Assembly: GCA_902775565.1 (NCBI GenBank)
Contig: CACYMP010000012.1
Coordinates: 1-64,000, forward strand
Reading direction: 5' to 3'
Origin: Oscillospiraceae bacterium
GTDB lineage: Bacteria; Bacillota; Clostridia; Saccharofermentanales; Saccharofermentanaceae
DNA length: 64,000 nucleotides
Under the pieces are notes generated by a model. It searched no databases. It was given only the letters and a program-made list of their open reading frames with translations, and was not told where the DNA came from. Positions 1 through 64,000 of this stretch are shown piece by piece; position 1 is the stretch's first letter; the number at the start of each line of letters is the position of its first letter. A program made the position numbers and the translations under genes.

Positions 1-147
1 GACGAAAGCCATGGCAGATACAGGCCTGTCCGGATCAGTAACATATATCTTGCCCATAACTTTCTGAAGGCATGAATAGATCAGCGTTTCTTCCCAACCG
101 TCAAACAGTGACGCGGCTTTTGCTGTATCTTCCAATTCACGGATCAT
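1..147 (-). CDS. GNAT acetyltransferase, PF12746-like (partial, N-terminal 49 residues)
   Basis: The gene runs off the left edge of the window, so only the N terminus is visible. It begins MIRELEDTAKAASLFDGW and continues through KVMGKIYVTD, which resembles the opening of the GNAT_acetyltran family (PF12746), a group of small-molecule acetyltransferases of mostly unknown substrate. The start at 147 is preferred over an in-frame ATG at 156 because an AAGGA sits about 9 bases upstream of 147 but directly abuts 156. It follows the DUF3021 gene by 13 bases and probably ends the operon that starts with the CPBP protease. The assignment rests on family resemblance of the first 49 residues only. Confidence 0.6.
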   Translation of the reverse strand, partial: MIRELEDTAKAASLFDGWEETLIYSCLQKVMGKIYVTDPDRPVSAMAFV

Positions 148-160
148 GTGCTGCATTCCT

Positions 161-583
161 TCACCGGTTCTTCTCAAGTTTTTCAGTTCCATGGATCCTC
201 TCCCTGATGTGCTCGTTGATATAACCGATGTCTCTCTTGACCGTAAAAGCATCGATCACGAATGCGAGCGCCAGCACGACACCCACATAGATAAATGCCA
301 TCCAGAAATTGCTCGGGAAGAACCATCCCGCGATAAAGCCGAACAGCATTACGATCCCGGAGAAGACAAAGTATTTAATGATGTAGCTCAAAAAGATCGT
401 GAGCGACAGGTATTCATCGAAAAGGAAATTTACGACCGTAATAATCAGTGCAAGACCGAAAAGCGCCAGAACTAGGGAGATCTCTGCCGTTACGCCCGAC
501 CAGATGATCGACAGTGTAAACACCGCAAGTATCATCAATGCCGCAAGTATGCATGTATCTTTAAGGATTTTCCTGACAGGCAT
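161..583 (-). CDS. DUF3021 family membrane protein
   Basis: A 140-residue protein with four predicted membrane segments (roughly residues 10-30, 36-55, 65-90 and 94-113) and a charged C-terminal tail. Size, topology and position directly after a LytTR-domain gene match the DUF3021 family, which pairs with LytTR regulators in Firmicutes and is thought to modulate them at the membrane. A GAGGAGG ribosome site lies 10 bases before the ATG. Only four bases separate it from the LytTR gene, so the two are co-transcribed. The signal that the pair senses is unknown. Confidence 0.75.
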   Translation of the reverse strand: MPVRKILKDTCILAALMILAVFTLSIIWSGVTAEISLVLALFGLALIITVVNFLFDEYLSLTIFLSYIIKYFVFSGIVMLFGFIAGWFFPSNFWMAFIYVGVVLALAFVIDAFTVKRDIGYINEHIRERIHGTEKLEKNR

Positions 584-587
584 TTAT

Positions 588-1016
588 CTAGAACCTCCTC
601 TTAATGTCGCGCAGATATTTGCGCGATACAATGAGCCTCTCGCCGTTGTCGAGCATTGCCTCGAGACGGCTGTTTTTAAGCTGTTTGATCTCCTTAAGAT
701 GAGAGGTGTTCATGATGCACGTTCTTGAGATCCTGACAAGATCCGAGTCCTCCGTGATCTTCCCTATCTCCTGCATCGAATTATCAAGCCTGAAGACATC
801 ATCCCTGGTGTACAGGAACAGTTTTCTGTCGACGTTTTCGAGATAGTACACATCGGACATGGCGATGTGCATCCGGCGTTCATCCGAAAACGCGCTGAAC
901 TTTATGTCCAAACTCTCGATACGCTTAATAATGCCTCTGACCGACTCGGTGTATTCCGGATACTCGATCGTGACGGTAAGTGGCTTGCCCTGGACCTGCC
1001 TGGTTATGATCTGCAT
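588..1016 (-). CDS. LytTR-domain DNA-binding transcriptional regulator
   Basis: A 142-residue protein without a receiver domain. The C-terminal half (about residues 45-142) is a LytTR DNA-binding domain: a segment around DVYYLENVDRKLFLYT, the core LVRISRTCIMN, and a basic end LIVSRKYLRDIKRRF. The N-terminal 40 residues are a short beta-rich extension typical of stand-alone LytTR proteins paired with DUF3021. It starts one base after the CPBP gene ends, so the two are transcribed together. Stand-alone LytTR/DUF3021 pairs usually regulate their own operon or a neighbouring transporter or peptidase, but no target is evident here beyond the operon itself. Confidence 0.85.
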   Translation of the reverse strand: MQIITRQVQGKPLTVTIEYPEYTESVRGIIKRIESLDIKFSAFSDERRMHIAMSDVYYLENVDRKLFLYTRDDVFRLDNSMQEIGKITEDSDLVRISRTCIMNTSHLKEIKQLKNSRLEAMLDNGERLIVSRKYLRDIKRRF

Positions 1017-1892
1017 TTAACCTTCCTGTTCCCGCTTCCGTATGCTGCAGATAACGGCCGCCGCTTCCTCTTTGAACCTGCGCGAAAACGCCGCATAAAC
1101 GGTCATGCCAAGGAAGAACAGCATATTCGTATATCTTACGAGCATACTTATCTCTGTCGTATAAGGAGATAATAACTGACTTCCGATCAAATTGCTAAAC
1201 ATATGCACCAAAGCACCCGCGAGAATGCTCCGGTCAGTCTTAATATACACGAAGGATACGAAAACGCTCAGCATCATGACACTCGGTATAAACATCAATG
1301 CGTGAAAGACTGAATCCTGCATGAGGTTATATTGTGCCTGACCCGGCGTAAAATACCACGGGAGATGCCATATTGCCCAGATAAATCCCAGCAGAAGCGA
1401 ACCTTTGAGAAAACCGAATCTTATCAGAAGTCTGTCAAGCGCATATCCCCTCCAGCCGAATTCCTCATTGAGAGGACCGGAGATGAGCGACAGCAGCAGA
1501 ACGAGGAATATATTCAGCGGGTTATGAGCTATGGCCTTTATGTAATCCATCTCAGGCATCTCAAAGCCCATCAGACCGGTACCTATGAAGATGCTTAATA
1601 CCGACAGCAACGTAAAGACTGCGATCGTTATCAGCGGCCACTTCAGCCCCATCTTCCTGAAGCTGAAGCACCTGTGGAAGTAATCTTTGCGCTTATCCTT
1701 CGGATACGTCAGAAAGACAAGGAAAAGCGCGACGACAGAAGGAGCTCCGCCTCCGAAATAGAATACGAACGTTCCCGCACCTGTTCCGGTTAATCCAAAC
1801 AGGACCGGAATGAATCCGCAGATCCATGTCCAGGCCAGAGTCAGCACAAAGAACAGGACCAGATATTTATTTGACATCGGATCTTTCTTCAT
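1017..1892 (-). CDS. CPBP family intramembrane glutamic endopeptidase
   Basis: A 291-residue polytopic membrane protein with seven or eight hydrophobic segments. It carries the CPBP/Rce1 signature: EEFGWR at residues 143-148 (the catalytic EExxxR box) and a second motif WHLPW with His176. The family cleaves substrates within the membrane or acts in bacteriocin maturation and immunity. Two further conserved polar positions expected in the last third are less obvious. A GGGAGGTG ribosome site precedes the ATG. It is the first gene of a four-gene minus-strand operon (CPBP, LytTR, DUF3021, GNAT), so the LytTR protein may control it. The substrate is unknown. Confidence 0.85.
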   Translation of the reverse strand: MKKDPMSNKYLVLFFVLTLAWTWICGFIPVLFGLTGTGAGTFVFYFGGGAPSVVALFLVFLTYPKDKRKDYFHRCFSFRKMGLKWPLITIAVFTLLSVLSIFIGTGLMGFEMPEMDYIKAIAHNPLNIFLVLLLSLISGPLNEEFGWRGYALDRLLIRFGFLKGSLLLGFIWAIWHLPWYFTPGQAQYNLMQDSVFHALMFIPSVMMLSVFVSFVYIKTDRSILAGALVHMFSNLIGSQLLSPYTTEISMLVRYTNMLFFLGMTVYAAFSRRFKEEAAAVICSIRKREQEG

Positions 1893-2026
1893 TGGAACAC
1901 CTCCCGTTGCTGTGAGTCTAACGGAAGATCAGATCTTAAGCCACAGGACAGATCAGTTGTTGCAAAATCATGCGCACAAAATGCATCTGATCATGTCAGC
2001 CGGCTATATTCGTGATATATCTGTCC

Positions 2027-2153
2027 ATTCCCAATAGGTTCCTCTCTTTGGTATAGAAAGTGAGGAGGTCATGGGGAATGACGTCCGAAAAAACGGTCTA
2101 TTCCCCACAGGTTCCTCTCTTTGGTATTGAAAGTGAGGAGGTCATGGGGAATG
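2027..2153. repeat. Two directly repeated 54-bp palindromic (REP-like) elements
   Basis: Copies at 2027-2080 and 2100-2153 are nearly identical over 54 bases. The second can fold into a hairpin closed by ATTCCCCA/TGGGGAAT, with an inner stem CCTC-T-CTTT against AAAG-T-GAGG. They lie in the 308-base gap between the CPBP and GNAT genes, both transcribed leftward. The rest of that gap shows no gene or clear promoter. A diverged relative with the same architecture sits at 7223-7274, so this looks like a small dispersed palindromic family rather than a terminator. Confidence 0.75.
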
Positions 2154-2200
2154 AGTAGTACTTAAGATCCGGATTTACAGTTGATGTCGTTTTCCTGCCC

Positions 2201-2737
2201 TCAGACTAATTTCTGTTCTATCTCAAACACATAGAACACTTCAGGATACCCTCTGCCCATTATCATGTAATCCTGTTCGTGCTCAGACAGCCTTCCTCCC
2301 CAGGATTCATAGACCCTGCGGGCTTTATGGTTTTCCTTCAGAACGCCTATGACATACCTGTCTGCATTCTTGGTCCGGGCCCATTTTACGAATATGTCCT
2401 TGAGCGCCGTGCCTATGCCCATTCCCTGATATTCCGGGTATATATAGATCGCAACAAGATCAGCATAGCTGCCTTTAAAGTAATCGTAATTCGAATCCAG
2501 CGTGCCGAAGATCAGGCCTACGATCTTCCCGTCGTGCTCTGCTACATAGGCGATCTTCCTGTCACCTGCAAAAAGCTCTTCGGTAAATTCAGCGGCTCTG
2601 GATTCAACGCTCCTGTCACGTGCATCGAAATATTCTTCAGGCAGGATATGGGCATAAGATGCGCGCCAGACCCTGCTGAGCAACGTATACCATTCGTACC
2701 CGTCTTCTTTACTTATCTGTCTGTATCTGATCTCCAT
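2201..2737 (-). CDS. GNAT family N-acetyltransferase
   Basis: A 178-residue single-domain GNAT protein. The acetyl-CoA binding region is recognisable as YIYPEYQGMGIGTALKD (Q/RxxGxG/A motif), followed by NHKARRVYESWGGR, the usual motif-B segment. The start at 2737 (MEIRYRQ) is chosen because GGGAAAG lies 5 bases upstream, whereas an upstream ATG at 2758 lacks a ribosome site. GNAT proteins of this type acetylate amines on small molecules or protein N termini, and the substrate is not predictable. It is monocistronic and divergent from the lipoprotein gene to its right. Confidence 0.85.
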   Translation of the reverse strand: MEIRYRQISKEDGYEWYTLLSRVWRASYAHILPEEYFDARDRSVESRAAEFTEELFAGDRKIAYVAEHDGKIVGLIFGTLDSNYDYFKGSYADLVAIYIYPEYQGMGIGTALKDIFVKWARTKNADRYVIGVLKENHKARRVYESWGGRLSEHEQDYMIMGRGYPEVFYVFEIEQKLV

Positions 2738-2796
2738 AATGTCTTTCCCTTTTCCCATATAGGTGTGTCATAAAACTAATTATATCTTAAAACACG

Positions 2797-2828
2797 GCCC
2801 AACCCGGTTCCGGGTTTCCTTTTTGGGC
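2797..2828. other. GC-rich hairpin between divergent genes
   Basis: AACCCGG (2801-2807) pairs with CCGGGTT (2810-2816), and an outer GCCCAA (2797-2802) can alternatively pair with TTGGGC (2823-2828). A T-run overlaps the outer arm. It lies between two divergent genes, so it is not placed as a terminator of either. Its role is unknown. Confidence 0.35.
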
Positions 2829-2904
2829 TCTGGTGGTTTAAACTTGATTTGATGCATATAAAGAAATGCAGGGCTTTTTGGAACATATTCAGGGGTGATC
2901 GAAA

Positions 2905-3534
2905 ATGAGACGTTCAAGAAAGTTATTTGCTCTTTTGCTTGTTGCCGCATTTGTCATGGGATCTGCGGGATGCGCCAGGAAAGAATTAACACGCCAAAAC
3001 TTTATTGCGGAGATCGAATCTTACGGAATAGAAAAGACCGATAATATCGGAGCATTGTCAAATCTGATAGCGACCAGAGGCGGCAAAAACGGCTATTTTG
3101 TTGCTGCCGATAAAGATGAAGCCGAAAAATACAGCAATCTTATCGTTGACCGTTTTGATACCTTCCCGGATATAAAAACGACTGATTTCATCATGGCCGC
3201 TGTCTCCGAAAAGGGAAGCGACAACAGATCTTACCCTTCGTTTATTTGCTACATGTCTTTTGATAACGCCGAAGATGCAAAAGACGCATACAACGTCCTT
3301 GTCGAAAAGTATGGTGACGAGGAAGACGGGAAAACAGGAACAAGCTCCGGAGTAACTTATTCCATTAGCTCTTCGGCAAGCGCAGCCGGATACAACAAGA
3401 TCGGCGGAGGCTTTTATCTTCAGGGCAACACGGTTATTTTCCTGGATACCCAGGCTGCAGTCAAAGACAATTACAAGTTTGCTGACACGATCTGCGGAAA
3501 GTTCGGGTTGCCGTCCCCGTCAAAGGTCGGTTGA
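2905..3534 (+). CDS. Putative lipoprotein of unknown function
   Basis: A 209-residue protein with a lipoprotein signal peptide: basic start MRRSRK, a hydrophobic core, and a lipobox ending SAGC with the lipidated Cys near residue 23. The mature part (about 185 residues) is soluble, mixed alpha/beta, with a Ser/Gly-rich stretch near residues 145-165. I do not recognise the family. A GGGGTGAT ribosome site precedes the ATG. It stands alone, divergent from the GNAT gene and convergent with the zinc-ribbon gene. Most likely attached to the outer face of the cytoplasmic membrane. Confidence 0.75.
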   Translation: MRRSRKLFALLLVAAFVMGSAGCARKELTRQNFIAEIESYGIEKTDNIGALSNLIATRGGKNGYFVAADKDEAEKYSNLIVDRFDTFPDIKTTDFIMAAVSEKGSDNRSYPSFICYMSFDNAEDAKDAYNVLVEKYGDEEDGKTGTSSGVTYSISSSASAAGYNKIGGGFYLQGNTVIFLDTQAAVKDNYKFADTICGKFGLPSPSKVG

Positions 3535-3549
3535 GTAACCTCAGCCGCC

Positions 3550-4416
3550 TTATTCCATATCATTCAGATTTCCGTTTCCTTTGAAGACTATCGGACCCGG
3601 TAAGACCTTTTTGGTATGTGCGTCAAAAAGGATGGATTCATTATCTCCGTCTTCTTTTGGAATGACAGTAGCAAAACAAAGATGGCCGTCTTTTCCGAAG
3701 AAAGGTTCTGCCAAATGTGCGTCATCATACAGCTCCTTCTTTTCTTCATCGGTCAGGTTCACTGTCTTGACATAGCTGTCATAAGTCCTTTTTACGGAAT
3801 TTTCCAGACCTGTCTGACCTATTCCGAACGATCTGAGCGTTTGTTCGGTATCCAAAAGCCGTCCGGTTTCGATGGAGATGTTATAAACAAAATATGTACT
3901 GTCGGAGCGCGTACTTGTCCGGACATAGCAGACTTCGACTACAATGGATAACACTTTTTTGTTGAAAGAAGAATGCTTGTTGAAATAATATGTGTAATCA
4001 GCAGCGAATTGCCCTTCCCTGCCTTCGTGGTACTTTTCTATTTCCTTTGCGATCTTTTGGTTAGCGGAATTTGTGTTCTTTCCTTTTATGGAGACCTCCG
4101 GATACGCGAATTTGGTGTTCTCCCCGAACAGCTCGCTGCTGAAAGTCTCGTTAACTGCATCGGTAACAGTTACGTTATAAGACGGGTCATTTCGCCTTTC
4201 ATAGAAACCCGTATTTCTTCTGTAGATCTCACGAACCGCCGTCCCGGCAAACATAATGACTAATAACGCAGTACCCAATGCCACTAACCAAGGAAGCCAG
4301 TTCCACCTGGCTCTCTTAACAGGCTGAATATTAAGCGTTCCGCACTTTTGACAGAACTTATCTGAAGGCTTTAATTCCGAACCGCATTTCACACAATTTG
4401 ACATAGGCCTATCCAT
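3550..4416 (-). CDS. Zinc-ribbon membrane-anchored protein, DUF3298-like extracytoplasmic domain
   Basis: The 288-residue protein starts with a zinc ribbon (CVKCGSEL ... FCQKCG, residues 8-26), then one membrane segment near residues 42-62, then an extracytoplasmic domain. Phrases such as YPEVSIKGKNTNSANQKIAKEI and a later VVEVCYVRTS region resemble DUF3298/DUF4163-type domains. The topology puts the zinc ribbon in the cytoplasm and the sensor-like domain outside. An in-frame ATG at 4404 is an alternative start. It lies 5 bases after a second zinc-ribbon gene on the same strand, so the two probably form an operon. Function unknown. Confidence 0.7.
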   Translation of the reverse strand: MDRPMSNCVKCGSELKPSDKFCQKCGTLNIQPVKRARWNWLPWLVALGTALLVIMFAGTAVREIYRRNTGFYERRNDPSYNVTVTDAVNETFSSELFGENTKFAYPEVSIKGKNTNSANQKIAKEIEKYHEGREGQFAADYTYYFNKHSSFNKKVLSIVVEVCYVRTSTRSDSTYFVYNISIETGRLLDTEQTLRSFGIGQTGLENSVKRTYDSYVKTVNLTDEEKKELYDDAHLAEPFFGKDGHLCFATVIPKEDGDNESILFDAHTKKVLPGPIVFKGNGNLNDME

Positions 4417-4421
4417 CCCTT

Positions 4422-5498
4422 TTACCTTATCTCAGGCACTATAACCGCAATGAAAAACACCAGCAGCGACAACAAGATGACTATAAGAGGTATTACGACA
4501 AGCTTGCCAAGGAAAGTCGGGAACTTACAGTAAGCCTTGCCCGTCTGTCCGTTGATGGCTACAGGATATGTTTTCCTTCCGCATTTGAATGTAGCGAGAT
4601 AGATCGGAGCCAGAACGTATCTGAACTTGACGTTATAGAAACTGTAATTTATCGCATCAATGGCGGCTTTCATAAAGAACTTTCTATTCAAGATCCTCTT
4701 TGTTTTTGCTCTGATCTGCTCTTTTGCACGTTCCCAGCCGTCATTAAGACCGACTGTATAACGCTCAGCCGGAATGCCCGCCAGATACTTCGGTGTATAG
4801 GGAACCATTCTTTGGAAGTCAAACTCCTGGACTTTGCTAATATGCGGATGACGGATCTTGTCAGAGCCGTAGATGACGAGGTCATCGTAAAACTTGTTAA
4901 GCACGCCTCTGAAACTCACACTGGGCGTATATTTTGTTTCCATGGTATGCGCAAAGTAGTCTGAGACCACCAGAGTGTCATACGTCCAGAACGGAAGATA
5001 GATGCCCAAAACGTTTTCTAATTTGCATCCATAGACTTTTCTGGATGCTACATGACTGCTGTTGATAAAATTCTCGAAACACAGCTGGGTCTGTTCTTTG
5101 GCAATGCCGAAAGGAATAACGGCCTGCGGAGCCATTATCTGGGAATTTTCCGCTGCAGGGGTTACGCTCGTGGATCCGCAGAACGGGCAAGCACCTGTAA
5201 CCTGCTCGGCATCGAAGATCGTCTGACCGCCGCAGTTGGCGCATACGATCATTTTCTTGATGTTGCCCCAGTTTACGCTGGCACGCTGCAAAGCAGTGTT
5301 AAAGTCGAGCTCCTGAACAGCAGGAGCCGATCCCGGATTAGGAAGCTGCGAGACCAGTCCGCAGAAAGGACAGGTCATGTTCAGAGTTTCCGGATCGTAT
5401 TTTAAGCCGATCGAAGCACCGCACCCCGGACACTTAACTTCCGTACTCGAAACATTAACAGCGCCTATGACCATAGGCTTCTCAGACAATGTAGCCAT
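4422..5498 (-). CDS. Double zinc-ribbon (TFIIB-like) protein with C-terminal membrane segment
   Basis: About 358 residues. Two four-cysteine zinc ribbons lie in the first 110 residues (CPGCG...CPFCG and CANCG...CPFCG). A conserved central domain follows (VIPFGIAKEQ ... YLPFWTYD), then a C-terminal hydrophobic anchor of about 25 residues. The first ATG with a plausible ribosome site (AAGGGAT) is at 5498; an upstream TTG at 5504 is less likely. It is a paralogue of the protein at 18668-20059, sharing the double-ribbon architecture, the P-F-W motif and the NGQTG motif. The family is widespread in Clostridia but uncharacterised. Confidence 0.75.
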   Translation of the reverse strand: MATLSEKPMVIGAVNVSSTEVKCPGCGASIGLKYDPETLNMTCPFCGLVSQLPNPGSAPAVQELDFNTALQRASVNWGNIKKMIVCANCGGQTIFDAEQVTGACPFCGSTSVTPAAENSQIMAPQAVIPFGIAKEQTQLCFENFINSSHVASRKVYGCKLENVLGIYLPFWTYDTLVVSDYFAHTMETKYTPSVSFRGVLNKFYDDLVIYGSDKIRHPHISKVQEFDFQRMVPYTPKYLAGIPAERYTVGLNDGWERAKEQIRAKTKRILNRKFFMKAAIDAINYSFYNVKFRYVLAPIYLATFKCGRKTYPVAINGQTGKAYCKFPTFLGKLVVIPLIVILLSLLVFFIAVIVPEIR

Positions 5499-5573
5499 AA
5501 TCAATATCCCTTAAAACTCTGTGCGGTTCAGCACATTTCCTCATCTGCCTTACACATTATATCATCTATTTTT

Positions 5574-5972
5574 TCACCTTTTACCTGTCTTGATGAAACC
5601 GATCAGTTTCTCAAGGTCGTCAAATTCATCGTAGTCGCCCATGATTCCTTCACGGTGGTAGACGATACCTGCCTTCTCGTTCCTCTCAAGGCAATCGAGC
5701 AGCTCCTCCACGCCATACCTTCTGGCAAACTCAGCGAAAGCGCGTGCCTTGATCTTATCCGCATAGAGTCCCTTGCGGCAGTCCGCAGGCTCGCATTCAT
5801 AGCATCCTGCGATATCCTTGTCGATGCCGCATCTTCTTACTTCACACCATTCGGCGTCTTTGCACCACGACAGCTCTTTGAATCCATCCCTCCTGCACCC
5901 CTTGCAAGTAACATTCTCCGAGCAGAGGCAGCATGCCAGCCCGCACCTTGCGATTCCCAATTCACGCTTCAT
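5574..5972 (-). CDS. DUF3795 domain-containing cysteine-rich protein
   Basis: A 132-residue protein with a dense set of cysteines: RCGLACCLCSENVTCKGC near the start, then WCKDAEWCEVRRC and CYECEPADC. This is the DUF3795 pattern, thought to bind zinc or an iron-sulfur cluster. The start at 5972 (MKRELGIARC) is supported by GGGAGA about 7 bases upstream and by the fact that a longer reading would overlap the end of the neighbouring lipoprotein gene. It lies 17 bases after that gene on the same strand. Function unknown. Confidence 0.8.
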   Translation of the reverse strand: MKRELGIARCGLACCLCSENVTCKGCRRDGFKELSWCKDAEWCEVRRCGIDKDIAGCYECEPADCRKGLYADKIKARAFAEFARRYGVEELLDCLERNEKAGIVYHREGIMGDYDEFDDLEKLIGFIKTGKR

Positions 5973-5989
5973 ATATGTCTCCCATTCAG

Positions 5990-7051
5990 TTATATGCAAA
6001 TAAAATAAAAATAAAGTTCCTTTCCATCTGCTGATTCAAAACAGAAACTAAATAAATCTTTAGATTGCGCATACTTAGCCGGAATAGTAACAGTATAAGT
6101 TCCGCTAGCACATGTAACAAAATTAGGATCTTTGATATCCACATTCCCATTCTCATTAACCTTCATAAGAACCGAAAGAGTTAATTCTTTATCGCACTTA
6201 AAAGTGATAACCATATCCTGACCAGCAGTGTAAGTTGGAACACCAGGATAGAATGTGTGTTCGTCATTTTCCACTTCGATCTTTGCATTGACAAAAGTCA
6301 AGTCCGTAGCCTCTACCTCATTACTTACCCCGGCATGTTGTTCAATGGTAAAAGTTGGTTTTGCCGGCAACGGTTCCTTTTCGCATCGGATAAAAAACGT
6401 CATTGAATCACCCAAACCGTAGTCTCCGTCTTTAAAAGACTTACCTTTCGTATATAACTGTATGAAAAATTGACTATCGGTTTTTGCATATTTCGAAGGA
6501 ATAGTCAAAGTATAAACACCATTGTTATATTTGAGAAATTTCGAGATAGTAGAAGTATAGCCTTTAGTAGCGCTTGCGATTTTCGCAATATTAGCTTTTT
6601 CATAATCTTTTATCAAAAGATAATAATCTGTATCGTATTGCTTGGAAGATTCTCTTTGTGATATTGCGCCAAACTTAAATTGTTTATCGCTTTTGAATTT
6701 AACGACCATGTTTTTCCCGGCCTGATAATTGGGATAAATAATCATATTATTCTGGTCATCTTTGATCAATTCCGCATCCACGAATTCAAAATCCGAAGCA
6801 AACGGATCCACTGGTACATCTTCATAATCATCTTTTTCGAGGGAATAATGAATATCAGCGTAATCTTCAGGTTTTGCATTAGCAATCGGTGATTGAGTAG
6901 TGGTTGTTGCTTCAGTTGTGGTCGTAGTTGCCTCTGTTGTCGTCGTTGTAGTTTCCTCAATCGATGACGTTGTCTCTGTCTTTTGTCCTGAGCTGCATGC
7001 TGAAAGCAAAAGTGTTGACGCCAAAATCACAGTAAAAAGTTTTTTCTTCAT
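5990..7051 (-). CDS. Lipoprotein with Thr-rich linker and two repeated beta domains
   Basis: About 353 residues. A lipoprotein signal ends LLLSACSS. A Thr/Glu-rich linker (repeated TTTTTEA units, about residues 30-55) follows, and then two domains that look like internal repeats: both contain a phrase of the type P-x-Y-x-A-G-x-x-M-V-x-F-K-x-D-K, followed by a T-I-P-x-K-Y-A motif. The ATG at 7051 has a run of six G as ribosome site; the longer frame starts at a TTG overlapping that site. Ig-like or beta-sandwich surface domains seem likely. Function unknown; it probably sits on the cell surface. Confidence 0.75.
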   Translation of the reverse strand: MKKKLFTVILASTLLLSACSSGQKTETTSSIEETTTTTTEATTTTTEATTTTQSPIANAKPEDYADIHYSLEKDDYEDVPVDPFASDFEFVDAELIKDDQNNMIIYPNYQAGKNMVVKFKSDKQFKFGAISQRESSKQYDTDYYLLIKDYEKANIAKIASATKGYTSTISKFLKYNNGVYTLTIPSKYAKTDSQFFIQLYTKGKSFKDGDYGLGDSMTFFIRCEKEPLPAKPTFTIEQHAGVSNEVEATDLTFVNAKIEVENDEHTFYPGVPTYTAGQDMVITFKCDKELTLSVLMKVNENGNVDIKDPNFVTCASGTYTVTIPAKYAQSKDLFSFCFESADGKELYFYFICI

Positions 7052-7222
7052 ATTGCCCCCCAATTTAAAATCTATATTATCTGTTCTGCCGACAATAACC
7101 TGATAACCGTAGGATATCAGTTCTGTTTTTCAATTTGATTAATCACTTTTGAACAAAGCGAAAACCTTAACAATACTTTAAAAGGAAAAGTTGACGCCGC
7201 CCGACCGTAGTTCTGCATAGCC

Positions 7223-7274
7223 ATTCCCAAAAACCTCTTCACTTTCGACTGAAATTGAAGAACAAACCGGGAAT
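7223..7274. repeat. Diverged relative of the 2027-2153 palindromic repeat
   Basis: ATTCCC at the left end pairs with GGGAAT at the right, enclosing an inner stem CTTCA-TTT against AAA-TGAAG. The layout matches the pair at 2027-2153, but the inner sequence differs. It sits in the 247-base gap between two minus-strand lipoprotein genes. Confidence 0.5.
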
Positions 7275-7310
7275 AAGGACCTGACGCCCTCTTCTATGAA
7301 AAATCAGATC

Positions 7311-8060
7311 TTATTCAGCTCCTGCAGGCTTTACGGAGCACTTAACAGAGATCTCGACGCCCACATATTTGATAAGATCTTTATACTTCTCCGTCACACT
7401 GTAATTGTAGTAACAGCGTTTAGGAGTAATTGCCAAACCGTCTTTTAGATACGCATCGGACATGCCGTCTTTACTGATCCCCTTTTTGATCATGTTATAG
7501 ACCGCGCGGCCGGTATCCAGATCCTTAATGTAAACCGTAAAGGAGATCGAACTTTTCTCGTCAAGTACGATCTTGTCGCCATCCTTATTTGCTTTGATCG
7601 TTATCTTTCCGAAAGTATCATACGGCTGCGTGGCCTTGCCTTTTTTCTTCTTTTTCTTGGTCCAATCAAAGGTCCAGACACCTTTGGAATATGAATAAGA
7701 AGGCTTTGTCGAGAACCTGGCCGCATATTCCTTTGCGGTGGTATCTGTTCTGAGCCATAAAGCTTTCAGGATGTTATCTGAGATATCATCGTAACGCTGC
7801 TCTTTAAAGTCGGTAAATATCTCACCTTCTTTAGGGAGCATTTCTTCAAAGTTGATTTCCGGTTCAGCGCTTGACTCAGTGGTCGTCTCTTCCGTCGTCG
7901 TTTCTTCAGTAGTAGTTGTGGTCGTCGCCTCAGTGGTTGTTCCCAGAGTGGTCTCCGTTACGGAAGCAGCAGAGGTGTCACCTGGTTTAGAACCCGCCGA
8001 GCATGCACTCAGGCTGAGCATAACCGCACCTGCCATCACTAAACTCATTATCTTTTTCAT
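7311..8060 (-). CDS. Lipoprotein with Thr/Glu-rich linker, unknown function
   Basis: A 249-residue protein starting MKKIMSLVMAGAVML with lipobox LSAC near residue 20, then a Thr/Glu linker (about residues 34-66), then a soluble domain of roughly 180 residues that includes a basic patch of Lys residues (TKKKKKKGK). The ATG at 8060 has AGGAG 9 bases upstream; the longer frame to 8219 has no such site and overlaps the next gene. It follows the BlaR1-type gene on the same strand. I do not recognise the C-terminal domain. Likely extracytoplasmic and lipid-anchored. Confidence 0.7.
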   Translation of the reverse strand: MKKIMSLVMAGAVMLSLSACSAGSKPGDTSAASVTETTLGTTTEATTTTTTEETTTEETTTESSAEPEINFEEMLPKEGEIFTDFKEQRYDDISDNILKALWLRTDTTAKEYAARFSTKPSYSYSKGVWTFDWTKKKKKKGKATQPYDTFGKITIKANKDGDKIVLDEKSSISFTVYIKDLDTGRAVYNMIKKGISKDGMSDAYLKDGLAITPKRCYYNYSVTEKYKDLIKYVGVEISVKCSVKPAGAE

Positions 8061-8196
8061 AGTCAGAACTCCTGTTATCGGAATAACTCTATGATACGAT
8101 TTTTCCCGATGGATTAACAACTGCTGTCTGTCCCCGATAATGAAAAAAGCCCACCGGACCGTGAGATCCGATGGGCTGTATTCCCTGATTATCCGA

Positions 8197-9705
8197 TTAT
8201 CCGTTGCCGGATGTAGCATAATAATCGATCAGATGTCTTATGGACTTGACCTTCATCTTGCTGATGTCCTTTAAGACAACCTTTCCTTCTTTAGGGGATG
8301 CATAGACGGCCTTTCCGTCACCGATGCAGAACGCTATGAGTTCGCTGTTATCGCCTTCACTGAAGCATACTATGTCAGAGACCTGCGCCTTGCTCTCCGA
8401 TACTTTAAGGCCGAAGTACAATAACTCATTGTAGTCGTCCGGGAAACCGGAACTGAACATCTGAAAATACAGATACTTTACAAACCCCTTATTATCGAAG
8501 CCGTTTTCGTCTTCACCGCCTTCAACATACGGAACTCCTAAAAATTCCATTGCATACTTTGCGTCACCGGGCGCAATATCGTAATCCGGCGCGGGGTAGG
8601 AAGGTAAATTCTCTTCCGGTACTTCAGGCTCCGTTTCCTTTCCAGTTTCCTTGATCTGTGTCGTTTCTTTCGTGGTTTCCGCGGCCTTGGTCTCTTCTGT
8701 AGTCTCAGTCACAACGGTTGCTTCATCGGCACTCGTCTTTGAATTGGGGATGCATGCTCCGCCGACAATGATAAGCGCGGCTGTGATGGCTAAGGCTGTG
8801 GCTGTCCTTCCCTTTTTAAAGTTGATTATGTTTTTCACTCTGTTTGTAACCTCCGTTTTGCTGAAATTGACTTTACTGAATCCCAACGGTGTTACCAGAT
8901 ATCTCTTGCTGTTGCTCTTTTGGGCATAGGAGACGATAGACATTGTATAAGCCTGCTTCAGTTCATCACTTAAGCCAGCCACAACACTCTCATCGCAGTT
9001 CATCTCGATATCACGCTCGAAAAGCATATATGCAAGCCATACCAGAGGGTTAAACCAGTGAACGGCAACCGCAGTCATGCCTATGATCTTGATAAGCCAG
9101 TCTCCGTGTTTTATGTGTGTCTTTTCATGAAGCAGGATATATTCCTTCTCGGTTTTTTCGAGAACGTCAGGCAAATATATCCTGGGTACAAAAAGGCCGA
9201 AAACAAACGGTATGCTGATCTTCTCAGATACATAAATATTGCCGCTAACTTTTTTAGCGCTCTCAAGTCTTTTCTTAAGCCTGATATATTGGACAGAGCA
9301 GATCCCTGCTATGCCTATAGCGCCGGCAAGCCATACCAGCGAAAGTACGGTCTTGATATCCGGTAACAGTTCTGCGCTTCCGGGGTCGTCTGACATCGTA
9401 ACGGCTCCGGTATTTACGGATTCCTCATCGATGTTGATATATGCGCGTTTGTCAGGTATTGCCGCATCCTGAACCCTTGGAGCTGCAGTATAGGTTTGTG
9501 TCTGTAAAGGAATAAAGTTGAAGATACTGAATGACGAATCAAACCCTATGGGAATAAGAAGCCTTACGGCCACAAAAGCCCAGAGGATCATGATGAATCT
9601 CTTGGATCTTTTCTTAAGAAGAAATCTGGCAAGCAAAGTGATGAGGATCACTATGCTCCCCGTGACGGACATCCCGAAAACTTTAAAGAACAGGGTTTCC
9701 ATCAT
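8197..9705 (-). CDS. BlaR1/MecR1-type M56 membrane protease with degenerate NlpC/P60-like sensor
   Basis: A 502-residue protein. Residues 1-320 are the M56 peptidase module: several membrane segments and the zinc motif HEKTH (193-197), with Glu234 in EMNCDE as the likely third ligand. A Thr/Glu linker (330-365) leads to an extracytoplasmic domain that is not the usual penicillin-binding sensor. Its YAMEFLGVPYVEGG ... GFDNKGFVKY ... IAFCIGDG pattern follows an NlpC/P60 fold, but the catalytic Cys position of D-C-S-G is Asn405 and the His position is Leu456. It overlaps the BlaI-type repressor gene by 4 bases. By analogy it should cleave that repressor when its sensor binds a ligand, perhaps a cell-wall fragment (inference). 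Confidence 0.8.
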   Translation of the reverse strand: MMETLFFKVFGMSVTGSIVILITLLARFLLKKRSKRFIMILWAFVAVRLLIPIGFDSSFSIFNFIPLQTQTYTAAPRVQDAAIPDKRAYINIDEESVNTGAVTMSDDPGSAELLPDIKTVLSLVWLAGAIGIAGICSVQYIRLKKRLESAKKVSGNIYVSEKISIPFVFGLFVPRIYLPDVLEKTEKEYILLHEKTHIKHGDWLIKIIGMTAVAVHWFNPLVWLAYMLFERDIEMNCDESVVAGLSDELKQAYTMSIVSYAQKSNSKRYLVTPLGFSKVNFSKTEVTNRVKNIINFKKGRTATALAITAALIIVGGACIPNSKTSADEATVVTETTEETKAAETTKETTQIKETGKETEPEVPEENLPSYPAPDYDIAPGDAKYAMEFLGVPYVEGGEDENGFDNKGFVKYLYFQMFSSGFPDDYNELLYFGLKVSESKAQVSDIVCFSEGDNSELIAFCIGDGKAVYASPKEGKVVLKDISKMKVKSIRHLIDYYATSGNG

Positions 9706-10073
9706 TTGCCGCCTCTCATGTTTTCCTTTATGAGCTTCATCAGAGCATCGGCATCTTCATCACTCAACGTCTTCTTGTTCCCGAAAAAAGCCGCCACAAA
9801 CTTCGGCAGTGAACCGGAAAAGCTCTCTTCTACTATCTGATTGCTTTCCGATATCAGCACTTTTTCCTTTGGAATAAGAACGCTTACGACCGAATCCTCA
9901 TTCTTGACAAAACCTTTGGCGACCAGCTTACGGAGAACTGTATATGTAGTTGATTTATTCCAATTGATACTATCGCCTGCGATCTTCACCAGCTTGCCTG
10001 ACTCAATAGGTGCAACCTGCCAGATAATCTCCATCAGTTTCTTCTCAGCTTCAAACAATACCAATTCTTCCAT
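9702..10073 (-). CDS. BlaI/MecI family transcriptional repressor
   Basis: A 123-residue winged-helix repressor. The N-terminal 75 residues match the family (ELVLFEAEKKLMEIIW, NKSTTYTVLRKLVAKGFV), followed by a dimerisation tail with LPKFVAAFF. The start at 10073 has GAGG 8 bases upstream; the longer frame to 10106 runs into the operator region. Its stop overlaps the start of the BlaR1-type protease, the normal order in bla/mec systems. Two palindromic operators directly upstream (10097-10138) overlap the promoter, so autorepression is very likely. No beta-lactamase or PBP2a gene is nearby, so the regulon is probably something else. Confidence 0.88.
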   Translation of the reverse strand: MEELVLFEAEKKLMEIIWQVAPIESGKLVKIAGDSINWNKSTTYTVLRKLVAKGFVKNEDSVVSVLIPKEKVLISESNQIVEESFSGSLPKFVAAFFGNKKTLSDEDADALMKLIKENMRGGK

Positions 10074-10096
10074 ATGGCCAACCTCAAAAAATAACT

Positions 10097-10138
10097 GGTT
10101 TAACATGTTAAACCGTGTTCAGTTTAACGCGTTAAACC
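10097..10138. promoter_or_regulatory. Twin palindromic operators of the BlaI-type repressor
   Basis: Site 1 (10097-10114), GGTTTAACATGTTAAACC, is a perfect 18-base palindrome. Site 2 (10121-10138), AGTTTAACGCGTTAAACC, is palindromic except for the outer base. Their centres are 24 bases apart. Two similar dyads upstream of a blaI/mecI-type gene are the classic arrangement for this repressor family. Confidence 0.8.
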
Positions 10139-10149
10139 AGAGGTGTCAA
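10121..10149 (-). promoter_or_regulatory. Promoter of the BlaI/BlaR1-type operon
   Basis: On the minus strand a -35 TTGACA (10144-10149) is followed after 17 bases by a -10 TAAACT (10121-10126). The second operator overlaps the -10 box and spacer, so repressor binding would block RNA polymerase. Confidence 0.6.
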
Positions 10150-10201
10150 TCGAAAAGAGCCCTTGAAAATGAGGCAATCTTCAGGTAAGGTCTTCCGGTC
10201 T

Positions 10202-10735
10202 TTATTTTGGAATATACCCGATCTTATCGGGAAGTTTACCGTTATCAGCCGGATCAAATCTTATTGCGTATCCTTTTTCGTTAGCATTTACTACGCTGTA
10301 CAGATTTTTCGAGATCGATATGTATTTTTCAACCGGCTTATTGTCTTCGAAAAGCCCGTTAACTTTCACATAATAGTGTATGCTGCTTCTATGGCCGCGG
10401 CGTATTTCCTTGGAAACGATCACAACATCTGTGATCATAGCCTTATCCGATCTTATTGCTATGATCTTTCGTATTTCTGTCAGTATCAGCGATAAACAAA
10501 ATAACACGATCACGACCAGCATCAGTAATAAAATATTGCTGCTGCGGTCTCCTATTACACTCTTGCCATTGACTATGCGTGAAAATGTGTAAACCGCATA
10601 TAATACAAAAAACACTGCGATCGATGCTGCGGCCGGAATTATCTTGCGGGCAGTTGCCTGTTTTGTCCACAGCAATGCGGAAGCCTTCTGCTTCTCGTTC
10701 AATTTATTCCATGTGTTGGTTCTTAAAGTCCGCAT
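10202..10735 (-). CDS. Membrane protein with two N-terminal segments, DUF3592-like tail
   Basis: A 177-residue protein with two membrane segments (about residues 31-52 and 67-87) and a C-terminal domain of about 85 residues. That domain ends with the phrase AIRFDPADNGKLPDKIGYIPK, reminiscent of DUF3592-type proteins, where a similar segment precedes the end of a beta domain. The ribosome site before the ATG is weak. It sits alone between the DUF6320 gene and the BlaI operator. Proteins of the same build occur at 13652 and 37263 in this window. Function unknown. Confidence 0.6.
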   Translation of the reverse strand: MRTLRTNTWNKLNEKQKASALLWTKQATARKIIPAAASIAVFFVLYAVYTFSRIVNGKSVIGDRSSNILLLMLVVIVLFCLSLILTEIRKIIAIRSDKAMITDVVIVSKEIRRGHRSSIHYYVKVNGLFEDNKPVEKYISISKNLYSVVNANEKGYAIRFDPADNGKLPDKIGYIPK

Positions 10736-10766
10736 GTCTCGAAATTCCGGTTTCCGGCTGATAACC

Positions 10767-11435
10767 TTACAAATGGAATCTTCTCTGGAACTCGGCAGCG
10801 ACTGCCCTTCCCCTGAATATGACCGAGCCAGCGAAAAGTATCACGCTGACCATCAGACAGATGACCCAGGCAAGAGGCATCTTTGCGCTCGCGAAAAAGT
10901 ATATGATGCTCGGCACGAGCCCCATAAAAAGTCCCGTGAGAAGATAGAGCATCGTGTTGCCGTTCTTGTCTATCAGCGCAAGCACGAAGTTCGCCGTTAT
11001 CGTCGCCGCGAGCACGACCGGCACCACCAGATCGAGCGTTATCTTCAACAGCCCGAAGAAGTAAGCTGTGACGCACCACATCGCGATCGTGATGATGACC
11101 ATCATGGTCACCTTGCCCGCAGATCCCGTTCCGGGCTTGAACTGGCGCATGATCCCGAACTCAAAGCCCACGAGCCACATGGCAAGCAGAAGGCTCCAAT
11201 GAAGATCCGGATACCCGGGCAGCCTTATCTTTACCATGAAATCCAGACAGACCCCTATTATCAGTACGCTCCAGACAGCAAGCAGCTGCATCTTGTAGAA
11301 GAAAGACCTCTTCTTCTGTGCCTCAAACTTAGGGTAGCAGGGTTCTTCAGCGCCTCCGCCCAGCTTGCTCTGGCACAAAGGGCACTTGCCGAGATCTCCT
11401 GCGATATTAACCTTGCAATAAGGACAGCGTCTCAT
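10767..11435 (-). CDS. DUF6320-like zinc-ribbon membrane protein
   Basis: A 222-residue protein that begins with a zinc ribbon (MRRCPYCKVNIAG ... CPLCQ, Cys at 4, 7, 18 and 21), followed by six membrane segments. This architecture, placed directly downstream of a condensation-like acyltransferase and an HSL-type hydrolase, matches the DUF6320 family of Firmicutes. Its ATG overlaps the stop of the acyltransferase gene by 4 bases, so translation is coupled. The three genes probably act in one pathway, perhaps modifying a lipid or envelope molecule (inference). Confidence 0.7.
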   Translation of the reverse strand: MRRCPYCKVNIAGDLGKCPLCQSKLGGGAEEPCYPKFEAQKKRSFFYKMQLLAVWSVLIIGVCLDFMVKIRLPGYPDLHWSLLLAMWLVGFEFGIMRQFKPGTGSAGKVTMMVIITIAMWCVTAYFFGLLKITLDLVVPVVLAATITANFVLALIDKNGNTMLYLLTGLFMGLVPSIIYFFASAKMPLAWVICLMVSVILFAGSVIFRGRAVAAEFQRRFHL

Positions 11436-12682
11436 TTGATCACCTCCGTCGCACTAACGGTGATGTCCACTCCGGACTCGGACAAGAACCTCACAAAGTT
11501 CTTCACGACACCGGTGTTCTGATATGCCAGAGAGACTCCCAAAGTCAGATTATCCCCGTAGCCGAACATGGTCGAGAAGATGGAATTCGTGCTGCAGAAT
11601 CCGCTGTAGTTCTCTATCCGCTCGCCAAGTGACTTAGGGGGCTTTTGCACTCCCATATTAGAGAACGTCATGGTCACCTTCTTGCTTGATTTCAGTGTAA
11701 AATGACGCACCACAAGCTGCTTGATGAACAGCGGCACCACTCTGACCGGAGCTACGTACTCCATGGTCTCAAAGGTATCCATCTGTTTCTTGACGTTCTC
11801 CTCGGTCAGCTGGCTCTTAAGCGCAGCGTCAAATTCAGAGGCAAGCTCTTCGAGCGTGATATCGCCGTCAAAGACGTGCGTGACGTTGACGCTGTTAAAG
11901 AAGTTACGGGCGGTCTTTGAAGGATAGTAATTCCTAAGGTTTACCGGCAGTGATACCGTCACGGGGAGATCTCTCTTCCTTGGCGGCATCTCGTCGCGGA
12001 TCGCGAGCATCCAGAGGGCGCCCAGGTAGCTCGTCAGCGAGACCTTGAGTTCTTTCGCCCTCGGAAGGATCTGTGAGGTCGGCATCTTTATCTCAATGAA
12101 CTGAAGCTGGTTATATGGGAGCTTAAGTCCGCTTAAGTGATAAGCCTTTTTCCTGTCAGACGCGTGAGGCAGGTTCTTGCCTCCGAAAAACTGGCGGTAA
12201 CTGTCCTGGCTCAGGTCACCTTCTGAAGCACCTGAATGGACCATAATGTCGTCTAACTCGCCGGGATATTTTCTCCTTAAGTAATCGAGCACGATTATGT
12301 TGAGGAACTCCATCGCACCCGTGCCGTCTCCCAAGACATGGGAGATATCCAGATTGATGCGCTTTCCGAAATAAGTCACCTGGTAGTGGAGCATGGTCTT
12401 TGACGGCACATAAAGGATAGGACAGATACGGTCGTCCTCTTTTTTAACGACAGGCAGAAGGTCTGTATCTTCCAGGTAATGCCAGAAAAGGCCTCTTCTT
12501 ATCCTGACCTGCACCTGCGGACGGTCTTCGATCGCAGAGAGAACCGCCTGCTGCAGGAGCTCCGGGTCGACATCTTCTTTGAGCGTGCAGCTTAAGCGGA
12601 ACGATCTTGTGTCCCGCTTCCCTGCAGTTGCCAGAAAGACCTTGGCAACATTGTCGATCCTGTACCAGTTATCGCTTCCCAT
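11432..12682 (-). CDS. Condensation-domain-like / alcohol acetyltransferase family protein
   Basis: A 416-residue protein of the CoA-dependent acyltransferase superfamily. It has the catalytic-type motif HVLGDG (HxxxDG) about 130 residues in, and a C-terminal FSNMG motif plus a YGDNLTLGVSLAYQ stretch typical of condensation and wax-ester or alcohol acyltransferases. At about 416 residues it is a stand-alone enzyme, not a peptide synthetase module. It sits between an HSL-type hydrolase, whose end overlaps its start by 14 bases, and a DUF6320 membrane protein. It probably transfers an acyl group to an alcohol or amine; substrate unknown. Confidence 0.75.
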   Translation of the reverse strand: MGSDNWYRIDNVAKVFLATAGKRDTRSFRLSCTLKEDVDPELLQQAVLSAIEDRPQVQVRIRRGLFWHYLEDTDLLPVVKKEDDRICPILYVPSKTMLHYQVTYFGKRINLDISHVLGDGTGAMEFLNIIVLDYLRRKYPGELDDIMVHSGASEGDLSQDSYRQFFGGKNLPHASDRKKAYHLSGLKLPYNQLQFIEIKMPTSQILPRAKELKVSLTSYLGALWMLAIRDEMPPRKRDLPVTVSLPVNLRNYYPSKTARNFFNSVNVTHVFDGDITLEELASEFDAALKSQLTEENVKKQMDTFETMEYVAPVRVVPLFIKQLVVRHFTLKSSKKVTMTFSNMGVQKPPKSLGERIENYSGFCSTNSIFSTMFGYGDNLTLGVSLAYQNTGVVKNFVRFLSESGVDITVSATEVIK

Positions 12683-13640
12683 TTATCTCCTGCGACACAT
12701 GCGCACCAAGCCTCTTCATCGCCCTGCGCGCCAATGCGCCGGGCACATGCTGGTACACATGCCATCCTTTCTCTTCAATATCAAGCGTGGCCGTGCCTCC
12801 GGCCTGCTCTATCTTTTCCTTGAGCCTTATGCTGTCATCTACTAAGATACCGTTTCTTCCGGCCATTATGAATACCGGCGGGAATTTCTCAAAGCTCCCG
12901 AAGATCGGGCTGAACAAAGGATCAGCCGGATCGTTGTCCCCCAGGTACGCTTTGGCTGAGTTCATGACAAACTCTTTCGTAAGGATAGGATCAACATCCT
13001 TGTTGGTCTCATAAGACTCTGAAGAACACGTCATGTCGGTCCACGGACTGAACAGGAGAACCTCGCGCGGAGCAGGCTTACCCTCCGAGATCAGTCTCTG
13101 CGTCAGGCAGAGCGCCATGTTGCCGCCTGCCGAATCGCCCGCCAGGAGCACGTGCTCTGCATCAGCCACATTGCCCGTGATGTATCTCCACATCGCATAA
13201 GCGTCTTTTGATGCTGCCGGATAAGGGTGCTCTGGTGCGAGCCTGTATGCGAACGAATAGACCGTAAAACCTGTTGCAATGGCAAGCTTCGCTGCGAGAT
13301 TGCCCGCATAGCCCAAGCCGCCGCAGATATAACCGCCGCCGTGGCAGTAGAGTATCACATAACCGGGATCGTAATTCTTGACGGGTTTGAACTCCTCACA
13401 GGGGATCCTTCCGGTGCGGAATTTTCTTCGCTCAACCTCGCCTATGGGAGTCGCAAGGCCGTGTGCCCATTCGGACTGTTTCCTGTGGCGCTTGATCTCC
13501 GCAAGCGAAGATGCCTTTCCGGCCATGAAATTCACGGTCTTCAAAGTTTTGACCAATGGATTGCCCAAAGCCGACGTTCCCCCATACAGTAGTTTTGGCC
13601 GTATCTTTAAGGAGCATAAATGCCCCCGCGGCCGTTCCAC
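12669..13640 (-). CDS. Alpha/beta hydrolase, hormone-sensitive-lipase family
   Basis: Carries the HSL hallmarks: the oxyanion motif HGGG in ILYCHGGGYICG, the nucleophile elbow GDSAGG, and a C-terminal Asp and His (DDSIRLKEK and the GWHVYQH region). It is a short-acyl esterase or lipase acting in the cytoplasm, as no signal peptide is seen. The start is uncertain: the GTG at 13640 has no ribosome site, a TTG at 13568 has GGGGGA 8 bases upstream, and an ATG lies at 13526. It is the first gene of the operon with the acyltransferase and DUF6320 genes, which suggests paired acyl transfer and removal. Confidence 0.82.
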   Translation of the reverse strand: MERPRGHLCSLKIRPKLLYGGTSALGNPLVKTLKTVNFMAGKASSLAEIKRHRKQSEWAHGLATPIGEVERRKFRTGRIPCEEFKPVKNYDPGYVILYCHGGGYICGGLGYAGNLAAKLAIATGFTVYSFAYRLAPEHPYPAASKDAYAMWRYITGNVADAEHVLLAGDSAGGNMALCLTQRLISEGKPAPREVLLFSPWTDMTCSSESYETNKDVDPILTKEFVMNSAKAYLGDNDPADPLFSPIFGSFEKFPPVFIMAGRNGILVDDSIRLKEKIEQAGGTATLDIEEKGWHVYQHVPGALARRAMKRLGAHVSQEINGKR

Positions 13641-13651
13641 TGTTAATTATA

Positions 13652-14116
13652 CTATTTCTTTTCCAATATCTTCGGGACGATCAGAAGGAGCAGACCGATA
13701 AAGGTCAGGGCAGCACCGGCGATGATCAGATTTACCGAGCCGGTAGAAGGATCCGAATACTCTATGATATATCTTGAATGATCGGAAGGATCGTATTTGA
13801 TCCTAACGTATTCGTCCTTCTCATAGGCATGGGATGACTTAGTAGATTTGAGCTCTGGAGTGCTGAAGATATTGCTGTCCACAGGCTTAACTGTTGCAAA
13901 ATATACAGTATAAACAGAGCCTTTGAGCGTCATACGGTTTTCTTTTTCAACACTGACCACCTGTCCCATTGCTTCGGCTGAGCATCTGCTCGTGTTCTGG
14001 TAATTGACCGCTAATTCCACGCATCCCCAGATCAATGCTAACGGCCCTACAAGCAGGAACACTATCATTAAACACTTAAGATTAAGCTTGTCCTTCCAAC
14101 TGAAAAAACCATCCAT
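13652..14116 (-). CDS. DUF3592-type membrane protein
   Basis: A 154-residue protein with an N-terminal membrane segment (about residues 16-38), an extracytoplasmic beta domain and a C-terminal membrane segment (about 130-150). The phrase YEKDEYVRIKYDPSDHSRY is the conserved signature of DUF3592, where a Y-D-P motif ends the soluble domain. The ATG at 14116 follows GGGAAGGG; the longer frame to 14152 has no such site. It is monocistronic, divergent from the heat-shock gene. Function unknown. Confidence 0.7.
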   Translation of the reverse strand: MDGFFSWKDKLNLKCLMIVFLLVGPLALIWGCVELAVNYQNTSRCSAEAMGQVVSVEKENRMTLKGSVYTVYFATVKPVDSNIFSTPELKSTKSSHAYEKDEYVRIKYDPSDHSRYIIEYSDPSTGSVNLIIAGAALTFIGLLLLIVPKILEKK

Positions 14117-14245
14117 ATATATCCCTTCCCTTAGACTCACTGCCTGAGTCATAAATTCCGGGATAATTATATCATGATTGTAAATCCCCTTTTATTTTAG
14201 TCCCCTTTCAGAAAGCGGGCGGCTTTAAAACTGCACAAAAACGAA

Positions 14246-14262
14246 AGTCAAAGATAGTCAAA
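14246..14262 (+). promoter_or_regulatory. CtsR operator (heptad direct repeat)
   Basis: AGTCAAAGATAGTCAAA matches the CtsR consensus, a direct repeat of RGTCAAA with a 3-base spacer. It lies immediately upstream of a CIRCE element and the hsp20 promoter. CtsR is the class III heat-shock repressor of Firmicutes. Confidence 0.8.
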
Positions 14263-14266
14263 TTTA

Positions 14267-14293
14267 TTAGCACTCTTCGCTTGCGAGTGCTAA
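14267..14293 (+). promoter_or_regulatory. CIRCE element (HrcA operator)
   Basis: TTAGCACTC, 9 spacer bases, then GAGTGCTAA: a perfect copy of the CIRCE inverted repeat. It overlaps the -35 region of the hsp20 promoter, so HrcA binding would block transcription. Confidence 0.93.
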
Positions 14294-14308
14294 TGAGGGT
14301 GCTATAAT
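14281..14308 (+). promoter_or_regulatory. Vegetative promoter of hsp20
   Basis: A -35 box TTGCGA (14281-14286) is followed after 16 bases by a -10 TATAAT (14303-14308). The right half of CIRCE covers the -35 box. An untranslated leader of roughly 85 bases precedes the ATG. Confidence 0.7.
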
Positions 14309-14399
14309 GCAGACAGAACAAAGGAACGAAGATCAATAAATGGAGATCAGACCTCCGCTTCTTGCTCGGATAACAACATTTTCAAAGGAGATGATATTT

Positions 14400-14843
14400 A
14401 TGTTGATGTCCGGTTTATTTGGAGAAGATCTTTTTGATGAATTTTTGGGTTTACCTACAAGAGAGCTTGCCAATATCGACAGGCAGCTTTACGGAAAGCA
14501 CGCGCAGAACCTCATGAAGACTGATGTCCATGAGAACGAGACCGATTATGAGATGGACATGGATCTTCCGGGATTCAAGAAGGACCAGATCAAGATCAAT
14601 CTCGAGAACGGCTACCTTACGATCGAAGCTTCCAAGGAGCATGACAGCGAGAAAAAGAAGCACGGCAAGGTGATCCGTCAGGAGAGATACGAAGGCTCAA
14701 TGCAGAGAAGCTTTTATGTCGGCGACGGCGTAAAGGTCGAGGACGTTAAGGCTAAGTTCGAAGACGGTGTGCTCAAGCTCTGCATTCCGAAGAAAGAACT
14801 CAAGGAACTTCCTTCCAACACAACGATTGCCATCGAAGGATAA
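14400..14843 (+). CDS. hsp20: Small heat-shock protein Hsp20 (alpha-crystallin family)
   Basis: A 147-residue chaperone. The alpha-crystallin domain spans about residues 40-145, with YEMDMDLPGFKKDQIKI at its start and the conserved end motif FEDGVLKLCIPK. It binds unfolding proteins in the cytoplasm and holds them for refolding. The ATG at 14400 is chosen because AAGGAG lies 9 bases upstream; the open frame extends 20 codons further but without a site. CtsR and CIRCE operators sit upstream and a strong terminator follows, so it is a single-gene transcript. Confidence 0.93.
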   Translation: MLMSGLFGEDLFDEFLGLPTRELANIDRQLYGKHAQNLMKTDVHENETDYEMDMDLPGFKKDQIKINLENGYLTIEASKEHDSEKKKHGKVIRQERYEGSMQRSFYVGDGVKVEDVKAKFEDGVLKLCIPKKELKELPSNTTIAIEG

Positions 14844-14860
14844 ATAACACTAACCGGAAA

Positions 14861-14892
14861 AGGCTTTGGGGCTGACCCAAAGCCTTTTTTGC
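14861..14892 (+). terminator. Rho-independent terminator of hsp20
   Basis: AAGGCTTTGGG pairs with CCCAAAGCCTT around a 5-base loop and is followed by a run of T. Confidence 0.9.
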
Positions 14893-15039
14893 TGCCCGGA
14901 AAACTCATTCGTAAACACTCTTCCCCTTAAGTGTAGTTTATTCGACAAACACGGAAGACATTGGTGATTGGAAGGCTTATTGACACCTGTAATAATGAGC
15001 TCATCAAGAAACAATTACCGCAAAACGGAGGAAGAAGTT

Positions 15040-15393
15040 ATGGAACTGACAAACGATGATGTTTTCGATTTTATCTTTCGCGAAGAATACGCAAAGATTC
15101 CTTTTATATTCAGGTTCAGCAGAAAAAGAGTCAAGATCGTCGGCGGTATACTCGGTGCTTTAGTCATCGGAATGTGCGTAACGTCAGCAATGCTCAAGGG
15201 CATGAACGGCATCACGGCACTGATCGTTGCAGCGGTTCTTACCTTGCTGGTCGCAGGCTGGATGCACCTTGCTTCGTTATATGAACAGAAGGCATTGAAA
15301 AAGGCTTCACAGTTCACTTTCAAATACAGCGTCGCAGAGCGCGAGAAATGGCATTCCAGAACAGATCTTTTGAAGCAGAAGAGTTTTGAGTAA
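15040..15393 (+). CDS. Small membrane protein of unknown function
   Basis: A 117-residue protein with two adjacent membrane segments (about residues 31-54 and 58-77) between a short N-terminal cytoplasmic part and a basic C-terminal tail. The ATG at 15040 (MELTNDDVFDF) has CGGAGGA about 8 bases upstream; the longer frame to 14968 has no site. It has its own terminator at 15433, so it is monocistronic. I do not recognise the family. Confidence 0.65.
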   Translation: MELTNDDVFDFIFREEYAKIPFIFRFSRKRVKIVGGILGALVIGMCVTSAMLKGMNGITALIVAAVLTLLVAGWMHLASLYEQKALKKASQFTFKYSVAEREKWHSRTDLLKQKSFE

Positions 15394-15432
15394 ATAATCT
15401 TTCCAATCCTATAATCCAGTCCCTTAACCAGG

Positions 15433-15462
15433 AACGCCCGTGTCAGTGACGCGGGCGTTTTT
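15433..15462 (+). terminator. Rho-independent terminator
   Basis: AACGCCCG pairs with CGGGCGTT, followed by TTT, between the small membrane protein gene and the MATE gene. Confidence 0.8.
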
Positions 15463-15518
15463 GGTTGATAAATAACCTCTTTAAGTCCTATAATGTGTAG
15501 GATTTTCAGAAGGTGGAT

Positions 15519-16901
15519 ATGTCAGCGAAAAGAACCGACCTGGACATGACAACGGGCAATCCGATGTCGATCATATTCAAGTTCACGATGACACTGCTGA
15601 TAGGCAACATCGCCCAGCAGCTCTATAACATCGTGGACACGATCATCGTAGGAAGGTTCGTAAACCCGCTGGCTTTGGCGGCAGTAGGCTCCACCGGCAA
15701 CATAATGTTTCTCATGATAGGCACGTCCAACGGTCTGGTAACGGGCTTTACGATAGTGACCAGCCAGAAATACGGATCTCTTGATCCAAAAGGCGTAAAG
15801 GCCTCCGTCACGAACGGCTTTTATCTGTCCATGATAGTGGCTGCGGTCATCACGGCAGCAGGACTCATATTCATGCGCCCTCTCCTTACCCTGATGAACA
15901 CGCCGGAAGACATCTTCGATTACGCCTATTCTTATATCACGACCATCTGCGCGGGCATCGTCTGCATGATAATGTACAACTACTGCGCTTCCCTGATGAG
16001 AGCCATAGGCAACAGCAAGATGCCTTTGTTCTTCCTTTTGTTCTCCGCATTCCTTAACAGCGGCCTCGATCTTCTGTTCATCATAAAGTTCCGGATGGCC
16101 ACGTTCGGAGCGGCCCTGGCAACCGTCCTGTCCCAGGGCATAGCCATGATCTTATGCATCATCTACATCTATGCGAAGATGCCTACAATAAGGCCTTCAA
16201 TGTCCGACTGGAAGGTCTCCTCTTCCACCATAAAGCACCAGCTCCGCTACGGCATCCCGATGGCAATACAGTACAGCATCACCGCTTCCGGTACGGTCAT
16301 CATGCAGAGTGCGTTCAATACTTTCGATTCGGTCGCCGTTACCGCCATCACCTCGGCAAGCAAGTTCCAGGGCGTGATCTCACAGGGCATGTTCACGGTC
16401 GGCCAGACGATGGCCGCATACGCAGGACAGAACTACGGCGCAAAAAACATGCCCAGGATCAGACAGGGTGTTAAGGCAGCACTCAAGATCTACGTGGTCT
16501 ATTCGATCGTGGCAGCAGCCGTTGCGATCTTACTCATACCCCACGTTCTGTGGATCTTCTTTGACCCCGAAGTCGACGTATCCATTTACGTACCCTGGGC
16601 AAGGACCTACATCACCGAGTGCGCTGTCTGCTACTTCTTCCTCTCCATGATCTTCATCTACAGGCATTCTATCCAGGCAGTCGGTTATGCGAGCATCTCC
16701 ATGATTCTTGGCCTTGTCGAGCTCGCCGCAAGGATGCTCACATCCTTCTATTCGATCAGCATCCACAACTACTACATCGCCGTTGCATCCGATCCTCTCG
16801 CGTGGATCGCCGCAGGTCTTACAGGACTGTTCATTGCGCGCTCCATCTTCAATAAGATCGAGAAACGCTGGAACGAAGAAAAGCTCGCTGCAGGCACATA
16901 G
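15519..16901 (+). CDS. MATE family efflux transporter
   Basis: A 460-residue protein with 12 predicted membrane segments in two homologous halves, the MATE architecture. The start TDLDMTTGNPM...IIFKFTMTLLIGNIAQQLYNIVDTIIVGRFV is characteristic of the DinF/NorM-like Firmicute branch. It exports cationic drugs or metabolites in exchange for Na+ or H+. The ATG at 15519 follows AGAAGGTGG; the GTG at 15513 lies inside that site. No regulator is adjacent. It is followed after 72 bases by an APH-fold gene on the same strand. Confidence 0.9.
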   Translation: MSAKRTDLDMTTGNPMSIIFKFTMTLLIGNIAQQLYNIVDTIIVGRFVNPLALAAVGSTGNIMFLMIGTSNGLVTGFTIVTSQKYGSLDPKGVKASVTNGFYLSMIVAAVITAAGLIFMRPLLTLMNTPEDIFDYAYSYITTICAGIVCMIMYNYCASLMRAIGNSKMPLFFLLFSAFLNSGLDLLFIIKFRMATFGAALATVLSQGIAMILCIIYIYAKMPTIRPSMSDWKVSSSTIKHQLRYGIPMAIQYSITASGTVIMQSAFNTFDSVAVTAITSASKFQGVISQGMFTVGQTMAAYAGQNYGAKNMPRIRQGVKAALKIYVVYSIVAAAVAILLIPHVLWIFFDPEVDVSIYVPWARTYITECAVCYFFLSMIFIYRHSIQAVGYASISMILGLVELAARMLTSFYSISIHNYYIAVASDPLAWIAAGLTGLFIARSIFNKIEKRWNEEKLAAGT

Positions 16902-16973
16902 AATAAGTCTGTGAGCCGGCCCGGTTTAGGATATATAATAGAGATATCCATTAACCAAAGACGGTGACGGCAT

Positions 16974-17843
16974 ATGAACCCTGACGGATTAAGACAGCTG
17001 AGCATAGAAGGTTGCGAATTAATAGGCAGAGGCGCACACGCCTGTGTGTACCGCATCGCGCCCGACGAGATCGTCAAGGTCTACAGGGAAGACATCCCCT
17101 TTGACAGAGTCCTGACCGAGAAGCAGAGAGCCAAGCGCGCTTTCATACTCGGTGTTCCGACCGCCATCTCTTTTGATATCGTGAAGGTCGGCAGCTCTTT
17201 CGGCGCAGTCTACGAACTCCTGGACGCAGAGCCCACTGACAGCTATGTCAACAGATCGAGGGACAACCTCGAGAACTTCATAGATATGTCCGTAGATCTC
17301 CTTAAGTTCATCCACGGCATAGACGCCGACACGGCAGAATGCGCGGACATGAAGGCTGACCACTTAAAATGGGCGGACAACACCGAACATCTGATAGGAG
17401 TTCATGAAGCTGACGTTATAAGAGAACTCATAAGAGGCATCCCTGATTCAGGTAAGCTCCTCCACGGTGATTTCCATCTCAAGAACATCATCATAGTCAA
17501 AGGCAAACCGATGCTGATAGACATGGATACCCTCTGCTATGGAGATCCCATATTCGATCTGGCCACGATCGCCAATTCATACTGGATATTCCCTCAGATG
17601 GCTCCCGAAGCGGCAACTGTCCACCTGGGCATCTCCGTGGAAGACGCACTTCACATCTGGAAAAGAACCCTCTCCTCGTACTACGCGGGCGCAAGCAGCG
17701 AAGACCTTGCGAAGATCGAACGCAAGGCCCGCATATTGGGTCTTTTAAGGATAATAGACTTTGCGCAGAGGAGCGCTCCGCCGGAGCACCGCGAACACCT
17801 GACAACTCAGGGCGTAAGCATGCTCAAAGAGGCGATCGGCTGA
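16974..17843 (+). CDS. APH-fold phosphotransferase (TIGR02172-like)
   Basis: A 289-residue kinase-fold protein. It has a glycine-rich entry (LIGRGAHACVYRI), the catalytic loop LLHGDFHLKNI (HGDxxxxN) near residue 165, and the metal-binding segment LIDMDTLCYGDPIFDLA. This layout fits the TIGR02172 branch of aminoglycoside-phosphotransferase-like proteins, common in rumen bacteria and Clostridia. Real substrates are unknown and probably small hydroxylated molecules, not necessarily antibiotics. It may be co-transcribed with the MATE gene, though the 72-base gap leaves room for its own promoter. Confidence 0.8.
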   Translation: MNPDGLRQLSIEGCELIGRGAHACVYRIAPDEIVKVYREDIPFDRVLTEKQRAKRAFILGVPTAISFDIVKVGSSFGAVYELLDAEPTDSYVNRSRDNLENFIDMSVDLLKFIHGIDADTAECADMKADHLKWADNTEHLIGVHEADVIRELIRGIPDSGKLLHGDFHLKNIIIVKGKPMLIDMDTLCYGDPIFDLATIANSYWIFPQMAPEAATVHLGISVEDALHIWKRTLSSYYAGASSEDLAKIERKARILGLLRIIDFAQRSAPPEHREHLTTQGVSMLKEAIG

Positions 17844-17859
17844 CAAAGATCACGTAATA

Positions 17860-18522
17860 CTAATCGTGCGGAATGTATAACGCTCTTTTGTATCTGACCC
17901 TGCCTGTCGTGTTGTGCCTGTTTATCTTATCCTCTGAATCGTAGATCACCACCAGGCACTTTGTCCCTTCAGACAGGCCGTACATTTCTTTGGTCAGGTC
18001 ACACTCCCAGATCGAACCTTCCTGATCAGCGATAAAGGCGTGGCGCACGATCGCGGGAACGTTTCTGGGCCTGTAGCGTTTGACTAAAGTGATCTCTTTT
18101 ATACGGCAGTCGCTGACAGAATAAAGCCTGTTGTTAAGGCTCCTTATCTCGGACAGCGGGACCGTAAGTGTACATATATACACGATCGCGAGGGCACCTG
18201 ACACAAAGCCAAATATCAGAGCGGCAAGCTTATTGGATTCGTACATGGCGGCAGCCGACAGAGCTGCTATGACGGCCAAGGGCAAAAGCAGAAGGCTCTG
18301 GACTATAATGAGCCTTACGACCCTGGGCTTCACCTGCGCTTTTATCGCTTCCGCTTCCTTATGTGTCGGAGAGCGCATTCCGGCAAGCTTGGGCGGAGTC
18401 ATATCAATGCTGTTTCTTTTTTCCTTGATCAGCTTGGAGATGACATAAAAAGCTGTCATGCCGACAACAATAACGATGAAAAGAATGAACATCATTCTTG
18501 TCATTTGATCTGAAGATATCAT
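17860..18522 (-). CDS. Membrane protein of unknown function
   Basis: A 220-residue protein with an N-terminal membrane segment (residues 8-30) and two more near 75-95 and 98-118, then a C-terminal soluble domain of about 100 residues containing YRPRNVPAIVRHAFIADQEG. AGAGGAAAG precedes the ATG. It is convergent with the APH-fold gene and divergent from the zinc-ribbon gene. I do not recognise the family; the tail resembles DUF3592-type domains only loosely. Confidence 0.6.
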   Translation of the reverse strand: MISSDQMTRMMFILFIVIVVGMTAFYVISKLIKEKRNSIDMTPPKLAGMRSPTHKEAEAIKAQVKPRVVRLIIVQSLLLLPLAVIAALSAAAMYESNKLAALIFGFVSGALAIVYICTLTVPLSEIRSLNNRLYSVSDCRIKEITLVKRYRPRNVPAIVRHAFIADQEGSIWECDLTKEMYGLSEGTKCLVVIYDSEDKINRHNTTGRVRYKRALYIPHD

Positions 18523-18667
18523 TTTTCTTTCCTCTATCCGTTAATTTATCCCTTTGATCTGCCTGTTCTATCACAGGTACAGATTTTCCGTCGAAAATTA
18601 TATACTATAAAGAAGCTTTATGTAATAAGCCGCAATAATGGAACAATACCGGAAAGGAAGACCGTAA

Positions 18668-20059
18668 ATGTCTCTGTGGAACAGCACCCCCAATAACCCC
18701 GGGCCCAAGAAAACCGGGATCGAGCCTCTGACCGCCAATTCGGTCAAGTGTCCTTCGTGCGCTTCCAACATCTTTTACGAGCCTGAGATTAACGGCATGA
18801 TGTGCCGTAACTGCGGCAACGTTTACGATCCTACCACGATGGAGCCCAGAGGCTCCCTTGGAATAAACAAGGAACACGATTACACCGGCGACGGCGACAT
18901 GTCCGAAGACGACAAGAAGCGCCACGAGATAATCTGCAACAGCTGCGGCACCGCGCTTGTCGCAGACGAGAACACCATGTCGACTATGTGTCCTTTCTGC
19001 GGCTCTCCCGCGCTCATCACAAAGCGCATGTCCCGTGAGTTCAAGCCGGATTACATAATCCCTTTCAAGATAGATAAAGACAGAGCCAAGAGTATCTTCA
19101 ACGAATGGCTTGCCACAAGGCAGTTTACGCCGAAGGGATTTAAGAATAAGTGCCGCCTTGCCAAGATGACCGCGCTCTATGTGCCGTTCTGGCTCCTCGA
19201 CTGCTGCGTGAACACCGAATTTACCGGCACTGCCAAAGCAAACGGCATACCCACTGAGATCAGCTCCAAGATAAAGTATTACGTTAAAGGCGTTCCCTTT
19301 GACGCGTCGCTGCAGATAGCAAACAAGCTCATGGCCGCCTTAGAGCCTTTCGATTACTCCGAGATGGTCAGGTTCGAGAACAAATACCTTCAGGGGTTCT
19401 ATGCCAACAAGTACGATCAGCTCCCTACCGACATGACGGATCGCATGATGAAAAGGATGCAGAGGTATTCGGTCACGGCTAACCAGGCGGTAGCAAACAG
19501 GTATTCCGGATATGAACCCAGGACCGAAAAGGATTACACATACCTTACCGATATCAGCGTCAAATACTGTCTGCTGCCCGTATGGTTCATAACAGTGGAA
19601 TACCAGGGCAAGCAGTATCAGTTCGCCGTAAACGGCCAGACCGGCGAAGCAGGCGGTCAGGTCCCCGTATCCGGAAGAGCCGATCTGTACGACCGTATTG
19701 TCAGCATGATCATAACAAGGCGTCTTTGGACTATCCCGATATACATTGCCATTGCGGCAGCATTCATCCTGTTTTTACTCACAATGAATCTGTCGGGGTC
19801 TGTAAACGGATTCAAGACCTTTGCAGTGATCTTCTTTTGCATAGTACATGTGACTGCCGTGGTCACGGTATTGCTGTTCCTTTTGTCCAGATTACTGCGC
19901 AGGTTATTCTCCACCAGGCAAGCAATGACCGCATATGAGATCAATGACTATGACAAGGAACCCGACCTGGAGTTCTATATCGATACGGCCCGCGGTACCG
20001 ATCTGGAGGTCAAGGAACTCATGCTCCCCGCCGCCCATCTTCTGGCAGGCACGAGATAA
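18668..20059 (+). CDS. Double zinc-ribbon (TFIIB-like) membrane protein, paralogue of 4422-5498
   Basis: A 463-residue protein with two zinc ribbons (CPSCASNIFYE...CRNCG and CNSCGTALV...CPFCG) in the first 115 residues. A conserved middle domain follows (PDYIIPFKIDKDRAK ... YVPFWLLD ... LPVWFITVEYQGKQYQFAVN), then two membrane segments near residues 350-370 and 380-405. It shares order, the NGQTGEA motif and domain layout with the protein at 4422-5498. A GGAAAGGAAG ribosome site precedes the ATG. The uncharacterised family probably works at the inner face of the membrane. It lies 18 bases before the GDSL gene. Confidence 0.75.
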   Translation: MSLWNSTPNNPGPKKTGIEPLTANSVKCPSCASNIFYEPEINGMMCRNCGNVYDPTTMEPRGSLGINKEHDYTGDGDMSEDDKKRHEIICNSCGTALVADENTMSTMCPFCGSPALITKRMSREFKPDYIIPFKIDKDRAKSIFNEWLATRQFTPKGFKNKCRLAKMTALYVPFWLLDCCVNTEFTGTAKANGIPTEISSKIKYYVKGVPFDASLQIANKLMAALEPFDYSEMVRFENKYLQGFYANKYDQLPTDMTDRMMKRMQRYSVTANQAVANRYSGYEPRTEKDYTYLTDISVKYCLLPVWFITVEYQGKQYQFAVNGQTGEAGGQVPVSGRADLYDRIVSMIITRRLWTIPIYIAIAAAFILFLLTMNLSGSVNGFKTFAVIFFCIVHVTAVVTVLLFLLSRLLRRLFSTRQAMTAYEINDYDKEPDLEFYIDTARGTDLEVKELMLPAAHLLAGTR

Positions 20060-20077
20060 CAATAACGGAGCAACTAA

Positions 20078-20776
20078 ATGGAAAGACTACTTGCATTTGG
20101 AGATTCGGTCCTCAAAGGCGTTATCTACGAGAATGATCATTACAAGGTAACTGACACCGCATTTTACAAGAAATGCGAGGAGGCTCTGGGCATCATCATC
20201 GAGAACAAAGCCCGGTTCGGAAGCACCATAAACAAGGGCGAACAGGTCTTTGAGAGGAACCTTGACTCCATCAGGGAATCGACCGGCGAATACGTGATTA
20301 TGGAATTCGGCGGCAACGACTGCGATTTCAACTGGAAAGAGATCTCCGAAGATCCTTTGGGCGATCACTCTCCCATGAGCACCATCAAGGATTTTACCGC
20401 CACATACACCTACATGATCGATCAGGTAAAAGCCATGGGCAAAACACCCGTGCTCCTCTCTCTTCCTCCCATAGATTCCGCCAGATACTTAAGGCACATC
20501 TCAAGGGGATTGTCTGAAGAGAATATATTGAAGTGGATGCAGAACGACCGTCAGTACATAACGAACTGGCACGAGAGATACAACATCGAAGTCTTCAAGA
20601 CAGCCATCGAAAACAACATCCCCGTGATCGACATCACTTCCGCTTTTCTTGAGCAAAAGAACTACTCGGAATACCTCTGCGACGACGGCATCCACCCCAA
20701 CGAAAAAGGCCACGCCCTGATAGCGGAGTCAATAATGCAGCACATCTCCAGAAGGAAGATCACGTTTGAGAAGTGA
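20078..20776 (+). CDS. SGNH/GDSL hydrolase family protein
   Basis: A 232-residue single-domain esterase. Block I is LLAFGDSVLKG with Ser10 as nucleophile, block III is EFGGND (residues 76-81), and the catalytic Asp/His pair lies in CDDGIHPNEKGH near residue 215. No signal peptide is seen, so it is cytoplasmic. SGNH enzymes of this type remove acyl groups from carbohydrates, lipids or small esters. CGGAG precedes the ATG. It is probably co-transcribed with the zinc-ribbon gene. The substrate cannot be inferred. Confidence 0.85.
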   Translation: MERLLAFGDSVLKGVIYENDHYKVTDTAFYKKCEEALGIIIENKARFGSTINKGEQVFERNLDSIRESTGEYVIMEFGGNDCDFNWKEISEDPLGDHSPMSTIKDFTATYTYMIDQVKAMGKTPVLLSLPPIDSARYLRHISRGLSEENILKWMQNDRQYITNWHERYNIEVFKTAIENNIPVIDITSAFLEQKNYSEYLCDDGIHPNEKGHALIAESIMQHISRRKITFEK

Positions 20777-20806
20777 GTGGTAGGAATTCTTGCACTCCTC
20801 TTTTTC

Positions 20807-20830
20807 AGAGAAACGTCTTGGTGTTTCTCT
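20807..20830 (+). terminator. Possible terminator of the zinc-ribbon/GDSL unit
   Basis: AGAGAAAC pairs with GTTTCTCT about 30 bases after the GDSL stop. The tract that follows is only moderately T-rich, so this is a weak call. Confidence 0.4.
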
Positions 20831-20883
20831 AAGTTTCCTTGAATATTTCAAGAACGTTCCTTAGAAATATACCCGTAAAATAA

Positions 20884-20915
20884 AACTCAGTCATTTGAGA
20901 CCAAATGACTGAGTT
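20884..20915 (-). terminator. Terminator of the 21578-20949 operon
   Basis: AACTCAGTCATTTG pairs perfectly with CAAATGACTGAGTT around a 4-base loop. On the minus strand it is followed by TTTTATTTT, so it ends transcription of the two small genes to its right. Confidence 0.8.
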
Positions 20916-20948
20916 AGAGGCATAACAGATAACATTTCTCAGCGAAAC

Positions 20949-21326
20949 TTACTCGCCGCCTAAGTCCTCGTCATCTAAATCAATAAATTCTTCATCTTCA
21001 TCGCCATCAACGCTGACATCGAATTCGCACTCTGTAAACGCCAAGAGGTCCAATACTCTTTGTTTTCTTTCATCTTTACTGTAATAACCCTCTGCGAGAT
21101 CTTTAAGTGCCGGATTTGACATGGCGATCCTGTTAATCTCTTTATAGCCCGCTTTCTTTCCAAGCTTAGCGATAATGTCCCTCTCAAAGCACAGATTTGA
21201 TGTCATTTCATCCAGGTATCTTTCAGCTACCTCGAGGAATGCTTCGTAAAGCTGCTCTTTGGTGTAATTGCCGGGGTTGTTGATAAGTTCTACCAAGTTG
21301 TCTCTAAAATAACCTTCGTTCAACAT
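20949..21326 (-). CDS. Hypothetical protein with acidic C-terminal tail
   Basis: A 125-residue, mostly helical soluble protein ending in a very acidic tail (about 20 residues rich in Asp and Glu). It contains a pattern LVELINNPGNYTKEQLYEAFLEVAERYL near the start. It lies 12 bases after the companion gene at 21339-21578 and shares its terminator, so the two form a two-gene operon. I do not recognise either protein. The small size, acidic tail and tight pairing would fit a complex of two subunits, but nothing specific can be claimed. Confidence 0.6.
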   Translation of the reverse strand: MLNEGYFRDNLVELINNPGNYTKEQLYEAFLEVAERYLDEMTSNLCFERDIIAKLGKKAGYKEINRIAMSNPALKDLAEGYYSKDERKQRVLDLLAFTECEFDVSVDGDEDEEFIDLDDEDLGGE

Positions 21327-21338
21327 AATTATTCCTCC

Positions 21339-21578
21339 TTACCACTGTTCAAATTCTTCGTTAAACTTGTCGCAGATGAGTTCGCAGAGCTTGCTCAGGT
21401 ACTGAAGCCTCACCTGATATTTTACGTCAGGTGTCGGATGCATGGTAGCCTGTGCAGGATCATATGTCTCTTCCTCGAATTCACGAAGGGCCTGGATCAG
21501 CCCATCCCTGATAGGAAGAAGCTCTGCATATTTCTTGTCTTTGATAAGCTCTATGTACATATCCGGGCTAATCATCAT
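21339..21578 (-). CDS. Small hypothetical helical protein
   Basis: A 79-residue helical protein beginning MMISPDMYIELI and ending FNEEFEQW. The ATG at 21578 has GGAGG 9 bases upstream; the open frame extends to 21629, but that part encodes an Arg-rich stretch which is really the ribosome site region. It is the first gene of a two-gene operon with 20949-21326. No family recognised. Confidence 0.6.
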   Translation of the reverse strand: MMISPDMYIELIKDKKYAELLPIRDGLIQALREFEEETYDPAQATMHPTPDVKYQVRLQYLSKLCELICDKFNEEFEQW

Positions 21579-21736
21579 ATGGCATTTCCTCCTTCTTCGT
21601 TGGGTTAACCATATTGTAACTGATGACATGTGCCAATAATCGTACTATTCCGCTTTTGGGGGATTTTTCTTGAAAGATAATTGAAAAATTAAAGTTAGTT
21701 TTTCCATATAAAGTCCCCTCTTTGTTTATATGAAGA

Positions 21737-22480
21737 TCAAAACGGATGGTGCGTCACTACTATAATAAATCTGCCTGTCTTCCTGTTTACAAAGCGAGCG
21801 TGATCCCATTCATTTGCTATCGTTGAATCAAGGACATAATAATCGTTGATATCGTCATCGCCTATCAGAGGCTTTAACGTCTTCCTGATATCTGTGAAAT
21901 ATCTGTAGATATCATCCGAATAATTCATTATCCTTGCATATTCTTCTATGGAAAGTCCGCGGTACGGGTCATCAATAAAGCCCCAGCTGTAAGCCTGGCG
22001 CTCGTATTTCTCAATGTCTTTGGGATCTACCGTAAAAGACACGGCATTGATGCGGCCGTCGAGTCTTTTTAAGTAAACGGACTTAAGAGCATAATCGGGC
22101 ACATCAGCCGGATCGATATTTCCGTCCCCGGATCTCGAAAAGGACTTGTAGCTGTCATAGATGACTGGCCCGAAACTTACCTTGCACATCCCGTAAAACG
22201 CCAGCGCAGTCGACGGGATAAGAAGGACCGTCAGGATAATTCCTGTGATCTTAAGAGCCGCGCGCTCCCTGCCCTTGATCAATATCTTCCTTAAGATAAA
22301 TCCGAGTACGATATAGATCAAAGCCAGTATCAGGCATCCGATCAAGGTCCTGAAAAGCATCAGGAAAAAACATAGAACTGCACCCAGGAAGAATATAAAT
22401 CCCAGAACACATCCAAGCACTGGGGGTATAACCGCACCGCCGCTTCTCTTTCTTATCTTGCCGTCTTTAACTTCAGACAT
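21737..22480 (-). CDS. Membrane protein of unknown function
   Basis: A 247-residue protein with a basic N terminus (KDGKIRKRSGG), a long hydrophobic region of two or three membrane segments between about residues 18 and 65, another segment at 75-100, and a C-terminal extracytoplasmic domain of about 140 residues. The ATG at 22480 follows GGTGGTGGA; the longer frame to 22513 reads through this site. It lies 73 bases after the polytopic gene on the same strand. No family recognised. Confidence 0.6.
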   Translation of the reverse strand: MSEVKDGKIRKRSGGAVIPPVLGCVLGFIFFLGAVLCFFLMLFRTLIGCLILALIYIVLGFILRKILIKGRERAALKITGIILTVLLIPSTALAFYGMCKVSFGPVIYDSYKSFSRSGDGNIDPADVPDYALKSVYLKRLDGRINAVSFTVDPKDIEKYERQAYSWGFIDDPYRGLSIEEYARIMNYSDDIYRYFTDIRKTLKPLIGDDDINDYYVLDSTIANEWDHARFVNRKTGRFIIVVTHHPF

Positions 22481-22553
22481 ATATCCACCACCGATCACCC
22501 GAAATGCGTACAAGATAAGTATATTGAACCATATAGAGCCTTATCACGCATTT

Positions 22554-23855
22554 TTATGACAATTTCCGTTTGGAATGCTTAATATGCCTCCCCGCCTGGC
22601 GGATAACTGCCGCCAGTACCGCGAACACGAAGAAATAAAAGAACGGCACAAGCACGAGGAGACGATCGGGCAGCCCGACGGTATTTGTCCAGAATCTCAT
22701 CCTGTCCCCGCTGATACAGTAGACGATATGTCTGCTGAATAAGAGCACCGTTATCAGATAACAGTTCTTCCTGCAAAACCTCGTTACGGGATTGCCTGTC
22801 CTGAAATAAGACACTGCCAAAAGGATCAGCATGCCAAGTGACAATCCGAAGATCAGCCACGGTATGCATTCGGCCTTGTAGATCTTCTCCAGCATTGCCG
22901 TCTTCCTGCCGAAGTCCTCGTCAGGCATGCAGGAGTATCCGTCACTGATACGAAGGCCTGCCATCTTCAGCAAGAGCTTCTGGATGCCGTCAAGAGCGTA
23001 AAACGATACTGCTCCGACCGTCAGCCATGAAGCAAGGTATATCAGCGCGCCCTTCTTTGTCTTAGGCAGGAGCTTATCCTTGTATTTCATCACAAGCATT
23101 CCCAAGGGAAAGAGCGGGATACCCGGACCCAGCAGAAGATAACGGAGCTCTGGGCCGCTCCTCATCATGCCGTCGTTTATTATCCTCACGAACGGAGGGA
23201 AGAACGAGAGAACAAGTATCACGATAAGAGCAAAGAGTTCTTTGCCCGTGATCTTTCTTAAAGCTCTGTATATCCCGTAAAGGAGCGTGATCATGATAAA
23301 CGACCCGAAAAGATATACCACGATGCTGTCTTCAAGATAGATAAGCAGGAACCTGAAGTAATTGTGACCTTTAAGACGGCCGCCAAACCTTGAAAAATAT
23401 GTATAGACGGCTGTTGCGGCAAAGGCCAGGACCGGAACCAGAAGGAAAAGCTTATGTCTTAGCCTTAATCTTAATCTGTTTCCGTAAAGGGCTGCACCCG
23501 CAAAGAAGCAGAACACTGAAGTCAGTATCACCGCCATGTATACGCTGTTTCCCGGGAGGCTGTACCTCCGGTCATTGAGATTCACGGCTATATTCCTGAA
23601 GGTAATGAATGCTGCCTGAGCGGTCTCATTCACCCACGTGGAACCGAATGGTTCAATGGCATTAACGGAAGCAACACCGGAAGGTCTTAATGCATATCCG
23701 TACAGAGGGAATATCATCTGGATGAGCAGAAAAGCAGCGCAGGCGGTATTACGCGCACCGGAAGCAAGCGGCAAAGTATGCTTTTGCTTTCCAGGCAAGA
23801 CTATCAGACAGAGCAATCCGATCCCAAGCAGGATCCAGAACAATAAAGACAACAT
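22554..23855 (-). CDS. Polytopic membrane protein, acyltransferase-3-like topology
   Basis: A 433-residue protein with about ten membrane segments. The length, topology and a segment FPLGMLVMKYKDKLLPK recall the acyltransferase-3/OafA group, but the catalytic His and Arg motifs of that family are not clear, so I leave the function open. A GGGAGGG ribosome site lies before the ATG. It is transcribed leftward, divergent from the RelA/SpoT-like gene, and may share a transcript with 21737-22480. Confidence 0.55.
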   Translation of the reverse strand: MLSLLFWILLGIGLLCLIVLPGKQKHTLPLASGARNTACAAFLLIQMIFPLYGYALRPSGVASVNAIEPFGSTWVNETAQAAFITFRNIAVNLNDRRYSLPGNSVYMAVILTSVFCFFAGAALYGNRLRLRLRHKLFLLVPVLAFAATAVYTYFSRFGGRLKGHNYFRFLLIYLEDSIVVYLFGSFIMITLLYGIYRALRKITGKELFALIVILVLSFFPPFVRIINDGMMRSGPELRYLLLGPGIPLFPLGMLVMKYKDKLLPKTKKGALIYLASWLTVGAVSFYALDGIQKLLLKMAGLRISDGYSCMPDEDFGRKTAMLEKIYKAECIPWLIFGLSLGMLILLAVSYFRTGNPVTRFCRKNCYLITVLLFSRHIVYCISGDRMRFWTNTVGLPDRLLVLVPFFYFFVFAVLAAVIRQAGRHIKHSKRKLS

Positions 23856-24024
23856 AGAAGGCCCTCCCTTATGTCACCCTTTAACTCATGGAGCGTCCCT
23901 TAACTTAAGCGGATAGTAACATGCTGCAAAATATCAGACCACATGACAAAGTCTTAATCTTATACCGTTGTTTTAAAGAAGCATTGCAATATAACGTCAT
24001 TCATTTTAAAATACGGGAAAGCAA

Positions 24025-24057
24025 AGGCGCTTGAAGTTCTCTTCAAGCGCCTTTTTG
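24025..24057 (+). terminator. Strong terminator/attenuator-like hairpin 33 bases before the RelA/SpoT-like gene
   Basis: AGGCGCTTGAAG pairs perfectly with CTTCAAGCGCCT around TTCT and is followed by TTTTGTTT. There is no plus-strand gene upstream, because the neighbour is divergent, so it must terminate either a short leader transcript of the downstream operon or a small RNA made within 23856-24024. No other feature is seen in that 234-base gap. Confidence 0.75.
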
Positions 24058-24089
24058 TTTGGAAATACGGCGGAAAGGTATTACGGGCG

Positions 24090-25079
24090 ATGATATCTCT
24101 TAACGATTATCTTTATGACGGCAACACGGTCCTTAAGATACTGCACTGGTTTTACGAGGACCTGAAGGAATCGGCTATAAAGGAACAGAACGGAGTGGAC
24201 CTGGTCCACAGCAACATACTCCTGCAGCAGATGGAACTTTTGCAGCATAACGACTTCCTTACATCCCAGTCACAGCGTATCAGGGAGTTCTATAAGTACA
24301 TGGCGAAGAAATACCCTTTCCTTGCATTCACGTTCAAAGGAAGGATCAAGTCCCTTATAAGACTCGAAGAGAAGATCAACGGCAACATCATCGATTACAT
24401 CTATGAATACTATAAGAAGAATAATGCCTTCCCTGCAGAGTCAGAGATCAAGAGCCGCATAGGAAGGATCAGGGATCTCATCGCTTACAGGATAGTTTTA
24501 TCCCTTCCGAAGTGTCACTTAAAGCCCGGAGAGGATGCCAAGGAGAAGGAGATAAATTACCTCTACGAGATAGCAAACGATCTCCCCGGATTTCTCGAAG
24601 AGACCGGTTTCAGCCCTGAACAGAGCGACAAGGACGGCTGGAAGATGTCTGATAAGATGAGGCCTTCCGTATGTCCTTTCTACCGCGACTATATCCTGAA
24701 CCCGAGTCCTGCGGGCTATCAATCCCTTCATATCTCCTTTTACGACAATCTGTCGAGGACCGATCTTGAGGTGCAGCTCAGGACCAAGGAAATGGACGAT
24801 TATGCCGAGATCGGTCTTGCAAACCACCTGGGATATGAAGAACGCCAGAAGAAGGAACACGCAAGAAGAGACGAGATCCCCGTAGGCGCAAACAAGTTCT
24901 TTGATGAAGCATATGAGAGGGAGATGCAGCTTCAAAAGCTCGACCTTTCGAAGATAGATGTAAACATGTTCGGCGCGGTCAGCAACCAGTTGGTCAACGA
25001 CGGATGCGGTCTTTTCAAGGGAAGGCTGATCCTTCCTTATGAACATTTATCAAGGTTTCAGAACGACCTTATCGACTAG
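24090..25079 (+). CDS. RelA/SpoT-domain (p)ppGpp synthetase-like protein
   Basis: A 329-residue protein with a RelA_SpoT nucleotidyltransferase domain over about residues 80-260: FKGRIKSLIRLEEKI, RDLIAYRIVL, GYQSLHISF and LEVQLRTKEMDDYAEIGLANH. These include the Arg/Lys ATP-binding region and the synthetase Gln/His and Glu positions. No HD hydrolase, TGS or ACT domain is present, so it is a small stand-alone synthetase type, somewhat longer than RelP/RelQ because of its N-terminal helical extension. The product would be (p)ppGpp or a related alarmone. It lies 18 bases before a PEP-synthase-N-like gene with an AAAGGAGG site, so the pair is an operon. Confidence 0.85.
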   Translation: MISLNDYLYDGNTVLKILHWFYEDLKESAIKEQNGVDLVHSNILLQQMELLQHNDFLTSQSQRIREFYKYMAKKYPFLAFTFKGRIKSLIRLEEKINGNIIDYIYEYYKKNNAFPAESEIKSRIGRIRDLIAYRIVLSLPKCHLKPGEDAKEKEINYLYEIANDLPGFLEETGFSPEQSDKDGWKMSDKMRPSVCPFYRDYILNPSPAGYQSLHISFYDNLSRTDLEVQLRTKEMDDYAEIGLANHLGYEERQKKEHARRDEIPVGANKFFDEAYEREMQLQKLDLSKIDVNMFGAVSNQLVNDGCGLFKGRLILPYEHLSRFQNDLID

Positions 25080-25097
25080 TAAAGGAGGATAAGGACT

Positions 25098-27674
25098 ATG
25101 GCGGCATTTGACAGGGTAAAGTCAGGCATTCCCGAAATGGATGAGGCATTGGACAACATCCGTCTCGGCGATAACGTAGTATGGCGCGTATCAGATCTGT
25201 CCCAGTTCAAGCTCTTCATGGATTCTTATGTCGAGCAGGCGGTAAAAGACAAGAGGAACATAATATACTTCAGGTTCGCAAGCCACGAGGCACTCATAGA
25301 AGACCGTCCCGAAGTCAAGACAGTCAGGATCCCCCTGTCGCACAGGTTTGAGACTTTCACGGTCGATATCCATAACGTGATAGAGAAGGAAGGCTACGAT
25401 GCGTTCTATGTGTTTGACTGCCTGTCAGAGCTTCAGACCGCATGGGCGACCGATCTCATGATGGGCAATTTCTTCAAGGTCACCTGTCCCTTCCTTTTTA
25501 TTCTCGATACAGTCGCATTCTTCCCAATAATCAGGGGCAAGCATTCCGTTCATGCGGTTGGCAAGATACTCGATACCACGCAGCTCTTTATCGATGTTTA
25601 TTCGGACAGCAGGAACATCTACGTGCGCCCCCAGAAGGTCTGGAACAGGGATTCATCGACCATGTTCCTCCCCCACACGTATGAGCCCGAGACAGGTGCG
25701 TTCAAGCCCATCTTAGACGGGGTCAAGTCGAGCAGGTTCTATCAGACATTAGGCAATGCCCAGCGCTCGTCCGGTGAGCAGTTCTCCGATTCATGGGATC
25801 TGTTCTTCAATCACACAAAGATATCTTATGAGAACGGATCAGACATCACGGAAGAGTGCTCCCGCATGTGCAATATCATGATGACCCGCGACGAGAAGAT
25901 GAGGCAGATGGTAAAGAGCAACTTCACGCCTGAAGATTATTTCGCCGTGCGCGATCACATGATCGGCACGGGCCTCATAGGCGGAAAGGCATGCGGAATG
26001 CTCCTTGCCAGATCGATAATAAGGAACAGGGAGCCTGATATAGCCGAGAACTTAGAGCCCCACGACTCCTTCTATGTGGGGTCCGACCTCTACTACACAT
26101 ATATAGTCGATAACGGTCTTTGGGATCTGCGTATCAGGCAGAGGACCGATGAAGGATACTTCACATTGGCGGACCGTTTCGCCGAAAGTCTCATGGAAGG
26201 CGAGTTCTCTTCCCAAATGAGAGACCAGTTCCTTCACATAATCGAATACTACGGCCAGGACCCTTATATCATCAGATCGAGCAGTATTTTAGAGGACGGC
26301 TTCGGCAACGCCTTTGCTGGCAAATACGAATCCGTGTTCTGCGTTAACAGAGGAACACTGGAAGAACGCCTGGCGGAATTCGAGAAAGCCATCAAGACCG
26401 TATATGCGAGCTCGATGAGCCTTTCGGCACTGGATTACAGAAAGAGGCGCGGCCTGGATAAAAGAGACGAACAGATGGCTCTTCTTATCCAGCGCGTATC
26501 AGGTTCTTATTACGGGTCTTACTATATGCCGTGCGCCGCAGGCGTAGGCTACTCATACAGCCCCTACAGGATAATGAAGGATTCGGATCCCACGTCGGGA
26601 ATGTTAAGGCTCGTCATGGGACTTGGTACATCCGCAGTGGACAGGACCGAAGGCTCTTACCCCAGGATCGTAAATCTCGATAAGCCAGAACGCTCTTCCT
26701 ACTCTTCTTCTGCAGACAAGCACAGGTTCTCACAGGGTAAGGCCGAAGTTATAAACATGGCTTCGCACGCGCTGGAGAAGCTCCCTTACGAGCAGCTTGA
26801 ATCGTCAGTTCCCAGGTATCTTGAGAATGTCCTTCTCGAGCACGACTATGAAGCTGAATCAAGGCTTAGGGAGATGGGAAGGCCGAAGCAGGTTAAGTTC
26901 ATATCATGCAAAGGATTAGTCTCCAATACAAAGCTCATGGATCAGATGAGAAGACTCCTTCGCTGCATCCAGGATGAATATGAATACCCGGTCGACACCG
27001 AGTTCACGATCAACATATCAGATAACGGCGAGTACTCGGTCGATCTTCTCCAGTGCCGTCCTCTCCAGGTATTGAAGACATCATCGGGCACGGTCATTCC
27101 AAAGGATATCCCGGAAGAAAGCATCCTTCTCGAGAGCAAGGGTTCATCGATGGGAATGTGTAAAACAAACTCACTGGATCTTGTCGTATATGTCGATCCC
27201 GTCAATTACTACAACATGCCTTATAAAGATAAGCCCGCAGTCGCAAGACTCATCGGCAAGCTCAACTGGCACTACAGGGATCAGGGTAAGCACATGATGC
27301 TGATAGTCCCCGGCCGTATAGGAACCACCTCACCGGAACTTGGAGTTCCTACCTCCTTTGCCGATATCAGCGCATTCGAGATAATCTGTGAGACCGAGGA
27401 GATCAAGGCGGGCTACAATCCCGAACTGTCCTACGGAAGCCATATCTTCCAGGATCTCGTCGAGGCCCAGATCCTTTATACCGCCGTCTTCAACAATTCG
27501 CAGACAATAAGGTTCAACCCGGGAGTCCTGAAAAACTGTCCTGACCTTATCGCTTCATTCGGGGACATTGAAGGCCTTACGGATATAGTCCATGTTTACG
27601 ATGTCTCAAATGCAGGGAGCAATGTATATAACGACATCGCAAATGAACATCTGGTCATCACCTGCAGCAATTGA
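25098..27674 (+). CDS. KaiC-like/PEP-synthase-N-like protein without catalytic His domain
   Basis: An 858-residue protein. Residues 1-190 follow a KaiC/RecA fold (begins FDRVKSGIPEMDEALDNI), but the Walker A lysine motif is missing: the expected loop reads RLGDNVVWRVSD. Residues from about 285 on match the PEP/pyruvate-binding (PPDK_N) ATP-grasp domain, with GGKACGM near 292 and YIIRSSSILEDGFGNAFAG near 390. The phosphohistidine swivel (GGxTSH) and the PEP-binding barrel of true PEP synthase are absent. It is therefore probably not a metabolic PEP synthase. Pairing with an alarmone synthetase suggests nucleotide sensing or phosphotransfer in stress control (inference). Confidence 0.75.
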   Translation: MAAFDRVKSGIPEMDEALDNIRLGDNVVWRVSDLSQFKLFMDSYVEQAVKDKRNIIYFRFASHEALIEDRPEVKTVRIPLSHRFETFTVDIHNVIEKEGYDAFYVFDCLSELQTAWATDLMMGNFFKVTCPFLFILDTVAFFPIIRGKHSVHAVGKILDTTQLFIDVYSDSRNIYVRPQKVWNRDSSTMFLPHTYEPETGAFKPILDGVKSSRFYQTLGNAQRSSGEQFSDSWDLFFNHTKISYENGSDITEECSRMCNIMMTRDEKMRQMVKSNFTPEDYFAVRDHMIGTGLIGGKACGMLLARSIIRNREPDIAENLEPHDSFYVGSDLYYTYIVDNGLWDLRIRQRTDEGYFTLADRFAESLMEGEFSSQMRDQFLHIIEYYGQDPYIIRSSSILEDGFGNAFAGKYESVFCVNRGTLEERLAEFEKAIKTVYASSMSLSALDYRKRRGLDKRDEQMALLIQRVSGSYYGSYYMPCAAGVGYSYSPYRIMKDSDPTSGMLRLVMGLGTSAVDRTEGSYPRIVNLDKPERSSYSSSADKHRFSQGKAEVINMASHALEKLPYEQLESSVPRYLENVLLEHDYEAESRLREMGRPKQVKFISCKGLVSNTKLMDQMRRLLRCIQDEYEYPVDTEFTINISDNGEYSVDLLQCRPLQVLKTSSGTVIPKDIPEESILLESKGSSMGMCKTNSLDLVVYVDPVNYYNMPYKDKPAVARLIGKLNWHYRDQGKHMMLIVPGRIGTTSPELGVPTSFADISAFEIICETEEIKAGYNPELSYGSHIFQDLVEAQILYTAVFNNSQTIRFNPGVLKNCPDLIASFGDIEGLTDIVHVYDVSNAGSNVYNDIANEHLVITCSN

Positions 27675-27728
27675 CCTTCCCGGTGTTATAATCTAACTGT
27701 ACGCACAATACAGGAGGAACAGACCGGT

Positions 27729-28121
27729 ATGACAAGACGTATCAGAGCATTATCCGTAGTAGTGATCCTGAGTCTTATGATGCTCTTATCCGCATGCGAA
27801 GATTCGGATAACAAGAAGTTTATCGGAACATGGGTCACCACGGCTCCCACGCAGGAGCAGATTACCGTGACCTTCAATTCTGACGGCACTGTAAAATGGA
27901 CCGACTACATAGGAGGTTCAGCTCTGGTAACTACCGGCAAATATAAGATAGACAAATCAGAAAAATACCTGACCATCCAACCTGATAAGGATCCCAACGA
28001 CAAGATGCCTTTCGATCCGAACGCATGGGGCTTCCAGTACAACATCACATCAGACACCCTGACCTTCTACAAAACCGCATACAGCGAAGAACCCTGGTAT
28101 TGCTTTAAGAGGCAGGGGTGA
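27729..28121 (+). CDS. Small lipoprotein, lipocalin-like beta protein
   Basis: A 130-residue protein with lipobox LLSAC near residue 24 and a mature domain of about 105 residues made of short beta strands. It opens FIGTWVTTAP and continues VTFNSDGTVKW and GKYKID, the pattern of lipocalin-like/DUF5640-type domains. AGGAGG lies 10 bases before the ATG. It is the last clearly native gene before the AT-rich island. Location should be the outer face of the membrane; ligand unknown. Confidence 0.7.
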   Translation: MTRRIRALSVVVILSLMMLLSACEDSDNKKFIGTWVTTAPTQEQITVTFNSDGTVKWTDYIGGSALVTTGKYKIDKSEKYLTIQPDKDPNDKMPFDPNAWGFQYNITSDTLTFYKTAYSEEPWYCFKRQG

Positions 28122-28201
28122 TTGGAACGCACTATTCAAATGGTTATACAATAGATAACCTGTGCTAGACAATCTGTCATCTATCAGAAGATGGTCATTA
28201 T

Positions 28202-28303
28202 ATGTTTCCCGACATTATAGAACTCGACGAGGTAAATGCGTCCGAAAAGAATATAAAAGAAAAAATAATCTTCGAACATATATTGAATGTCAGTGGGGTT
28301 TAA
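28202..28303 (+). CDS. Possible 33-residue peptide or gene remnant
   Basis: A short reading frame MFPDIIELDEVNA... ending NVSGV, at the left edge of the AT-rich island. No ribosome site is evident. It may be a gene remnant from the insertion event. Low confidence. Confidence 0.2.
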   Translation: MFPDIIELDEVNASEKNIKEKIIFEHILNVSGV

Positions 28304-28354
28304 GTATAGGATAAGACGAACAAACTAAAATTGCTTCAACCAAAGGAGATTCTA

Positions 28355-28675
28355 ATGAAAGTATTTTTAAAAAGAAGAGATGGTATAACAGCTGAGGGCG
28401 AATATGATCCTAAGACAAAGCAACTAACTGTTTTTAAGGGTTCAATGATACATGAAGAAATCTCTTCTTCACCTTCATTTCGAGGAACTAAAGCAATTGA
28501 AAAGCTTAGGGCTGGTTCAGTTAAAAATGGAAGGCTTACTCGAGATGTTGTTTGTCTTAGCGCTTCGACAGCTGCAAATCTGATTACAGGTAGTAGCACA
28601 AACGGATTTAGATTATGGAGAACAGAAAAAGGAGTGCTATTAAAGGATTTAGATAAAAAACAACCAAAAAGATAA
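28355..28675 (+). CDS. DUF4357 domain-containing protein
   Basis: A 106-residue protein beginning MKVFLKRRDGITAEGEYD. The phrase GSSTNGFRLWRTEKGVLLKDL near the end is the typical core of DUF4357, a small domain often found at the end of restriction or nuclease-associated proteins. The ATG at 28355 follows AAAGGAG; the upstream ATG-less extension to 28331 is ignored. It sits in the AT-rich island and is followed by a bidirectional hairpin and the end of a broken BrxL-like gene. It may be an accessory or orphan part of the defence locus. Confidence 0.65.
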   Translation: MKVFLKRRDGITAEGEYDPKTKQLTVFKGSMIHEEISSSPSFRGTKAIEKLRAGSVKNGRLTRDVVCLSASTAANLITGSSTNGFRLWRTEKGVLLKDLDKKQPKR

Positions 28676-28686
28676 TAGAAACTATA

Positions 28687-28715
28687 TTAGGGGCTGAAGA
28701 AATATCAGCCCCTAA
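28687..28715. terminator. Bidirectional hairpin between convergent genes
   Basis: TTAGGGGCTGA pairs perfectly with TCAGCCCCTAA around a 7-base loop. It lies between the DUF4357 gene and the convergent BrxL-like fragment. The T-tract is weak on both sides. Confidence 0.6.
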
Positions 28716-28721
28716 TTATAG

Positions 28722-28991
28722 TTAGAAAAGTATTATCTGTGTTTTTGCATTGATTTGTTCAATTCCTAATCCTTTTATAACAGCATCTTCAAGACTACTA
28801 TGGAATGATATTTGGAATTTTGCAAACATATCAGCAGGTACTGTAGCTATATCAGCAGCGCTACTCATTGGGAGCAGTACTCTCTTAGTTCCTGCATCGA
28901 ATGCTACCTGTAAGGTTCCAGCCAATTCTTCAACCTTGTTGATTGTTCCACCGATACTTATCGACCCAAGAACACAAAATGGTATGGAGCA
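28722..28991 (-). pseudogene. C-terminal fragment of a BrxL/Lon-like protease
   Basis: An 89-residue frame follows an in-frame stop at 28992. The frame includes IPFCVLGSISIGGTINKVEE and AFDAGTKRVLLPM. It lines up with the last part of the intact BrxL in this window, which has LPSLVICGRVVMSGSMMP and AANAGAKRIMLPS at matching spacing. It has lost the ATPase and the rest of the protease domain. It is probably the remnant of a second, divergent brxL-like gene in the island, showing repeated turnover of defence genes here. Confidence 0.65.
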
Positions 28992-29099
28992 TTATGGTTT
29001 TATAAACAATTCTCGTGGATGATCTTCATCCGTTCTTTCATACAGGATTTTCAGTAAGCAGAGCGCTTCGGGTTTTGTCTTTTTTCTTGGCATGCCTTC

Positions 29100-31787
29100 T
29101 TATACAAATCCAAAGTGTCCTTTTCCTTTGTTGGGATTGCTCAGGTCAATTCCTTCATCAGTAAGATAATCTTCAATATCGTCTACGATTACTGTATTGT
29201 CATCGTCAGAATCCTCGGTTCTCAAGTTCTGATTCATCAAAACCTGATCAAGGATGTTTCGAACAGTTCTCGCGTTGGCGAAGTTGGGTTGGTTTCTATA
29301 ATACTCTGCCACGTCAAGAAGGCGCTCAAGAGCCGCATCTTCAATCTCGTATTTCTTCTTTGTCAGAAAAACCTTGGCAATTTCCTTAAGTTCTTCTCTC
29401 GTATAGTCCGGGAAATCAAGCGTAAACTGTATTCTGGATTCAAATCCGGGGTTAGTACTGAGCAAATCTTTCATCTCATCTTTGTATCCTGCAAGAATGC
29501 AGCAGAATTGGCCGCGCTTGTCTTCCATTTCTTTCAGAAGAACAGCTATCGCTTCATCACCATATGTCGTTGATCCGCCGCTTGCCGAAGCGGAGCCGAT
29601 CAAGCCGTAAGCTTCATCGATAAACAGGACTCCATTCATGGCCTCGTTAATCTTGCCTTCGGTTTTAGGTGCAGTCTCTCCAACATATTTGCCAAGCAAA
29701 CCGTGTCCATCGGTTTCAACCAGCTTTGCCTCGCCAAGAACACCGGCATCATAAAGGATTCTCGAAAGGATTCTGGCGACCTCTGTTTTGCCGGTACCGG
29801 GATTGCCGTAGAAGCACATATGCAGATTGAAGTCTTCTTCGCCCTTGTTACGCTTTGCGTATGCCTTGATCTTTTTGATCATGCGCTTTACAGGTGCAAG
29901 GCCAATCAGCCGGTCCAGTTCTTCTTCGCCGGTAAGCACCTTATTTGTTGCGCTCCCCGAAGCTGTAGGCAGATTGATCTTTGCATCACTGACATATTTG
30001 TTTACATCAACAACGCCAATCTCTTTATCACCCTTTCCCGCAGTACGCAGGTTCTGACACATGATAACCTGATCAAGGATATTCCGGATCTCTCTTGCGT
30101 TAGCAAAGTTTGGATCTTTTCTTCGAATATCGGTAATATCCAGGATCCTGCTCATGGCAGCGTCGCCCATGGTATACTTCCGTTCCTTCAGCATGAGTTC
30201 GGTAATGCTTTTCAGTTCATCTCTGGAATAGTTCGGAAAATCCAGCATAAACTGAATTCTTGACTTAAATCCGGGATTCGTGGAAAGCATTTGCAGCATT
30301 TCGTTCTTGTATCCGGCAAGGATCACGCAGAACTGACCGCGATAATCCTCCATAGCCTTCACAAGGGTATCGATTGCTTCTTTGCCATAGTCTGTAATAC
30401 CTGTATCGGAGTTATTGCCAAGCGCGTAAGCTTCATCAACAAACAGGACACCGCCCTTAGCACTTTCAATAACACGGCGGGTTTTTTCTGCTGTCGCGCC
30501 AAAGTACTCGCTGACAAGTCCGCTGCGATCCACCTCAACGATTTTATTGGTCGGGAGGATCTTATTCTCATACAGGATTCCGGCGATATACCGGGCAACT
30601 TCTGTTTTACCTGAGCCGGGATTGCCCATAAAGCACATATGAATGTTAAGGTCTTCGCTATCTTTATTTGCTAAAGCGTAGGCCTTTATTTTTCGTACGC
30701 TTTCTTTGATGCCAGATAAGCCGATCAGCTTCCCAAGCTTTTTTTCGCTTTCTCCAACATTGATCAATCCTGTTCCGGCAGGTACCAGGAAACCGAACTT
30801 GTCTATGCCGATAAGACTCTTGTAGAGTTCAAAGAGTTCGCCTTCCGTTTTGCCACTTAACAGAACCGGCAGATTGATTAGATCATTGTAAGCGGCATAT
30901 CTATTCTTAAGGATCTCAGCCATCTGTTCAAAGAACTTGCCTTCAGGAATACCGCCGGATTCTTTCAAATACTCAAATGATTTGATGAAAAGCGGAGCAT
31001 ACATGATAAGCTCGACTCCATGCCAAAGGCAGGTCAGCATTTCCTTCAGTTCATCAGAACCATCATCGGCAAGGTCGATAACATATCTTTTATCAAGAAT
31101 GTTTTCCGTCTCTGTGATAGCATCTTCGAGTACATCCTTGTGGTCGATTCCATCTGTAAAAAGATCGCTGCGCTTTTTCGGATGATACTTATGGATATTG
31201 CCATACAGATTGTTTGTCTTGATGAACTTTACGATTTTCTTTGCAAGCTTTTCAATGAGGTCAAGGAGCTGTTTTGCGGACGACCAAAGATACTTATTCG
31301 GTGTTTCCGAATAGAGGAGTGAAGCAGATTCCCATTCAACCGGATTTAGCTCAACCTTAACTCCAGGAATCAGTATCTGCGCTGCTTCGCAAAGAACTTC
31401 ATCATATTTTTCAATAACGCCATCCAGATTCGCATAGGATACAGGATACGTTTTTGAGAATTGGGCAGTAAAATGCAGTTTCAACTGCTCGGCAGTCTCA
31501 AGCAGATTGTTCAGAAAATCTTCTGTGCGCTCTTTACTGGAAACATACTTGAGGATCTTATCATAATCCGGGAAGCGCTTATCATCTTTGTCTTTACCTT
31601 CGAACAGCAAATCCTCCCTCATTACAGACAGGACTTCAAGTCTGGAGATGAAGCTTTCCATCTCGGAGATTAAGATGTCTTTTCGATCATAGGGTGCTTC
31701 AAACATCCTATATCCGCATGCAGGACAGCTGCAGGAGCCTTCACTCTCTTTGATCTCACCGCAGCTGATACATTTATACTCAGCCAT
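29100..31787 (-). CDS. Tandem CbbX/SpoVK-type AAA+ ATPase with N-terminal zinc ribbon
   Basis: An 895-residue protein. Cysteines 6, 9, 21 and 24 form a zinc ribbon. A helical region of about 340 residues follows, then two AAA+ modules with Walker A GNPGSGKT (about 388-395) and GNPGTGKT (about 661-668), each followed by Walker B of the type VLF(V/I)DEAY, and each ending in an NARxxRNILDQ sensor-2 region. This is the CbbX/SpoVK class of hexameric remodelling ATPase. Its ATG lies 2 bases after the brxL stop, so it is translated with BrxL. No such gene is part of the standard BREX set. It is either an accessory factor or a passenger; the linkage favours a role with BrxL or PglZ (inference). Confidence 0.82.
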   Translation of the reverse strand: MAEYKCISCGEIKESEGSCSCPACGYRMFEAPYDRKDILISEMESFISRLEVLSVMREDLLFEGKDKDDKRFPDYDKILKYVSSKERTEDFLNNLLETAEQLKLHFTAQFSKTYPVSYANLDGVIEKYDEVLCEAAQILIPGVKVELNPVEWESASLLYSETPNKYLWSSAKQLLDLIEKLAKKIVKFIKTNNLYGNIHKYHPKKRSDLFTDGIDHKDVLEDAITETENILDKRYVIDLADDGSDELKEMLTCLWHGVELIMYAPLFIKSFEYLKESGGIPEGKFFEQMAEILKNRYAAYNDLINLPVLLSGKTEGELFELYKSLIGIDKFGFLVPAGTGLINVGESEKKLGKLIGLSGIKESVRKIKAYALANKDSEDLNIHMCFMGNPGSGKTEVARYIAGILYENKILPTNKIVEVDRSGLVSEYFGATAEKTRRVIESAKGGVLFVDEAYALGNNSDTGITDYGKEAIDTLVKAMEDYRGQFCVILAGYKNEMLQMLSTNPGFKSRIQFMLDFPNYSRDELKSITELMLKERKYTMGDAAMSRILDITDIRRKDPNFANAREIRNILDQVIMCQNLRTAGKGDKEIGVVDVNKYVSDAKINLPTASGSATNKVLTGEEELDRLIGLAPVKRMIKKIKAYAKRNKGEEDFNLHMCFYGNPGTGKTEVARILSRILYDAGVLGEAKLVETDGHGLLGKYVGETAPKTEGKINEAMNGVLFIDEAYGLIGSASASGGSTTYGDEAIAVLLKEMEDKRGQFCCILAGYKDEMKDLLSTNPGFESRIQFTLDFPDYTREELKEIAKVFLTKKKYEIEDAALERLLDVAEYYRNQPNFANARTVRNILDQVLMNQNLRTEDSDDDNTVIVDDIEDYLTDEGIDLSNPNKGKGHFGFV

Positions 31788-31789
31788 GA

Positions 31790-33916
31790 TCAGTCAACTC
31801 CAAGTGCTTTCTTAGCAGCATCCAGCGGCGTGGAATAGAAAATAACGGAAATCTCGTTTTTCAGGTCTGACTTGAGCTTGTCGTACTTTTCCTTACTATC
31901 CGAAGGAAGCATGATCCTCTTTGCTCCCGCATTAGCTGCAGTTACAAAAATCTCGTCAAGTTCCGTTGTAATCGGCATCATGCTACCGGACATTACAACA
32001 CGGCCGCAGATAACCAGCGACGGCAGTACTGCACGATTAGCAAGACCGGAGAACAGACCTACAACCTCTGCAACGGAAATTTCATCGCTTACGCCTCTGT
32101 TCTGAAGGTCATTGAAATACAGGCTATAGTCGAATTCCTCATAAGATCCGGCAATGATCTTCCTGGAATTCTCTCCGAAGTAATTAAATGCTGCGGTAAT
32201 ACTATCCTTTACGCTCTTAGGCGCACGGGCGAGACCTTCAACATTCTTAAAACTGAGTATTCCGGTTCCATTGACAAGCTTGTTCTCAAGTCTGTAAACG
32301 CCAAGTACGTCAGAGACAGAACGTCCGATACCATAAACATATCCCGGGGTTTCCAGTCCTTCAAAGATAAGAGTACCGTTTGCGATTTCAGGCAGATCAA
32401 CAATATGCTCCTCTTTGGTATCCAGATCAATATAACCGAGATTTACATCACTGAATTCACCGGGCGTCATCTTGCGGAGCTGTTCTTTAACGCGGCGACG
32501 GCACTCGATGGCGTACTCAAGTATTTCACGAGTCTCTTCCTTGGACATACGCTCGTCCGGGAAGATCAGCTTGGCAAGGCCGGAGAATGTTCTGCCGACG
32601 GCAATGGTATCACGGGTATTAAACTGATCGTTCAGTGCGAAATACTCTGCAAAGGAGTTCGTGAAATCATACTTTCTCATTACATGGCAGAATTCAGAGA
32701 AGCAATCCGAAATAAGTCCGTATTTCTTGGTGAAGAGACTGGATCTCAACTTCGGTGTTTCCCATCCGGGAAGATATGCATGGATTCTGTCAAAGAATGC
32801 AGAGTCATTGTTAAATGCTTCCGGGAACGGTTCGAACAAGTTCGTTGTACGCATCATATCAGCAACGCTTCTGAACGTATTGCCTTCAAAGGCAATAGAA
32901 GCATCGGAACTGATGGAATCCGCACCTCTTGCAAAGCTGCCGTTAGCCATATAGTTCTTCATGATCTGAACCATATCGCCAGTAGCCTGCGTAATACCTG
33001 CAACTTCATCAAATGCGATGCAATCCCAGTTTCCAACCAGACCAACTCTGCGGGAAGACATGTTGTAGAACATGTTAGAAACCGTAGTAGTTCCGCTGCT
33101 CATCAGAATGGAATACGGAGACAGTTCACTATAGGCATGCGATTTACCGGTTCCACGGGGTCCAAGCTCAACCAAATTGTAGTTTTTCTGAATAAAGGGA
33201 ACAAAGCGAAGCAGATAATGAAGCTTCTCTTTTTCAGACAGTTCATCCGGCTCATAACCGGCGCTGCGAAGAAGCAGAGTCATCCATTCATCTTTGGTAA
33301 AGTTTGCACGGGCATCCTTGATCTCATCCAGATCCAGGTTCGGCATCTGGATAGGTTTAAGTGAAGAAATCTCAAACGGAGAATCATACTTTGACTTCTT
33401 TTTCTTGATCTTCTTCTTTTTCTTCTGATTACCGAAGATATCCTCTTCAAAGGCTTCCTGTTCGTCTTCCTCGTCTTCCTTTTCAAGACCGACATACTCT
33501 ATCTTGAGTATGCACCAAATGCCGCCGATCAGGAGTTTCTCATTATGAATAACCAGGTCGGAAGGAACTTCAAACGGATCCATTCTCAGATTGGTAAATT
33601 TGGCAATATACTTATCTTCACGGTCATCGAAAACAACCGTAATTTTATCAATGATAGTATACTGTCCGTTTTCCTTGATCTTGGACTTAACGTATTCACT
33701 CTGGTCGGGACGCACATAGTTCTCGCTCAGAATCTGTTTGATTTTTCCGAGGCCGACTTCGATTGCTTCCTCGTCATCTGTAGCGCAGTACATTCCAAGC
33801 AGGTATTCAAGAACATACGTCGGCACATTCGCTCCCTTCTTCATTAAGGTAGTGAGATCTTTTCTAACCACCTTTCCAGGGAAATTATCTAATACTTTTA
33901 TATCGAACGCATCCAT
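31790..33916 (-). CDS. brxL: BREX system Lon-like protein BrxL
   Basis: A 708-residue protein that appears intact. Residues 1-140 form the N-terminal domain. A Lys-rich linker lies around 165-176. The AAA+ module has Walker A GPRGTGKS (252-259), and the Lon-like C-terminal region ends with AANAGAKRIMLPSDS. BrxL is a hexameric DNA-binding ATPase of BREX type 1 phage defence. It follows pglZ in the usual order. A ribosome site (AGGAGGA) precedes the ATG. The upstream genes brxA, brxB, brxC and pglX are absent, so classical BREX activity is not expected unless they lie elsewhere. Confidence 0.9.
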   Translation of the reverse strand: MDAFDIKVLDNFPGKVVRKDLTTLMKKGANVPTYVLEYLLGMYCATDDEEAIEVGLGKIKQILSENYVRPDQSEYVKSKIKENGQYTIIDKITVVFDDREDKYIAKFTNLRMDPFEVPSDLVIHNEKLLIGGIWCILKIEYVGLEKEDEEDEQEAFEEDIFGNQKKKKKIKKKKSKYDSPFEISSLKPIQMPNLDLDEIKDARANFTKDEWMTLLLRSAGYEPDELSEKEKLHYLLRFVPFIQKNYNLVELGPRGTGKSHAYSELSPYSILMSSGTTTVSNMFYNMSSRRVGLVGNWDCIAFDEVAGITQATGDMVQIMKNYMANGSFARGADSISSDASIAFEGNTFRSVADMMRTTNLFEPFPEAFNNDSAFFDRIHAYLPGWETPKLRSSLFTKKYGLISDCFSEFCHVMRKYDFTNSFAEYFALNDQFNTRDTIAVGRTFSGLAKLIFPDERMSKEETREILEYAIECRRRVKEQLRKMTPGEFSDVNLGYIDLDTKEEHIVDLPEIANGTLIFEGLETPGYVYGIGRSVSDVLGVYRLENKLVNGTGILSFKNVEGLARAPKSVKDSITAAFNYFGENSRKIIAGSYEEFDYSLYFNDLQNRGVSDEISVAEVVGLFSGLANRAVLPSLVICGRVVMSGSMMPITTELDEIFVTAANAGAKRIMLPSDSKEKYDKLKSDLKNEISVIFYSTPLDAAKKALGVD

Positions 33917-34037
33917 TTTCTGTCCTCCTTAACTCTGTTGTGTGATCCGAATAATTACTGCGTGGTATCGATTTCGTGATTCAATATTTGGTCGACCCGA
34001 TTCAAACGGAAAACGAAAAAAGTACTCATGTCACAGT

Positions 34038-36518
34038 TCAGAAATCAAAATCGTTGGCAAATGCGATATCTATAGTGTACTCAATTCGATCCAGCACGTT
34101 AGTCGTACCTTTTTCGATTATGGTCAGATAATACGTATCGGTTTTCTTGAACTCCTGGCCCTTCAAAGTAAGCCTTACGTGGAACATTCTGTCTGAACCG
34201 TTCTCACTGGTCTTATCAGCTATTATTGTTTGCCTGTCACTTACAGCATTACCCGAAGCATCAGACATATATACTTCGTAATCTGCCTTTGAGACCTTGC
34301 CGCCAACAGGTTCCTTCTGATAGAAGTTCAATGTGAAAATACTGTTGCTAACCTTACGTGAAGAACTGGTCAATTCAATCGTTGCCTTAGTGTTCTCAAC
34401 AAACTTCTTGGAAGTTGCCCTGACATTCTTGAAAGTAATGACCGGAACCATCATCTCCTGCAAAGATGCTCCGCCGTGAACATAGTTCATACCACCACCA
34501 GTTTTAAATCTGATTATGTCCTGAGGGATCATAACAAATAAATCGCACATATACTCGGTCATAGGAACCTTAATAACATGCTCTGCATCATTGGCTTTAT
34601 CAGTTATTATGTATCTTCTATCTGTTTCTATGAGAGCGCCTTTGACGTAGTCCTTCTCAGCCTTATCACTTGTTTTGAGCTTCTGATAAGAATAAAGGAA
34701 TCCGTGATCGGCTGTAATTAGGATATTGGTTCCGCTAAGCTCATTGGAAATTGTCTTGACCAGATTGAAGAGCTCATCTATAGCCTCTTCGCATGCTTCA
34801 AAGATTTTATCCTCTGTGGCACTGGCTTCTCCAGTTGCATCAATAACATTATGGTAGATATAGATTACGTTCTTTCCTGCAGCCATCTCACGCTTTTGAG
34901 CTTGTTTCATTGCTAAGAAATCTTTGTATGTGATAGCTATGCTCTCAGAAGTTTTTGATTTAAGGATCTTATCCCTATTAGCAGTACCATCTGTTGAAGT
35001 TCCATCACAAAGGATAGTCTTTCCATCTACAACCTCATATTTCGTGTGAGGAAGCAATGCAGCCATACCATATTTGGTAACTGAAGGCAGAATACTCTGA
35101 ATGCCTTTGATTTCAGCATTGCCTTTAGTTTCACGAGTAAGTCTTTCCTTTAATTCAGCAGCTGCCTCATATCTGAAAGCATCAGAAATGATAACAAATA
35201 CTCTTCCGCCGCCAGAAAGAAGAGGAGCAACATTTGATGTATAGAAAGATCTCTGATTATCAAGCATTCCGAGTTTAGGACCTGTTGCCAGTTCATCTTT
35301 AGTAAGTGAAGTCCACTTGGAAGCAAGGGGTGTCAGGTAAGAGTTCTTGTAAAGGTTCTCAATATAATCTGCTGCACCCTTGAATGAATCCTCAATTCTA
35401 AGATTTGAATTCTTAAGTGTTAGACCAAAAGCACGGAAGAAGGATCTGTAGTAAGAATCCATAAGATAGTATTCTTTCTCATAGTTCTTCCACATTTCCT
35501 TATAATTTGCTTCGTGGAAGCCGGTAATATGATCGTTATAGAACTTTTGCATATTAGCAGCTTGCATCAGGCCATCAAAATAGCCTTCAACTCTGTGATA
35601 CCACTTTTGAGTTCTTTTCTTCTCAACGGTCTGGACAATCTCATCCACCTTAATGATGTTGAATGCAATCTGATCCATAAAACGTGAAAGAATAGATTCG
35701 TTGATGCAAGGGAAAATCTCTGTATCTAACAAATCAGTTATTTCAACCTTGGTAAAGCGCTCATAGAGTTCACAATGGTTCTCAATCTCAACGCAAATGG
35801 GGAAGAATAACTTGTCATCTTCAGAGTGGATCCACTCATTTACCATTGAATAGCAAGTTGCCTGATGACCATAAGATACATACTTTTCTAGACCCTTAAA
35901 GAACCTCTCCGCCATTGTTGAAGACAGAGCTGTTAAGAAGATGTGAGAAGCTAAATCAAGCACAGTATCATTCTCTGTGTGCTCATAGCCGACGTATTTA
36001 TTAATCAAGCTCCAGAATGCATTAATGTCACCGTATTTTTCGATATTCTCAATAGATTCATTCTCTTCAAGTCCAGCTAAAAGAATAGATCTTATTATCC
36101 CTGCAGGAGTGTTTACGGAAGAACTGGCCAAAACAGCCATAATGTCTATGTGAAGCTGGCCGGCACTAGAATACGAGGAATCAAATGCCTTAAGTTTCGA
36201 AACTCGTTCCTTGTTCTCAAAAAACTTCTTATACTGCTTCATCAATCTGCGCATATTGGCGTTTTGATCAACATTTAATTCATCCATAGTCATGGACATT
36301 AAATCAGCTCTGAATGACTCACTGTAAAGTTCAATGTCAAGAAGCCAGTTATCCTTAATGTCAGCGTAGGTGCAAGGATCATAAACAAGGTAATTTGATG
36401 TAGTATCTTCCATAGACAACAGCTTCTTAGCATAGAAATTGTTGTTCCCGGTTAATTTGAGCACTTTAACATTAGGAATATCAATCTCATCAATGATATT
36501 GCCAAATGATTGTTGATT
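34038..36518 (-). pseudogene. pglZ: pglZ, BREX alkaline-phosphatase-like protein, N-terminally truncated
   Basis: The frame encodes about 826 residues of PglZ. The alkaline-phosphatase core is visible: IISDAFRYEAA with a metal-binding Asp, YIYHNVIDA, and ILITADHGFLY with the DHG motif. A homologous N terminus before this point normally begins with about 30 residues around an FWYD motif. Here the frame, which starts with SFGNIIDEIDIPNVKVLKLT, is closed by a TAG at 36519-36521, and no ATG or ribosome site precedes the homologous part; the first GTG is at 36464. I therefore call it a broken gene, although a short GTG-started product is possible. Confidence 0.8.
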
Positions 36519-36521
36519 CTA

Positions 36522-36906
36522 ATTTGAAAATGTTAATAAATCTTCAACCAGCTTTATTATTTCATAGACATAGTAATATATGACTAAAACTTATCTTGAC
36601 CAATCTGACTTCATTTTTGACAAATCAACCCAACAAAAAGGAATAGTCAGAATGAGTTTGTGGTCAAAATTTCATCAACAATAAAACCCCATAACACTGT
36701 GAAATAAATAGAATCAGGCTGTGAGAAGACAGATGATCGCGCTCCCGACAATGAAACCACTGAACGACAAAACCATTGATTTCATTAGGTTTGCGAGTTT
36801 GGTCGTTACAATTTACACCAATTTCCACACCATCTTGATGCAAAGATATAAACACTTATGAGCAGTTAGTGCCATGTTGCGCAAAAGTATATGTAATTAA
36901 CTTTTC
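36522..36906. other. AT-rich gap at the right edge of the BREX remnant, no convincing gene
   Basis: About 385 bases between truncated pglZ and ridA. A 63-codon minus-strand frame (36664-36855) has no ribosome site and no recognisable motif. No inverted repeats, transposase motif or tRNA are apparent. This is the probable deletion junction that removed the start of pglZ and the rest of the BREX operon. Confidence 0.5.
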
Positions 36907-37260
36907 TTACTTCTTATACGCAATTGCATCGATCTGGAATCTTATTCCTTCTCTAATGAAATCAGACGTGAAGGCCTTCCTTGCAGGGTGCTTTCCGGCA
37001 AATCTTTCTTTCAGGACTTCAGGGAGGATATTCAGATCCTCTATGTCCTTGAACAGGCAATCCATCTTTACCACAGATTCCAGCGTTAATCCGACTTTCT
37101 TCAGCCGGGATTCGAGTACATCTATCGCACCGTTTATCTGCTCTTGGATCGATTTTCCCTCATTGGCCATACAGTAACCGATGAAAACAAAGTCTCCCGC
37201 TTCGATTATCGTGGAATCGGCCCAGTATTCGTCAACTTCAATTCTCTTTATTTCTGACAT
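36907..37260 (-). CDS. RidA/YjgF family protein
   Basis: A 117-residue protein of the RidA family. The start IIEAGDFVFIGYCMANEGKS, the middle IQEQINGAIDVLESRLKKVG and the end HPARKAFTSDFIREGIRFQI (with the imine-binding Arg in PARKAF) are typical. It hydrolyses reactive enamine/imine intermediates or has a related role. It lies 2 bases after the DUF3592-like gene on the same strand, so the two are co-transcribed. Codon use returns to that of the core genome here. Confidence 0.88.
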   Translation of the reverse strand: MSEIKRIEVDEYWADSTIIEAGDFVFIGYCMANEGKSIQEQINGAIDVLESRLKKVGLTLESVVKMDCLFKDIEDLNILPEVLKERFAGKHPARKAFTSDFIREGIRFQIDAIAYKK

Positions 37261-37262
37261 CT

Positions 37263-37634
37263 TTATTCCTTTCTGGATCTCCTGCCGAAAAAGTATGCTG
37301 CCTCGCCTACGCCGAAAATGGCTGCGAGTATGTAGTAAGCTGCAAAATCCCGGGGCATGACGTTAAGGTCCGGATCCTTCGGGTAATACCATATGGTGCG
37401 CTGATCGCCGAAACGTATCCCTGAAGTGCCGCTGTAATTCTGCTTTCTTACATAGGATTCGTTATCGACCAGATAGGTGAATTTAACGACAGTGTCATCC
37501 GGATAGGCGTCGATCGCCGTAACCGTTCCTGTTGTCTTCGGAAAGACCAGAAAACAGACAAATGACGCTATCGTTGCGAGTCCGCATATGATCATGATCA
37601 GATGCATCACAATTATCAGTACCTTTGTTTTCAT
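37263..37634 (-). CDS. DUF3592-type membrane protein
   Basis: A 123-residue protein with two membrane segments (about 7-30 and 95-115) flanking a beta domain that contains the family phrase IRFGDQRTIWYYPKDPDLN, where a Y-x-P-x-D-P motif closes the domain. It is the first gene of a unit with ridA. Similar proteins occur at 10202 and 13652. Function unknown. Confidence 0.7.
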   Translation of the reverse strand: MKTKVLIIVMHLIMIICGLATIASFVCFLVFPKTTGTVTAIDAYPDDTVVKFTYLVDNESYVRKQNYSGTSGIRFGDQRTIWYYPKDPDLNVMPRDFAAYYILAAIFGVGEAAYFFGRRSRKE

Positions 37635-37680
37635 AACCTCTCCTTATCCCGACTATAAAGTATCATCAATCCCTCAACGA

Positions 37681-38988
37681 TCAATCCCTCAAACAACCTA
37701 TCGGAATTACATGAACACCTTTATCTGTCGTATAAGCCATTGGTGCATTACCGCAAATAACAATGAGGGCTGACGGCTCTCGGTATATCGGCTTAGGATG
37801 TTCTGTGTTCGAGAGAGCCTTTGCGTTGTGATCCGCTATAGCTTTCTTGAATCTAAGAAGCGAAGCTTCAGCTTCAGGTATTTTGTTAGCACCCAGTTTG
37901 ATCTCGATCAACCCGTACTGACCATCTGCTAACTGATATACAGCATCGGCTTCAAGTCCCATATCATCACTATAATGCATGATATGCGCCCTATGTACTT
38001 GCGAATAAGCTATGAGGTCTCTCAGCACTAAGTTTTCGAAAACATGACCGAACAAATCCAAGTCCTGAGCGAAATAATCCGGCTTTAATCCTAGGGCAGC
38101 AATTCCAATTGACGGATCAACAAATATGTGTTTCTTTGCAGCACGTATAGCAGTTTTAGAACGAATCTGAGGTGTCCAAGCATCAATATCCTTAATTACA
38201 TAAAGCTTTTCCAATACTTCAATATAAGAAGCTAGCGTATTATCCGTTACATCAAATGATGCTCTGACATCAGCATAAATGCTGCTTTTCTTTGCCATTG
38301 TAGCCATATTTCTAGCAAATGACCATAAAAGAGTCCTTCCCCATTCCGGATTTCTCTTTACTCCGTCAAAAGCACTGATATCTTTAGTATAGATTTGCTT
38401 ATAGTAATCTCTTGCTATTTCTAATTTACCTTCTTTACTATTTAGAGCCAGACATCTCGGCCATCCGCCTCGACAGGCTGAATAAAACAGTTTCTCTAAA
38501 GACAGATTGGAAACAGCTCCTGCATATTCGTATGAACTATCAGATATCAATCGGGATATTGACACAGTCCCATTTGATTCGCCTGTCTCCCATAACGTCA
38601 TCGGAAACATTTCCACTTGTGTAATTCTTCCAGTGCCTGTATGGGGAGTATCAACATTTCGGCTTGTCGATCCTGTCAGGTAGAACTCACCGGTTGATTC
38701 AGGATTATCATCGCAGGCCTTTCTTATCATTCCCCAAACCTTAGGAGCATCCTGCCATTCATCGAACAAAATCGGCTTCTCATTCTTTAGAAACAATGTG
38801 GGAGCAGTTTCAGCTATAGAAAGATATCCGTCACGTTTCTCCTCATCCTGAAACTCGATTACTGTCTTGCATCTCTCTTTCGCTGTGCGTGTTTTTCCAC
38901 AGCCTTTGGGTCCAACTAAACTTACAGCATTAAATGCCTTTGTTAATTGATCGATTTTTTGATCTACAATTCTAGGATAGTATTTCAT
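37681..38988 (-). CDS. ATP-binding protein, AAA_14 with C-terminal DUF4143
   Basis: A 435-residue protein. Walker A VGPKGCGKTRTA is near residue 30, with Walker B of the type PILFDEWQ and a sensor STSRNVDTPHTGTGR. The C-terminal half (from about residue 200) is DUF4143, ending with a nuclease-like ALIVICG / YGLIEIKLG motif. The ATG at 38988 follows AGAAGGG; the longer frame to 39021 has no site. Proteins of this type are abundant in Firmicutes and archaea; the function is still unclear. Three 23-base direct repeats lie just upstream. Confidence 0.8.
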   Translation of the reverse strand: MKYYPRIVDQKIDQLTKAFNAVSLVGPKGCGKTRTAKERCKTVIEFQDEEKRDGYLSIAETAPTLFLKNEKPILFDEWQDAPKVWGMIRKACDDNPESTGEFYLTGSTSRNVDTPHTGTGRITQVEMFPMTLWETGESNGTVSISRLISDSSYEYAGAVSNLSLEKLFYSACRGGWPRCLALNSKEGKLEIARDYYKQIYTKDISAFDGVKRNPEWGRTLLWSFARNMATMAKKSSIYADVRASFDVTDNTLASYIEVLEKLYVIKDIDAWTPQIRSKTAIRAAKKHIFVDPSIGIAALGLKPDYFAQDLDLFGHVFENLVLRDLIAYSQVHRAHIMHYSDDMGLEADAVYQLADGQYGLIEIKLGANKIPEAEASLLRFKKAIADHNAKALSNTEHPKPIYREPSALIVICGNAPMAYTTDKGVHVIPIGCLRD

Positions 38989-39054
38989 AATATGCCCTTC
39001 TCTTTTTTGTGAGAATAGCACTATTATATGCTGTTTTCAAGTTTCATTTGGTAA

Positions 39055-39123
39055 ATTTCGAGTGTTTTGTTGGGCATTTTTCGACTGTCCTGTTTGATGT
39101 TTTTCGAGTATTTTGTTAGGCGT
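39055..39123. repeat. Three tandem 23-bp direct repeats (iteron-like)
   Basis: Units start at 39055, 39078 and 39101, each close to TTTTCGAGTGTTTTGTTGGG plus 3 bases; the second is the most divergent. They lie 70 bases upstream of the AAA_14/DUF4143 gene start. A regulatory or binding-site role is possible. Confidence 0.6.
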
Positions 39124-39168
39124 TTTTCGTTTTTTCATTGCAAGCTAAAAGTTCGTTTTTGCTTAACT

Positions 39169-39681
39169 TTACTTCTGCAGTATCTTCTCCATCCAGATCA
39201 TGTTGTACCAGCGGCCGAACTTAAACCCGCATCTGTGGAAGGTACCGACGGTCTTATAACCAAGATGGCCGTGGAATCTTTCGCTGTCCTTTGTAAGATA
39301 CTCATCCTCTATCTCGGGATCGCCGATGCATGCATATAGATTTGTTATCTGTGTCTTTCTAAGTTCATCTTCCAGAGCTTTATAAAGTGCCCTTCCGTAT
39401 CCTTTGCCCTTTGAATCCTTATCGATATATATCGTAACTTCACATGAACGGTCGTAGGCGGCCCTGTTCTTAAAGACACCGGCATATGTATAACCCTGTA
39501 TCTTACCTTCGTCTTCTAAGACAATATACGGATATCTTTTAAGAGTATTTCGGATACGCGTGCGGAATTCTTCAATACATGGAACATCATATTCAAATGA
39601 AACGGCAGTCTTCTCCACGTAATATGAATAGATCTCAAGGAGTCTTCCGGCATCGTCGGCCGTCGCGGTGCGTATCAGCAT
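39169..39681 (-). CDS. GNAT acetyltransferase, phosphinothricin-acetyltransferase-like
   Basis: A 170-residue GNAT protein. The start MLIRTATADDAGRLLEIYSYYVEKTAVSFEY, the CoA-binding segment KGKGYGRALYKALEDEL, and the end FGRWYNMIWMEKIL resemble the Pat/MnaT branch, which acetylates phosphinothricin, methionine sulfone or similar amino acid analogues. It starts immediately after the MORN-like gene, and thus is the last gene of the nitrogenase-like operon. A role in handling a sulfur amino acid analogue would fit, but is inference. Confidence 0.82.
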   Translation of the reverse strand: MLIRTATADDAGRLLEIYSYYVEKTAVSFEYDVPCIEEFRTRIRNTLKRYPYIVLEDEGKIQGYTYAGVFKNRAAYDRSCEVTIYIDKDSKGKGYGRALYKALEDELRKTQITNLYACIGDPEIEDEYLTKDSERFHGHLGYKTVGTFHRCGFKFGRWYNMIWMEKILQK

Positions 39682-40278
39682 TTAATCCTCCCTTAAGATC
39701 TTTCCTTCTTTATCGAACTTAAGTGTCGCATTCTCAGCGTGCATCATTATGGGCCTGTATCTGTACGGCCTTATATCACCTTCAGGAGTATGTATAACTG
39801 TTTTGAATACGGGTTCTATGCTTCTTAATGCTCCGCTCTCGTAGAGCTCAAATCCGAGCTTTGTGCGGACATTGCCTGCGGGAGTAGGAACTTCTATCTC
39901 ATCGCAGGGCCAGATCGTGACGGCTCTGAGCTTTCCCGACGGATAGAAATAAAGGCACTGGGGCCTTACATGTATGGTTTCTCCCTTGATCTCAAAATCG
40001 TAGTACGGGGCAGTCTCAACCTCTTCTTCGATGCTCCAGTATGCGCTGATCTGGCCGTAGAGGGGGAATACCCTTTTAACGCTGCCGTCTTCGTAGAAGG
40101 TTATCAGCTCGGTCTGAAAGCTGCCTGCCGGGTAATCCAAGACCTCAGGTTCTTCTAAGTAGACGCTCCTTAACTGTCCGGAGCTGTAGTGATCTACTGC
40201 CGTCCTGTATTTCTTCCTGTAATCGGATGCTCCGCTGTAGGGAGTCAGGTAACCGTACCTGGTCTTTACCTTATCCAT
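39682..40278 (-). CDS. MORN-like protein linked to the nitrogenase-like operon, unknown function
   Basis: A 198-residue soluble protein made of short repeated units: YSSGQLRSVYLEEP, FYEDGSVKRVFPLYG, FYPSGKLRAVTIWP, LYESGALRSIEP and FDKEGKILRED. Each has a G-x-(L/V)-(R/K) core typical of MORN_2/YwqK-like repeats, between segments of unknown fold (for example IEVPTPAGNVRTKLG). No cysteine motif or signal peptide is present. It lies 5 bases after the NifB-like gene and directly before a GNAT gene, so it belongs to the same transcript. The function is unknown. Confidence 0.7.
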   Translation of the reverse strand: MDKVKTRYGYLTPYSGASDYRKKYRTAVDHYSSGQLRSVYLEEPEVLDYPAGSFQTELITFYEDGSVKRVFPLYGQISAYWSIEEEVETAPYYDFEIKGETIHVRPQCLYFYPSGKLRAVTIWPCDEIEVPTPAGNVRTKLGFELYESGALRSIEPVFKTVIHTPEGDIRPYRYRPIMMHAENATLKFDKEGKILRED

Positions 40279-40283
40279 AAGGC

Positions 40284-41558
40284 TTAACCGTGACTGAAAG
40301 TGTCCGCTGCCCTTTCCTTGCGGTCTTTATAAAGCTCGTTATGAAGGTCCTTGCCCTTGCCGGGGATACCTAAGCTGTCCGCCCTGCAGTGCTGGCAGTG
40401 ACGAAACACTTCAAGATACTTTCCTGCTTCAGCACGGACTTCTTCGAGATCGGCGCAGGTAGGAGCAGGGATGTCCTTCATCTCGTTCTGAGGGATCAAA
40501 GGGATTATGTTGAGGATGGATGCACCAAGTTCTGATGTGACCTTTGCTACCTTAGGTATATGCTTGTCGTTTACGCCGGGGACCAGCACGCTGTTTATCT
40601 TAACAACGATGCCCTTCTGCGCGGCCAGACGTATTCCTTCGAGCTGCTTATCTATAAGGAGTCTTGCTCCTTCTATGCCCTCGTGCTTTATTCCCTTCTC
40701 ATCAATTACGAAGTTATTTATCTTTGCTTCTATCTCAGGATCTACGGCATTTACCGTGACTGTCAGAGTCTCGATACCGATCTTAGCTATCTCTTCTATC
40801 TTGTCTGCAAGCCTGAAACCGTTTGTGGACAGGCAGCAGATAAGATCCGGGAATTCTTCTTTAACGAGCTTAAATGCTTTAAGGGCCTGATCGTTTGCCA
40901 GGGTGTCACCCGGGCCTGCAATACCGACTACGGTGAGCTCGGGGCACAGTTCCTTGGCTTTCCTTACGGTCTCAACAGCCTCTTCGGGCTTTAAGACCAG
41001 TGAGCTTACACCCGGTTTGATCTCGGATTTGTTGAATGCCCTTGTGCAGAATTTGCAGCTGATATTGCAGACGGGGCTTACCGGAAGATGTACTCTTCCG
41101 GCGGTGACATTCGAATGTCCTCCAAGGCACGGGTGCCTTCTCTGGAGATTCTCGAATGCACCTTTTGATGCGGATCCCGTGAAGGTCTTTCTCTTCTTTT
41201 CGTCTTTGTATTTTGGCGCGAGAATGCTTACTTTTGAATTGATCACCCTGTCAAGAACAAAAGTCACTTCACGTTCCACATCAACTGATTGTATAAGCTT
41301 GGCATCTAAAGCCTGCTTTGCATGAAGGCCCGATTTGGCCGAGAAGACTATGTTGCAGTCGTCTACTGCATCAGCAAGGCGCTCGATCAGGGAATCGTCA
41401 TGCTGGAGGCTTACTCCGTAGCTGTCGATTCTTCTCGTATCAACAAGTTCATACTTCTTCGCTTCGGTATCTATCTCATAGATATCGAACCTGTCGGCTA
41501 CTCCGAAGTGCCTGTTGATGTTTATTCCGTCGCCTGTTGCAAATGCTGCCCTGATCAT
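40284..41558 (-). CDS. NifB-like radical SAM cofactor maturase with N-terminal NifX-like domain
   Basis: A 424-residue protein. Residues 1-115 are a NifX/NafY-like cofactor domain (NRHFGVADRFDIYEID). The radical SAM part holds the HPC motif at 142-144, the CxxxCxxC cluster site at C164/C168/C171, AGPGD at 214-218, STNG at 244-247 and a C-terminal CQHCRAD (388-394) that supplies ligands for the substrate clusters. In classical NifB the NifX domain is at the C terminus; here it precedes the SAM domain. It should build an 8Fe-carbide cluster for the D subunit. It lies 9 bases after nflH. Confidence 0.9.
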   Translation of the reverse strand: MIRAAFATGDGININRHFGVADRFDIYEIDTEAKKYELVDTRRIDSYGVSLQHDDSLIERLADAVDDCNIVFSAKSGLHAKQALDAKLIQSVDVEREVTFVLDRVINSKVSILAPKYKDEKKRKTFTGSASKGAFENLQRRHPCLGGHSNVTAGRVHLPVSPVCNISCKFCTRAFNKSEIKPGVSSLVLKPEEAVETVRKAKELCPELTVVGIAGPGDTLANDQALKAFKLVKEEFPDLICCLSTNGFRLADKIEEIAKIGIETLTVTVNAVDPEIEAKINNFVIDEKGIKHEGIEGARLLIDKQLEGIRLAAQKGIVVKINSVLVPGVNDKHIPKVAKVTSELGASILNIIPLIPQNEMKDIPAPTCADLEEVRAEAGKYLEVFRHCQHCRADSLGIPGKGKDLHNELYKDRKERAADTFSHG

Positions 41559-41567
41559 TGGTAATCC

Positions 41568-42431
<864 letters not shown>

Positions 42432-43763
42432 TTATCTGTATGTGGCAAGAACTCTGTCGTAGATGTCTTCTATGGCACGGAGTCCGCCTTCATAGCCTAA
42501 ATAGCCGCAGTTCATTACAAGCCTGTGCTGGACTGGGACCGATATTATCAGGAGGTCCGCATTAAGTTCGTCCGCAATATGCTTGTCCCAGGAAGATCCT
42601 AAGATCAGGAGGCGCTTGTCCTCGTAGTCCTTTGCATCCTCGACGAGTTTCCTCTGGTCAAGACCGGCATCGGGATCAAAGACGACCTTTACGTCTCTTC
42701 TCTGGAGATCTGATATCCTGGAGAACTCGTCGAGCACACTCTCCTGGTACTTCTCCGGGATGTCATCGACGATGAACTGGATACCCGGGATGATTCCAAG
42801 CTCGTTTAACAGGAACTTGGAGAAACCCAAAGAGTAGGAAGCATCAGCAAGTGTGTAGAATCTTCTCGGGATTCCGTATCTGAACTCGAGCATGAAGCTT
42901 GCCATCTTGTCGATGTGTGAATAGAACTTCTTCTCTTCCCTGTCGATGTATGCTTCAACCTTCTTCTGGTCTAAGTTACCGAATTCAGCAACTCTTCTTA
43001 AGAACTCTGATGTCTCCTTTGCTCCGATCGGAGTGTAGGGGAAGTGCAGATAAGGTGTTCCGTACTTTCTCTTAAGGTGCTTTACGATATCAAGACCGGC
43101 CCAGGAGCCTACAAAGATGTTGAACTGTGCCTTGGGGATCGTCTTCCACTCGGATACGCCTTCGGATTCATTGCCGAAGAGGATGTTGACCTTGAGGCCT
43201 ATCCCGGTAAGTATCCTCTTGAGCTGCTCTAAGTTTCCGCTCCAATAGGGATCCTGATAAGGAATGCTGGCAAACACATTTACCAATCCGTCAATAACTT
43301 CGCTGTCTTCATAGAACTTGTCGACATACTGGTCGATTATGGCGTTTACCACTCTTGAATGACTTACGTAGTTATTGGACTTGAAACCGCCTTCTTCGAC
43401 ATACACGACCGGCTTGTCGTCTAACTGGAACTCGCCTACTACGGATGCGATATCGTCGCCCGTGATCGCAGCGGTGCAGCCCGTTATAACGACATAGAGG
43501 TCACCGTCGATTACCTTGAACGAATTCTCTATTACGTTCCTTAACTTCTTCTCGCCGCCGAAGACAACGTCTGCTTCTTCGGAGTTCGTGCAGGGCATCG
43601 TAGATCCGCCCGCATAGCCTTCGCCCTGTCCGATGAGTTCAGATATCTGGACTCCGCAGCCCGGGCCCGAGTGAAGGATCGGCACGCCCTTCTTTATTGC
43701 CACAACGCTCTGGCAAGCGCCGAGTGCGCATGTAAATCTCGGTTGTTCAATTGCTCCTGCCAT
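42432..43763 (-). CDS. Nitrogenase-like K subunit (NifK-like)
   Basis: A 443-residue protein. The open frame extends to 43871, but ATG 43763 is right: GGAGG sits 7-11 bases upstream and the D gene stops one base before. Cysteines C12, C36 (SGPGCG) and C96 (TGCTAAITGDD) match the spacing of the P-cluster ligands of NifK (C70, C95, C153), so a P-cluster or similar 8Fe cluster is plausible. Other K-type motifs are TNSEEADVVFGGEKKL and a C-terminal YLGYEGG. It forms a heterotetramer with the D subunit. The very short N terminus before C12 fits group IV, not NifK. Confidence 0.88.
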   Translation of the reverse strand: MAGAIEQPRFTCALGACQSVVAIKKGVPILHSGPGCGVQISELIGQGEGYAGGSTMPCTNSEEADVVFGGEKKLRNVIENSFKVIDGDLYVVITGCTAAITGDDIASVVGEFQLDDKPVVYVEEGGFKSNNYVSHSRVVNAIIDQYVDKFYEDSEVIDGLVNVFASIPYQDPYWSGNLEQLKRILTGIGLKVNILFGNESEGVSEWKTIPKAQFNIFVGSWAGLDIVKHLKRKYGTPYLHFPYTPIGAKETSEFLRRVAEFGNLDQKKVEAYIDREEKKFYSHIDKMASFMLEFRYGIPRRFYTLADASYSLGFSKFLLNELGIIPGIQFIVDDIPEKYQESVLDEFSRISDLQRRDVKVVFDPDAGLDQRKLVEDAKDYEDKRLLILGSSWDKHIADELNADLLIISVPVQHRLVMNCGYLGYEGGLRAIEDIYDRVLATYR

Positions 43764-43764
43764 C

Positions 43765-45270
43765 TTAAAATCCTCCGTTTCCCGCACCGGAACATCCTCT
43801 TCCGGAACCGTCACCCTGGAAATATCCGGGATCCTGGTCAAACCACCACTTGGTGTAAGGATTAGATGCATGCTTTGAATAGTTCTTTATGAATTCGATC
43901 GAATCCAATGCGTCTTCGATCCTTCTTGCATAGTTCAATGCGCCCTTGTAGCCGATACCGAACTGCTCGTCACCGATAAGGAGCGAAGGAATGCCGAACT
44001 TTGCTCCCCAGAGTGTCATTCCGCCGTGTCTTGCAAGGATGAGGTCCGGCTTGATCCTGTTGAGTGCATTTACGAGCTCACATGCCTGCTTGTTGCAGAC
44101 TCTGTAGTCCGGGACATCGCCGTAGTTCTTTACTGCCTGGCCTAAGATATCGAGCTTGTCGTCACCGCTGTCGTAGACCGGATCGTGATGGAATACCGCT
44201 GCACCTACAACGTCCATTCCGAGCTCGCCCAAAAGCGTGATGAGAGCCTGGCCGTGTGCTGCGCCTGCAGTTACATATGCTCTCTTTCCCTTGAATCTTT
44301 CCTTGAGCTTCTCGATCTCGGGAACGTACTTCTCGTGCCCTTCTTTGATCATCTCCTCAGCGAGCTCTTCCTTGCCTACAAGCTTGCCGAAAGCGCGGAG
44401 CCACCTGTCGGTTCCTGCTACGCCGTATGCCGGAGGTACCAATACTTCAGGTACGCCGTGGAGCTGGTTCAATCCTGCGCCCATGTATGTTGAGAGCGAA
44501 GGGCAGATGTGGATCGATGCTGCCGCTTCACTTACGTGTGACAGTTCTTCCACCGTTGAGAACGGGATTACGTACTGGGGCTCAAAGCCGAACCTTCTGA
44601 CGATGTCATCGAAGACATCATGGGAACCCCAGAAATTGATGATGTTTACCTTGTTGGTCTTCTTCTCAGCAGGCTTAACGATGCCTCTTAAGACCGCATG
44701 GTATGCAGCGTCAAAGCCCGTTGTCCAGATCTTGGACCTGAAACCTTCGCAGTTGCATGTAACTACGGGGATGCCGAGCTCTTTTGTTGCAGCTTCAACG
44801 ACCGATTCTATGTCCTCGCCGATAATGCCCGATGCACAGGATGTCGTGATGAAGATAGCCTTGGGCTTCTCCCTCTCATATACGAGCCTTATGGTATCCT
44901 CGAGCTTTTTGGCAGCACCGAAGACCGTGTCCTTCTCCAATATATTTGTCGAATAGTATCTTCCGAGCGCAGGCGGCAGATCTCTTCTGGACTGCTCGAT
45001 CCTGTATGTGAAGTTAAATTCCGCGAATTCGCCTGCGCAGCCGATCGGTGCGTGGTTTATTACGACCGCATCCCTGATCATGGCGAGCTGGCAGAACGCC
45101 TGCTGCTGGTTGCAGCCGAGGCACTGAGAGAACTTTCTCTTGCAGTCTTTAAGTTCTCCCTTTGCCGATTTCTCAACTATCTGTGAGGCAGAACCCGAGA
45201 AAGCATTTATCGTTCCGAGTCTTTTCTCTCGGATAACAACGCTTGGTTCTTTAATGTTGATCTGTGACAT
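43765..45270 (-). CDS. nflD: Nitrogenase-like D subunit (NifD-like), candidate methylthio-alkane reductase
   Basis: A 501-residue protein. Likely P-cluster ligands are C53, C78 (HAPIGCAG) and C145 (TTSCASGIIGEDI). C256 in IHICPSLSTYMGAG aligns with the FeMo-cofactor Cys275 of NifD. The histidine that binds Mo (His442 in NifD) has no counterpart in the corresponding GIPSLLIGDEQFGIGYKG segment, which suggests a different cofactor. The Gly/Cys-rich C terminus is unusual. It is the first gene of the operon, with AAAGGAG 10 bases upstream, and lies behind a LysR-type palindrome. It is probably the catalytic subunit for reductive C-S bond cleavage (inference from context). Confidence 0.88.
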   Translation of the reverse strand: MSQINIKEPSVVIREKRLGTINAFSGSASQIVEKSAKGELKDCKRKFSQCLGCNQQQAFCQLAMIRDAVVINHAPIGCAGEFAEFNFTYRIEQSRRDLPPALGRYYSTNILEKDTVFGAAKKLEDTIRLVYEREKPKAIFITTSCASGIIGEDIESVVEAATKELGIPVVTCNCEGFRSKIWTTGFDAAYHAVLRGIVKPAEKKTNKVNIINFWGSHDVFDDIVRRFGFEPQYVIPFSTVEELSHVSEAAASIHICPSLSTYMGAGLNQLHGVPEVLVPPAYGVAGTDRWLRAFGKLVGKEELAEEMIKEGHEKYVPEIEKLKERFKGKRAYVTAGAAHGQALITLLGELGMDVVGAAVFHHDPVYDSGDDKLDILGQAVKNYGDVPDYRVCNKQACELVNALNRIKPDLILARHGGMTLWGAKFGIPSLLIGDEQFGIGYKGALNYARRIEDALDSIEFIKNYSKHASNPYTKWWFDQDPGYFQGDGSGRGCSGAGNGGF

Positions 45271-45288
45271 CCTAAGGTTTCTCCTTTT

Positions 45289-45317
45289 GCAAAACCTATC
45301 AATCCGATAGGTTTTGC
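45289..45317 (-). promoter_or_regulatory. Stable stem-loop in the 5' leader of nflD
   Basis: GCAAAACCTATC pairs perfectly with GATAGGTTTTGC around a 5-base loop, ending just before the ribosome site of nflD. No T-run follows, so it is not a terminator. It may protect the mRNA or block the ribosome site conditionally. Confidence 0.6.
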
Positions 45318-45328
45318 TTTGTGCTTAT

Positions 45329-45365
45329 GTGATAATACTCCTGCGTTTTTGGAAGTGATAATACT
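45329..45365 (-). promoter_or_regulatory. Direct repeat in the nflD promoter region
   Basis: AGTATTATCAC (minus strand) occurs twice, at 45329-45339 and 45355-45365, 26 bases apart. Each copy contains a TATTAT that could serve as -10. The spacing suggests a protein-binding repeat or tandem start sites. Confidence 0.4.
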
Positions 45366-45382
45366 TAAGATTGATAGTCGGC

Positions 45383-45399
45383 TATAACCGAGGGTTATA
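45383..45399. promoter_or_regulatory. Likely LysR-type operator upstream of nflD
   Basis: TATAACC-GAG-GGTTATA is a perfect inverted repeat with 7-base arms. It lies between the LysR gene and nflD and shares its ATAACC/GGTTAT core with the palindrome at 48632-48656. It fits a LysR-family activation site. Confidence 0.65.
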
Positions 45400-45406
45400 A
45401 CAAAAC

Positions 45407-46309
45407 TTATGTATTGTCAGCAAATGACATGAGGTTGTCTATGTATTCCTGACCGAGCTCGCTTAATGTGCTGCCCATGCGGGTAACATAGATGACCGAG
45501 GTCTTCTCGCGGCTCTCATAAGGAATGGCTTTATAACCCGTTCCGTTTAATTCCTCGCAGATTATTCCGGAGCATAGCGTATAGCCGTTTAGACCGACCA
45601 TCATGTTGAGCATGGTTCCTCTGTCGTTCACCTTGATGATCTTTCTCTTCTCGAACATGCTGACAGGTTCTTCTGCCAGATAGATCGGATTCTCTTCACC
45701 CTGGTTGAACGTAAGACACGGATAGGGCTCCAAGTCATGGCTGGTTACTTTCTTCTTATCTGCAAGCGGATGATCTGAAGACAGATATACAAACACCTTG
45801 CAGTCAAAGAGCTTTTTGTACTCCAGGTTATTGACCCTCAGATACTTCATTAAAAAGTTGTGGTTATATTCATCCAAGTGGATTATGCCTATCTCGGATC
45901 TGAATGTTCTGACATCGTTTATAACTTCCGATGTCTTTCCTTCATAAATCGAGAATTCGTATTTCTCGGGATCATGGTTCTCTATGAGCTCGATATAGGA
46001 CTTGACCGCAAAGGTGTAGTGCTGTGCAGATACTCCGAATCTCTTCTTTTGTTCTTTATCTATATACCGTTCCTTAAGAAGGTCGTACTGAGCCACGACC
46101 TGTCTTGCATAGACGATGAAGTCTGCACCCTCCGTGGTAGTTGTAACGCCTCTGTTTGATCTCTCAAAGATGGTAATGCCTATCTCATCTTCCAAATCCC
46201 TTATCGCATCCGAAATAGCAGGCTGTGAGACATAGAATCTCTGTGCCGTCTTATTTATGGATTTCTCATCCGCCGTCGTTATCGCATACATCAGCTGTTG
46301 TAAAGTCAT
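45407..46309 (-). CDS. LysR family transcriptional regulator (next to nflD)
   Basis: A 300-residue LysR protein. The HTH occupies about residues 1-60 (SINKTAQRFYVSQPAISDAIRDLE in parts), followed by the two-lobed effector domain. It is closely related to the regulator at 47642-48556: both contain R-F-G-x-S-x-Q-H-Y-x-F-A-x-K and GYTLCSGIIC. It is the direct upstream neighbour of nflD in the same orientation, 136 bases away. By context it probably activates the nitrogenase-like operon in response to a sulfur signal, as LysR regulators do in sulfur metabolism. AAAGGGGG precedes the ATG. Confidence 0.87.
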   Translation of the reverse strand: MTLQQLMYAITTADEKSINKTAQRFYVSQPAISDAIRDLEDEIGITIFERSNRGVTTTTEGADFIVYARQVVAQYDLLKERYIDKEQKKRFGVSAQHYTFAVKSYIELIENHDPEKYEFSIYEGKTSEVINDVRTFRSEIGIIHLDEYNHNFLMKYLRVNNLEYKKLFDCKVFVYLSSDHPLADKKKVTSHDLEPYPCLTFNQGEENPIYLAEEPVSMFEKRKIIKVNDRGTMLNMMVGLNGYTLCSGIICEELNGTGYKAIPYESREKTSVIYVTRMGSTLSELGQEYIDNLMSFADNT

Positions 46310-46343
46310 GTTGCCCCCTTTTTGCTTTATATCCCCGAGGATA

Positions 46344-46379
46344 TAAAAAGGCCCGGAAGCGTCTATAGCTCCCGGGCCT
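46344..46379 (-). terminator. Rho-independent terminator after the leader ORF, before LysR
   Basis: AGGCCCGG pairs with CCGGGCCT and is followed on the minus strand by TTTTTA. It lies 35 bases before the LysR start, so it could end the short leader transcript or act as an attenuator of the LysR gene. Confidence 0.85.
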
Positions 46380-46411
46380 GATCTTACCTTTAGTGCATCT
46401 AATTAAGTGTT

Positions 46412-46513
46412 CTAAATAAACATCGGTATGACGCACCGGTCAATCCTGTTGCCCGGGTTATCAAGCATTCGACAGCACATGTTAATATTCTTAGCTGTGG
46501 TGATGCCGGTCAT
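46412..46513 (-). CDS. 33-residue Cys/Met-containing leader peptide or small protein
   Basis: A short frame with every sign of expression: a near-consensus promoter, AGGAGA 7 bases before the ATG, 33 codons ending in TAG, and a terminator 33 bases later. The peptide contains the cluster MCCRM near its middle and RCVIPM near its end. Adjacent Cys codons flanked by Met would suit an attenuator peptide that senses charged Cys or Met tRNA, which fits a locus dealing with sulfur amino acids. It may also be a genuine small protein. It was not picked up as a longer reading frame. Confidence 0.55.
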   Translation of the reverse strand: MTGITTAKNINMCCRMLDNPGNRIDRCVIPMFI

Positions 46514-46547
46514 ATCGTGTTCTCCTGTTCTTGTAGTTATGGAACGA

Positions 46548-46576
46548 ATAGTAAAGTAATCAGCCTACTATGTCAA
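46548..46576 (-). promoter_or_regulatory. Strong vegetative promoter of the leader ORF
   Basis: On the minus strand, TTGACA (46571-46576), 17 bases, then TACTAT (46548-46553). The start of transcription would lie near 46541, giving a leader of about 28 bases before the small ORF. Confidence 0.75.
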
Positions 46577-46581
46577 TAGGT

Positions 46582-46782
46582 TTATCTCTTAAAGTCTTTT
46601 GATACTTCAGCGAAGGAACGCCTGCCGTTTATGTAATCGTCGTAGGCATCCTCGGGATCTTTCCCGCGAAAGACCTTGCAAAGACCGCACAGATCGCAGT
46701 CAGCTATACAGGGATATCTGTTCTTGATATAGTCCCTTCGCTCCTTTTGTGTCGAGGCATTTATCTCAGGTGCGTCATTCAT
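46582..46782 (-). CDS. Small cysteine-motif protein
   Basis: A 66-residue protein with cysteines in YPCIADCDLCGLCKVF (C-x4-C-x2-C-x2-C spacing) followed by DAYDDYINGRRSFAEVSKDF. The pattern suggests an iron-sulfur or zinc site. It overlaps its neighbour at 46779-47000 by 4 bases and resembles it, including the D-Y-I-x-G-(R/K)-R repeat after the cysteines. The two are paralogues, co-transcribed with the HD-domain gene. Function unknown. Confidence 0.65.
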   Translation of the reverse strand: MNDAPEINASTQKERRDYIKNRYPCIADCDLCGLCKVFRGKDPEDAYDDYINGRRSFAEVSKDFKR

Positions 46783-47000
46783 TGTATCTGTCTGTCCTGA
46801 CGGTATTCCTTCATGTAACCCATGTTGATGTCACGGATCTCTCTTTTGCCGTCGATATAATCCTGATAGATATCCCAGGGATTGCCGCCGCCGAGCCAGC
46901 AGGAAGAGCAGTTCTCGCATCCTCCGCCGCAGTCAAGAGAAGCTTTAACTATCGCTTCTCTTTCTTCCCTGGTGGTGTCTTTTATCAGGATGGACTTCAT
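46779..47000 (-). CDS. Small cysteine-motif protein, paralogue of 46582-46782
   Basis: A 73-residue protein with DCGGGCENCSSCWLGGG (four clustered cysteines) followed by DIYQDYIDGKREIRDIN, the same layout as its neighbour. It overlaps the HD-domain gene by 4 bases and the next gene by 4 bases, so all three are translationally coupled. A metal or Fe-S site is likely. Function unknown. Confidence 0.65.
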   Translation of the reverse strand: MKSILIKDTTREEREAIVKASLDCGGGCENCSSCWLGGGNPWDIYQDYIDGKREIRDINMGYMKEYRQDRQIQ

Positions 47001-47587
47001 GATCCCATCTCCGAATTGATCAGATCTTCATTTGCAGCCATTGCCTGCAAAGTCATGGTAAGGAGCTTGTCTAATTTCCAACCGAGCTGATCTGCACCGC
47101 GCTCTATTACTTCGCGCGAACAACCTGCGGCAAAGCCCTTGCTCTTGTATTTCTTCTTAAGTGATTTGAGCTCCATATCTTTCGTGCTCTTTGAAGGTCT
47201 CATAAGAGTCGCAGCCCAGATAAGTCCCGTAAGTTCATCAGCAGCAAAGAGAACCTTCTCCATCTCATGGACGGGCTCTACGTCTATCGTTACGCCGCAT
47301 CCTACAGTGATGCCGTAGCCGTGTGAGCATACCGCGTGGATGATGTCATCGCCTATGCCGTTTTCTTTAAGCAGTTCGGGTGCCTTGAGGCAGTGCTCTT
47401 CCGGGTAGAGCTCAAAGTCTATGTCGTGAAGGAGTCCCACTATGCCCCAGTATTCAGCTTCATCAGCAAATCCCAGTTCGTTTGCATACCATTTCATGAC
47501 AGCTTCCACCGTCAGGGCATGCTGGATGTGGAAAGGATCCTTGTTGTATTTCTTAAGAACATTAAATGCTTCGTCGCGTGAGATCAT
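46997..47587 (-). CDS. HD-domain phosphohydrolase
   Basis: A 196-residue HD-superfamily protein. Histidine/aspartate motifs are HIQHALTVEAVMKWYA near residue 20, GLLHDIDFELYPEEH near 52 and SHGYGI near 88, followed by the Asp in AADELTGLI. It is a metal-dependent phosphohydrolase, likely acting on nucleotides or phosphorylated metabolites. It is the first gene of a unit with the two Cys-rich small proteins, each overlapping by 4 bases. The unit lies between the two LysR genes; no functional tie to the sulfur genes is proven. Confidence 0.82.
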   Translation of the reverse strand: MISRDEAFNVLKKYNKDPFHIQHALTVEAVMKWYANELGFADEAEYWGIVGLLHDIDFELYPEEHCLKAPELLKENGIGDDIIHAVCSHGYGITVGCGVTIDVEPVHEMEKVLFAADELTGLIWAATLMRPSKSTKDMELKSLKKKYKSKGFAAGCSREVIERGADQLGWKLDKLLTMTLQAMAANEDLINSEMGS

Positions 47588-47641
47588 GGGAGTGCTCCTG
47601 TGATTGAATATCCTTTATTATATACCTACTCAATTTATAGG

Positions 47642-48556
47642 TCATTTAAGATCCAATATCTTCTTTATCTCCCTGATATATCCTTCCGTAAGGGAACCTA
47701 ACTCGATATTGTTCTTGGTTATATATCCGATGTGCATGACAACATCATCGCCGTCGCCTTTGAATCTTATCATCTTATACTGCTGGCCGTTGACGTCGTC
47801 GCAGATGATACCTGAGCAGAGAGTATAGCCGTTAAGCTCGTTCATGAGATTTAATCCCGAACCTCTGTCGCAGACCTTTATCCTTCTGGGGTAATCCTTC
47901 TCCGCAAGGATCTCTTCAGCATAGTAGATGGGGTCTCCGTCGCCCTGTTCGAACGTAAGGCACGGGTAAGGTGCCAGGTCTTCCATCGTGATCTCTTCAT
48001 GATCTGCCAGAGGGTGCGTCTTCGTAATATATACGCAGGCCTTGCAGTCGATGAGCGGAGTAAAGTGAAGATCGTTGTCTCTTAGCTTCTTCTCTATTAC
48101 TTTCCTGTTATATTCGCTGATGAATAGTATTCCTATATCGCTCTTCATGGAGCCGACATCGTCAATTACGTCACGGGTCATGGTCTCCCTGAAGACGAAC
48201 TCGTATTTCTCAAGATCGAAGTCCTTTACGAATTCCGTGAAAGCCTTTATCGCAAATGAATAATGCTGGGTCGATATCCCGAAACGCCTCTTGCGCTTTG
48301 AAATGCCGGTAAAGCGGTCCTTTAACACCTCATACTGCTGGCTGACCTGCTTTGCGTAGATAATGAATTCCCTGCCCTCTGGTGTTAAGACCATTCCCTT
48401 GCCCGATCTGACAAAGAGTGAGAACCCTAATTCATTCTCAAGTTCCTTGATGGCTTTTGTAAGTGTGGGCTGCGTTATATAAAGAATCTCTGCGGCGCGG
48501 TTCATCGAGCCTGATTCGGTGATCGTTATCGCATAGAATAACTGCTGTATCGTCAT
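47642..48556 (-). CDS. LysR family transcriptional regulator (second copy)
   Basis: A 304-residue LysR protein with an N-terminal HTH (MTIQQLFYAITITESGSMNR onwards) and a two-lobed effector domain. It is a paralogue of the regulator at 45407-46309, with matching phrases KRRFGISTQHYSFAIK and GYTLCSGIICDDVNG. A large inverted repeat at 48632-48656 lies 76 bases upstream and suggests autoregulation. It stands between the sulfonate-type transporter block and the HD-domain unit. Together with the first copy it probably controls sulfur acquisition genes of this locus. Confidence 0.87.
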   Translation of the reverse strand: MTIQQLFYAITITESGSMNRAAEILYITQPTLTKAIKELENELGFSLFVRSGKGMVLTPEGREFIIYAKQVSQQYEVLKDRFTGISKRKRRFGISTQHYSFAIKAFTEFVKDFDLEKYEFVFRETMTRDVIDDVGSMKSDIGILFISEYNRKVIEKKLRDNDLHFTPLIDCKACVYITKTHPLADHEEITMEDLAPYPCLTFEQGDGDPIYYAEEILAEKDYPRRIKVCDRGSGLNLMNELNGYTLCSGIICDDVNGQQYKMIRFKGDGDDVVMHIGYITKNNIELGSLTEGYIREIKKILDLK

Positions 48557-48631
48557 GTGTTCCGGTCTTCCTTGATTTTTGATTAGTGATTATATTTCAT
48601 TATCAAGGGACCGAAATAATATGCATTTCCG

Positions 48632-48656
48632 ATAACCAAATATAACTTTTGGTTAT
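48632..48656. promoter_or_regulatory. Likely LysR-type operator upstream of the second LysR gene
   Basis: ATAACCAAA (48632-48640) and TTTGGTTAT (48648-48656) form a perfect 9-base inverted repeat around 7 bases. It shares ATAACC/GGTTAT with the site before nflD. A TATAAC inside the spacer adds a further half-site. Confidence 0.65.
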
Positions 48657-48659
48657 AGA

Positions 48660-49331
48660 TCAGCTGTTTTCTGTTAATTTTCCTTCTGACATGCTGTAGA
48701 CCTTTGAGGCATATCCCAGAGTCTCTTTCTGGTGTGTAACCACTATAACTGCGGTGCCTTCTTCGGCAATGTTCTTAAAGATATCCATTACCTTGGAGGT
48801 GTTTGCCTGATCAAGGCTTCCGGTCGGCTCGTCCGCTATTATGAGCGAAGGCCGGTTTATGACCGCTCTTGCGATAGTAGCTCTCCTCATCTCTCCGCCT
48901 GAGAGTTCTGACGGATATTCATCTAACAGTTCTGTTATGCCGAGCTTCTCTGCTACCTCAAGGAGTCTTTCTTCCGAAGGCCTTTTTGTTCCGCCGATGG
49001 TAAAAGGAAAAAGGATATTCTCTCTTACAGTAAGTGCCGACAGAAGGCTTTCTCCCTGAGGGATGTATTTGATCTTCTCGTTTCTTATCTTCGAGATATC
49101 CTTATCACTTATATCCTTTAATGTCTTCCCGTCGATAGTTACATCACCTGACGTGGGATCGGTAAGTCCCGTGAGAAGGTTAAGAAATGTCGTCTTTCCG
49201 CTTCCTGATTCGCCTTCGATCATGACGAACTCGCCTTTGTCGATAGCAAACTCTATATCATCTACTGCGCGAAATGACTTGCCGCGCCTTTCATATTCTT
49301 TAACTAATCTGGCTGCCTTAAGAAATGCCAT
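48660..49331 (-). CDS. ABC transporter ATPase, LolD/MacB type
   Basis: A 223-residue ATPase with Walker A GESGSGKTT near residue 40, signature LSGGEMRRATIARA, and Walker B SLIIADEPTGSLD, typical of the MacB/LolD/FtsE class that partners FtsX-type permeases. The ATG at 49331 overlaps the end of the permease gene. It works with the permease upstream to move an unknown substrate or to act on the envelope. With DUF4418 it forms a trio seen repeatedly in Clostridia. Confidence 0.88.
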   Translation of the reverse strand: MAFLKAARLVKEYERRGKSFRAVDDIEFAIDKGEFVMIEGESGSGKTTFLNLLTGLTDPTSGDVTIDGKTLKDISDKDISKIRNEKIKYIPQGESLLSALTVRENILFPFTIGGTKRPSEERLLEVAEKLGITELLDEYPSELSGGEMRRATIARAVINRPSLIIADEPTGSLDQANTSKVMDIFKNIAEEGTAVIVVTHQKETLGYASKVYSMSEGKLTENS

Positions 49332-49332
49332 C

Positions 49333-50541
49333 TTATTCACCTGCCCTCATCGTGTAATAGGTCTCCGCATGAGAAAGGCTCAAGGTAGAAAGGAAAGATG
49401 AGACCGAACCGAACAATGTTGTCAGGATGACTCCCAATACTCCGTAGAGGATAACCAAAGAAACTGCAGGCATGAGATAAGGAACATCCAAAGAGTTCTC
49501 GATAAAACGGTTAAACGGAAATACCGTAAGTACGCCAAGGATAAGACCTGCAACTCCGCCTGCAGCTCCGATCGTGATGCCTTCAGTCAGAGAGAAAAGG
49601 CATATGCGGCGTGAGGATGTTCCCAAGATACGCAGTACTGCAAACTCCTTCTTTCTCTCATGGAAGATGACCGAGAAGAAAAGGATCATGGTAAGGAAAG
49701 AGAATACCAGAAGTACCGTCAAAGTAATATTGATTATGCTCTCGACAGATCCGAGCTTGACCGAGACATCGCTTAAGAGCTTGTCTGTCTCGATGAATCT
49801 GATCCCGTTTGCCTTCTTATATATCTCCTTCTCTATATTGGTGATATCCGCACCGTCATTGACTCTGATAAGGACAGTTGATACCCAGGAAGAGTCATCC
49901 TCGGGATTAAGGAACTGATAGCCCTTGTCCTTTGCATCGTTTAAGAGATCGTGCATGGTGTCTCTTGTCATGAAGACAGAGTGATCGAGCCCCGTAGCGG
50001 TCTCGCCGAGCTTGCCTGCAACCTTATATTCGCTGCCGAAGAACTTTACCTTGCCGTTGGCAAGAGGCGTTACTTCGCTTCCGATGATGACGCTTCCGTT
50101 TTCAGCGCCTGATGTTACCTTCTCGTCGATCCAGGGTGCGATCACGAAGTCTGTATCCGGATCGAATGCGATGAGCTGGACTCTTGTTGAGCAGCAGTCT
50201 GAAGAAAGTGAAGTGAAATAGAACTGGCTCGTTGCAGATTCAACTCCTTCTATATCCTCTGCTGCCTTGGCAACAGATGCGTTCATATAGAAGAACTCGG
50301 GCTCTCCGGTAAGAAGGATGTTGCGCGCCTTGATCTCGGACTCTTCGGGAACGATCATGAGATCTGCTCCCATGCGTTCCTTCATCCTGCCCAAGCCGTT
50401 ATTAAGTGACGACTTAAGTGAAAGACCTACAAAGAGAGCATAAGAACCTATAACGGCGGCAAGCATCAGGCAAAAAGACCTGTAAGGCCTTTTCCTGATG
50501 TTCCTGATGCCGAATCTGAAGCTGTCCTTAAGTCCTGACAT
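49333..50541 (-). CDS. FtsX-like ABC transporter permease
   Basis: A 402-residue MacB/FtsX-type permease. It has one N-terminal membrane segment (about 17-40), a large extracytoplasmic MacB-like domain, and three C-terminal segments from about residue 265. The ATG at 50541 is one base after the stop of the DUF4418 gene. It pairs with the ATPase downstream. Substrate unknown; its place in the block between the SsuABC-like genes and the LysR regulator suggests a role linked to organosulfur or metal use (inference). Confidence 0.85.
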   Translation of the reverse strand: MSGLKDSFRFGIRNIRKRPYRSFCLMLAAVIGSYALFVGLSLKSSLNNGLGRMKERMGADLMIVPEESEIKARNILLTGEPEFFYMNASVAKAAEDIEGVESATSQFYFTSLSSDCCSTRVQLIAFDPDTDFVIAPWIDEKVTSGAENGSVIIGSEVTPLANGKVKFFGSEYKVAGKLGETATGLDHSVFMTRDTMHDLLNDAKDKGYQFLNPEDDSSWVSTVLIRVNDGADITNIEKEIYKKANGIRFIETDKLLSDVSVKLGSVESIINITLTVLLVFSFLTMILFFSVIFHERKKEFAVLRILGTSSRRICLFSLTEGITIGAAGGVAGLILGVLTVFPFNRFIENSLDVPYLMPAVSLVILYGVLGVILTTLFGSVSSFLSTLSLSHAETYYTMRAGE

Positions 50542-50542
50542 A

Positions 50543-50947
50543 TCAGCCGTTCTTCTTTGATGCAAGATATGAGATCGTGTTGATCAGAGCAACAACTATG
50601 ACGAGCGCACCTGCGATTATGAGCGCCGGCTTTGTTCCGGAATTGCAGGGCATGTCGGCAGAGCCGCATACACCTATAACGACCGTAGGGATAAGGATCA
50701 CCAGCACACCGTTGATGGCTGATGCTGCTGCATATGCTGATGATGCGGCATTCTCTTTAGCTAAGACGATGAGCAGGCCCAATACCAATACTGTGATACC
50801 TAGCGCAACCTCAACCTGTGATGTCCAGTGGCACTTCATGAACTTGCCGTCCATGGCTGCGCATACCTTGAAGATCACTGTAGGTATGAGTGCTGTCAGA
50901 AGTCCCAGTAAGGCAATTACAATGCCTGTTATCTTATTCTTGCTCAT
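50543..50947 (-). CDS. DUF4418 family membrane protein
   Basis: A 134-residue protein with four membrane segments. The phrase FMKCHWTSQVEVALG and cysteines at VCAAMDG and ADMPCNSG are characteristic of DUF4418. These proteins typically accompany FtsX/MacB-type ABC systems; a copper or other metal link has been suggested but is not shown here. It sits between the SsuB-like ATPase gene (18 bases) and the FtsX permease (one base), so all belong to the same transcript. Confidence 0.8.
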   Translation of the reverse strand: MSKNKITGIVIALLGLLTALIPTVIFKVCAAMDGKFMKCHWTSQVEVALGITVLVLGLLIVLAKENAASSAYAAASAINGVLVILIPTVVIGVCGSADMPCNSGTKPALIIAGALVIVVALINTISYLASKKNG

Positions 50948-50965
50948 GTTTATTTCCTCTGTTTC

Positions 50966-51766
50966 TTAAATGTTGTATTCGGGCTCGGGAAGAGCAGTTG
51001 CAAGATCGAATTCCTCCAAGAGTTTTCTTCTCATAGCGAGGAACTCCACGCCGCCTCTTTGTCTCGGGTGGGGGATCTTGACGTCGATTATGTTGCTTAT
51101 CTTTCCCGGCCTCGGGGTCATTATGACTATCCGATCTGACAGGTAGATGGCTTCATCGATGTCATGCGTGACAAGTACCATCGTTATTCCGTTTAACTTA
51201 TGGAGCTCCAAGAGCTTGTCCTGGATATCTGCTCTGGTGAATGAATCGAGTGCTCCCATCGGCTCGTCTAAGAGCAGCATCTTGGGCTCGTTTATGAGAG
51301 TCCTTGCTATTGCTACTCTTTGTGCCATTCCTCCGCTTATCTGGTAAGGATAGGATTCTTCAAAGCCCTTGAGTCCGACGAGCTCAATGTATTTGGCGAC
51401 GTCGTCCTTCTTCTGCTTATAGACTCTTCTGGTCTTAAGTCCGTAGGATATATTCTGTTCGACCGTCAGCCAGTTAAAAAGGCCTCCCTGCTGGAACACA
51501 TATCCTCTTTCCGGATCGGGCTTGGTGATAGGATGGCCGTCCATCACTATCGTTCCCGAATCAGGCTTATCAAGACCTGCGATGGACCGGAGGAGCGTAG
51601 TCTTGCCGCAACCAGAAGCTCCTATTATCGAGATGAACTCGCCTCTTTTTATCTTGAGGCTGACGTCTTCCAATGCTTCGACGTCAGCGCCGTCATCGTC
51701 CTTATAGATACGCCTTAAATTCTCGATCGTAAGAATGATCTCTTCATCTTTAGTATTGTCTGCCAT
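50966..51766 (-). CDS. ABC transporter ATPase, SsuB/TauB type
   Basis: A 266-residue ATPase with Walker A GASGCGKTTLLRSIAG near residue 47, signature ISGGMAQRVAIARTL and Walker B MLLLDEPMGALD followed by VTHDIDEAIYLSDRI, typical of the sulfonate/taurine/nitrate importer ATPases. The start ATG at 51766 overlaps the permease stop (TAATG), which sets it against the upstream in-frame ATG. It powers import by the permease and binding protein upstream. Confidence 0.92.
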   Translation of the reverse strand: MADNTKDEEIILTIENLRRIYKDDDGADVEALEDVSLKIKRGEFISIIGASGCGKTTLLRSIAGLDKPDSGTIVMDGHPITKPDPERGYVFQQGGLFNWLTVEQNISYGLKTRRVYKQKKDDVAKYIELVGLKGFEESYPYQISGGMAQRVAIARTLINEPKMLLLDEPMGALDSFTRADIQDKLLELHKLNGITMVLVTHDIDEAIYLSDRIVIMTPRPGKISNIIDVKIPHPRQRGGVEFLAMRRKLLEEFDLATALPEPEYNI

Positions 51767-52755
51767 TATCTTACGAGTCCCTTCTGCCATCTGAGTGCGT
51801 ATTTCTCGATCCTTTCAAGGATCGCGGTGATGAAGCTGAACAGCACCGCCATTACCACGATAGCCGCGAAGACCTTGTAGTATGCGCTCCACACCTTTGA
51901 GAGGTTGATGTAGTAGCCCAAGCCTCCGGGCTGTCCCATCATCTCCGCCATTACGAGCGTCGTGAAGGCAAATGCGTTTGCTGTCGAGATACCCGTAAAG
52001 ATCTGGGGCATCGCATGGGGAACTGCTACCCTGAACACGAGATCGAACGTGTTGGAGCCTAACGTCCTTGCCGCTTCGAACTGCACCTTCGGCGTTGATT
52101 TGATGCCCTGCGCAGTAAGGCTTGTTACCGGGAACCATACGCAGATGACGATAAGGAATACAGCAGCTGCGAACGGTGTGGGCAGGAGCGTTAATGCAAA
52201 CGGCATCCAGGCAACTGCCGGTATTACGCCCGTGACGTTGAGCACGGGCGTAACCCAGTAGTAAACCTTGGGAAACCATCCTATGAGGATGCCTGTTCCT
52301 ACACCGAAAACGACGCCTAATACAAAGCCTGCCGCATAGAGCCTTAATGAATACAGTGTGTTCTCAAGCACGAACCCCGGCTCTATCAGGAACGCTTCGA
52401 TTATTCCCGCAGGACCCGGGAAGAACGGCTGGGGTAATACCTGCCATTTCGTTCCCAGAAGATCCCAGAGCAAAAGGCCGATGCCTGATGCAAATCTGAG
52501 CGGTGCGCCCTTTGCGAATTTCTTCCACCTGTCGTGATCCCTTAAGGATACGAGTCCCTGTACAAGGAACAGAGCTGACAGGAAAAAGAGTACAATCCTG
52601 TATGCGATGTTGATCGTTACGACCGTTCCGCCGATGTGATAGTCAACTATCTCAACGGGTGCGGTTATCGGGATCAGGGCGTTTAGAAGCGCCGCGATCA
52701 GGAAACCCGATACCGACAGGAGCAGTCCGTAGATGGCCGAACTCTTCTTTATCAT
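51766..52755 (-). CDS. ABC transporter permease, SsuC/TauC type
   Basis: A 329-residue permease. The C-terminal 200 residues carry six membrane segments and the BPD_transp_1 coupling loop (EAARTLGSNTFDLVFRVAVP). The N-terminal 100 residues hold two or three extra membrane segments not found in short SsuC proteins. It overlaps the binding-protein gene by 4 bases. It forms the membrane channel of an organosulfur-type importer. Confidence 0.9.
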   Translation of the reverse strand: MIKKSSAIYGLLLSVSGFLIAALLNALIPITAPVEIVDYHIGGTVVTINIAYRIVLFFLSALFLVQGLVSLRDHDRWKKFAKGAPLRFASGIGLLLWDLLGTKWQVLPQPFFPGPAGIIEAFLIEPGFVLENTLYSLRLYAAGFVLGVVFGVGTGILIGWFPKVYYWVTPVLNVTGVIPAVAWMPFALTLLPTPFAAAVFLIVICVWFPVTSLTAQGIKSTPKVQFEAARTLGSNTFDLVFRVAVPHAMPQIFTGISTANAFAFTTLVMAEMMGQPGGLGYYINLSKVWSAYYKVFAAIVVMAVLFSFITAILERIEKYALRWQKGLVR

Positions 52756-53798
52756 TTCTTGCCGTCCACATTTACATCAACGAAATACTTTGATGTATAG
52801 GTATCAGCATCGGTCTTGAGGTAACCGATATCAAAGAGCTGCTGTGCGAAATAGTGAACGTCTTCCTTAACGTTGAATACTCCGGCACTTCTCTGTTCAA
52901 ATGAAGGATAGTTGTAAGAGCTGATGAGCTGAACAGCGAGTTCTTTGTCCTCGATCTGCGAATACTTGCCCTTGATGATGATATCAACTGCCTTCTCGGG
53001 GTTCTTGTTGATGAAGTCCTGTGCCTTTCTGTAAGCACGGAGGAGTGCAGCAACTTCCTCGGGGTTCTTCTCGTAGAGTACCTTTGAAGCATACAGGAAG
53101 CAGCATGCCTTGCCTGCGAAAGGTTCATCCTTAGTGATGTCCAGGATAACCTTAACCTTGCCTGCCTTCTCAGCTACGCTTGCAAGCGGGTCCCACATTG
53201 CTGCTGCATCGAGGTCACCCTTATAGAGAGCTTCGAGCTCGAGGTTGCCGTCAGCGAAGGGAAGGAACTCAACCTGGTGATCTTCCTGTCTTGCTGAGAT
53301 ACCTGCGTTCTCCAGCCATACGCTTGCTACCTGGTGAGGTGTTCCGCCGACTTCGTCGACACCGATCTTAAGGCCCTTAAGATCCTCAGGATTCTTGATG
53401 TTGGAGTCGGGACGGACAACGATTTTGATGCATCCGTCGTGGAGCTTATCTACTACGACTGTGTTGACGCCCTGCTCCATTGACGGGAAGAACTGGAAGT
53501 CTCCGTTAACGATCGGGATCGTTCCGTTGTTAAGTCCGATCTTTCTTGTCTCGGTATCAGCCGAGATCAAGGTAACGTCAAAGCCTTCTTCCGTGAAGTA
53601 ACCGTTCTCATATGCGATATAGATCGGAGCACCGCAGAGCGAACCGTCGAGTGCAGGTATATTGATCTTGCCGTATTTGGAACCTGTTTCTTTTTTTGCG
53701 CAGCCTGCAAATGATAATGCAAGCGAGAAAAGCGAGATCACCGCTGTTGTCTTCTTAAGAGCGGCAATAACCTTTCCTTTAGTGAATCTCTGTGACAT
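52752..53798 (-). CDS. Substrate-binding lipoprotein, SsuA/NMT1-like
   Basis: A 348-residue protein with lipobox LSFAGC near residue 33 and an NMT1/SsuA-type fold: the start of the mature domain (ALDGSLCGAPIYIAYENGYF), LKGLKIGVDEVGGTPHQVAS and GDLDAAAMWDPLASVAEKAG are typical of sulfonate, taurine, nitrate and thiamin-precursor binding proteins. It is the first gene of the SsuABC-like operon. Its presence beside metY and a nitrogenase-like reductase suggests an organic sulfur ligand, but the exact one cannot be told from sequence. Confidence 0.88.
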   Translation of the reverse strand: MSQRFTKGKVIAALKKTTAVISLFSLALSFAGCAKKETGSKYGKINIPALDGSLCGAPIYIAYENGYFTEEGFDVTLISADTETRKIGLNNGTIPIVNGDFQFFPSMEQGVNTVVVDKLHDGCIKIVVRPDSNIKNPEDLKGLKIGVDEVGGTPHQVASVWLENAGISARQEDHQVEFLPFADGNLELEALYKGDLDAAAMWDPLASVAEKAGKVKVILDITKDEPFAGKACCFLYASKVLYEKNPEEVAALLRAYRKAQDFINKNPEKAVDIIIKGKYSQIEDKELAVQLISSYNYPSFEQRSAGVFNVKEDVHYFAQQLFDIGYLKTDADTYTSKYFVDVNVDGKK

Positions 53799-53870
53799 AA
53801 CTGTCGCCTCCTTCTTTCGATTGAGAAGATTTAAGCACAGAGACGTTTTTGCCGCTAATTTATAAATCTC

Positions 53871-53898
53871 ATAGAAACCTATAACAAAAGGCTATACA
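53871..53898. promoter_or_regulatory. Possible LysR-type half-sites upstream of the SsuABC-like operon
   Basis: ATAG-AAAC-CTAT (53871-53882) is a short dyad, and TATAAC with GGCTATA follow within 16 bases. The elements resemble half-sites of the palindromes at 45383 and 48632 but are imperfect. The region lies just before the start of the transport operon and overlaps the stop of the GNAT gene. Confidence 0.35.
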
Positions 53899-54386
53899 GC
53901 CTTAAATGTCAATCTCATTTGATACCAGGTCACTCCGCCGTGAAGTGTTTTCAGGGTGACTCCCTCGCTTACAAAACCGAAGCGTGAATAATAAGGAACT
54001 AATTCTTTCTTACAAGTTAGAACAACGCCGTCACGCGCCTGTTTGTCAGCTTCGCTTATAACATGCCTGATAAGCCTTCCTGCGCACCCTTTGTTCCTGT
54101 ATTCGGGGATGGTATTAACTCCGAAGATCATCTGCCATGAGCCGTATTCATCGTGCATGGAAGGATCTTCATACATGTCGTCGGTAAGATCTCTTTCGTC
54201 CGTGGCAAAGCCGTCGACAAAGGACACCAATCTGTCCCCGTCAAATAAGAGCCAGAAGTGATCGGGATAGTATTTAAGCCTTTCCCTGAAGGTATCTACG
54301 GTCGCTGCTTCATTTGCGGGGAAGCATTCCTTCTCCACTGCAGAAAGTATATTAAGGTCTTCTATTGTCGCTGTTCTTATATTCAT
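53892..54386 (-). CDS. GNAT family N-acetyltransferase
   Basis: A 164-residue GNAT protein starting MNIRTATIEDLNILSAVEKECFPANEAATV, of the type seen in arylalkylamine-like and YhfO-like acetyltransferases. The acetyl-CoA site is GVNTIPEYRNKGCAGRLIRHVI. It lies between divergent metY and the transport operon. Substrate unknown; acetylation of an amine or thiol analogue linked to sulfur metabolism is possible but unproven. Confidence 0.82.
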   Translation of the reverse strand: MNIRTATIEDLNILSAVEKECFPANEAATVDTFRERLKYYPDHFWLLFDGDRLVSFVDGFATDERDLTDDMYEDPSMHDEYGSWQMIFGVNTIPEYRNKGCAGRLIRHVISEADKQARDGVVLTCKKELVPYYSRFGFVSEGVTLKTLHGGVTWYQMRLTFKAV

Positions 54387-54482
54387 GCTCTTATTCTATA
54401 TGACGGTCCCTAAAGCCGGGTATACCTTTTATTTATCGGGTTAGATAAAAAACGTCTATTATCTTTAAAATGCAGTCTATTC

Positions 54483-54488
54483 TATAAT
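54483..54488 (+). promoter_or_regulatory. -10 box of metY
   Basis: TATAAT 27 bases before the ATG. No good -35 box lies at the standard distance, so the promoter probably needs an activator. GTCTATT occurs twice just upstream. No SAM or T-box riboswitch structure is recognisable in the short leader. Confidence 0.45.
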
Positions 54489-54515
54489 TCCTTCCATCAC
54501 AGGAGGACAAAGAAT

Positions 54516-55811
54516 ATGGCTTATAATTTCGACACATTAAAGATCCGTGCAGGATATAACCCGCTTGAGCATAACAATGCGGTAAGCGTACCTATCTACC
54601 AGACAGTTGCATATGAGATGGGAAGCACTGCAAGAGCAGATGCGCTCTTTGCATTCGAGCTCGAAGACCCGCTCTACACGAGAGTCTCAAACCCTACCGT
54701 ACAGGTACTTGAGAAGAGAGTTGCAGCACTTCACGGCGTTGATTATGCAGTAGCAGTCGCATCCGGAATGGCAGCTATCTCATATACGGTTCTCGCACTT
54801 GCTTCAAAGGGCGGAAGGATCCTTACCAGTCCAAGACTCTACGGCGGCGCGGTAGACGGATTCCATTCTATCCTTGAAGAACTGGGCGTCAATTACGACA
54901 TGATCGCAAACCCCGATGACCCCAATGAATTCGAGCGCAACATTAAAGAAGATACAAAAGCTATCTATATCGAAACGATCTCCAATCCTCTGGCAACAGT
55001 ACTGGATTTTGATGCCATCGCAGAGATCGCACATAAGCACGGCATTCCGCTCGTAGTAGACAACACCGCTGCAACACCTTATCTCTTCAATCCTTTCGAG
55101 CACGGCGCAGACATCGTTGTTTATTCAGCAACAAAGGCACTTTGCGGACACGGCAATGTAATCGCAGGCCTTATCTTAGAGAAGGGCGGCTTTAACTTCG
55201 ATCCGGCAAAGTTCCCCGTATTGGACAGAAAGCTCTGGTTCTTAAGAGACAGGAACGAAAATTCAAGGAGTATCCTCGATATCTTCCCCACTTCTCCCAT
55301 CACCGGAAAGATCAGGGCAGTACATCTTAATTATTTAGGTGCGGCGCTCTCTCCTTTTGACGCATACCTTATCCTTTTGGGAATCGAGACACTCTCCGAG
55401 AGAGTTTCCAAGCAGACATCATCTGCAGTCAAGATCGTTAAGTATCTTGAGACCAACAAGCACGTCAACTGGATCAGCTATCCTTACGCAAAGGGCAGCA
55501 AGTATAAAGAGCTTGCAGACAAGTATCTTCCTAACGGCGCAGGCGGAATCTTATCCTTTGAGTTTGCCGGCACCGAAGAGCAGAAGAGAAAGTTCATCGA
55601 ATCGGTAAACATCTTCGGATATCAGGCAAACATCGGCGACGCAAGATCTCTCATCGTCAATCCCGCCCAGACGACACACGGCGAGCTCACACACGAGCAG
55701 CGCGAGGTAACGGGCCTGTCGATCAACACGATCAGATTATCCATCGGTCTCGAAGACCCTCAGGACCTCATCGATGACCTTGACCAGGCATTCGTGAAGG
55801 CATTTGAATAA
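54516..55811 (+). CDS. metY: O-acetylhomoserine sulfhydrylase (MetY)
   Basis: A 431-residue PLP enzyme of the Cys/Met metabolism class. The PLP lysine is K207 in YSATKALCGHGN. The length, the start KIRAGYNPLEHN...AVSVPIYQTVAYE, and the end PAQTTHGELTHEQREVTGLSINTIRLSIGLED identify the MetY branch, not cystathionine gamma-synthase. It joins O-acetylhomoserine with sulfide, giving homocysteine, or with methanethiol, giving methionine. AGGAGG precedes the ATG. Divergent from the GNAT gene and the sulfur transport genes, it supplies the natural sink for a thiol released by the nitrogenase-like enzyme. Confidence 0.93.
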   Translation: MAYNFDTLKIRAGYNPLEHNNAVSVPIYQTVAYEMGSTARADALFAFELEDPLYTRVSNPTVQVLEKRVAALHGVDYAVAVASGMAAISYTVLALASKGGRILTSPRLYGGAVDGFHSILEELGVNYDMIANPDDPNEFERNIKEDTKAIYIETISNPLATVLDFDAIAEIAHKHGIPLVVDNTAATPYLFNPFEHGADIVVYSATKALCGHGNVIAGLILEKGGFNFDPAKFPVLDRKLWFLRDRNENSRSILDIFPTSPITGKIRAVHLNYLGAALSPFDAYLILLGIETLSERVSKQTSSAVKIVKYLETNKHVNWISYPYAKGSKYKELADKYLPNGAGGILSFEFAGTEEQKRKFIESVNIFGYQANIGDARSLIVNPAQTTHGELTHEQREVTGLSINTIRLSIGLEDPQDLIDDLDQAFVKAFE

Positions 55812-55837
55812 ACCAATCGTCCTAGCCTTAATAGCAG

Positions 55838-55879
55838 TATCCCCGGTACATATCAGGAGTGTGCCGGGGATATTCTTTT
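55838..55879. terminator. Bidirectional terminator between metY and the DUF1848 gene
   Basis: TATCCCCGGTAC pairs with GTGCCGGGGATA and is followed by TTCTTTT on the plus strand. The convergent DUF1848 gene ends inside it. Confidence 0.8.
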
Positions 55880-56816
55880 AGAAGATATCAAGTCTCATCT
55901 GATTGTCTATCCAACTCCTCTGGTCAGCCTCGTGGATGACGTCCTCAGGATTTAAGTTCCCCAGAAGGAAAGGTGACTTCGGATCGTGCTTTCTCATGTT
56001 CTGTCTGACCAGGTCAGGGTCGGTGTTCGCATAGCAGTATCTGCAAAGATGACCGCATGTATCGTAAGCCCCGATGTCGGTTCCCAGGAGGCACGCGCAT
56101 TCGCCGTTTCTCTGGTTCTTTCCCTTCTTCGGGACGGAAAGATTAGTGTGGAGCGCTGTCTCATAGGTCTTGACAGTCATGCAGCCGGAACAGTCAGCGC
56201 CGTACTCCGCAAGGCTCGTTCCTTCTGCGCACGGCCTTATGGTCATGCCGTAACTCTTGGCGATCTCAATAAAAGCTTTGCCAATCGTAAGCTTGTCTCC
56301 GGCAGATACTTCCCTTGCTTCAGGGAAGTTCTTTTCGACCTTTTTGTAGATATCTATAAAGCTTATGACGCAGGTCTTGGTGTATCCGCAAAGAGTCTTC
56401 GCCATCTCCTCGAACTTCTCAATATGCCAATTTACTGTATGGCTGCTGTCCACCAGGATCGGGTCATAGCGCCAGCCCATGCTGTCAACACCGACCTTGT
56501 CAGATAAGACCCTGAAGCTCTCCATCACCTTCTGCTTGTCGGGAACATTAGGCTCTATGTCTTTACCGTAGGGCGTTATGGTGACGAACCAGTACTGCCC
56601 GTAGGGATCCAGGTGTTCCATCTTGTCCAGCATCGGAGCGGGGTTCTTCGTGCAGAAGGAGATGAGGTCAACTACGTCAGGCGACAGACTGTATCTTGTC
56701 ACCTGCACGGGATTATAGGGATTCCTTACCAGGACAAATCCCTCTTTGATCCTGTTTATGAACCATTCGGAATAGAAGGCCGGGATATCGGTCCTCATCC
56801 CCGTCTGAATTATCAC
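55878..56816 (-). CDS. DUF1848 domain-containing protein
   Basis: A 312-residue protein of the DUF1848 family: IIQTGMRTDIPAFYSEWF, RNPYNPVQVTRYSL and a C-terminal CGHLCRYCYAN with the C-x3-C-x2-C pattern of a cluster-binding site. The family is thought to be radical-SAM-like, but the reaction is unknown. The GTG at 56816 is chosen because AAAGGAG lies 7 bases upstream. It overlaps the stop of the small sirtuin remnant by 4 bases, so it is translationally coupled to the macrodomain operon. Confidence 0.78.
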   Translation of the reverse strand: MIIQTGMRTDIPAFYSEWFINRIKEGFVLVRNPYNPVQVTRYSLSPDVVDLISFCTKNPAPMLDKMEHLDPYGQYWFVTITPYGKDIEPNVPDKQKVMESFRVLSDKVGVDSMGWRYDPILVDSSHTVNWHIEKFEEMAKTLCGYTKTCVISFIDIYKKVEKNFPEAREVSAGDKLTIGKAFIEIAKSYGMTIRPCAEGTSLAEYGADCSGCMTVKTYETALHTNLSVPKKGKNQRNGECACLLGTDIGAYDTCGHLCRYCYANTDPDLVRQNMRKHDPKSPFLLGNLNPEDVIHEADQRSWIDNQMRLDIF

Positions 56817-56941
56817 TTCATCTCTCCTTTGAGGTCCTGCAATACTTCCCCGATATCGCCCTCGATCAGGACACAATCTGCTTCTTCCAGTGCTGCCTTG
56901 AGCTTTTTTATCTTATCCGAGTAGTCTTGTGTATATCTCAT
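56813..56941 (-). pseudogene. Internally deleted sirtuin (SirTM-like) remnant, 42 codons
   Basis: The frame starts inside the end of the macrodomain gene (29-base overlap). Its first 26 codons (KIKKLKAALEEADCVLI) resemble the start of macrodomain-linked sirtuins, which normally continue with the NAD-binding GAGAGLS. Here they are followed directly by EGDIGEVLQDLKGEMK, which resembles a sirtuin C-terminal tail, and then TGA. The frame is intact, so an in-frame deletion of the catalytic core is the simplest reading (inference). Confidence 0.55.
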
Positions 56942-57686
56942 AGTCAATATCCTTCCATACATTGAATATCACTTCGATATTGCTGTTCTTTGTCTTGCGG
57001 AAGTCCTCAACTGTCTCTACCGCGATCTCCGCTGCCCTCTGATTAGGGAAACAGAATACCCCTGTAGAGATACAGCAGAATGCGATGCTAGAGACGTTAT
57101 TCTCCAACGCAGTCTCAAGACACGACACATAGCAGGACCTTAAAAGGTCCTCATCCTGCTGTGTCAATGCGCCCGATACGATAGGACCTACCGTGTGGAT
57201 AACGTATCTGCTCGGAAGATTATATGCGGGCGTGATCTTTGCAAGTCCTGTCTGCTCTTCATGTCCCTGCTTTCTGATTATGTCAGCGCAGCTGTTGCGG
57301 AGCCTTATCCCGGCGTAAGTGTGGATACAGTTATCTATGCATGAGTGACACGGAGAGTAGCACCCCGTAAGCCCCGAATTGGCCGCGTTTACTATTGCAT
57401 CGCACTTTAGTGTCGTTATGTCGCCCTGCCATATGTAAAGCCCGTCTCTGACCGGCTTAAGATCCTTGATATCTGTGATGCCTCTTTTGCTTATCTCTTC
57501 TTTGAGGTATTCGTCCTGGACTTCCAGAAACTCATCTGAAATATCTGCCGGAAGCCTTACGTTGAACAGGCCTCTAAGCAGCATCTTCTGTTCCCGCTCA
57601 CTGTCCGGGATGGAGATCTTCTCTTTATCGGGACGTTCATCTATAAGATGTCTTATCAGGTATAGTCTTTTCTCATTCTGATCCAT
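56913..57686 (-). CDS. Zinc-binding macrodomain protein (ADP-ribosyl hydrolase, SirTM-linked type)
   Basis: A 257-residue protein. An N-terminal helical part (residues 1-80) precedes the macrodomain with LYIWQGDITTLKCDAIVNAAN and the loop GCYSPCHSCIDNCIHTYAG, the Cys/His zinc-site signature of Zn-macro proteins. A second conserved segment is CCISTGVFCFPNQRAAEIAV. These enzymes remove ADP-ribose from proteins modified by the macrodomain-linked sirtuin SirTM, but that partner gene is reduced to a remnant here. The operon continues into DUF1848. Confidence 0.85.
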   Translation of the reverse strand: MDQNEKRLYLIRHLIDERPDKEKISIPDSEREQKMLLRGLFNVRLPADISDEFLEVQDEYLKEEISKRGITDIKDLKPVRDGLYIWQGDITTLKCDAIVNAANSGLTGCYSPCHSCIDNCIHTYAGIRLRNSCADIIRKQGHEEQTGLAKITPAYNLPSRYVIHTVGPIVSGALTQQDEDLLRSCYVSCLETALENNVSSIAFCCISTGVFCFPNQRAAEIAVETVEDFRKTKNSNIEVIFNVWKDIDYEIYTRLLG

Positions 57687-57714
57687 AAGAGCCCTCCAAT
57701 GTCATTCCTGTCTT

Positions 57715-58545
57715 TCAAAAACTGCTTACGAACTTAGTGATCTCAGTGCTTATCCTGTCGCTTTCGTAGTAGTGGACATAATGGCCGCAGTTAAGCTGTA
57801 TGAGCTTGGCGTTATTGTTTTTTGCGAACTCATTTTGGAACCTGATCCAGTTTGCAGATACCTGCTTGCCGTCAGATACGAACATCAGTAGCGGGCAATC
57901 TATTGTCCCTGCTTCTTCAACGAGCTTTGCATTATCGTAGACAGTCCCTGCTTCATTTATATAGCAGTCGTTCATTCCGTTTCTTTTCCACAGGAGCTTT
58001 TGCTGACCTTTATCTTCTTTATCAAGACCGCGCTTGTTCAGCGGATACCAGAAAAGAAGTCCTTTCCTGTGGAGGTTTTGAAGCTTATGCATCTGAGCGA
58101 TCTTATTATCCACACCTTCTTGTCCCCAACTGATATACTGGGCCGGGACTGCCATATCCAGGCCCGCTATCGCCTTTATCTCATCAGGGTATCTCTGTCT
58201 CCACCTGATTGCTTCAAGTCCCGAAAGTGAGTGCGGAAGCAGTATGAAAGGGCCTTGTTCGCCCAGGCTCTCCAAAGCCTGTCTGTGATAGGATATCAGC
58301 GAATCGATATCTGTCCTGGCATTGTACAGATCTGAGTACCCGTATCCGAACTTCTCTATGACTATTATCCTGAACTTATCTTCCAGCTTCCGGTACAGGA
58401 TCTTGAAATCTAATGAAGGCGCAACCGTCCCCGAACCTGACAGGAAAACGAGCTTTTGCCCGTCTTTCTTCCCTGCTCTGAATATATGCATCTTATGACC
58501 TTCCACGGTCACATATTCACCGTTATGGCGGAGCTGATCTGCCAC
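57715..58545 (-). CDS. Alpha/beta hydrolase
   Basis: A 276-residue alpha/beta hydrolase. The oxyanion region is FLSGSGTVAPSLDF, the nucleophile elbow LLPHSLSGLEA (Ser in H-S-L-S-G), and the C-terminal His lies in NCGHYVHYY. No signal peptide. It belongs to the broad proline iminopeptidase/haloalkane-type superfamily; substrate unknown. It is one of three hydrolase genes in a row on this strand. Confidence 0.8.
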   Translation of the reverse strand: MADQLRHNGEYVTVEGHKMHIFRAGKKDGQKLVFLSGSGTVAPSLDFKILYRKLEDKFRIIVIEKFGYGYSDLYNARTDIDSLISYHRQALESLGEQGPFILLPHSLSGLEAIRWRQRYPDEIKAIAGLDMAVPAQYISWGQEGVDNKIAQMHKLQNLHRKGLLFWYPLNKRGLDKEDKGQQKLLWKRNGMNDCYINEAGTVYDNAKLVEEAGTIDCPLLMFVSDGKQVSANWIRFQNEFAKNNNAKLIQLNCGHYVHYYESDRISTEITKFVSSF

Positions 58546-58591
58546 TTGTTCTGTCTCCCGTTATTTACTGACAGAACTATTATACTAATCC

Positions 58592-59473
58592 TCAGGCGTT
58601 TTCCTTAAGAAACGCAGAAGTCTGTCCGCATATTCGGGTCATGGCTTCTTCTGAAGGCAGATGCTTGCTGTCTATCCTGACAGTGGTGACGGGGCCTTTA
58701 AATATTTCTTTTGCACGCATAAAGACCCTGTCAGCCGGGAAAAAGATGTCGTTGTCTGATGCGACTATAAGGAGCGGGGCATCAAGTCTTGCCAGCTCTT
58801 CTTTTTTGTATTCTCTGGGCGACCTCATCTCCATCTTGTATGAGCTCATCATGAGATCGAAGAACTCTCTCCAGACTTCATCGCTTTCTCCGCCCATGGT
58901 CTCAATCACGGCATCCAGAGTCTTCTCCGACGGCTTGAAATAGTACTTCATAAAGGGCAGGATCATCTTGCCCATCATCGGAAGGACAGGACCGTGCGCG
59001 ATTCCCGACGGAACGAGAAGGAGCGAAGGCCCTATTCGCTCCGGATAATTCTTAGCAAGCGACAGGAGCATTGAAGCGCTGTAAGACGAGACGACAAAAG
59101 ATATCTTTGAGATCTCATAGTGATCTAAGACTTCTTTGATCCAGTGCCCGAATTCATCCTTACTGCTGCTGATATTGCGGTGCGGATCGCTCTTGCCGGG
59201 CATGCCTATTACATCCGGAGCCAGTATGCAAAAATCCGAGAGCAATGGCAGGAAAAGCTTCAGGTTCAGCGTCGAGATCCCGTTGCCGCCGTGGATAGTG
59301 CATATCATGGGCTTTGCCGGGTCTCCGACAATAAGGCAGTGTGTCATGCCGAACGAAGTGCCGAATGTGCTCTCTGTGTATGAGACGCCGAGCGATGCAA
59401 GAGTCTTATCGTAAAACTCGTGCATCCTTCTCATGCAATCTTCATTCTTATATACGAACTTCCCCTTTTTCAT
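58592..59473 (-). CDS. Alpha/beta hydrolase
   Basis: A 293-residue alpha/beta hydrolase with oxyanion motif TIHGGNGIS, nucleophile elbow VSSYSASMLL, and C-terminal acid and His in the DNDIFFPADRV and SKHLPSEE segments. Its gene overlaps the esterase gene upstream by 4 bases. Probable serine esterase of unknown substrate, cytoplasmic. Confidence 0.78.
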   Translation of the reverse strand: MKKGKFVYKNEDCMRRMHEFYDKTLASLGVSYTESTFGTSFGMTHCLIVGDPAKPMICTIHGGNGISTLNLKLFLPLLSDFCILAPDVIGMPGKSDPHRNISSSKDEFGHWIKEVLDHYEISKISFVVSSYSASMLLSLAKNYPERIGPSLLLVPSGIAHGPVLPMMGKMILPFMKYYFKPSEKTLDAVIETMGGESDEVWREFFDLMMSSYKMEMRSPREYKKEELARLDAPLLIVASDNDIFFPADRVFMRAKEIFKGPVTTVRIDSKHLPSEEAMTRICGQTSAFLKENA

Positions 59474-60096
59474 TGCCTGTTCATTACACTTGCAAATGCT
59501 TTTGCAGTGCGGATATCAAAATCTTTAAAGTGATTACCCTCATTCCATTCGAGGACACAGTCAAAGCCCTCCTGGGCAAGGAACGAATCAAGCTCTCTTA
59601 TCTTGTCGCCGACCGTTGCCATGACCGGATTTCTGGTCTTCTCTTCCTTATCTCCGAGGCTTAAATATATCTTCCTGCAAAGAGGCTTTCTCTCCCTGAT
59701 ATAGTCCAGGAAATCCGGAAACCATACAGATGGCGATGCAGCCGCGACGCCTTCGAACCAGTCAGTCTGAACTGATGCCCACAGCGAGAACAGTCCTGCC
59801 AGAGAATAGCCTCCGATGTAATACTTTTTGTCTTTGTCAGTGCAAAGGGACAATATCTCTTTCAGCGTATCTGCTGCGCCTTCACCGAAATTCTCGATTC
59901 CGAAGACGGCAGGCGCCTCCCAGGGTGACAGATCTTTGTTCCAGTCGTTGACCTTAAAAGCATTCAGACAGAAGTCCATGCCTGTGAGTTCACGGATCTT
60001 TTCGTACTCATTTCTGATGCCTTCAAGATCGTGATCGTCTACAGGCTGTATAAGACAGACCGGGGCTTTGGGGTCGCCAAACACGTAAGTCTTCAT
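59470..60096 (-). CDS. Esterase of the alpha/beta hydrolase fold (enterochelin esterase-like)
   Basis: A 208-residue hydrolase. The nucleophile elbow is GGYSLAGLFSL and the end is EWNEGNHFKDFD with the catalytic His. The short length and the AASPSVWFPDFLDYI segment fit the Fes/IroE-like group. It overlaps tcdA and the next hydrolase by 4 bases each, so the three are co-translated. Confidence 0.78.
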   Translation of the reverse strand: MKTYVFGDPKAPVCLIQPVDDHDLEGIRNEYEKIRELTGMDFCLNAFKVNDWNKDLSPWEAPAVFGIENFGEGAADTLKEILSLCTDKDKKYYIGGYSLAGLFSLWASVQTDWFEGVAAASPSVWFPDFLDYIRERKPLCRKIYLSLGDKEEKTRNPVMATVGDKIRELDSFLAQEGFDCVLEWNEGNHFKDFDIRTAKAFASVMNRQ

Positions 60097-60830
60097 TTTG
60101 TCTGTTTGCCTGATCCTGTCAGGCCCTTGATTACTTCGCCTGCGATTATCAATCCTGCAACTGACGGAACAAATGCGGTGGATCCGGGGATATCCCTTTT
60201 CTGTGAGATCTCGCGCTCTTCTTCCGGAGCGTCTTCTATTGGCCTGATCGGCTCTTCTTTCGAGTAAACGACCTTAAGGGCCTTGATTCCCCTCTTCTTT
60301 AATTCACGGCGCATTACCTTTGCCAGAGGGCAGACGGACGTCTTGTAGATATCGGCTACTTCAAAAGCAGCAGGATCAAGCTTGTTGCCTGCTCCCATGC
60401 TGCTGATTATGGGTGTTCCGCACTTGTCTGCCTGCATAACAAGCTCTATTTTTCCCGTGACCGTATCGATCGCATCGATAACATAATCGTATTCATAGAA
60501 ATTGAACTGGTCAGCGGTATCAGGCATATAAAACGTCTTGTATGTTCTTACGGCGCAGCTGGGATTGATGTCTTTTATGCGCTCTTCGGCAACGTCTACC
60601 TTGTATTGTCCGATGCTCTTATGCGTCGCTATTATCTGGCGGTTTATATTCGTAAGGCAGACTTTGTCATTATCTATCAGATCCAGTGCACCCACTCCGC
60701 TCCTTGCAAGAGCCTCTACGGCATAGCCTCCTACGCCTCCGACGCCGAACACGGCAACACGGGCCTTAGCCAGCTTATCCATGCCCTCTTGTCCTAATAA
60801 CAGGCGTGTTCTGGAAAACTGATCAAGCAT
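60093..60830 (-). CDS. tcdA: tRNA threonylcarbamoyladenosine dehydratase TcdA (ThiF family)
   Basis: A 245-residue ThiF/E1-like protein. The nucleotide site GVGGVGGYAVEALARSGVG lies at the N terminus, followed by LTNINRQIIA and VDVAEERIKDINP, typical of TcdA/CsdL. It converts t6A in tRNA to the cyclic form ct6A. The ATG at 60830 follows GGAG at 10 bases; the upstream start at 60863 has a weak site. It is the first gene of the hydrolase unit. Confidence 0.87.
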   Translation of the reverse strand: MLDQFSRTRLLLGQEGMDKLAKARVAVFGVGGVGGYAVEALARSGVGALDLIDNDKVCLTNINRQIIATHKSIGQYKVDVAEERIKDINPSCAVRTYKTFYMPDTADQFNFYEYDYVIDAIDTVTGKIELVMQADKCGTPIISSMGAGNKLDPAAFEVADIYKTSVCPLAKVMRRELKKRGIKALKVVYSKEEPIRPIEDAPEEEREISQKRDIPGSTAFVPSVAGLIIAGEVIKGLTGSGKQTK

Positions 60831-60965
60831 TGTCTTTTTTCTCCGTTCAGGGTCCCGGACCATCTCCCGGGCTTTTTGTTAAGGTATTATATCACTCGCG
60901 ATCTGCCTTCTGATATCACTCATCAGTTCAGAATGATCATGCAAGTCATAACCACCAATCACTTA

Positions 60966-61415
60966 TTAAGCAACAAACTTCTTCATGTTTTTCCTGAAAT
61001 ACACTATCGCTTCTATCCGCGGATAATTAGCAACAGCAATATAATAGATCAGCAACAGGAAGAATCCTACTAATGCAGGGATCGTCTCAGGCTGTTCAAT
61101 AAACTTGTCGATAAACAGGGAAATAATGAACGCGCCATACGCTAACCCTAACATAGGGAGCACGATGCAAAGCACATCATATGGTCTAAGTCTCAATCTG
61201 TATTTGCCGTTCTTCCGTCTTACAAAGAGATATTCGCGATAAACCCACAGCCGCCGCCCACGGTGTTCGTTTGTCCAAACATAAACGGAGAGCGTATCGT
61301 GTCTTGCATCATTTTCCGAAATATACGGCGGATGCTTTTTTGTAAGCACCGCAAAAAAAACCGCAGACACCGCGATTACTATCAGGACTCCAAGCAAAAA
61401 CAAATAAGCCGTCAT
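60966..61415 (-). CDS. Membrane protein of unknown function
   Basis: A 149-residue protein with an N-terminal membrane segment (residues 3-23), a short basic loop (YREYLFVRRKNGKYRLRLRPY), and two segments at about 83-105 and 115-132. No family recognised. It follows the Dus gene by 21 bases on the same strand, so it may be co-transcribed. Confidence 0.55.
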   Translation of the reverse strand: MTAYLFLLGVLIVIAVSAVFFAVLTKKHPPYISENDARHDTLSVYVWTNEHRGRRLWVYREYLFVRRKNGKYRLRLRPYDVLCIVLPMLGLAYGAFIISLFIDKFIEQPETIPALVGFFLLLIYYIAVANYPRIEAIVYFRKNMKKFVA

Positions 61416-61436
61416 AATGATTTCTTCCTCCTGTAC

Positions 61437-62378
61437 TTAAAGGCCAAACACTTTCCTGTATACAACGTCTTCGTACTCTGCGTACTTCTTTGCCTTTTGG
61501 ATACTCTTTAAGTCGCGGCTATTCACTTCGTAAAAGGCAGCCCAGTAAGACCAGAGCTCTTTCATCTTGTAGAGCACATTGATGTCCGGCGACATTACCT
61601 TCTGATACTCATGGTATATGGTATCGTGGAAGCGCCTGAACTTCGCAGCGGCATCAGACGTATCTTTCCCCTTGAGCCTGTCTGCAAGCGACAGGTCGGT
61701 TATCAGTCCTCTTCCCAGCATAACGGGATCAAGGTCCGTTCCGAACAGATCGCACAGGTCTTTATAGTCTTGCTCTGCATATATGTTGCCGTTATATACG
61801 AGCGGGCACTTTATGTGTTCCAGCGCGTATGCAAAATATTCTTTCCTGGGTTCGCCCTTATAGAAGTCGCCTCTTATCCTCGGATGGACGATAAGCTCGC
61901 TTACGGGGAATGAGTTAAATATCTCTGCGAGATCGTAGAACTCATCGGGATCAAAGTAGCCAAGTCTTGTCTTTATCGAGATCTTAACGCCTTCAGATTC
62001 ACCCGCTGAATATATCTCATCCAGGAACTTTGTAAGGGCAGTTGTCTCGGGCAGGAACCCTGCTCCCTTGCCTTTTGCGCATACGGTACCTGAAGGGCAT
62101 CCCAGGTTTAAGTTGACCTCATTAAAGCCCGTATCCTTCAGTTCTTTCATCGCGCTTATAAAACCGTCGGATCTGCACGTCAGGATCTGCGGTACCAGGT
62201 ATATTCCCTTGTTGTTCTCTGGTGAGAGTTCTTTCTTATCGCGGGGAGTCACGGCACACTTCTCGGAAGGCGTGATGAACGGCGCGAAGTACTTATCAAC
62301 GCCTCCGTAGACTTCGTTGAAAGTTTTGCGGAATATATAACCTGTGATGCCTTCGAGCGGCGCTACGTAGATCTTCAA
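61437..62378 (-). CDS. tRNA-dihydrouridine synthase
   Basis: A 313-residue flavoenzyme of the Dus family. The start MKIYVAPLEGITGYIFRKTF, the catalytic segment LNLGCPSGTVCAKGKGAGFL (with active-site Cys in the CPSG motif region), the KISIKTRLG sheet and the end LGRGLITD identify it. It reduces uridine in the D-loop of tRNA with FMN and NADPH. It follows the membrane gene 62391-63296 by 12 bases. Confidence 0.9.
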   Translation of the reverse strand: MKIYVAPLEGITGYIFRKTFNEVYGGVDKYFAPFITPSEKCAVTPRDKKELSPENNKGIYLVPQILTCRSDGFISAMKELKDTGFNEVNLNLGCPSGTVCAKGKGAGFLPETTALTKFLDEIYSAGESEGVKISIKTRLGYFDPDEFYDLAEIFNSFPVSELIVHPRIRGDFYKGEPRKEYFAYALEHIKCPLVYNGNIYAEQDYKDLCDLFGTDLDPVMLGRGLITDLSLADRLKGKDTSDAAAKFRRFHDTIYHEYQKVMSPDINVLYKMKELWSYWAAFYEVNSRDLKSIQKAKKYAEYEDVVYRKVFGL

Positions 62379-62390
62379 CTTAAGCTCCGT

Positions 62391-63296
62391 TCATTCGAAA
62401 AATCTTTCGACAAGGTCTTTTGCAATTCTCAGACCTTCGCCCGTATATTCGCGCGCTTCCTTGATGGCTTCTATCTTCCTGTTCTGCTGCATGAGTTCAG
62501 CTATCTGCTTTCTCTTGCCGTCAGGGATCCTGGCATAGACATTCTCCAGATATGCTTTATATCTCGGTCCGTCATTGACGAGTGCTTCAATCTCACCGGC
62601 AAACTTTTCGTTATCGGCCTTACGCTGCTCGGCAAAGCGCTGCTCTGCCAGGCGCTGAGCTTCCTGCTTTGATCCCACCTGCTGAATAACAGGCATCCTT
62701 CCGTTCTTCTTTATGAAATCAACGAACGTAGCAGCTGCAGCGGCATCGTTGCTTCTAAGGAAATGAAGCGACAGTTCCTCTTTGCCCTCAACGCCTTCAA
62801 ACACGAGCATCTTGGCAACATACTTTGTCTCGCGGGTGTCGTTTATGTAATGGGAGATGTAGAAGATCTTGTCTTCTTTCGACTCATCCTTATACTTGAC
62901 CGTGACCTTCTGTTCTTCGATTACGAGGCACGATTCTTTGTGGGTAAAAGGCTGCATGGCTATGATAAGCCACACTATGAATCCTATGCCTAATGCTATC
63001 GCACCGGGTATCCAAGCGCGGTCATCCAGATATACCCTGCCTATGCCGTAAGCTATCGCAGCTGGAAGCAGAACGAAGAATCCCGAAATAGTGATCAGGG
63101 TCATTACTTTGAGTTTTTTGGTATATCCGCAGGGATAAAGAATGATGCGGTCTGCCAGATACTGATCGGGCTTTTCGGTCGAGCCCTTCTGCCTTGCGAA
63201 CATGGAAGCCGTGATTATAAAGATCACGAAGTAGAACACGGAGATTGCCGCACCTCCGTAGTATAAAAGGATCTCGGTATCCAGGGCTCTCATCAT
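62391..63296 (-). CDS. Membrane protein with L7/L12-like C-terminal domain
   Basis: A 301-residue protein with four membrane segments in the first 120 residues, a soluble domain, a coiled-coil stretch (EAQRLAEQRFAEQRKADNEK) and a C-terminal segment KIEAIKEAREYTGEGLRIAK that closely follows the ribosomal L7/L12 C-terminal domain. Such tails occur on unrelated membrane proteins and probably bind partner proteins. Function unknown. Confidence 0.65.
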   Translation of the reverse strand: MMRALDTEILLYYGGAAISVFYFVIFIITASMFARQKGSTEKPDQYLADRIILYPCGYTKKLKVMTLITISGFFVLLPAAIAYGIGRVYLDDRAWIPGAIALGIGFIVWLIIAMQPFTHKESCLVIEEQKVTVKYKDESKEDKIFYISHYINDTRETKYVAKMLVFEGVEGKEELSLHFLRSNDAAAAATFVDFIKKNGRMPVIQQVGSKQEAQRLAEQRFAEQRKADNEKFAGEIEALVNDGPRYKAYLENVYARIPDGKRKQIAELMQQNRKIEAIKEAREYTGEGLRIAKDLVERFFE

Positions 63297-63395
63297 GGTG
63301 TTCTCCTTTATCCGTGCTTTAATTATTCTATCACTAACGGTTTATCTGACGCCCGTAAGATATAATTAAGGGATAAACGTCAGAAAGGAGCGGTC

Positions 63396-63464
63396 ATGGC
63401 AAAGATATCAGCTGAAGAACAGGCTGATGAGGCTGTCCGGATAATAGTAAACAGGATCCGGTGA
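63396..63464 (+). CDS. Possible 22-residue peptide
   Basis: A frame of 22 codons, MAKISAEEQADEAVRIIVNR plus two residues, with AGAAAGGAG before the ATG and TATAAT at 63361. It ends just before the convergent gene stop. It could be a truncated gene or a small protein. Confidence 0.3.
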   Translation: MAKISAEEQADEAVRIIVNRIR

Positions 63465-63467
63465 AGA

Positions 63468-64000
63468 TCAGGCAGACGGCTTTTCATCCATCTTTATGAC
63501 GTCTTCGTTTATGAGTTTATCTAACCGTTTCTCTCTCTTCCTTGCCTCGAAATAACTTCCGTAAACGGTACCGGTTAAGATCAGGAGAACAACGACTGCG
63601 ACATAGCTGAAGTTGGTGATCTTTCCGTAGACCGTAGTGTTGTATTTCAAAGAGAAATAATCCGTATAAGCCTTACCGTCTTTGATAAACACCTTGATCT
63701 GTTTTCCGGTGATCCTGGCGGACGAATAAGACCAGATATTTCCGTTGGAAATGCCCTTAATATCGTACAGCTGCCCCATGGCGCTGACTGTTATCCTGTT
63801 TTTCTTTGTATCAACTTCGATCACCGAGGCGGATGCGGTCTGACAGTCCGTCTGCATTTCATTGATGATGCTGTGGCATGCAATGATGCACCCGATAAAG
63901 CAGAGTATCAGGACTGTTAAGCAGATGGCCGCGAGCAGATAGGTCTTCTTAAAATGGATAAAATGGTCAGTCTCCCTCAGAATGATCCACTCGGCATTCA
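63468..64000 (-). CDS. Membrane protein, N terminus beyond the window edge
   Basis: At least 177 residues. The ATG at 63857 is internal: the frame stays open to the window edge and reads back through a membrane segment (TYLLAAICLTVLILCFIGC) that belongs to the same protein. A second segment lies near the C-terminal third (YVAVVVLLILTGTVYGSYF), with an extracytoplasmic beta domain between. The layout resembles the DUF3592-type proteins seen elsewhere. Function unknown. Confidence 0.65.
   Translation of the reverse strand, partial: NAEWIILRETDHFIHFKKTYLLAAICLTVLILCFIGCIIACHSIINEMQTDCQTASASVIEVDTKKNRITVSAMGQLYDIKGISNGNIWSYSSARITGKQIKVFIKDGKAYTDYFSLKYNTTVYGKITNFSYVAVVVLLILTGTVYGSYFEARKREKRLDKLINEDVIKMDEKPSA

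What the first reader, a model, noticed from the sequence alone, without database searches (positions are those of the whole stretch)
39169..55811. Nitrogenase-like sulfur-salvage locus in a Clostridia-type genome
A D-K-H-B nitrogenase-like operon lies in one block with two LysR regulators, an SsuABC-like importer, a DUF4418/FtsX/ATPase transporter and a divergent MetY. NifE, NifN, NifV, NifU and NifS homologues and a molybdate transporter are absent from the window. In Rhodospirillum rubrum, marBHDK (methylthio-alkane reductase) releases methanethiol from methylthio compounds, and O-acetylhomoserine sulfhydrylase turns that thiol into methionine. The gene content here matches that logic. The order (DKHB), the domain order of the B protein and the added ORF at 39682 may mark a different branch or substrate.
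Basis: partly seen in the sequence, partly recalled or inferred. Interest (0 to 1): 0.93.

Follow-up and report, generated by a model that had tools for sequence, protein, structure and literature searches.

The report
Nitrogenase look-alike for scavenging sulfur
A genome related to rumen Clostridia carries a nitrogenase-like operon that likely breaks carbon-sulfur bonds to feed methionine synthesis instead of fixing nitrogen; the same protein family holds the enzyme credited with nitrogen fixation in a termite-gut bacterium, so some gut 'nitrogen-fixation' genes may have been misread.

Summary
In detail: a D-K-H-B nitrogenase-like operon (45270-40284, minus strand) sits with two LysR genes, an Ssu-like importer, a DUF4418/FtsX/ATPase set and a divergent MetY. 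It is not a Mar orthologue. D/K form a well-supported sister clade to MarDK; both kinds coexist in 6 of 9 chosen genomes. The clade keeps the metal-cluster ligands of the MarD structure (38 of 38 D aligned) but replaces pocket His194, mostly by Ile/Val (0 of 38 His; Mar 18 of 18). H is NifH-type, not MarH-type. Relatives carry MetY, CysK, MetNIQ-like or Ssu-like importer genes beside DK (21 of 25 dereplicated loci; 0 of 7 nifDK control loci); three place a SAM riboswitch before the operon; most linked MetY genes form a paralogue family of their own. Best reading: an importer-fed C-S reductase for methionine synthesis with an unknown, probably non-volatile substrate. The D of Endomicrobium proavitum, reported to fix N2 with a 'group IV nitrogenase', lies inside this clade and lacks the nitrogenase N2-site residues; that published claim is both main rival and main stake. 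A 2023 preprint already suggested methionine salvage for group IV-A.

The parts
43765..45270 (-). D subunit (501 aa) of the nitrogenase-like reductase, sister clade of MarD
   Evidence: Pfam PF00148; MarD 9fmg_A 424 bits versus 127 for the best non-Mar PDB chain; trees; AF2 model top hit 9fmg_A, TM 0.87/0.93
42432..43763 (-). K subunit (443 aa from the likely start at 43763)
   Evidence: MarK 9d9u_C 407 bits versus 59 for the next PDB chain; three P-cluster Cys conserved in 21 of 21 aligned K, 5 of them Mar-type; start read
41568..42410 (-). H, Fe-protein reductase of NifH type (280 aa)
   Evidence: TIGR01287 455.7 bits, over its cut-off 394.35; NifH 1cp2 469 bits versus MarH 9fmg_D 286; H tree
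40284..41558 (-). B, fused NifX-like + NifB-like radical SAM protein (424 aa), predicted [Fe8S9C] cluster maker
   Evidence: PF02579 at 11-105 and PF04055 at 159-339; NifB model TIGR01290 311 bits, below its cut-off 343.65; NifB structures up to 297 bits
39682..40278 (-). MORN-like ORF (198 aa), conserved after B in the close relatives
   Evidence: weak MORN_2, below cut-off; present in 20 of 24 close loci
39169..39681 (-). GNAT acetyltransferase, recurrent neighbour in close relatives; role unclear
   Evidence: PF13420; synteny
45407..46309 (-). LysR-type regulator 1
   Evidence: PF00126 + PF03466
46997..47587 (-). HD-domain ORF between the two LysR genes, same place in some close relatives
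   Evidence: PF01966 22.4 bits, cut-off 22; HD ORF found in 9 of 24 close loci
47642..48556 (-). LysR-type regulator 2
   Evidence: PF00126 + PF03466
48660..49340 (-). ABC ATPase of a MacB/LolD-like set
   Evidence: PF00005; TIGR02211 204 bits, below cut-off
49333..50565 (-). FtsX/MacB-like permease
   Evidence: PF02687, PF12704
50543..50947 (-). DUF4418 membrane protein
   Evidence: PF14387 108 bits
50966..51790 (-). Ssu/Tau-like importer ATPase
   Evidence: PF00005; best NCBIfam SaoA/NtrCD, below cut-off
51766..52755 (-). Ssu/Tau-like importer permease
   Evidence: PF00528
52752..53798 (-). SsuA-family (NMT1-like) binding protein
   Evidence: PF09084; TIGR01728 93 bits, below cut-off 163.5; weak PDB matches incl. 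SsuA 2x26
54516..55811 (+). Divergent O-acetylhomoserine sulfhydrylase (MetY paralogue), member of a clade linked to these DK loci
   Evidence: PF01053; TIGR01326 436.7 bits, below cut-off 495.1, while the host's other MetY (contig C6) scores 613.6; MetY tree

Best explanation
The operon encodes a nitrogenase-like reductase of a clade that is sister to methylthio-alkane reductase (MarDK), and it likely cleaves the C-S bond of an imported organosulfur compound so that the freed thiol would be turned into methionine by the divergent O-acetylhomoserine sulfhydrylase encoded beside it. Proposed steps: (1) the Ssu-like importer (or, in relatives, a MetNIQ-like one) takes up the compound [inferred]. 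(2) The NifX-NifB fusion B builds an [Fe8S9C] cluster that is placed in D on Cys256 and His415, with the P-cluster between D and K [inferred from conserved ligands]. (3) The NifH-type Fe protein H feeds electrons at the cost of ATP [inferred from family]. (4) DK reduces the C-S bond and releases a thiol, most simply methanethiol [inferred]. (5) MetY joins the thiol to O-acetylhomoserine [inferred]; CysK and a cystathionine gamma-lyase-like enzyme encoded elsewhere in the host could then pass sulfur to cysteine [gene presence shown]. (6) Expression answers to methionine/SAM or sulfur need: SAM riboswitches stand before the operon in three relatives [shown there], LysR here [inferred]. The substrate is unknown; the loss of MarD His194, the changed loop beside the cluster ligand and the linked importers point to a polar, non-volatile compound rather than dimethyl sulfide.
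For: Phylogeny: the clade has 38 rows (SH-aLRT 100) and 27 rows (100/99), next to MarD, with NifD, NifE, alternative D and BchN outside. PDB comparison: D 424 bits to MarD versus 127 to the best non-Mar chain, K 407 versus 59; AF2 model best match 9fmg_A, TM 0.87/0.93, 44% identity; non-Mar chains among the 50 listed reach TM 0.60-0.72. Sites: MarD C66, C73, C91, C158, W195, F199, C270, H375, R428, H429 kept in 38 of 38; H194 in 0 of 38 versus 18 of 18 Mar; N430 to G in 36 of 38. K Cys in 21 of 21 aligned, 16 window-type and 5 Mar-type. Neighbours: PF01053, CysK or importer genes in 66 of 80 loci (20 of 24, 9 of 9, 37 of 47), 0 of 7 nifDK control loci; after dereplication at 80% D identity 21 of 25. 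Of 34 MetY-type rows 29 form one clade (SH-aLRT 100) that excludes the host's canonical MetY, 38% identical. SAM riboswitches directly before D in L040 and L051 and before MetNIQ-D-K in L039. No sulfite reductase in G000 or in 16 of 16 further D-bearing genomes.
Against: No substrate, product or phenotype is shown. E. proavitum, whose D lies in this clade, is said in four papers, all citing one report, to fix N2 (passages seen; the report, Zheng 2016, not held), and Heliophilum's homologue was proposed as its dinitrogenase. Riboswitches lead the operon in only 3 of 47 outer loci and neither in the window nor in the 11 nearer loci scanned. 10 of 47 outer loci show none of the sulfur genes, 5 of them on contigs under 10 kb. 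Two MetY genes of loci with a window-type D (L053_7770, L088_7247) fall outside the linked clade. The sulfite-reductase gap is a genus trait, also in 20 of 20 genomes without D. The nif control is small and its loci are shorter (12.5 kb versus 16-18 kb on average). H is NifH-type, as in true nitrogenases. The Ssu-like importer is also the partner of the sulfonate enzyme Isr. B is below the NifB model's cut-off.
Confidence: 0.62

Rival explanations
1. It is a group IV-A nitrogenase (NfaHDK type) that fixes N2, as reported for Endomicrobium proavitum, and the sulfur genes are bystanders or serve cluster assembly.
For: P0250, the E. proavitum D, lies inside the clade; papers cite 15N2 incorporation by that strain, with these as its only nif-like genes according to PMC9147875 (passages and sections); NflDK1 of heliobacteria, which by gene order is the window type in H. 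mobile, was proposed as a dinitrogenase; window H passes the nifH model.
Against: His442 of NifD is absent in 27 of 27 and the NifD Val70/Gln191/His195 positions read Cys/Trp/Phe as in MarD; MarDK with the same ligands makes no 15NH4 above background (PMC12552129); no NifEN in the genome; methionine and sulfur genes, a linked MetY clade and, in three loci, SAM riboswitches accompany the clade.
Confidence: 0.13
2. It is simply a Firmicutes methylthio-alkane reductase with the R. rubrum substrates (dimethyl sulfide, 2-methylthioethanol).
For: All cluster ligands and most pocket residues of MarD are kept; MetY beside it; NifB-like radical SAM protein.
Against: Separate clade, 41.6-45.2% identity to 18 Mar sequences, while members of the MarD clade (at least 57.6% to R. 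rubrum MarD; H. mobile 81%) occur in Firmicutes and coexist with this type in 6 of 9 chosen genomes; His194 lost in 38 of 38; the MetY beside MarD in L039 is of the other kind.
Confidence: 0.2
3. It is an isethionate/sulfonate reductase like IsrBHDK, fed by SsuABC and releasing sulfite.
For: Ssu-like importer in the window and beside DK in relatives; IsrBHDK needs SsuCAB (PMC11423573).
Against: IsrD keeps one of three P-cluster Cys and lacks the Cys275 equivalent, window D keeps all; IsrB resembles NifB only in the radical SAM motif, window B scores 311 bits to the NifB model; no sulfite reductase in the host.
Confidence: 0.06

Closest known systems
Methylthio-alkane reductase MarBHDK (Rhodospirillum rubrum; PDB 9fmg, 9d9u; PMC12552129)
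   Same: Predicted D fold, six P-cluster Cys, Cys270, Arg428-His429 loop, His375, Trp195, Phe199; NifB-like partner; methionine context
   Different: Sister clade at 41.6-45.2% D identity; His194 replaced, mostly by Ile/Val, Asn430 by Gly; H is NifH-type here; B fused to NifX; operon order D-K-H-B; linked importers and a different MetY paralogue
NfaHDK, 'group IV-A nitrogenase' of Endomicrobium proavitum; NflDK1 of heliobacteria (PMC9147875)
   Same: Same D clade, same ligand pattern
   Different: Reported as N2-fixing; its H is said to group with MarH, the window H groups with NifH
IsrBHDK isethionate reductase (Rhodobacter capsulatus; PMC11423573)
   Same: Group IV, radical SAM partner, Ssu-type importer, reductive C-S cleavage proposed
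   Different: Only one P-cluster Cys in IsrD, no Cys275 equivalent, IsrB not NifB-like, product sulfite
Mo-nitrogenase NifHDK of Clostridium pasteurianum
   Same: Window H is a close relative of its NifH
   Different: D/K outside the NifDK clade; no His442; no NifEN in the genome

Membership tests
Methylthio-alkane reductase (Mar) | D falls inside the MarD orthologue clade | tested here: not met
   Sister clade: 38 and 18 rows, both SH-aLRT 100; 27 and 8 rows, 100/99 and 100/100
Methylthio-alkane reductase (Mar) | Six P-cluster cysteines in D and K | tested here: met
Methylthio-alkane reductase (Mar) | Cluster ligands Cys270 and His429 with Arg428 in loop I (suggested hallmark) | tested here: met
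   38 of 38
Methylthio-alkane reductase (Mar) | His194 beside S2B | tested here: not met
   0 of 38 versus 18 of 18 Mar
Methylthio-alkane reductase (Mar) | MarH-type reductase | tested here: not met
Methylthio-alkane reductase (Mar) | Releases methanethiol plus hydrocarbon from methylthio-alkanes | not testable with these tools
   Needs assay
Group IV-A NfaHDK | D in one clade with E. proavitum D | tested here: met
   P0250 inside, 100/99
Group IV-A NfaHDK | N2 fixation | not testable with these tools
   Residues argue against it
Mo-nitrogenase NifDK | D in the NifD clade, with His442, Gln191 and His195 | tested here: not met
Mo-nitrogenase NifDK | NifEN present in the genome | tested here: not met
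   6 PF00148 matches, none near the NifE cut-off; genome 93.6% complete
Isethionate reductase (Isr) | IsrD with a single P-cluster Cys and no Cys275 equivalent | tested here: not met
   Window D has all; definition
BchNB / CfbD | D/K inside the BchN/BchB or CfbD families | tested here: not met
   BchN outside; BchB and CfbD models far below their cut-offs; BchB and CfbD not placed in a tree

The most novel reading that the evidence does not exclude
The whole 'group IV-A nitrogenase' family (NfaDK), including the E. proavitum enzyme and the Butyrivibrio/rumen Clostridia operons whose H passes as nifH, is not a nitrogenase family but a SAM-controlled C-S reductase for methionine synthesis, working on a non-volatile, actively imported thioether through its own O-acetylhomoserine sulfhydrylase paralogue; part of the gut and termite 'nifH' record would then report sulfur scavenging.
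Probability: 0.45. Interest if true: 0.88.

Novelty: new variant of a known kind. Interest (0 to 1): 0.72.

Why it matters
It adds a third sulfur-linked branch to the nitrogenase superfamily beside Mar and Isr, found in Clostridia, Paenibacillus, Coriobacteriales, Synergistaceae and Treponema among others. It makes a published claim, N2 fixation by a group IV-A enzyme, directly testable, and warns that H proteins passing the nifH model can belong to a probable sulfur-scavenging operon: in the human-gut survey PMC4995403 the Cluster III nifH of Lachnospira and Butyrivibrio was read as potential N2 fixation although, by that paper, the NifD of some of these strains lacks the key His 'as in E. 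proavitum'. It also offers a comparison (His194 replaced in an otherwise nearly identical cluster site) for learning what sets substrate choice on an [Fe8S9C] cluster.

Tried and rejected
Rejected: orthology with MarDK; Isr membership; Nif membership. Led nowhere: SsuA and MetQ comparison with solved structures gave only family-level matches, so no substrate could be named; Rfam on the window itself found nothing; LysR families give no specific ligand. The sulfite-reductase gap looked like support, but the control showed a genus trait (0 of 20 genomes without D have it either), so it only speaks against the sulfite route in this host. Truncations: one search kept 80 of 275 relatives; some searches listed 120 of 1182, 829 and 1166 hits; one search listed 30 of 70 papers; trees use chosen subsets (87 and 52 D rows; 62 H rows, with most near-identical window-clade H left out; 48 of 73 PF01053 rows after dereplication, loci L009 and L010 not collected). 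Groups A, B and C (24, 9 and 47 loci) were set by hand from D identity, and the 9 genomes were chosen by me. In the tree one row that I had labelled 'other' (L060_943) fell inside the window-type clade and was counted with it. Riboswitch scan: all 47 outer loci, 7 of 9 Lachnospiraceae, 4 of 24 near loci and the window. The match of H. mobile's window-type pair to the published NflDK1 accessions rests on order along the contig: 9 ORFs lie between it and MarDK where 7 accession numbers are free, and 7 between it and the next pair where 7 are free.


Full report
What is there. The block 39169-55811 is as described. D (43765-45270) and K (likely start 43763) are PF00148 proteins, H (41568-42410) is a NifH-family Fe protein, and B (40284-41558) joins an N-terminal NifX-like domain to a C-terminal NifB-like radical SAM domain. 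The operon runs D-K-H-B. Upstream on the same strand lie LysR, an HD-domain ORF, LysR, an ATPase/FtsX/DUF4418 set, an Ssu-like ABC importer and a GNAT; MetY is divergent. The genome G000 (2.61 Mb, 93.6% complete) has six PF00148 matches, two of them here and four on contig C2. Near relatives are MAGs of rumen and gut Clostridia (99% D identity to L008, 88-94% to the other near loci with a full D, 79% to Butyrivibrio).

What family D and K belong to. Against solved structures D scores 424 bits with MarD (9fmg_A) and 127 with the best non-Mar chain; K scores 407 with MarK and 59 with the next. The AlphaFold2 model of D (mean pLDDT 81.6) has 9fmg_A as best match, TM 0.87/0.93. Yet it is not MarD. 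A search with R. rubrum MarD found close relatives in Firmicutes too, such as Heliobacterium, Pelosinus and Clostridium. In a tree of 87 D proteins the window type is a 38-row clade (SH-aLRT 100) beside an 18-row Mar clade (100), with NifD, NifE, alternative nitrogenase D and BchN outside. A careful tree of 52 rows gives 27 rows at 100/99 against 8 Mar rows at 100/100, the two joined (with one other row) at 95/85. Both kinds coexist in 6 of 9 chosen genomes: H. mobile, C. akagii, Pectinatus, Paenibacillus sinensis, Ruminiclostridium papyrosolvens and C. algoriphilum; not in Acetobacterium, Butyrivibrio and Lachnospiraceae C10.

Cofactor site. In MarD the [Fe8S9C] cluster is held by Cys270 and His429, with Arg428, Trp195, His194 and His375 around it (PMC12552129). 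In 38 window-type D, Cys66, 73, 91, 158 and 270, Trp195, Phe199, His375, Arg428 and His429 are all kept; His194 is His in 18 of 18 Mar and never in the 38 (Ile 24, Val 10, Leu 2, Gly 1, Met 1); Asn430 is Gly in 36 and Pro in 2; Gln74 is kept in only 27. The three K cysteines are kept in 21 of 21 aligned K, 5 of them Mar-type. So the cluster chemistry of Mar is predicted, with a different substrate face.

The reductase and the cluster maker. H is closer to C. pasteurianum NifH (469 bits) than to MarH (286). In a 62-row tree it sits in a 37-row clade with NifH proteins of nif operons (SH-aLRT 98), while R. rubrum MarH and the H of Ruminiclostridium, Chlorohelix and others form a separate 19-row clade (97). 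The same kind of DK thus occurs beside two kinds of H. Window H passes the NCBIfam nifH cut-off (455.7 versus 394.35), so it would be named a nitrogenase iron protein. B stays below the NifB model's cut-off (311 versus 343.65). In outer loci where B is found it is usually a radical SAM ORF of about 280-350 aa with a NifX-like ORF of about 105-160 aa elsewhere in the locus (exceptions by length: L042, L076, L087); the window clade and the Lachnospiraceae set have ORFs of mostly 419-452 aa that match window B (only window B was scanned for domains).

Neighbours. In 80 loci (24 near, 9 Lachnospiraceae, 47 outer), PF01053 enzymes lie near DK in 11, 9 and 29; an Ssu-like or MetNIQ-like importer in 19, 9 and 28; any of these or CysK in 20, 9 and 37. 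Seven nifDK control loci show none, though they are shorter. After dereplication at 80% D identity the figure is 21 of 25. The close relatives L012, L018 and L020 have a MetNIQ-like importer between B and the MORN ORF, which the window lacks. Ten of the 47 outer loci show no sulfur gene; 5 of them are on contigs under 10 kb, and one, L051, has a SAM riboswitch before D instead. The MetY-type genes split: 29 of 34 rows are one clade (SH-aLRT 100) with the window's; the other five are the host's canonical MetY (38% identical to the window's), the one beside MarD in L039, and those of L053, L088 and L089. The host also has CysK and a cystathionine gamma-lyase-like gene on contig C14, and no sulfite reductase. 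The latter is a genus trait: absent in 16 of 16 further genomes with this D (15 of the genus and Butyrivibrio) and in 20 of 20 of the genus without it.

Regulation. All 47 outer loci were scanned with Rfam. RF00162 SAM riboswitches were found in 5 of 47. In L040 (Clostridium guangxiense) and L051 (C. algoriphilum) one ends 167 and 240 bases before the D ORF on the same strand; in L039 one precedes MetN-MetI-MetQ-D-K and another MetY-H-MarD; in L053 one precedes a MetY gene; the one in L043 is about 9 kb from D. None was found in the window or in the 11 nearer loci scanned, where LysR genes may do the job (inference).

The published rival. In PMC9147875 (first part of section 3.5 read, legends as passages) the H. 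mobile NflDK1 is WP_155475363/362, NflDK4 WP_155475372/371 and the Mar homologue NflDK5 WP_155475353/354. On the H. mobile contig the window-type pair lies between MarDK and a third pair, so by order it is NflDK1 (inferred, with the number of ORFs fitting exactly on one side and off by two on the other). That paper places NflDK1 with the group IV-A NfaDK of Endomicrobium proavitum and suggests it is Heliophilum's dinitrogenase. I then found the E. proavitum D itself (P0250): it lies in the window-type clade and shows the MarD-like pattern, Cys, Trp and Phe where NifD has Val, Gln and His, with Arg428-His429 and without His442. E. proavitum is said to fix N2 in passages of PMC9147875, PMC11257099, PMC4995403 and PMC8399215, all citing one report that is not held. 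So either a Mar-like site fixes N2, or the report needs another explanation. The surroundings of this clade speak for sulfur: Acetobacterium, the nearest fetched locus to E. proavitum in the tree, has MetY directly before D. I could not see the E. proavitum locus.

What was already said. A 2023 preprint (PMC10418091, discussion read) noted that MarHDK-like genes of group IV-A accompany methyltransferase clusters and suggested methionine salvage. The Isr paper (first quarter, genome profiling and discussion read) shows a sulfonate-cleaving cousin that differs in its cysteines. My searches of the open library (listings, the last one cut at 30 of 70) showed no title or abstract that ties the E. 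proavitum family to SAM riboswitches or to a dedicated MetY; subscription papers, including North 2020, were not seen.

Gut relevance. PMC4995403 (discussion read, other passages) reports Cluster III nifH, related to Lachnospira and Butyrivibrio, in 10.7-31.7% of people in four populations, and that some such NifD lack the key His 'as in E. proavitum' while others keep it. The Butyrivibrio sp. MB2005 genome here has only this D and K as PF00148 matches. The OTU sequences themselves were not compared, so the link is an inference and would cover only part of those genes. That paper also measured 15N2 incorporation and acetylene reduction in faecal samples, which this reading does not explain away.

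Verdict. Real, and a new branch of a known kind. Function in sulfur assimilation is likely; C-S reduction on an [Fe8S9C] cluster is the best mechanism; the substrate is open.

Noticed in passing
L007 5990-17298 (G000 contig C2, about 83990-95300); L163 (Lachnospiraceae C10): A second nitrogenase-like cluster: NifH-like, four D/K-like ORFs, HypF (733 bits), HypD (372), HypE (426) and HydF (553). The host has one [FeFe]-hydrogenase and HydE (569 bits) but no HydG over cut-off. In 17 genomes, all with a PF02906 match (in G152 only a fragment), HydG over cut-off occurs in 5 and HypD in 9, never both; 3 have neither. This suggests that HypDEF plus a nitrogenase-like reductase replaces HydG in making the H-cluster's CO/CN-bearing iron. 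Caveats: 16 of the 17 are one genus, so few independent events; two of the three with neither are 99% complete; Lachnospiraceae C10 has a 172-bit match to the HydG model, below cut-off. No paper in the library held all of HydF, HypD, HydG and nitrogenase-like (listings only).
   Followed up: partly
L174, L175, L176 (unnamed relatives G114, G036, G140): Further group IV loci in the same family: CysK-like, NifB-like, NifX-like, NifH-type H, CysK-like, a D/K pair of another type (and in two of three a second D/K pair), with DUF4418/FtsX/ATPase genes in two of three; also sulfur-linked, not placed in a tree.
   Followed up: partly
L088 (Candidatus Chlorohelix plasmid), L089 (Treponema saccharophilum plasmid pTS2): Group IV nitrogenase-like clusters with O-acetylhomoserine sulfhydrylase and ABC transporter genes on large plasmids, so the sulfur module can ride on plasmids.
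   Followed up: partly
L023 and L177 (D-K-H-B loci of near relatives, possibly one genome): The H gene is split into two overlapping ORFs of about 159 and 151 aa: a frameshift or an assembly error; left as it is.
   Followed up: no
window 29100-36464: BREX-like genes: PglZ-domain protein, BrxL and a two-AAA ATPase next to each other.
   Followed up: no
window 24090-27674: A RelA/SpoT-domain protein next to a PPDK_N-domain protein, an unusual pair.
   Followed up: no
L032-L035, L053, L054: A recurrent ORF (153 aa in L053) near DK that by sight looks like an Rrf2-type regulator (family name recalled, not scanned).
   Followed up: no
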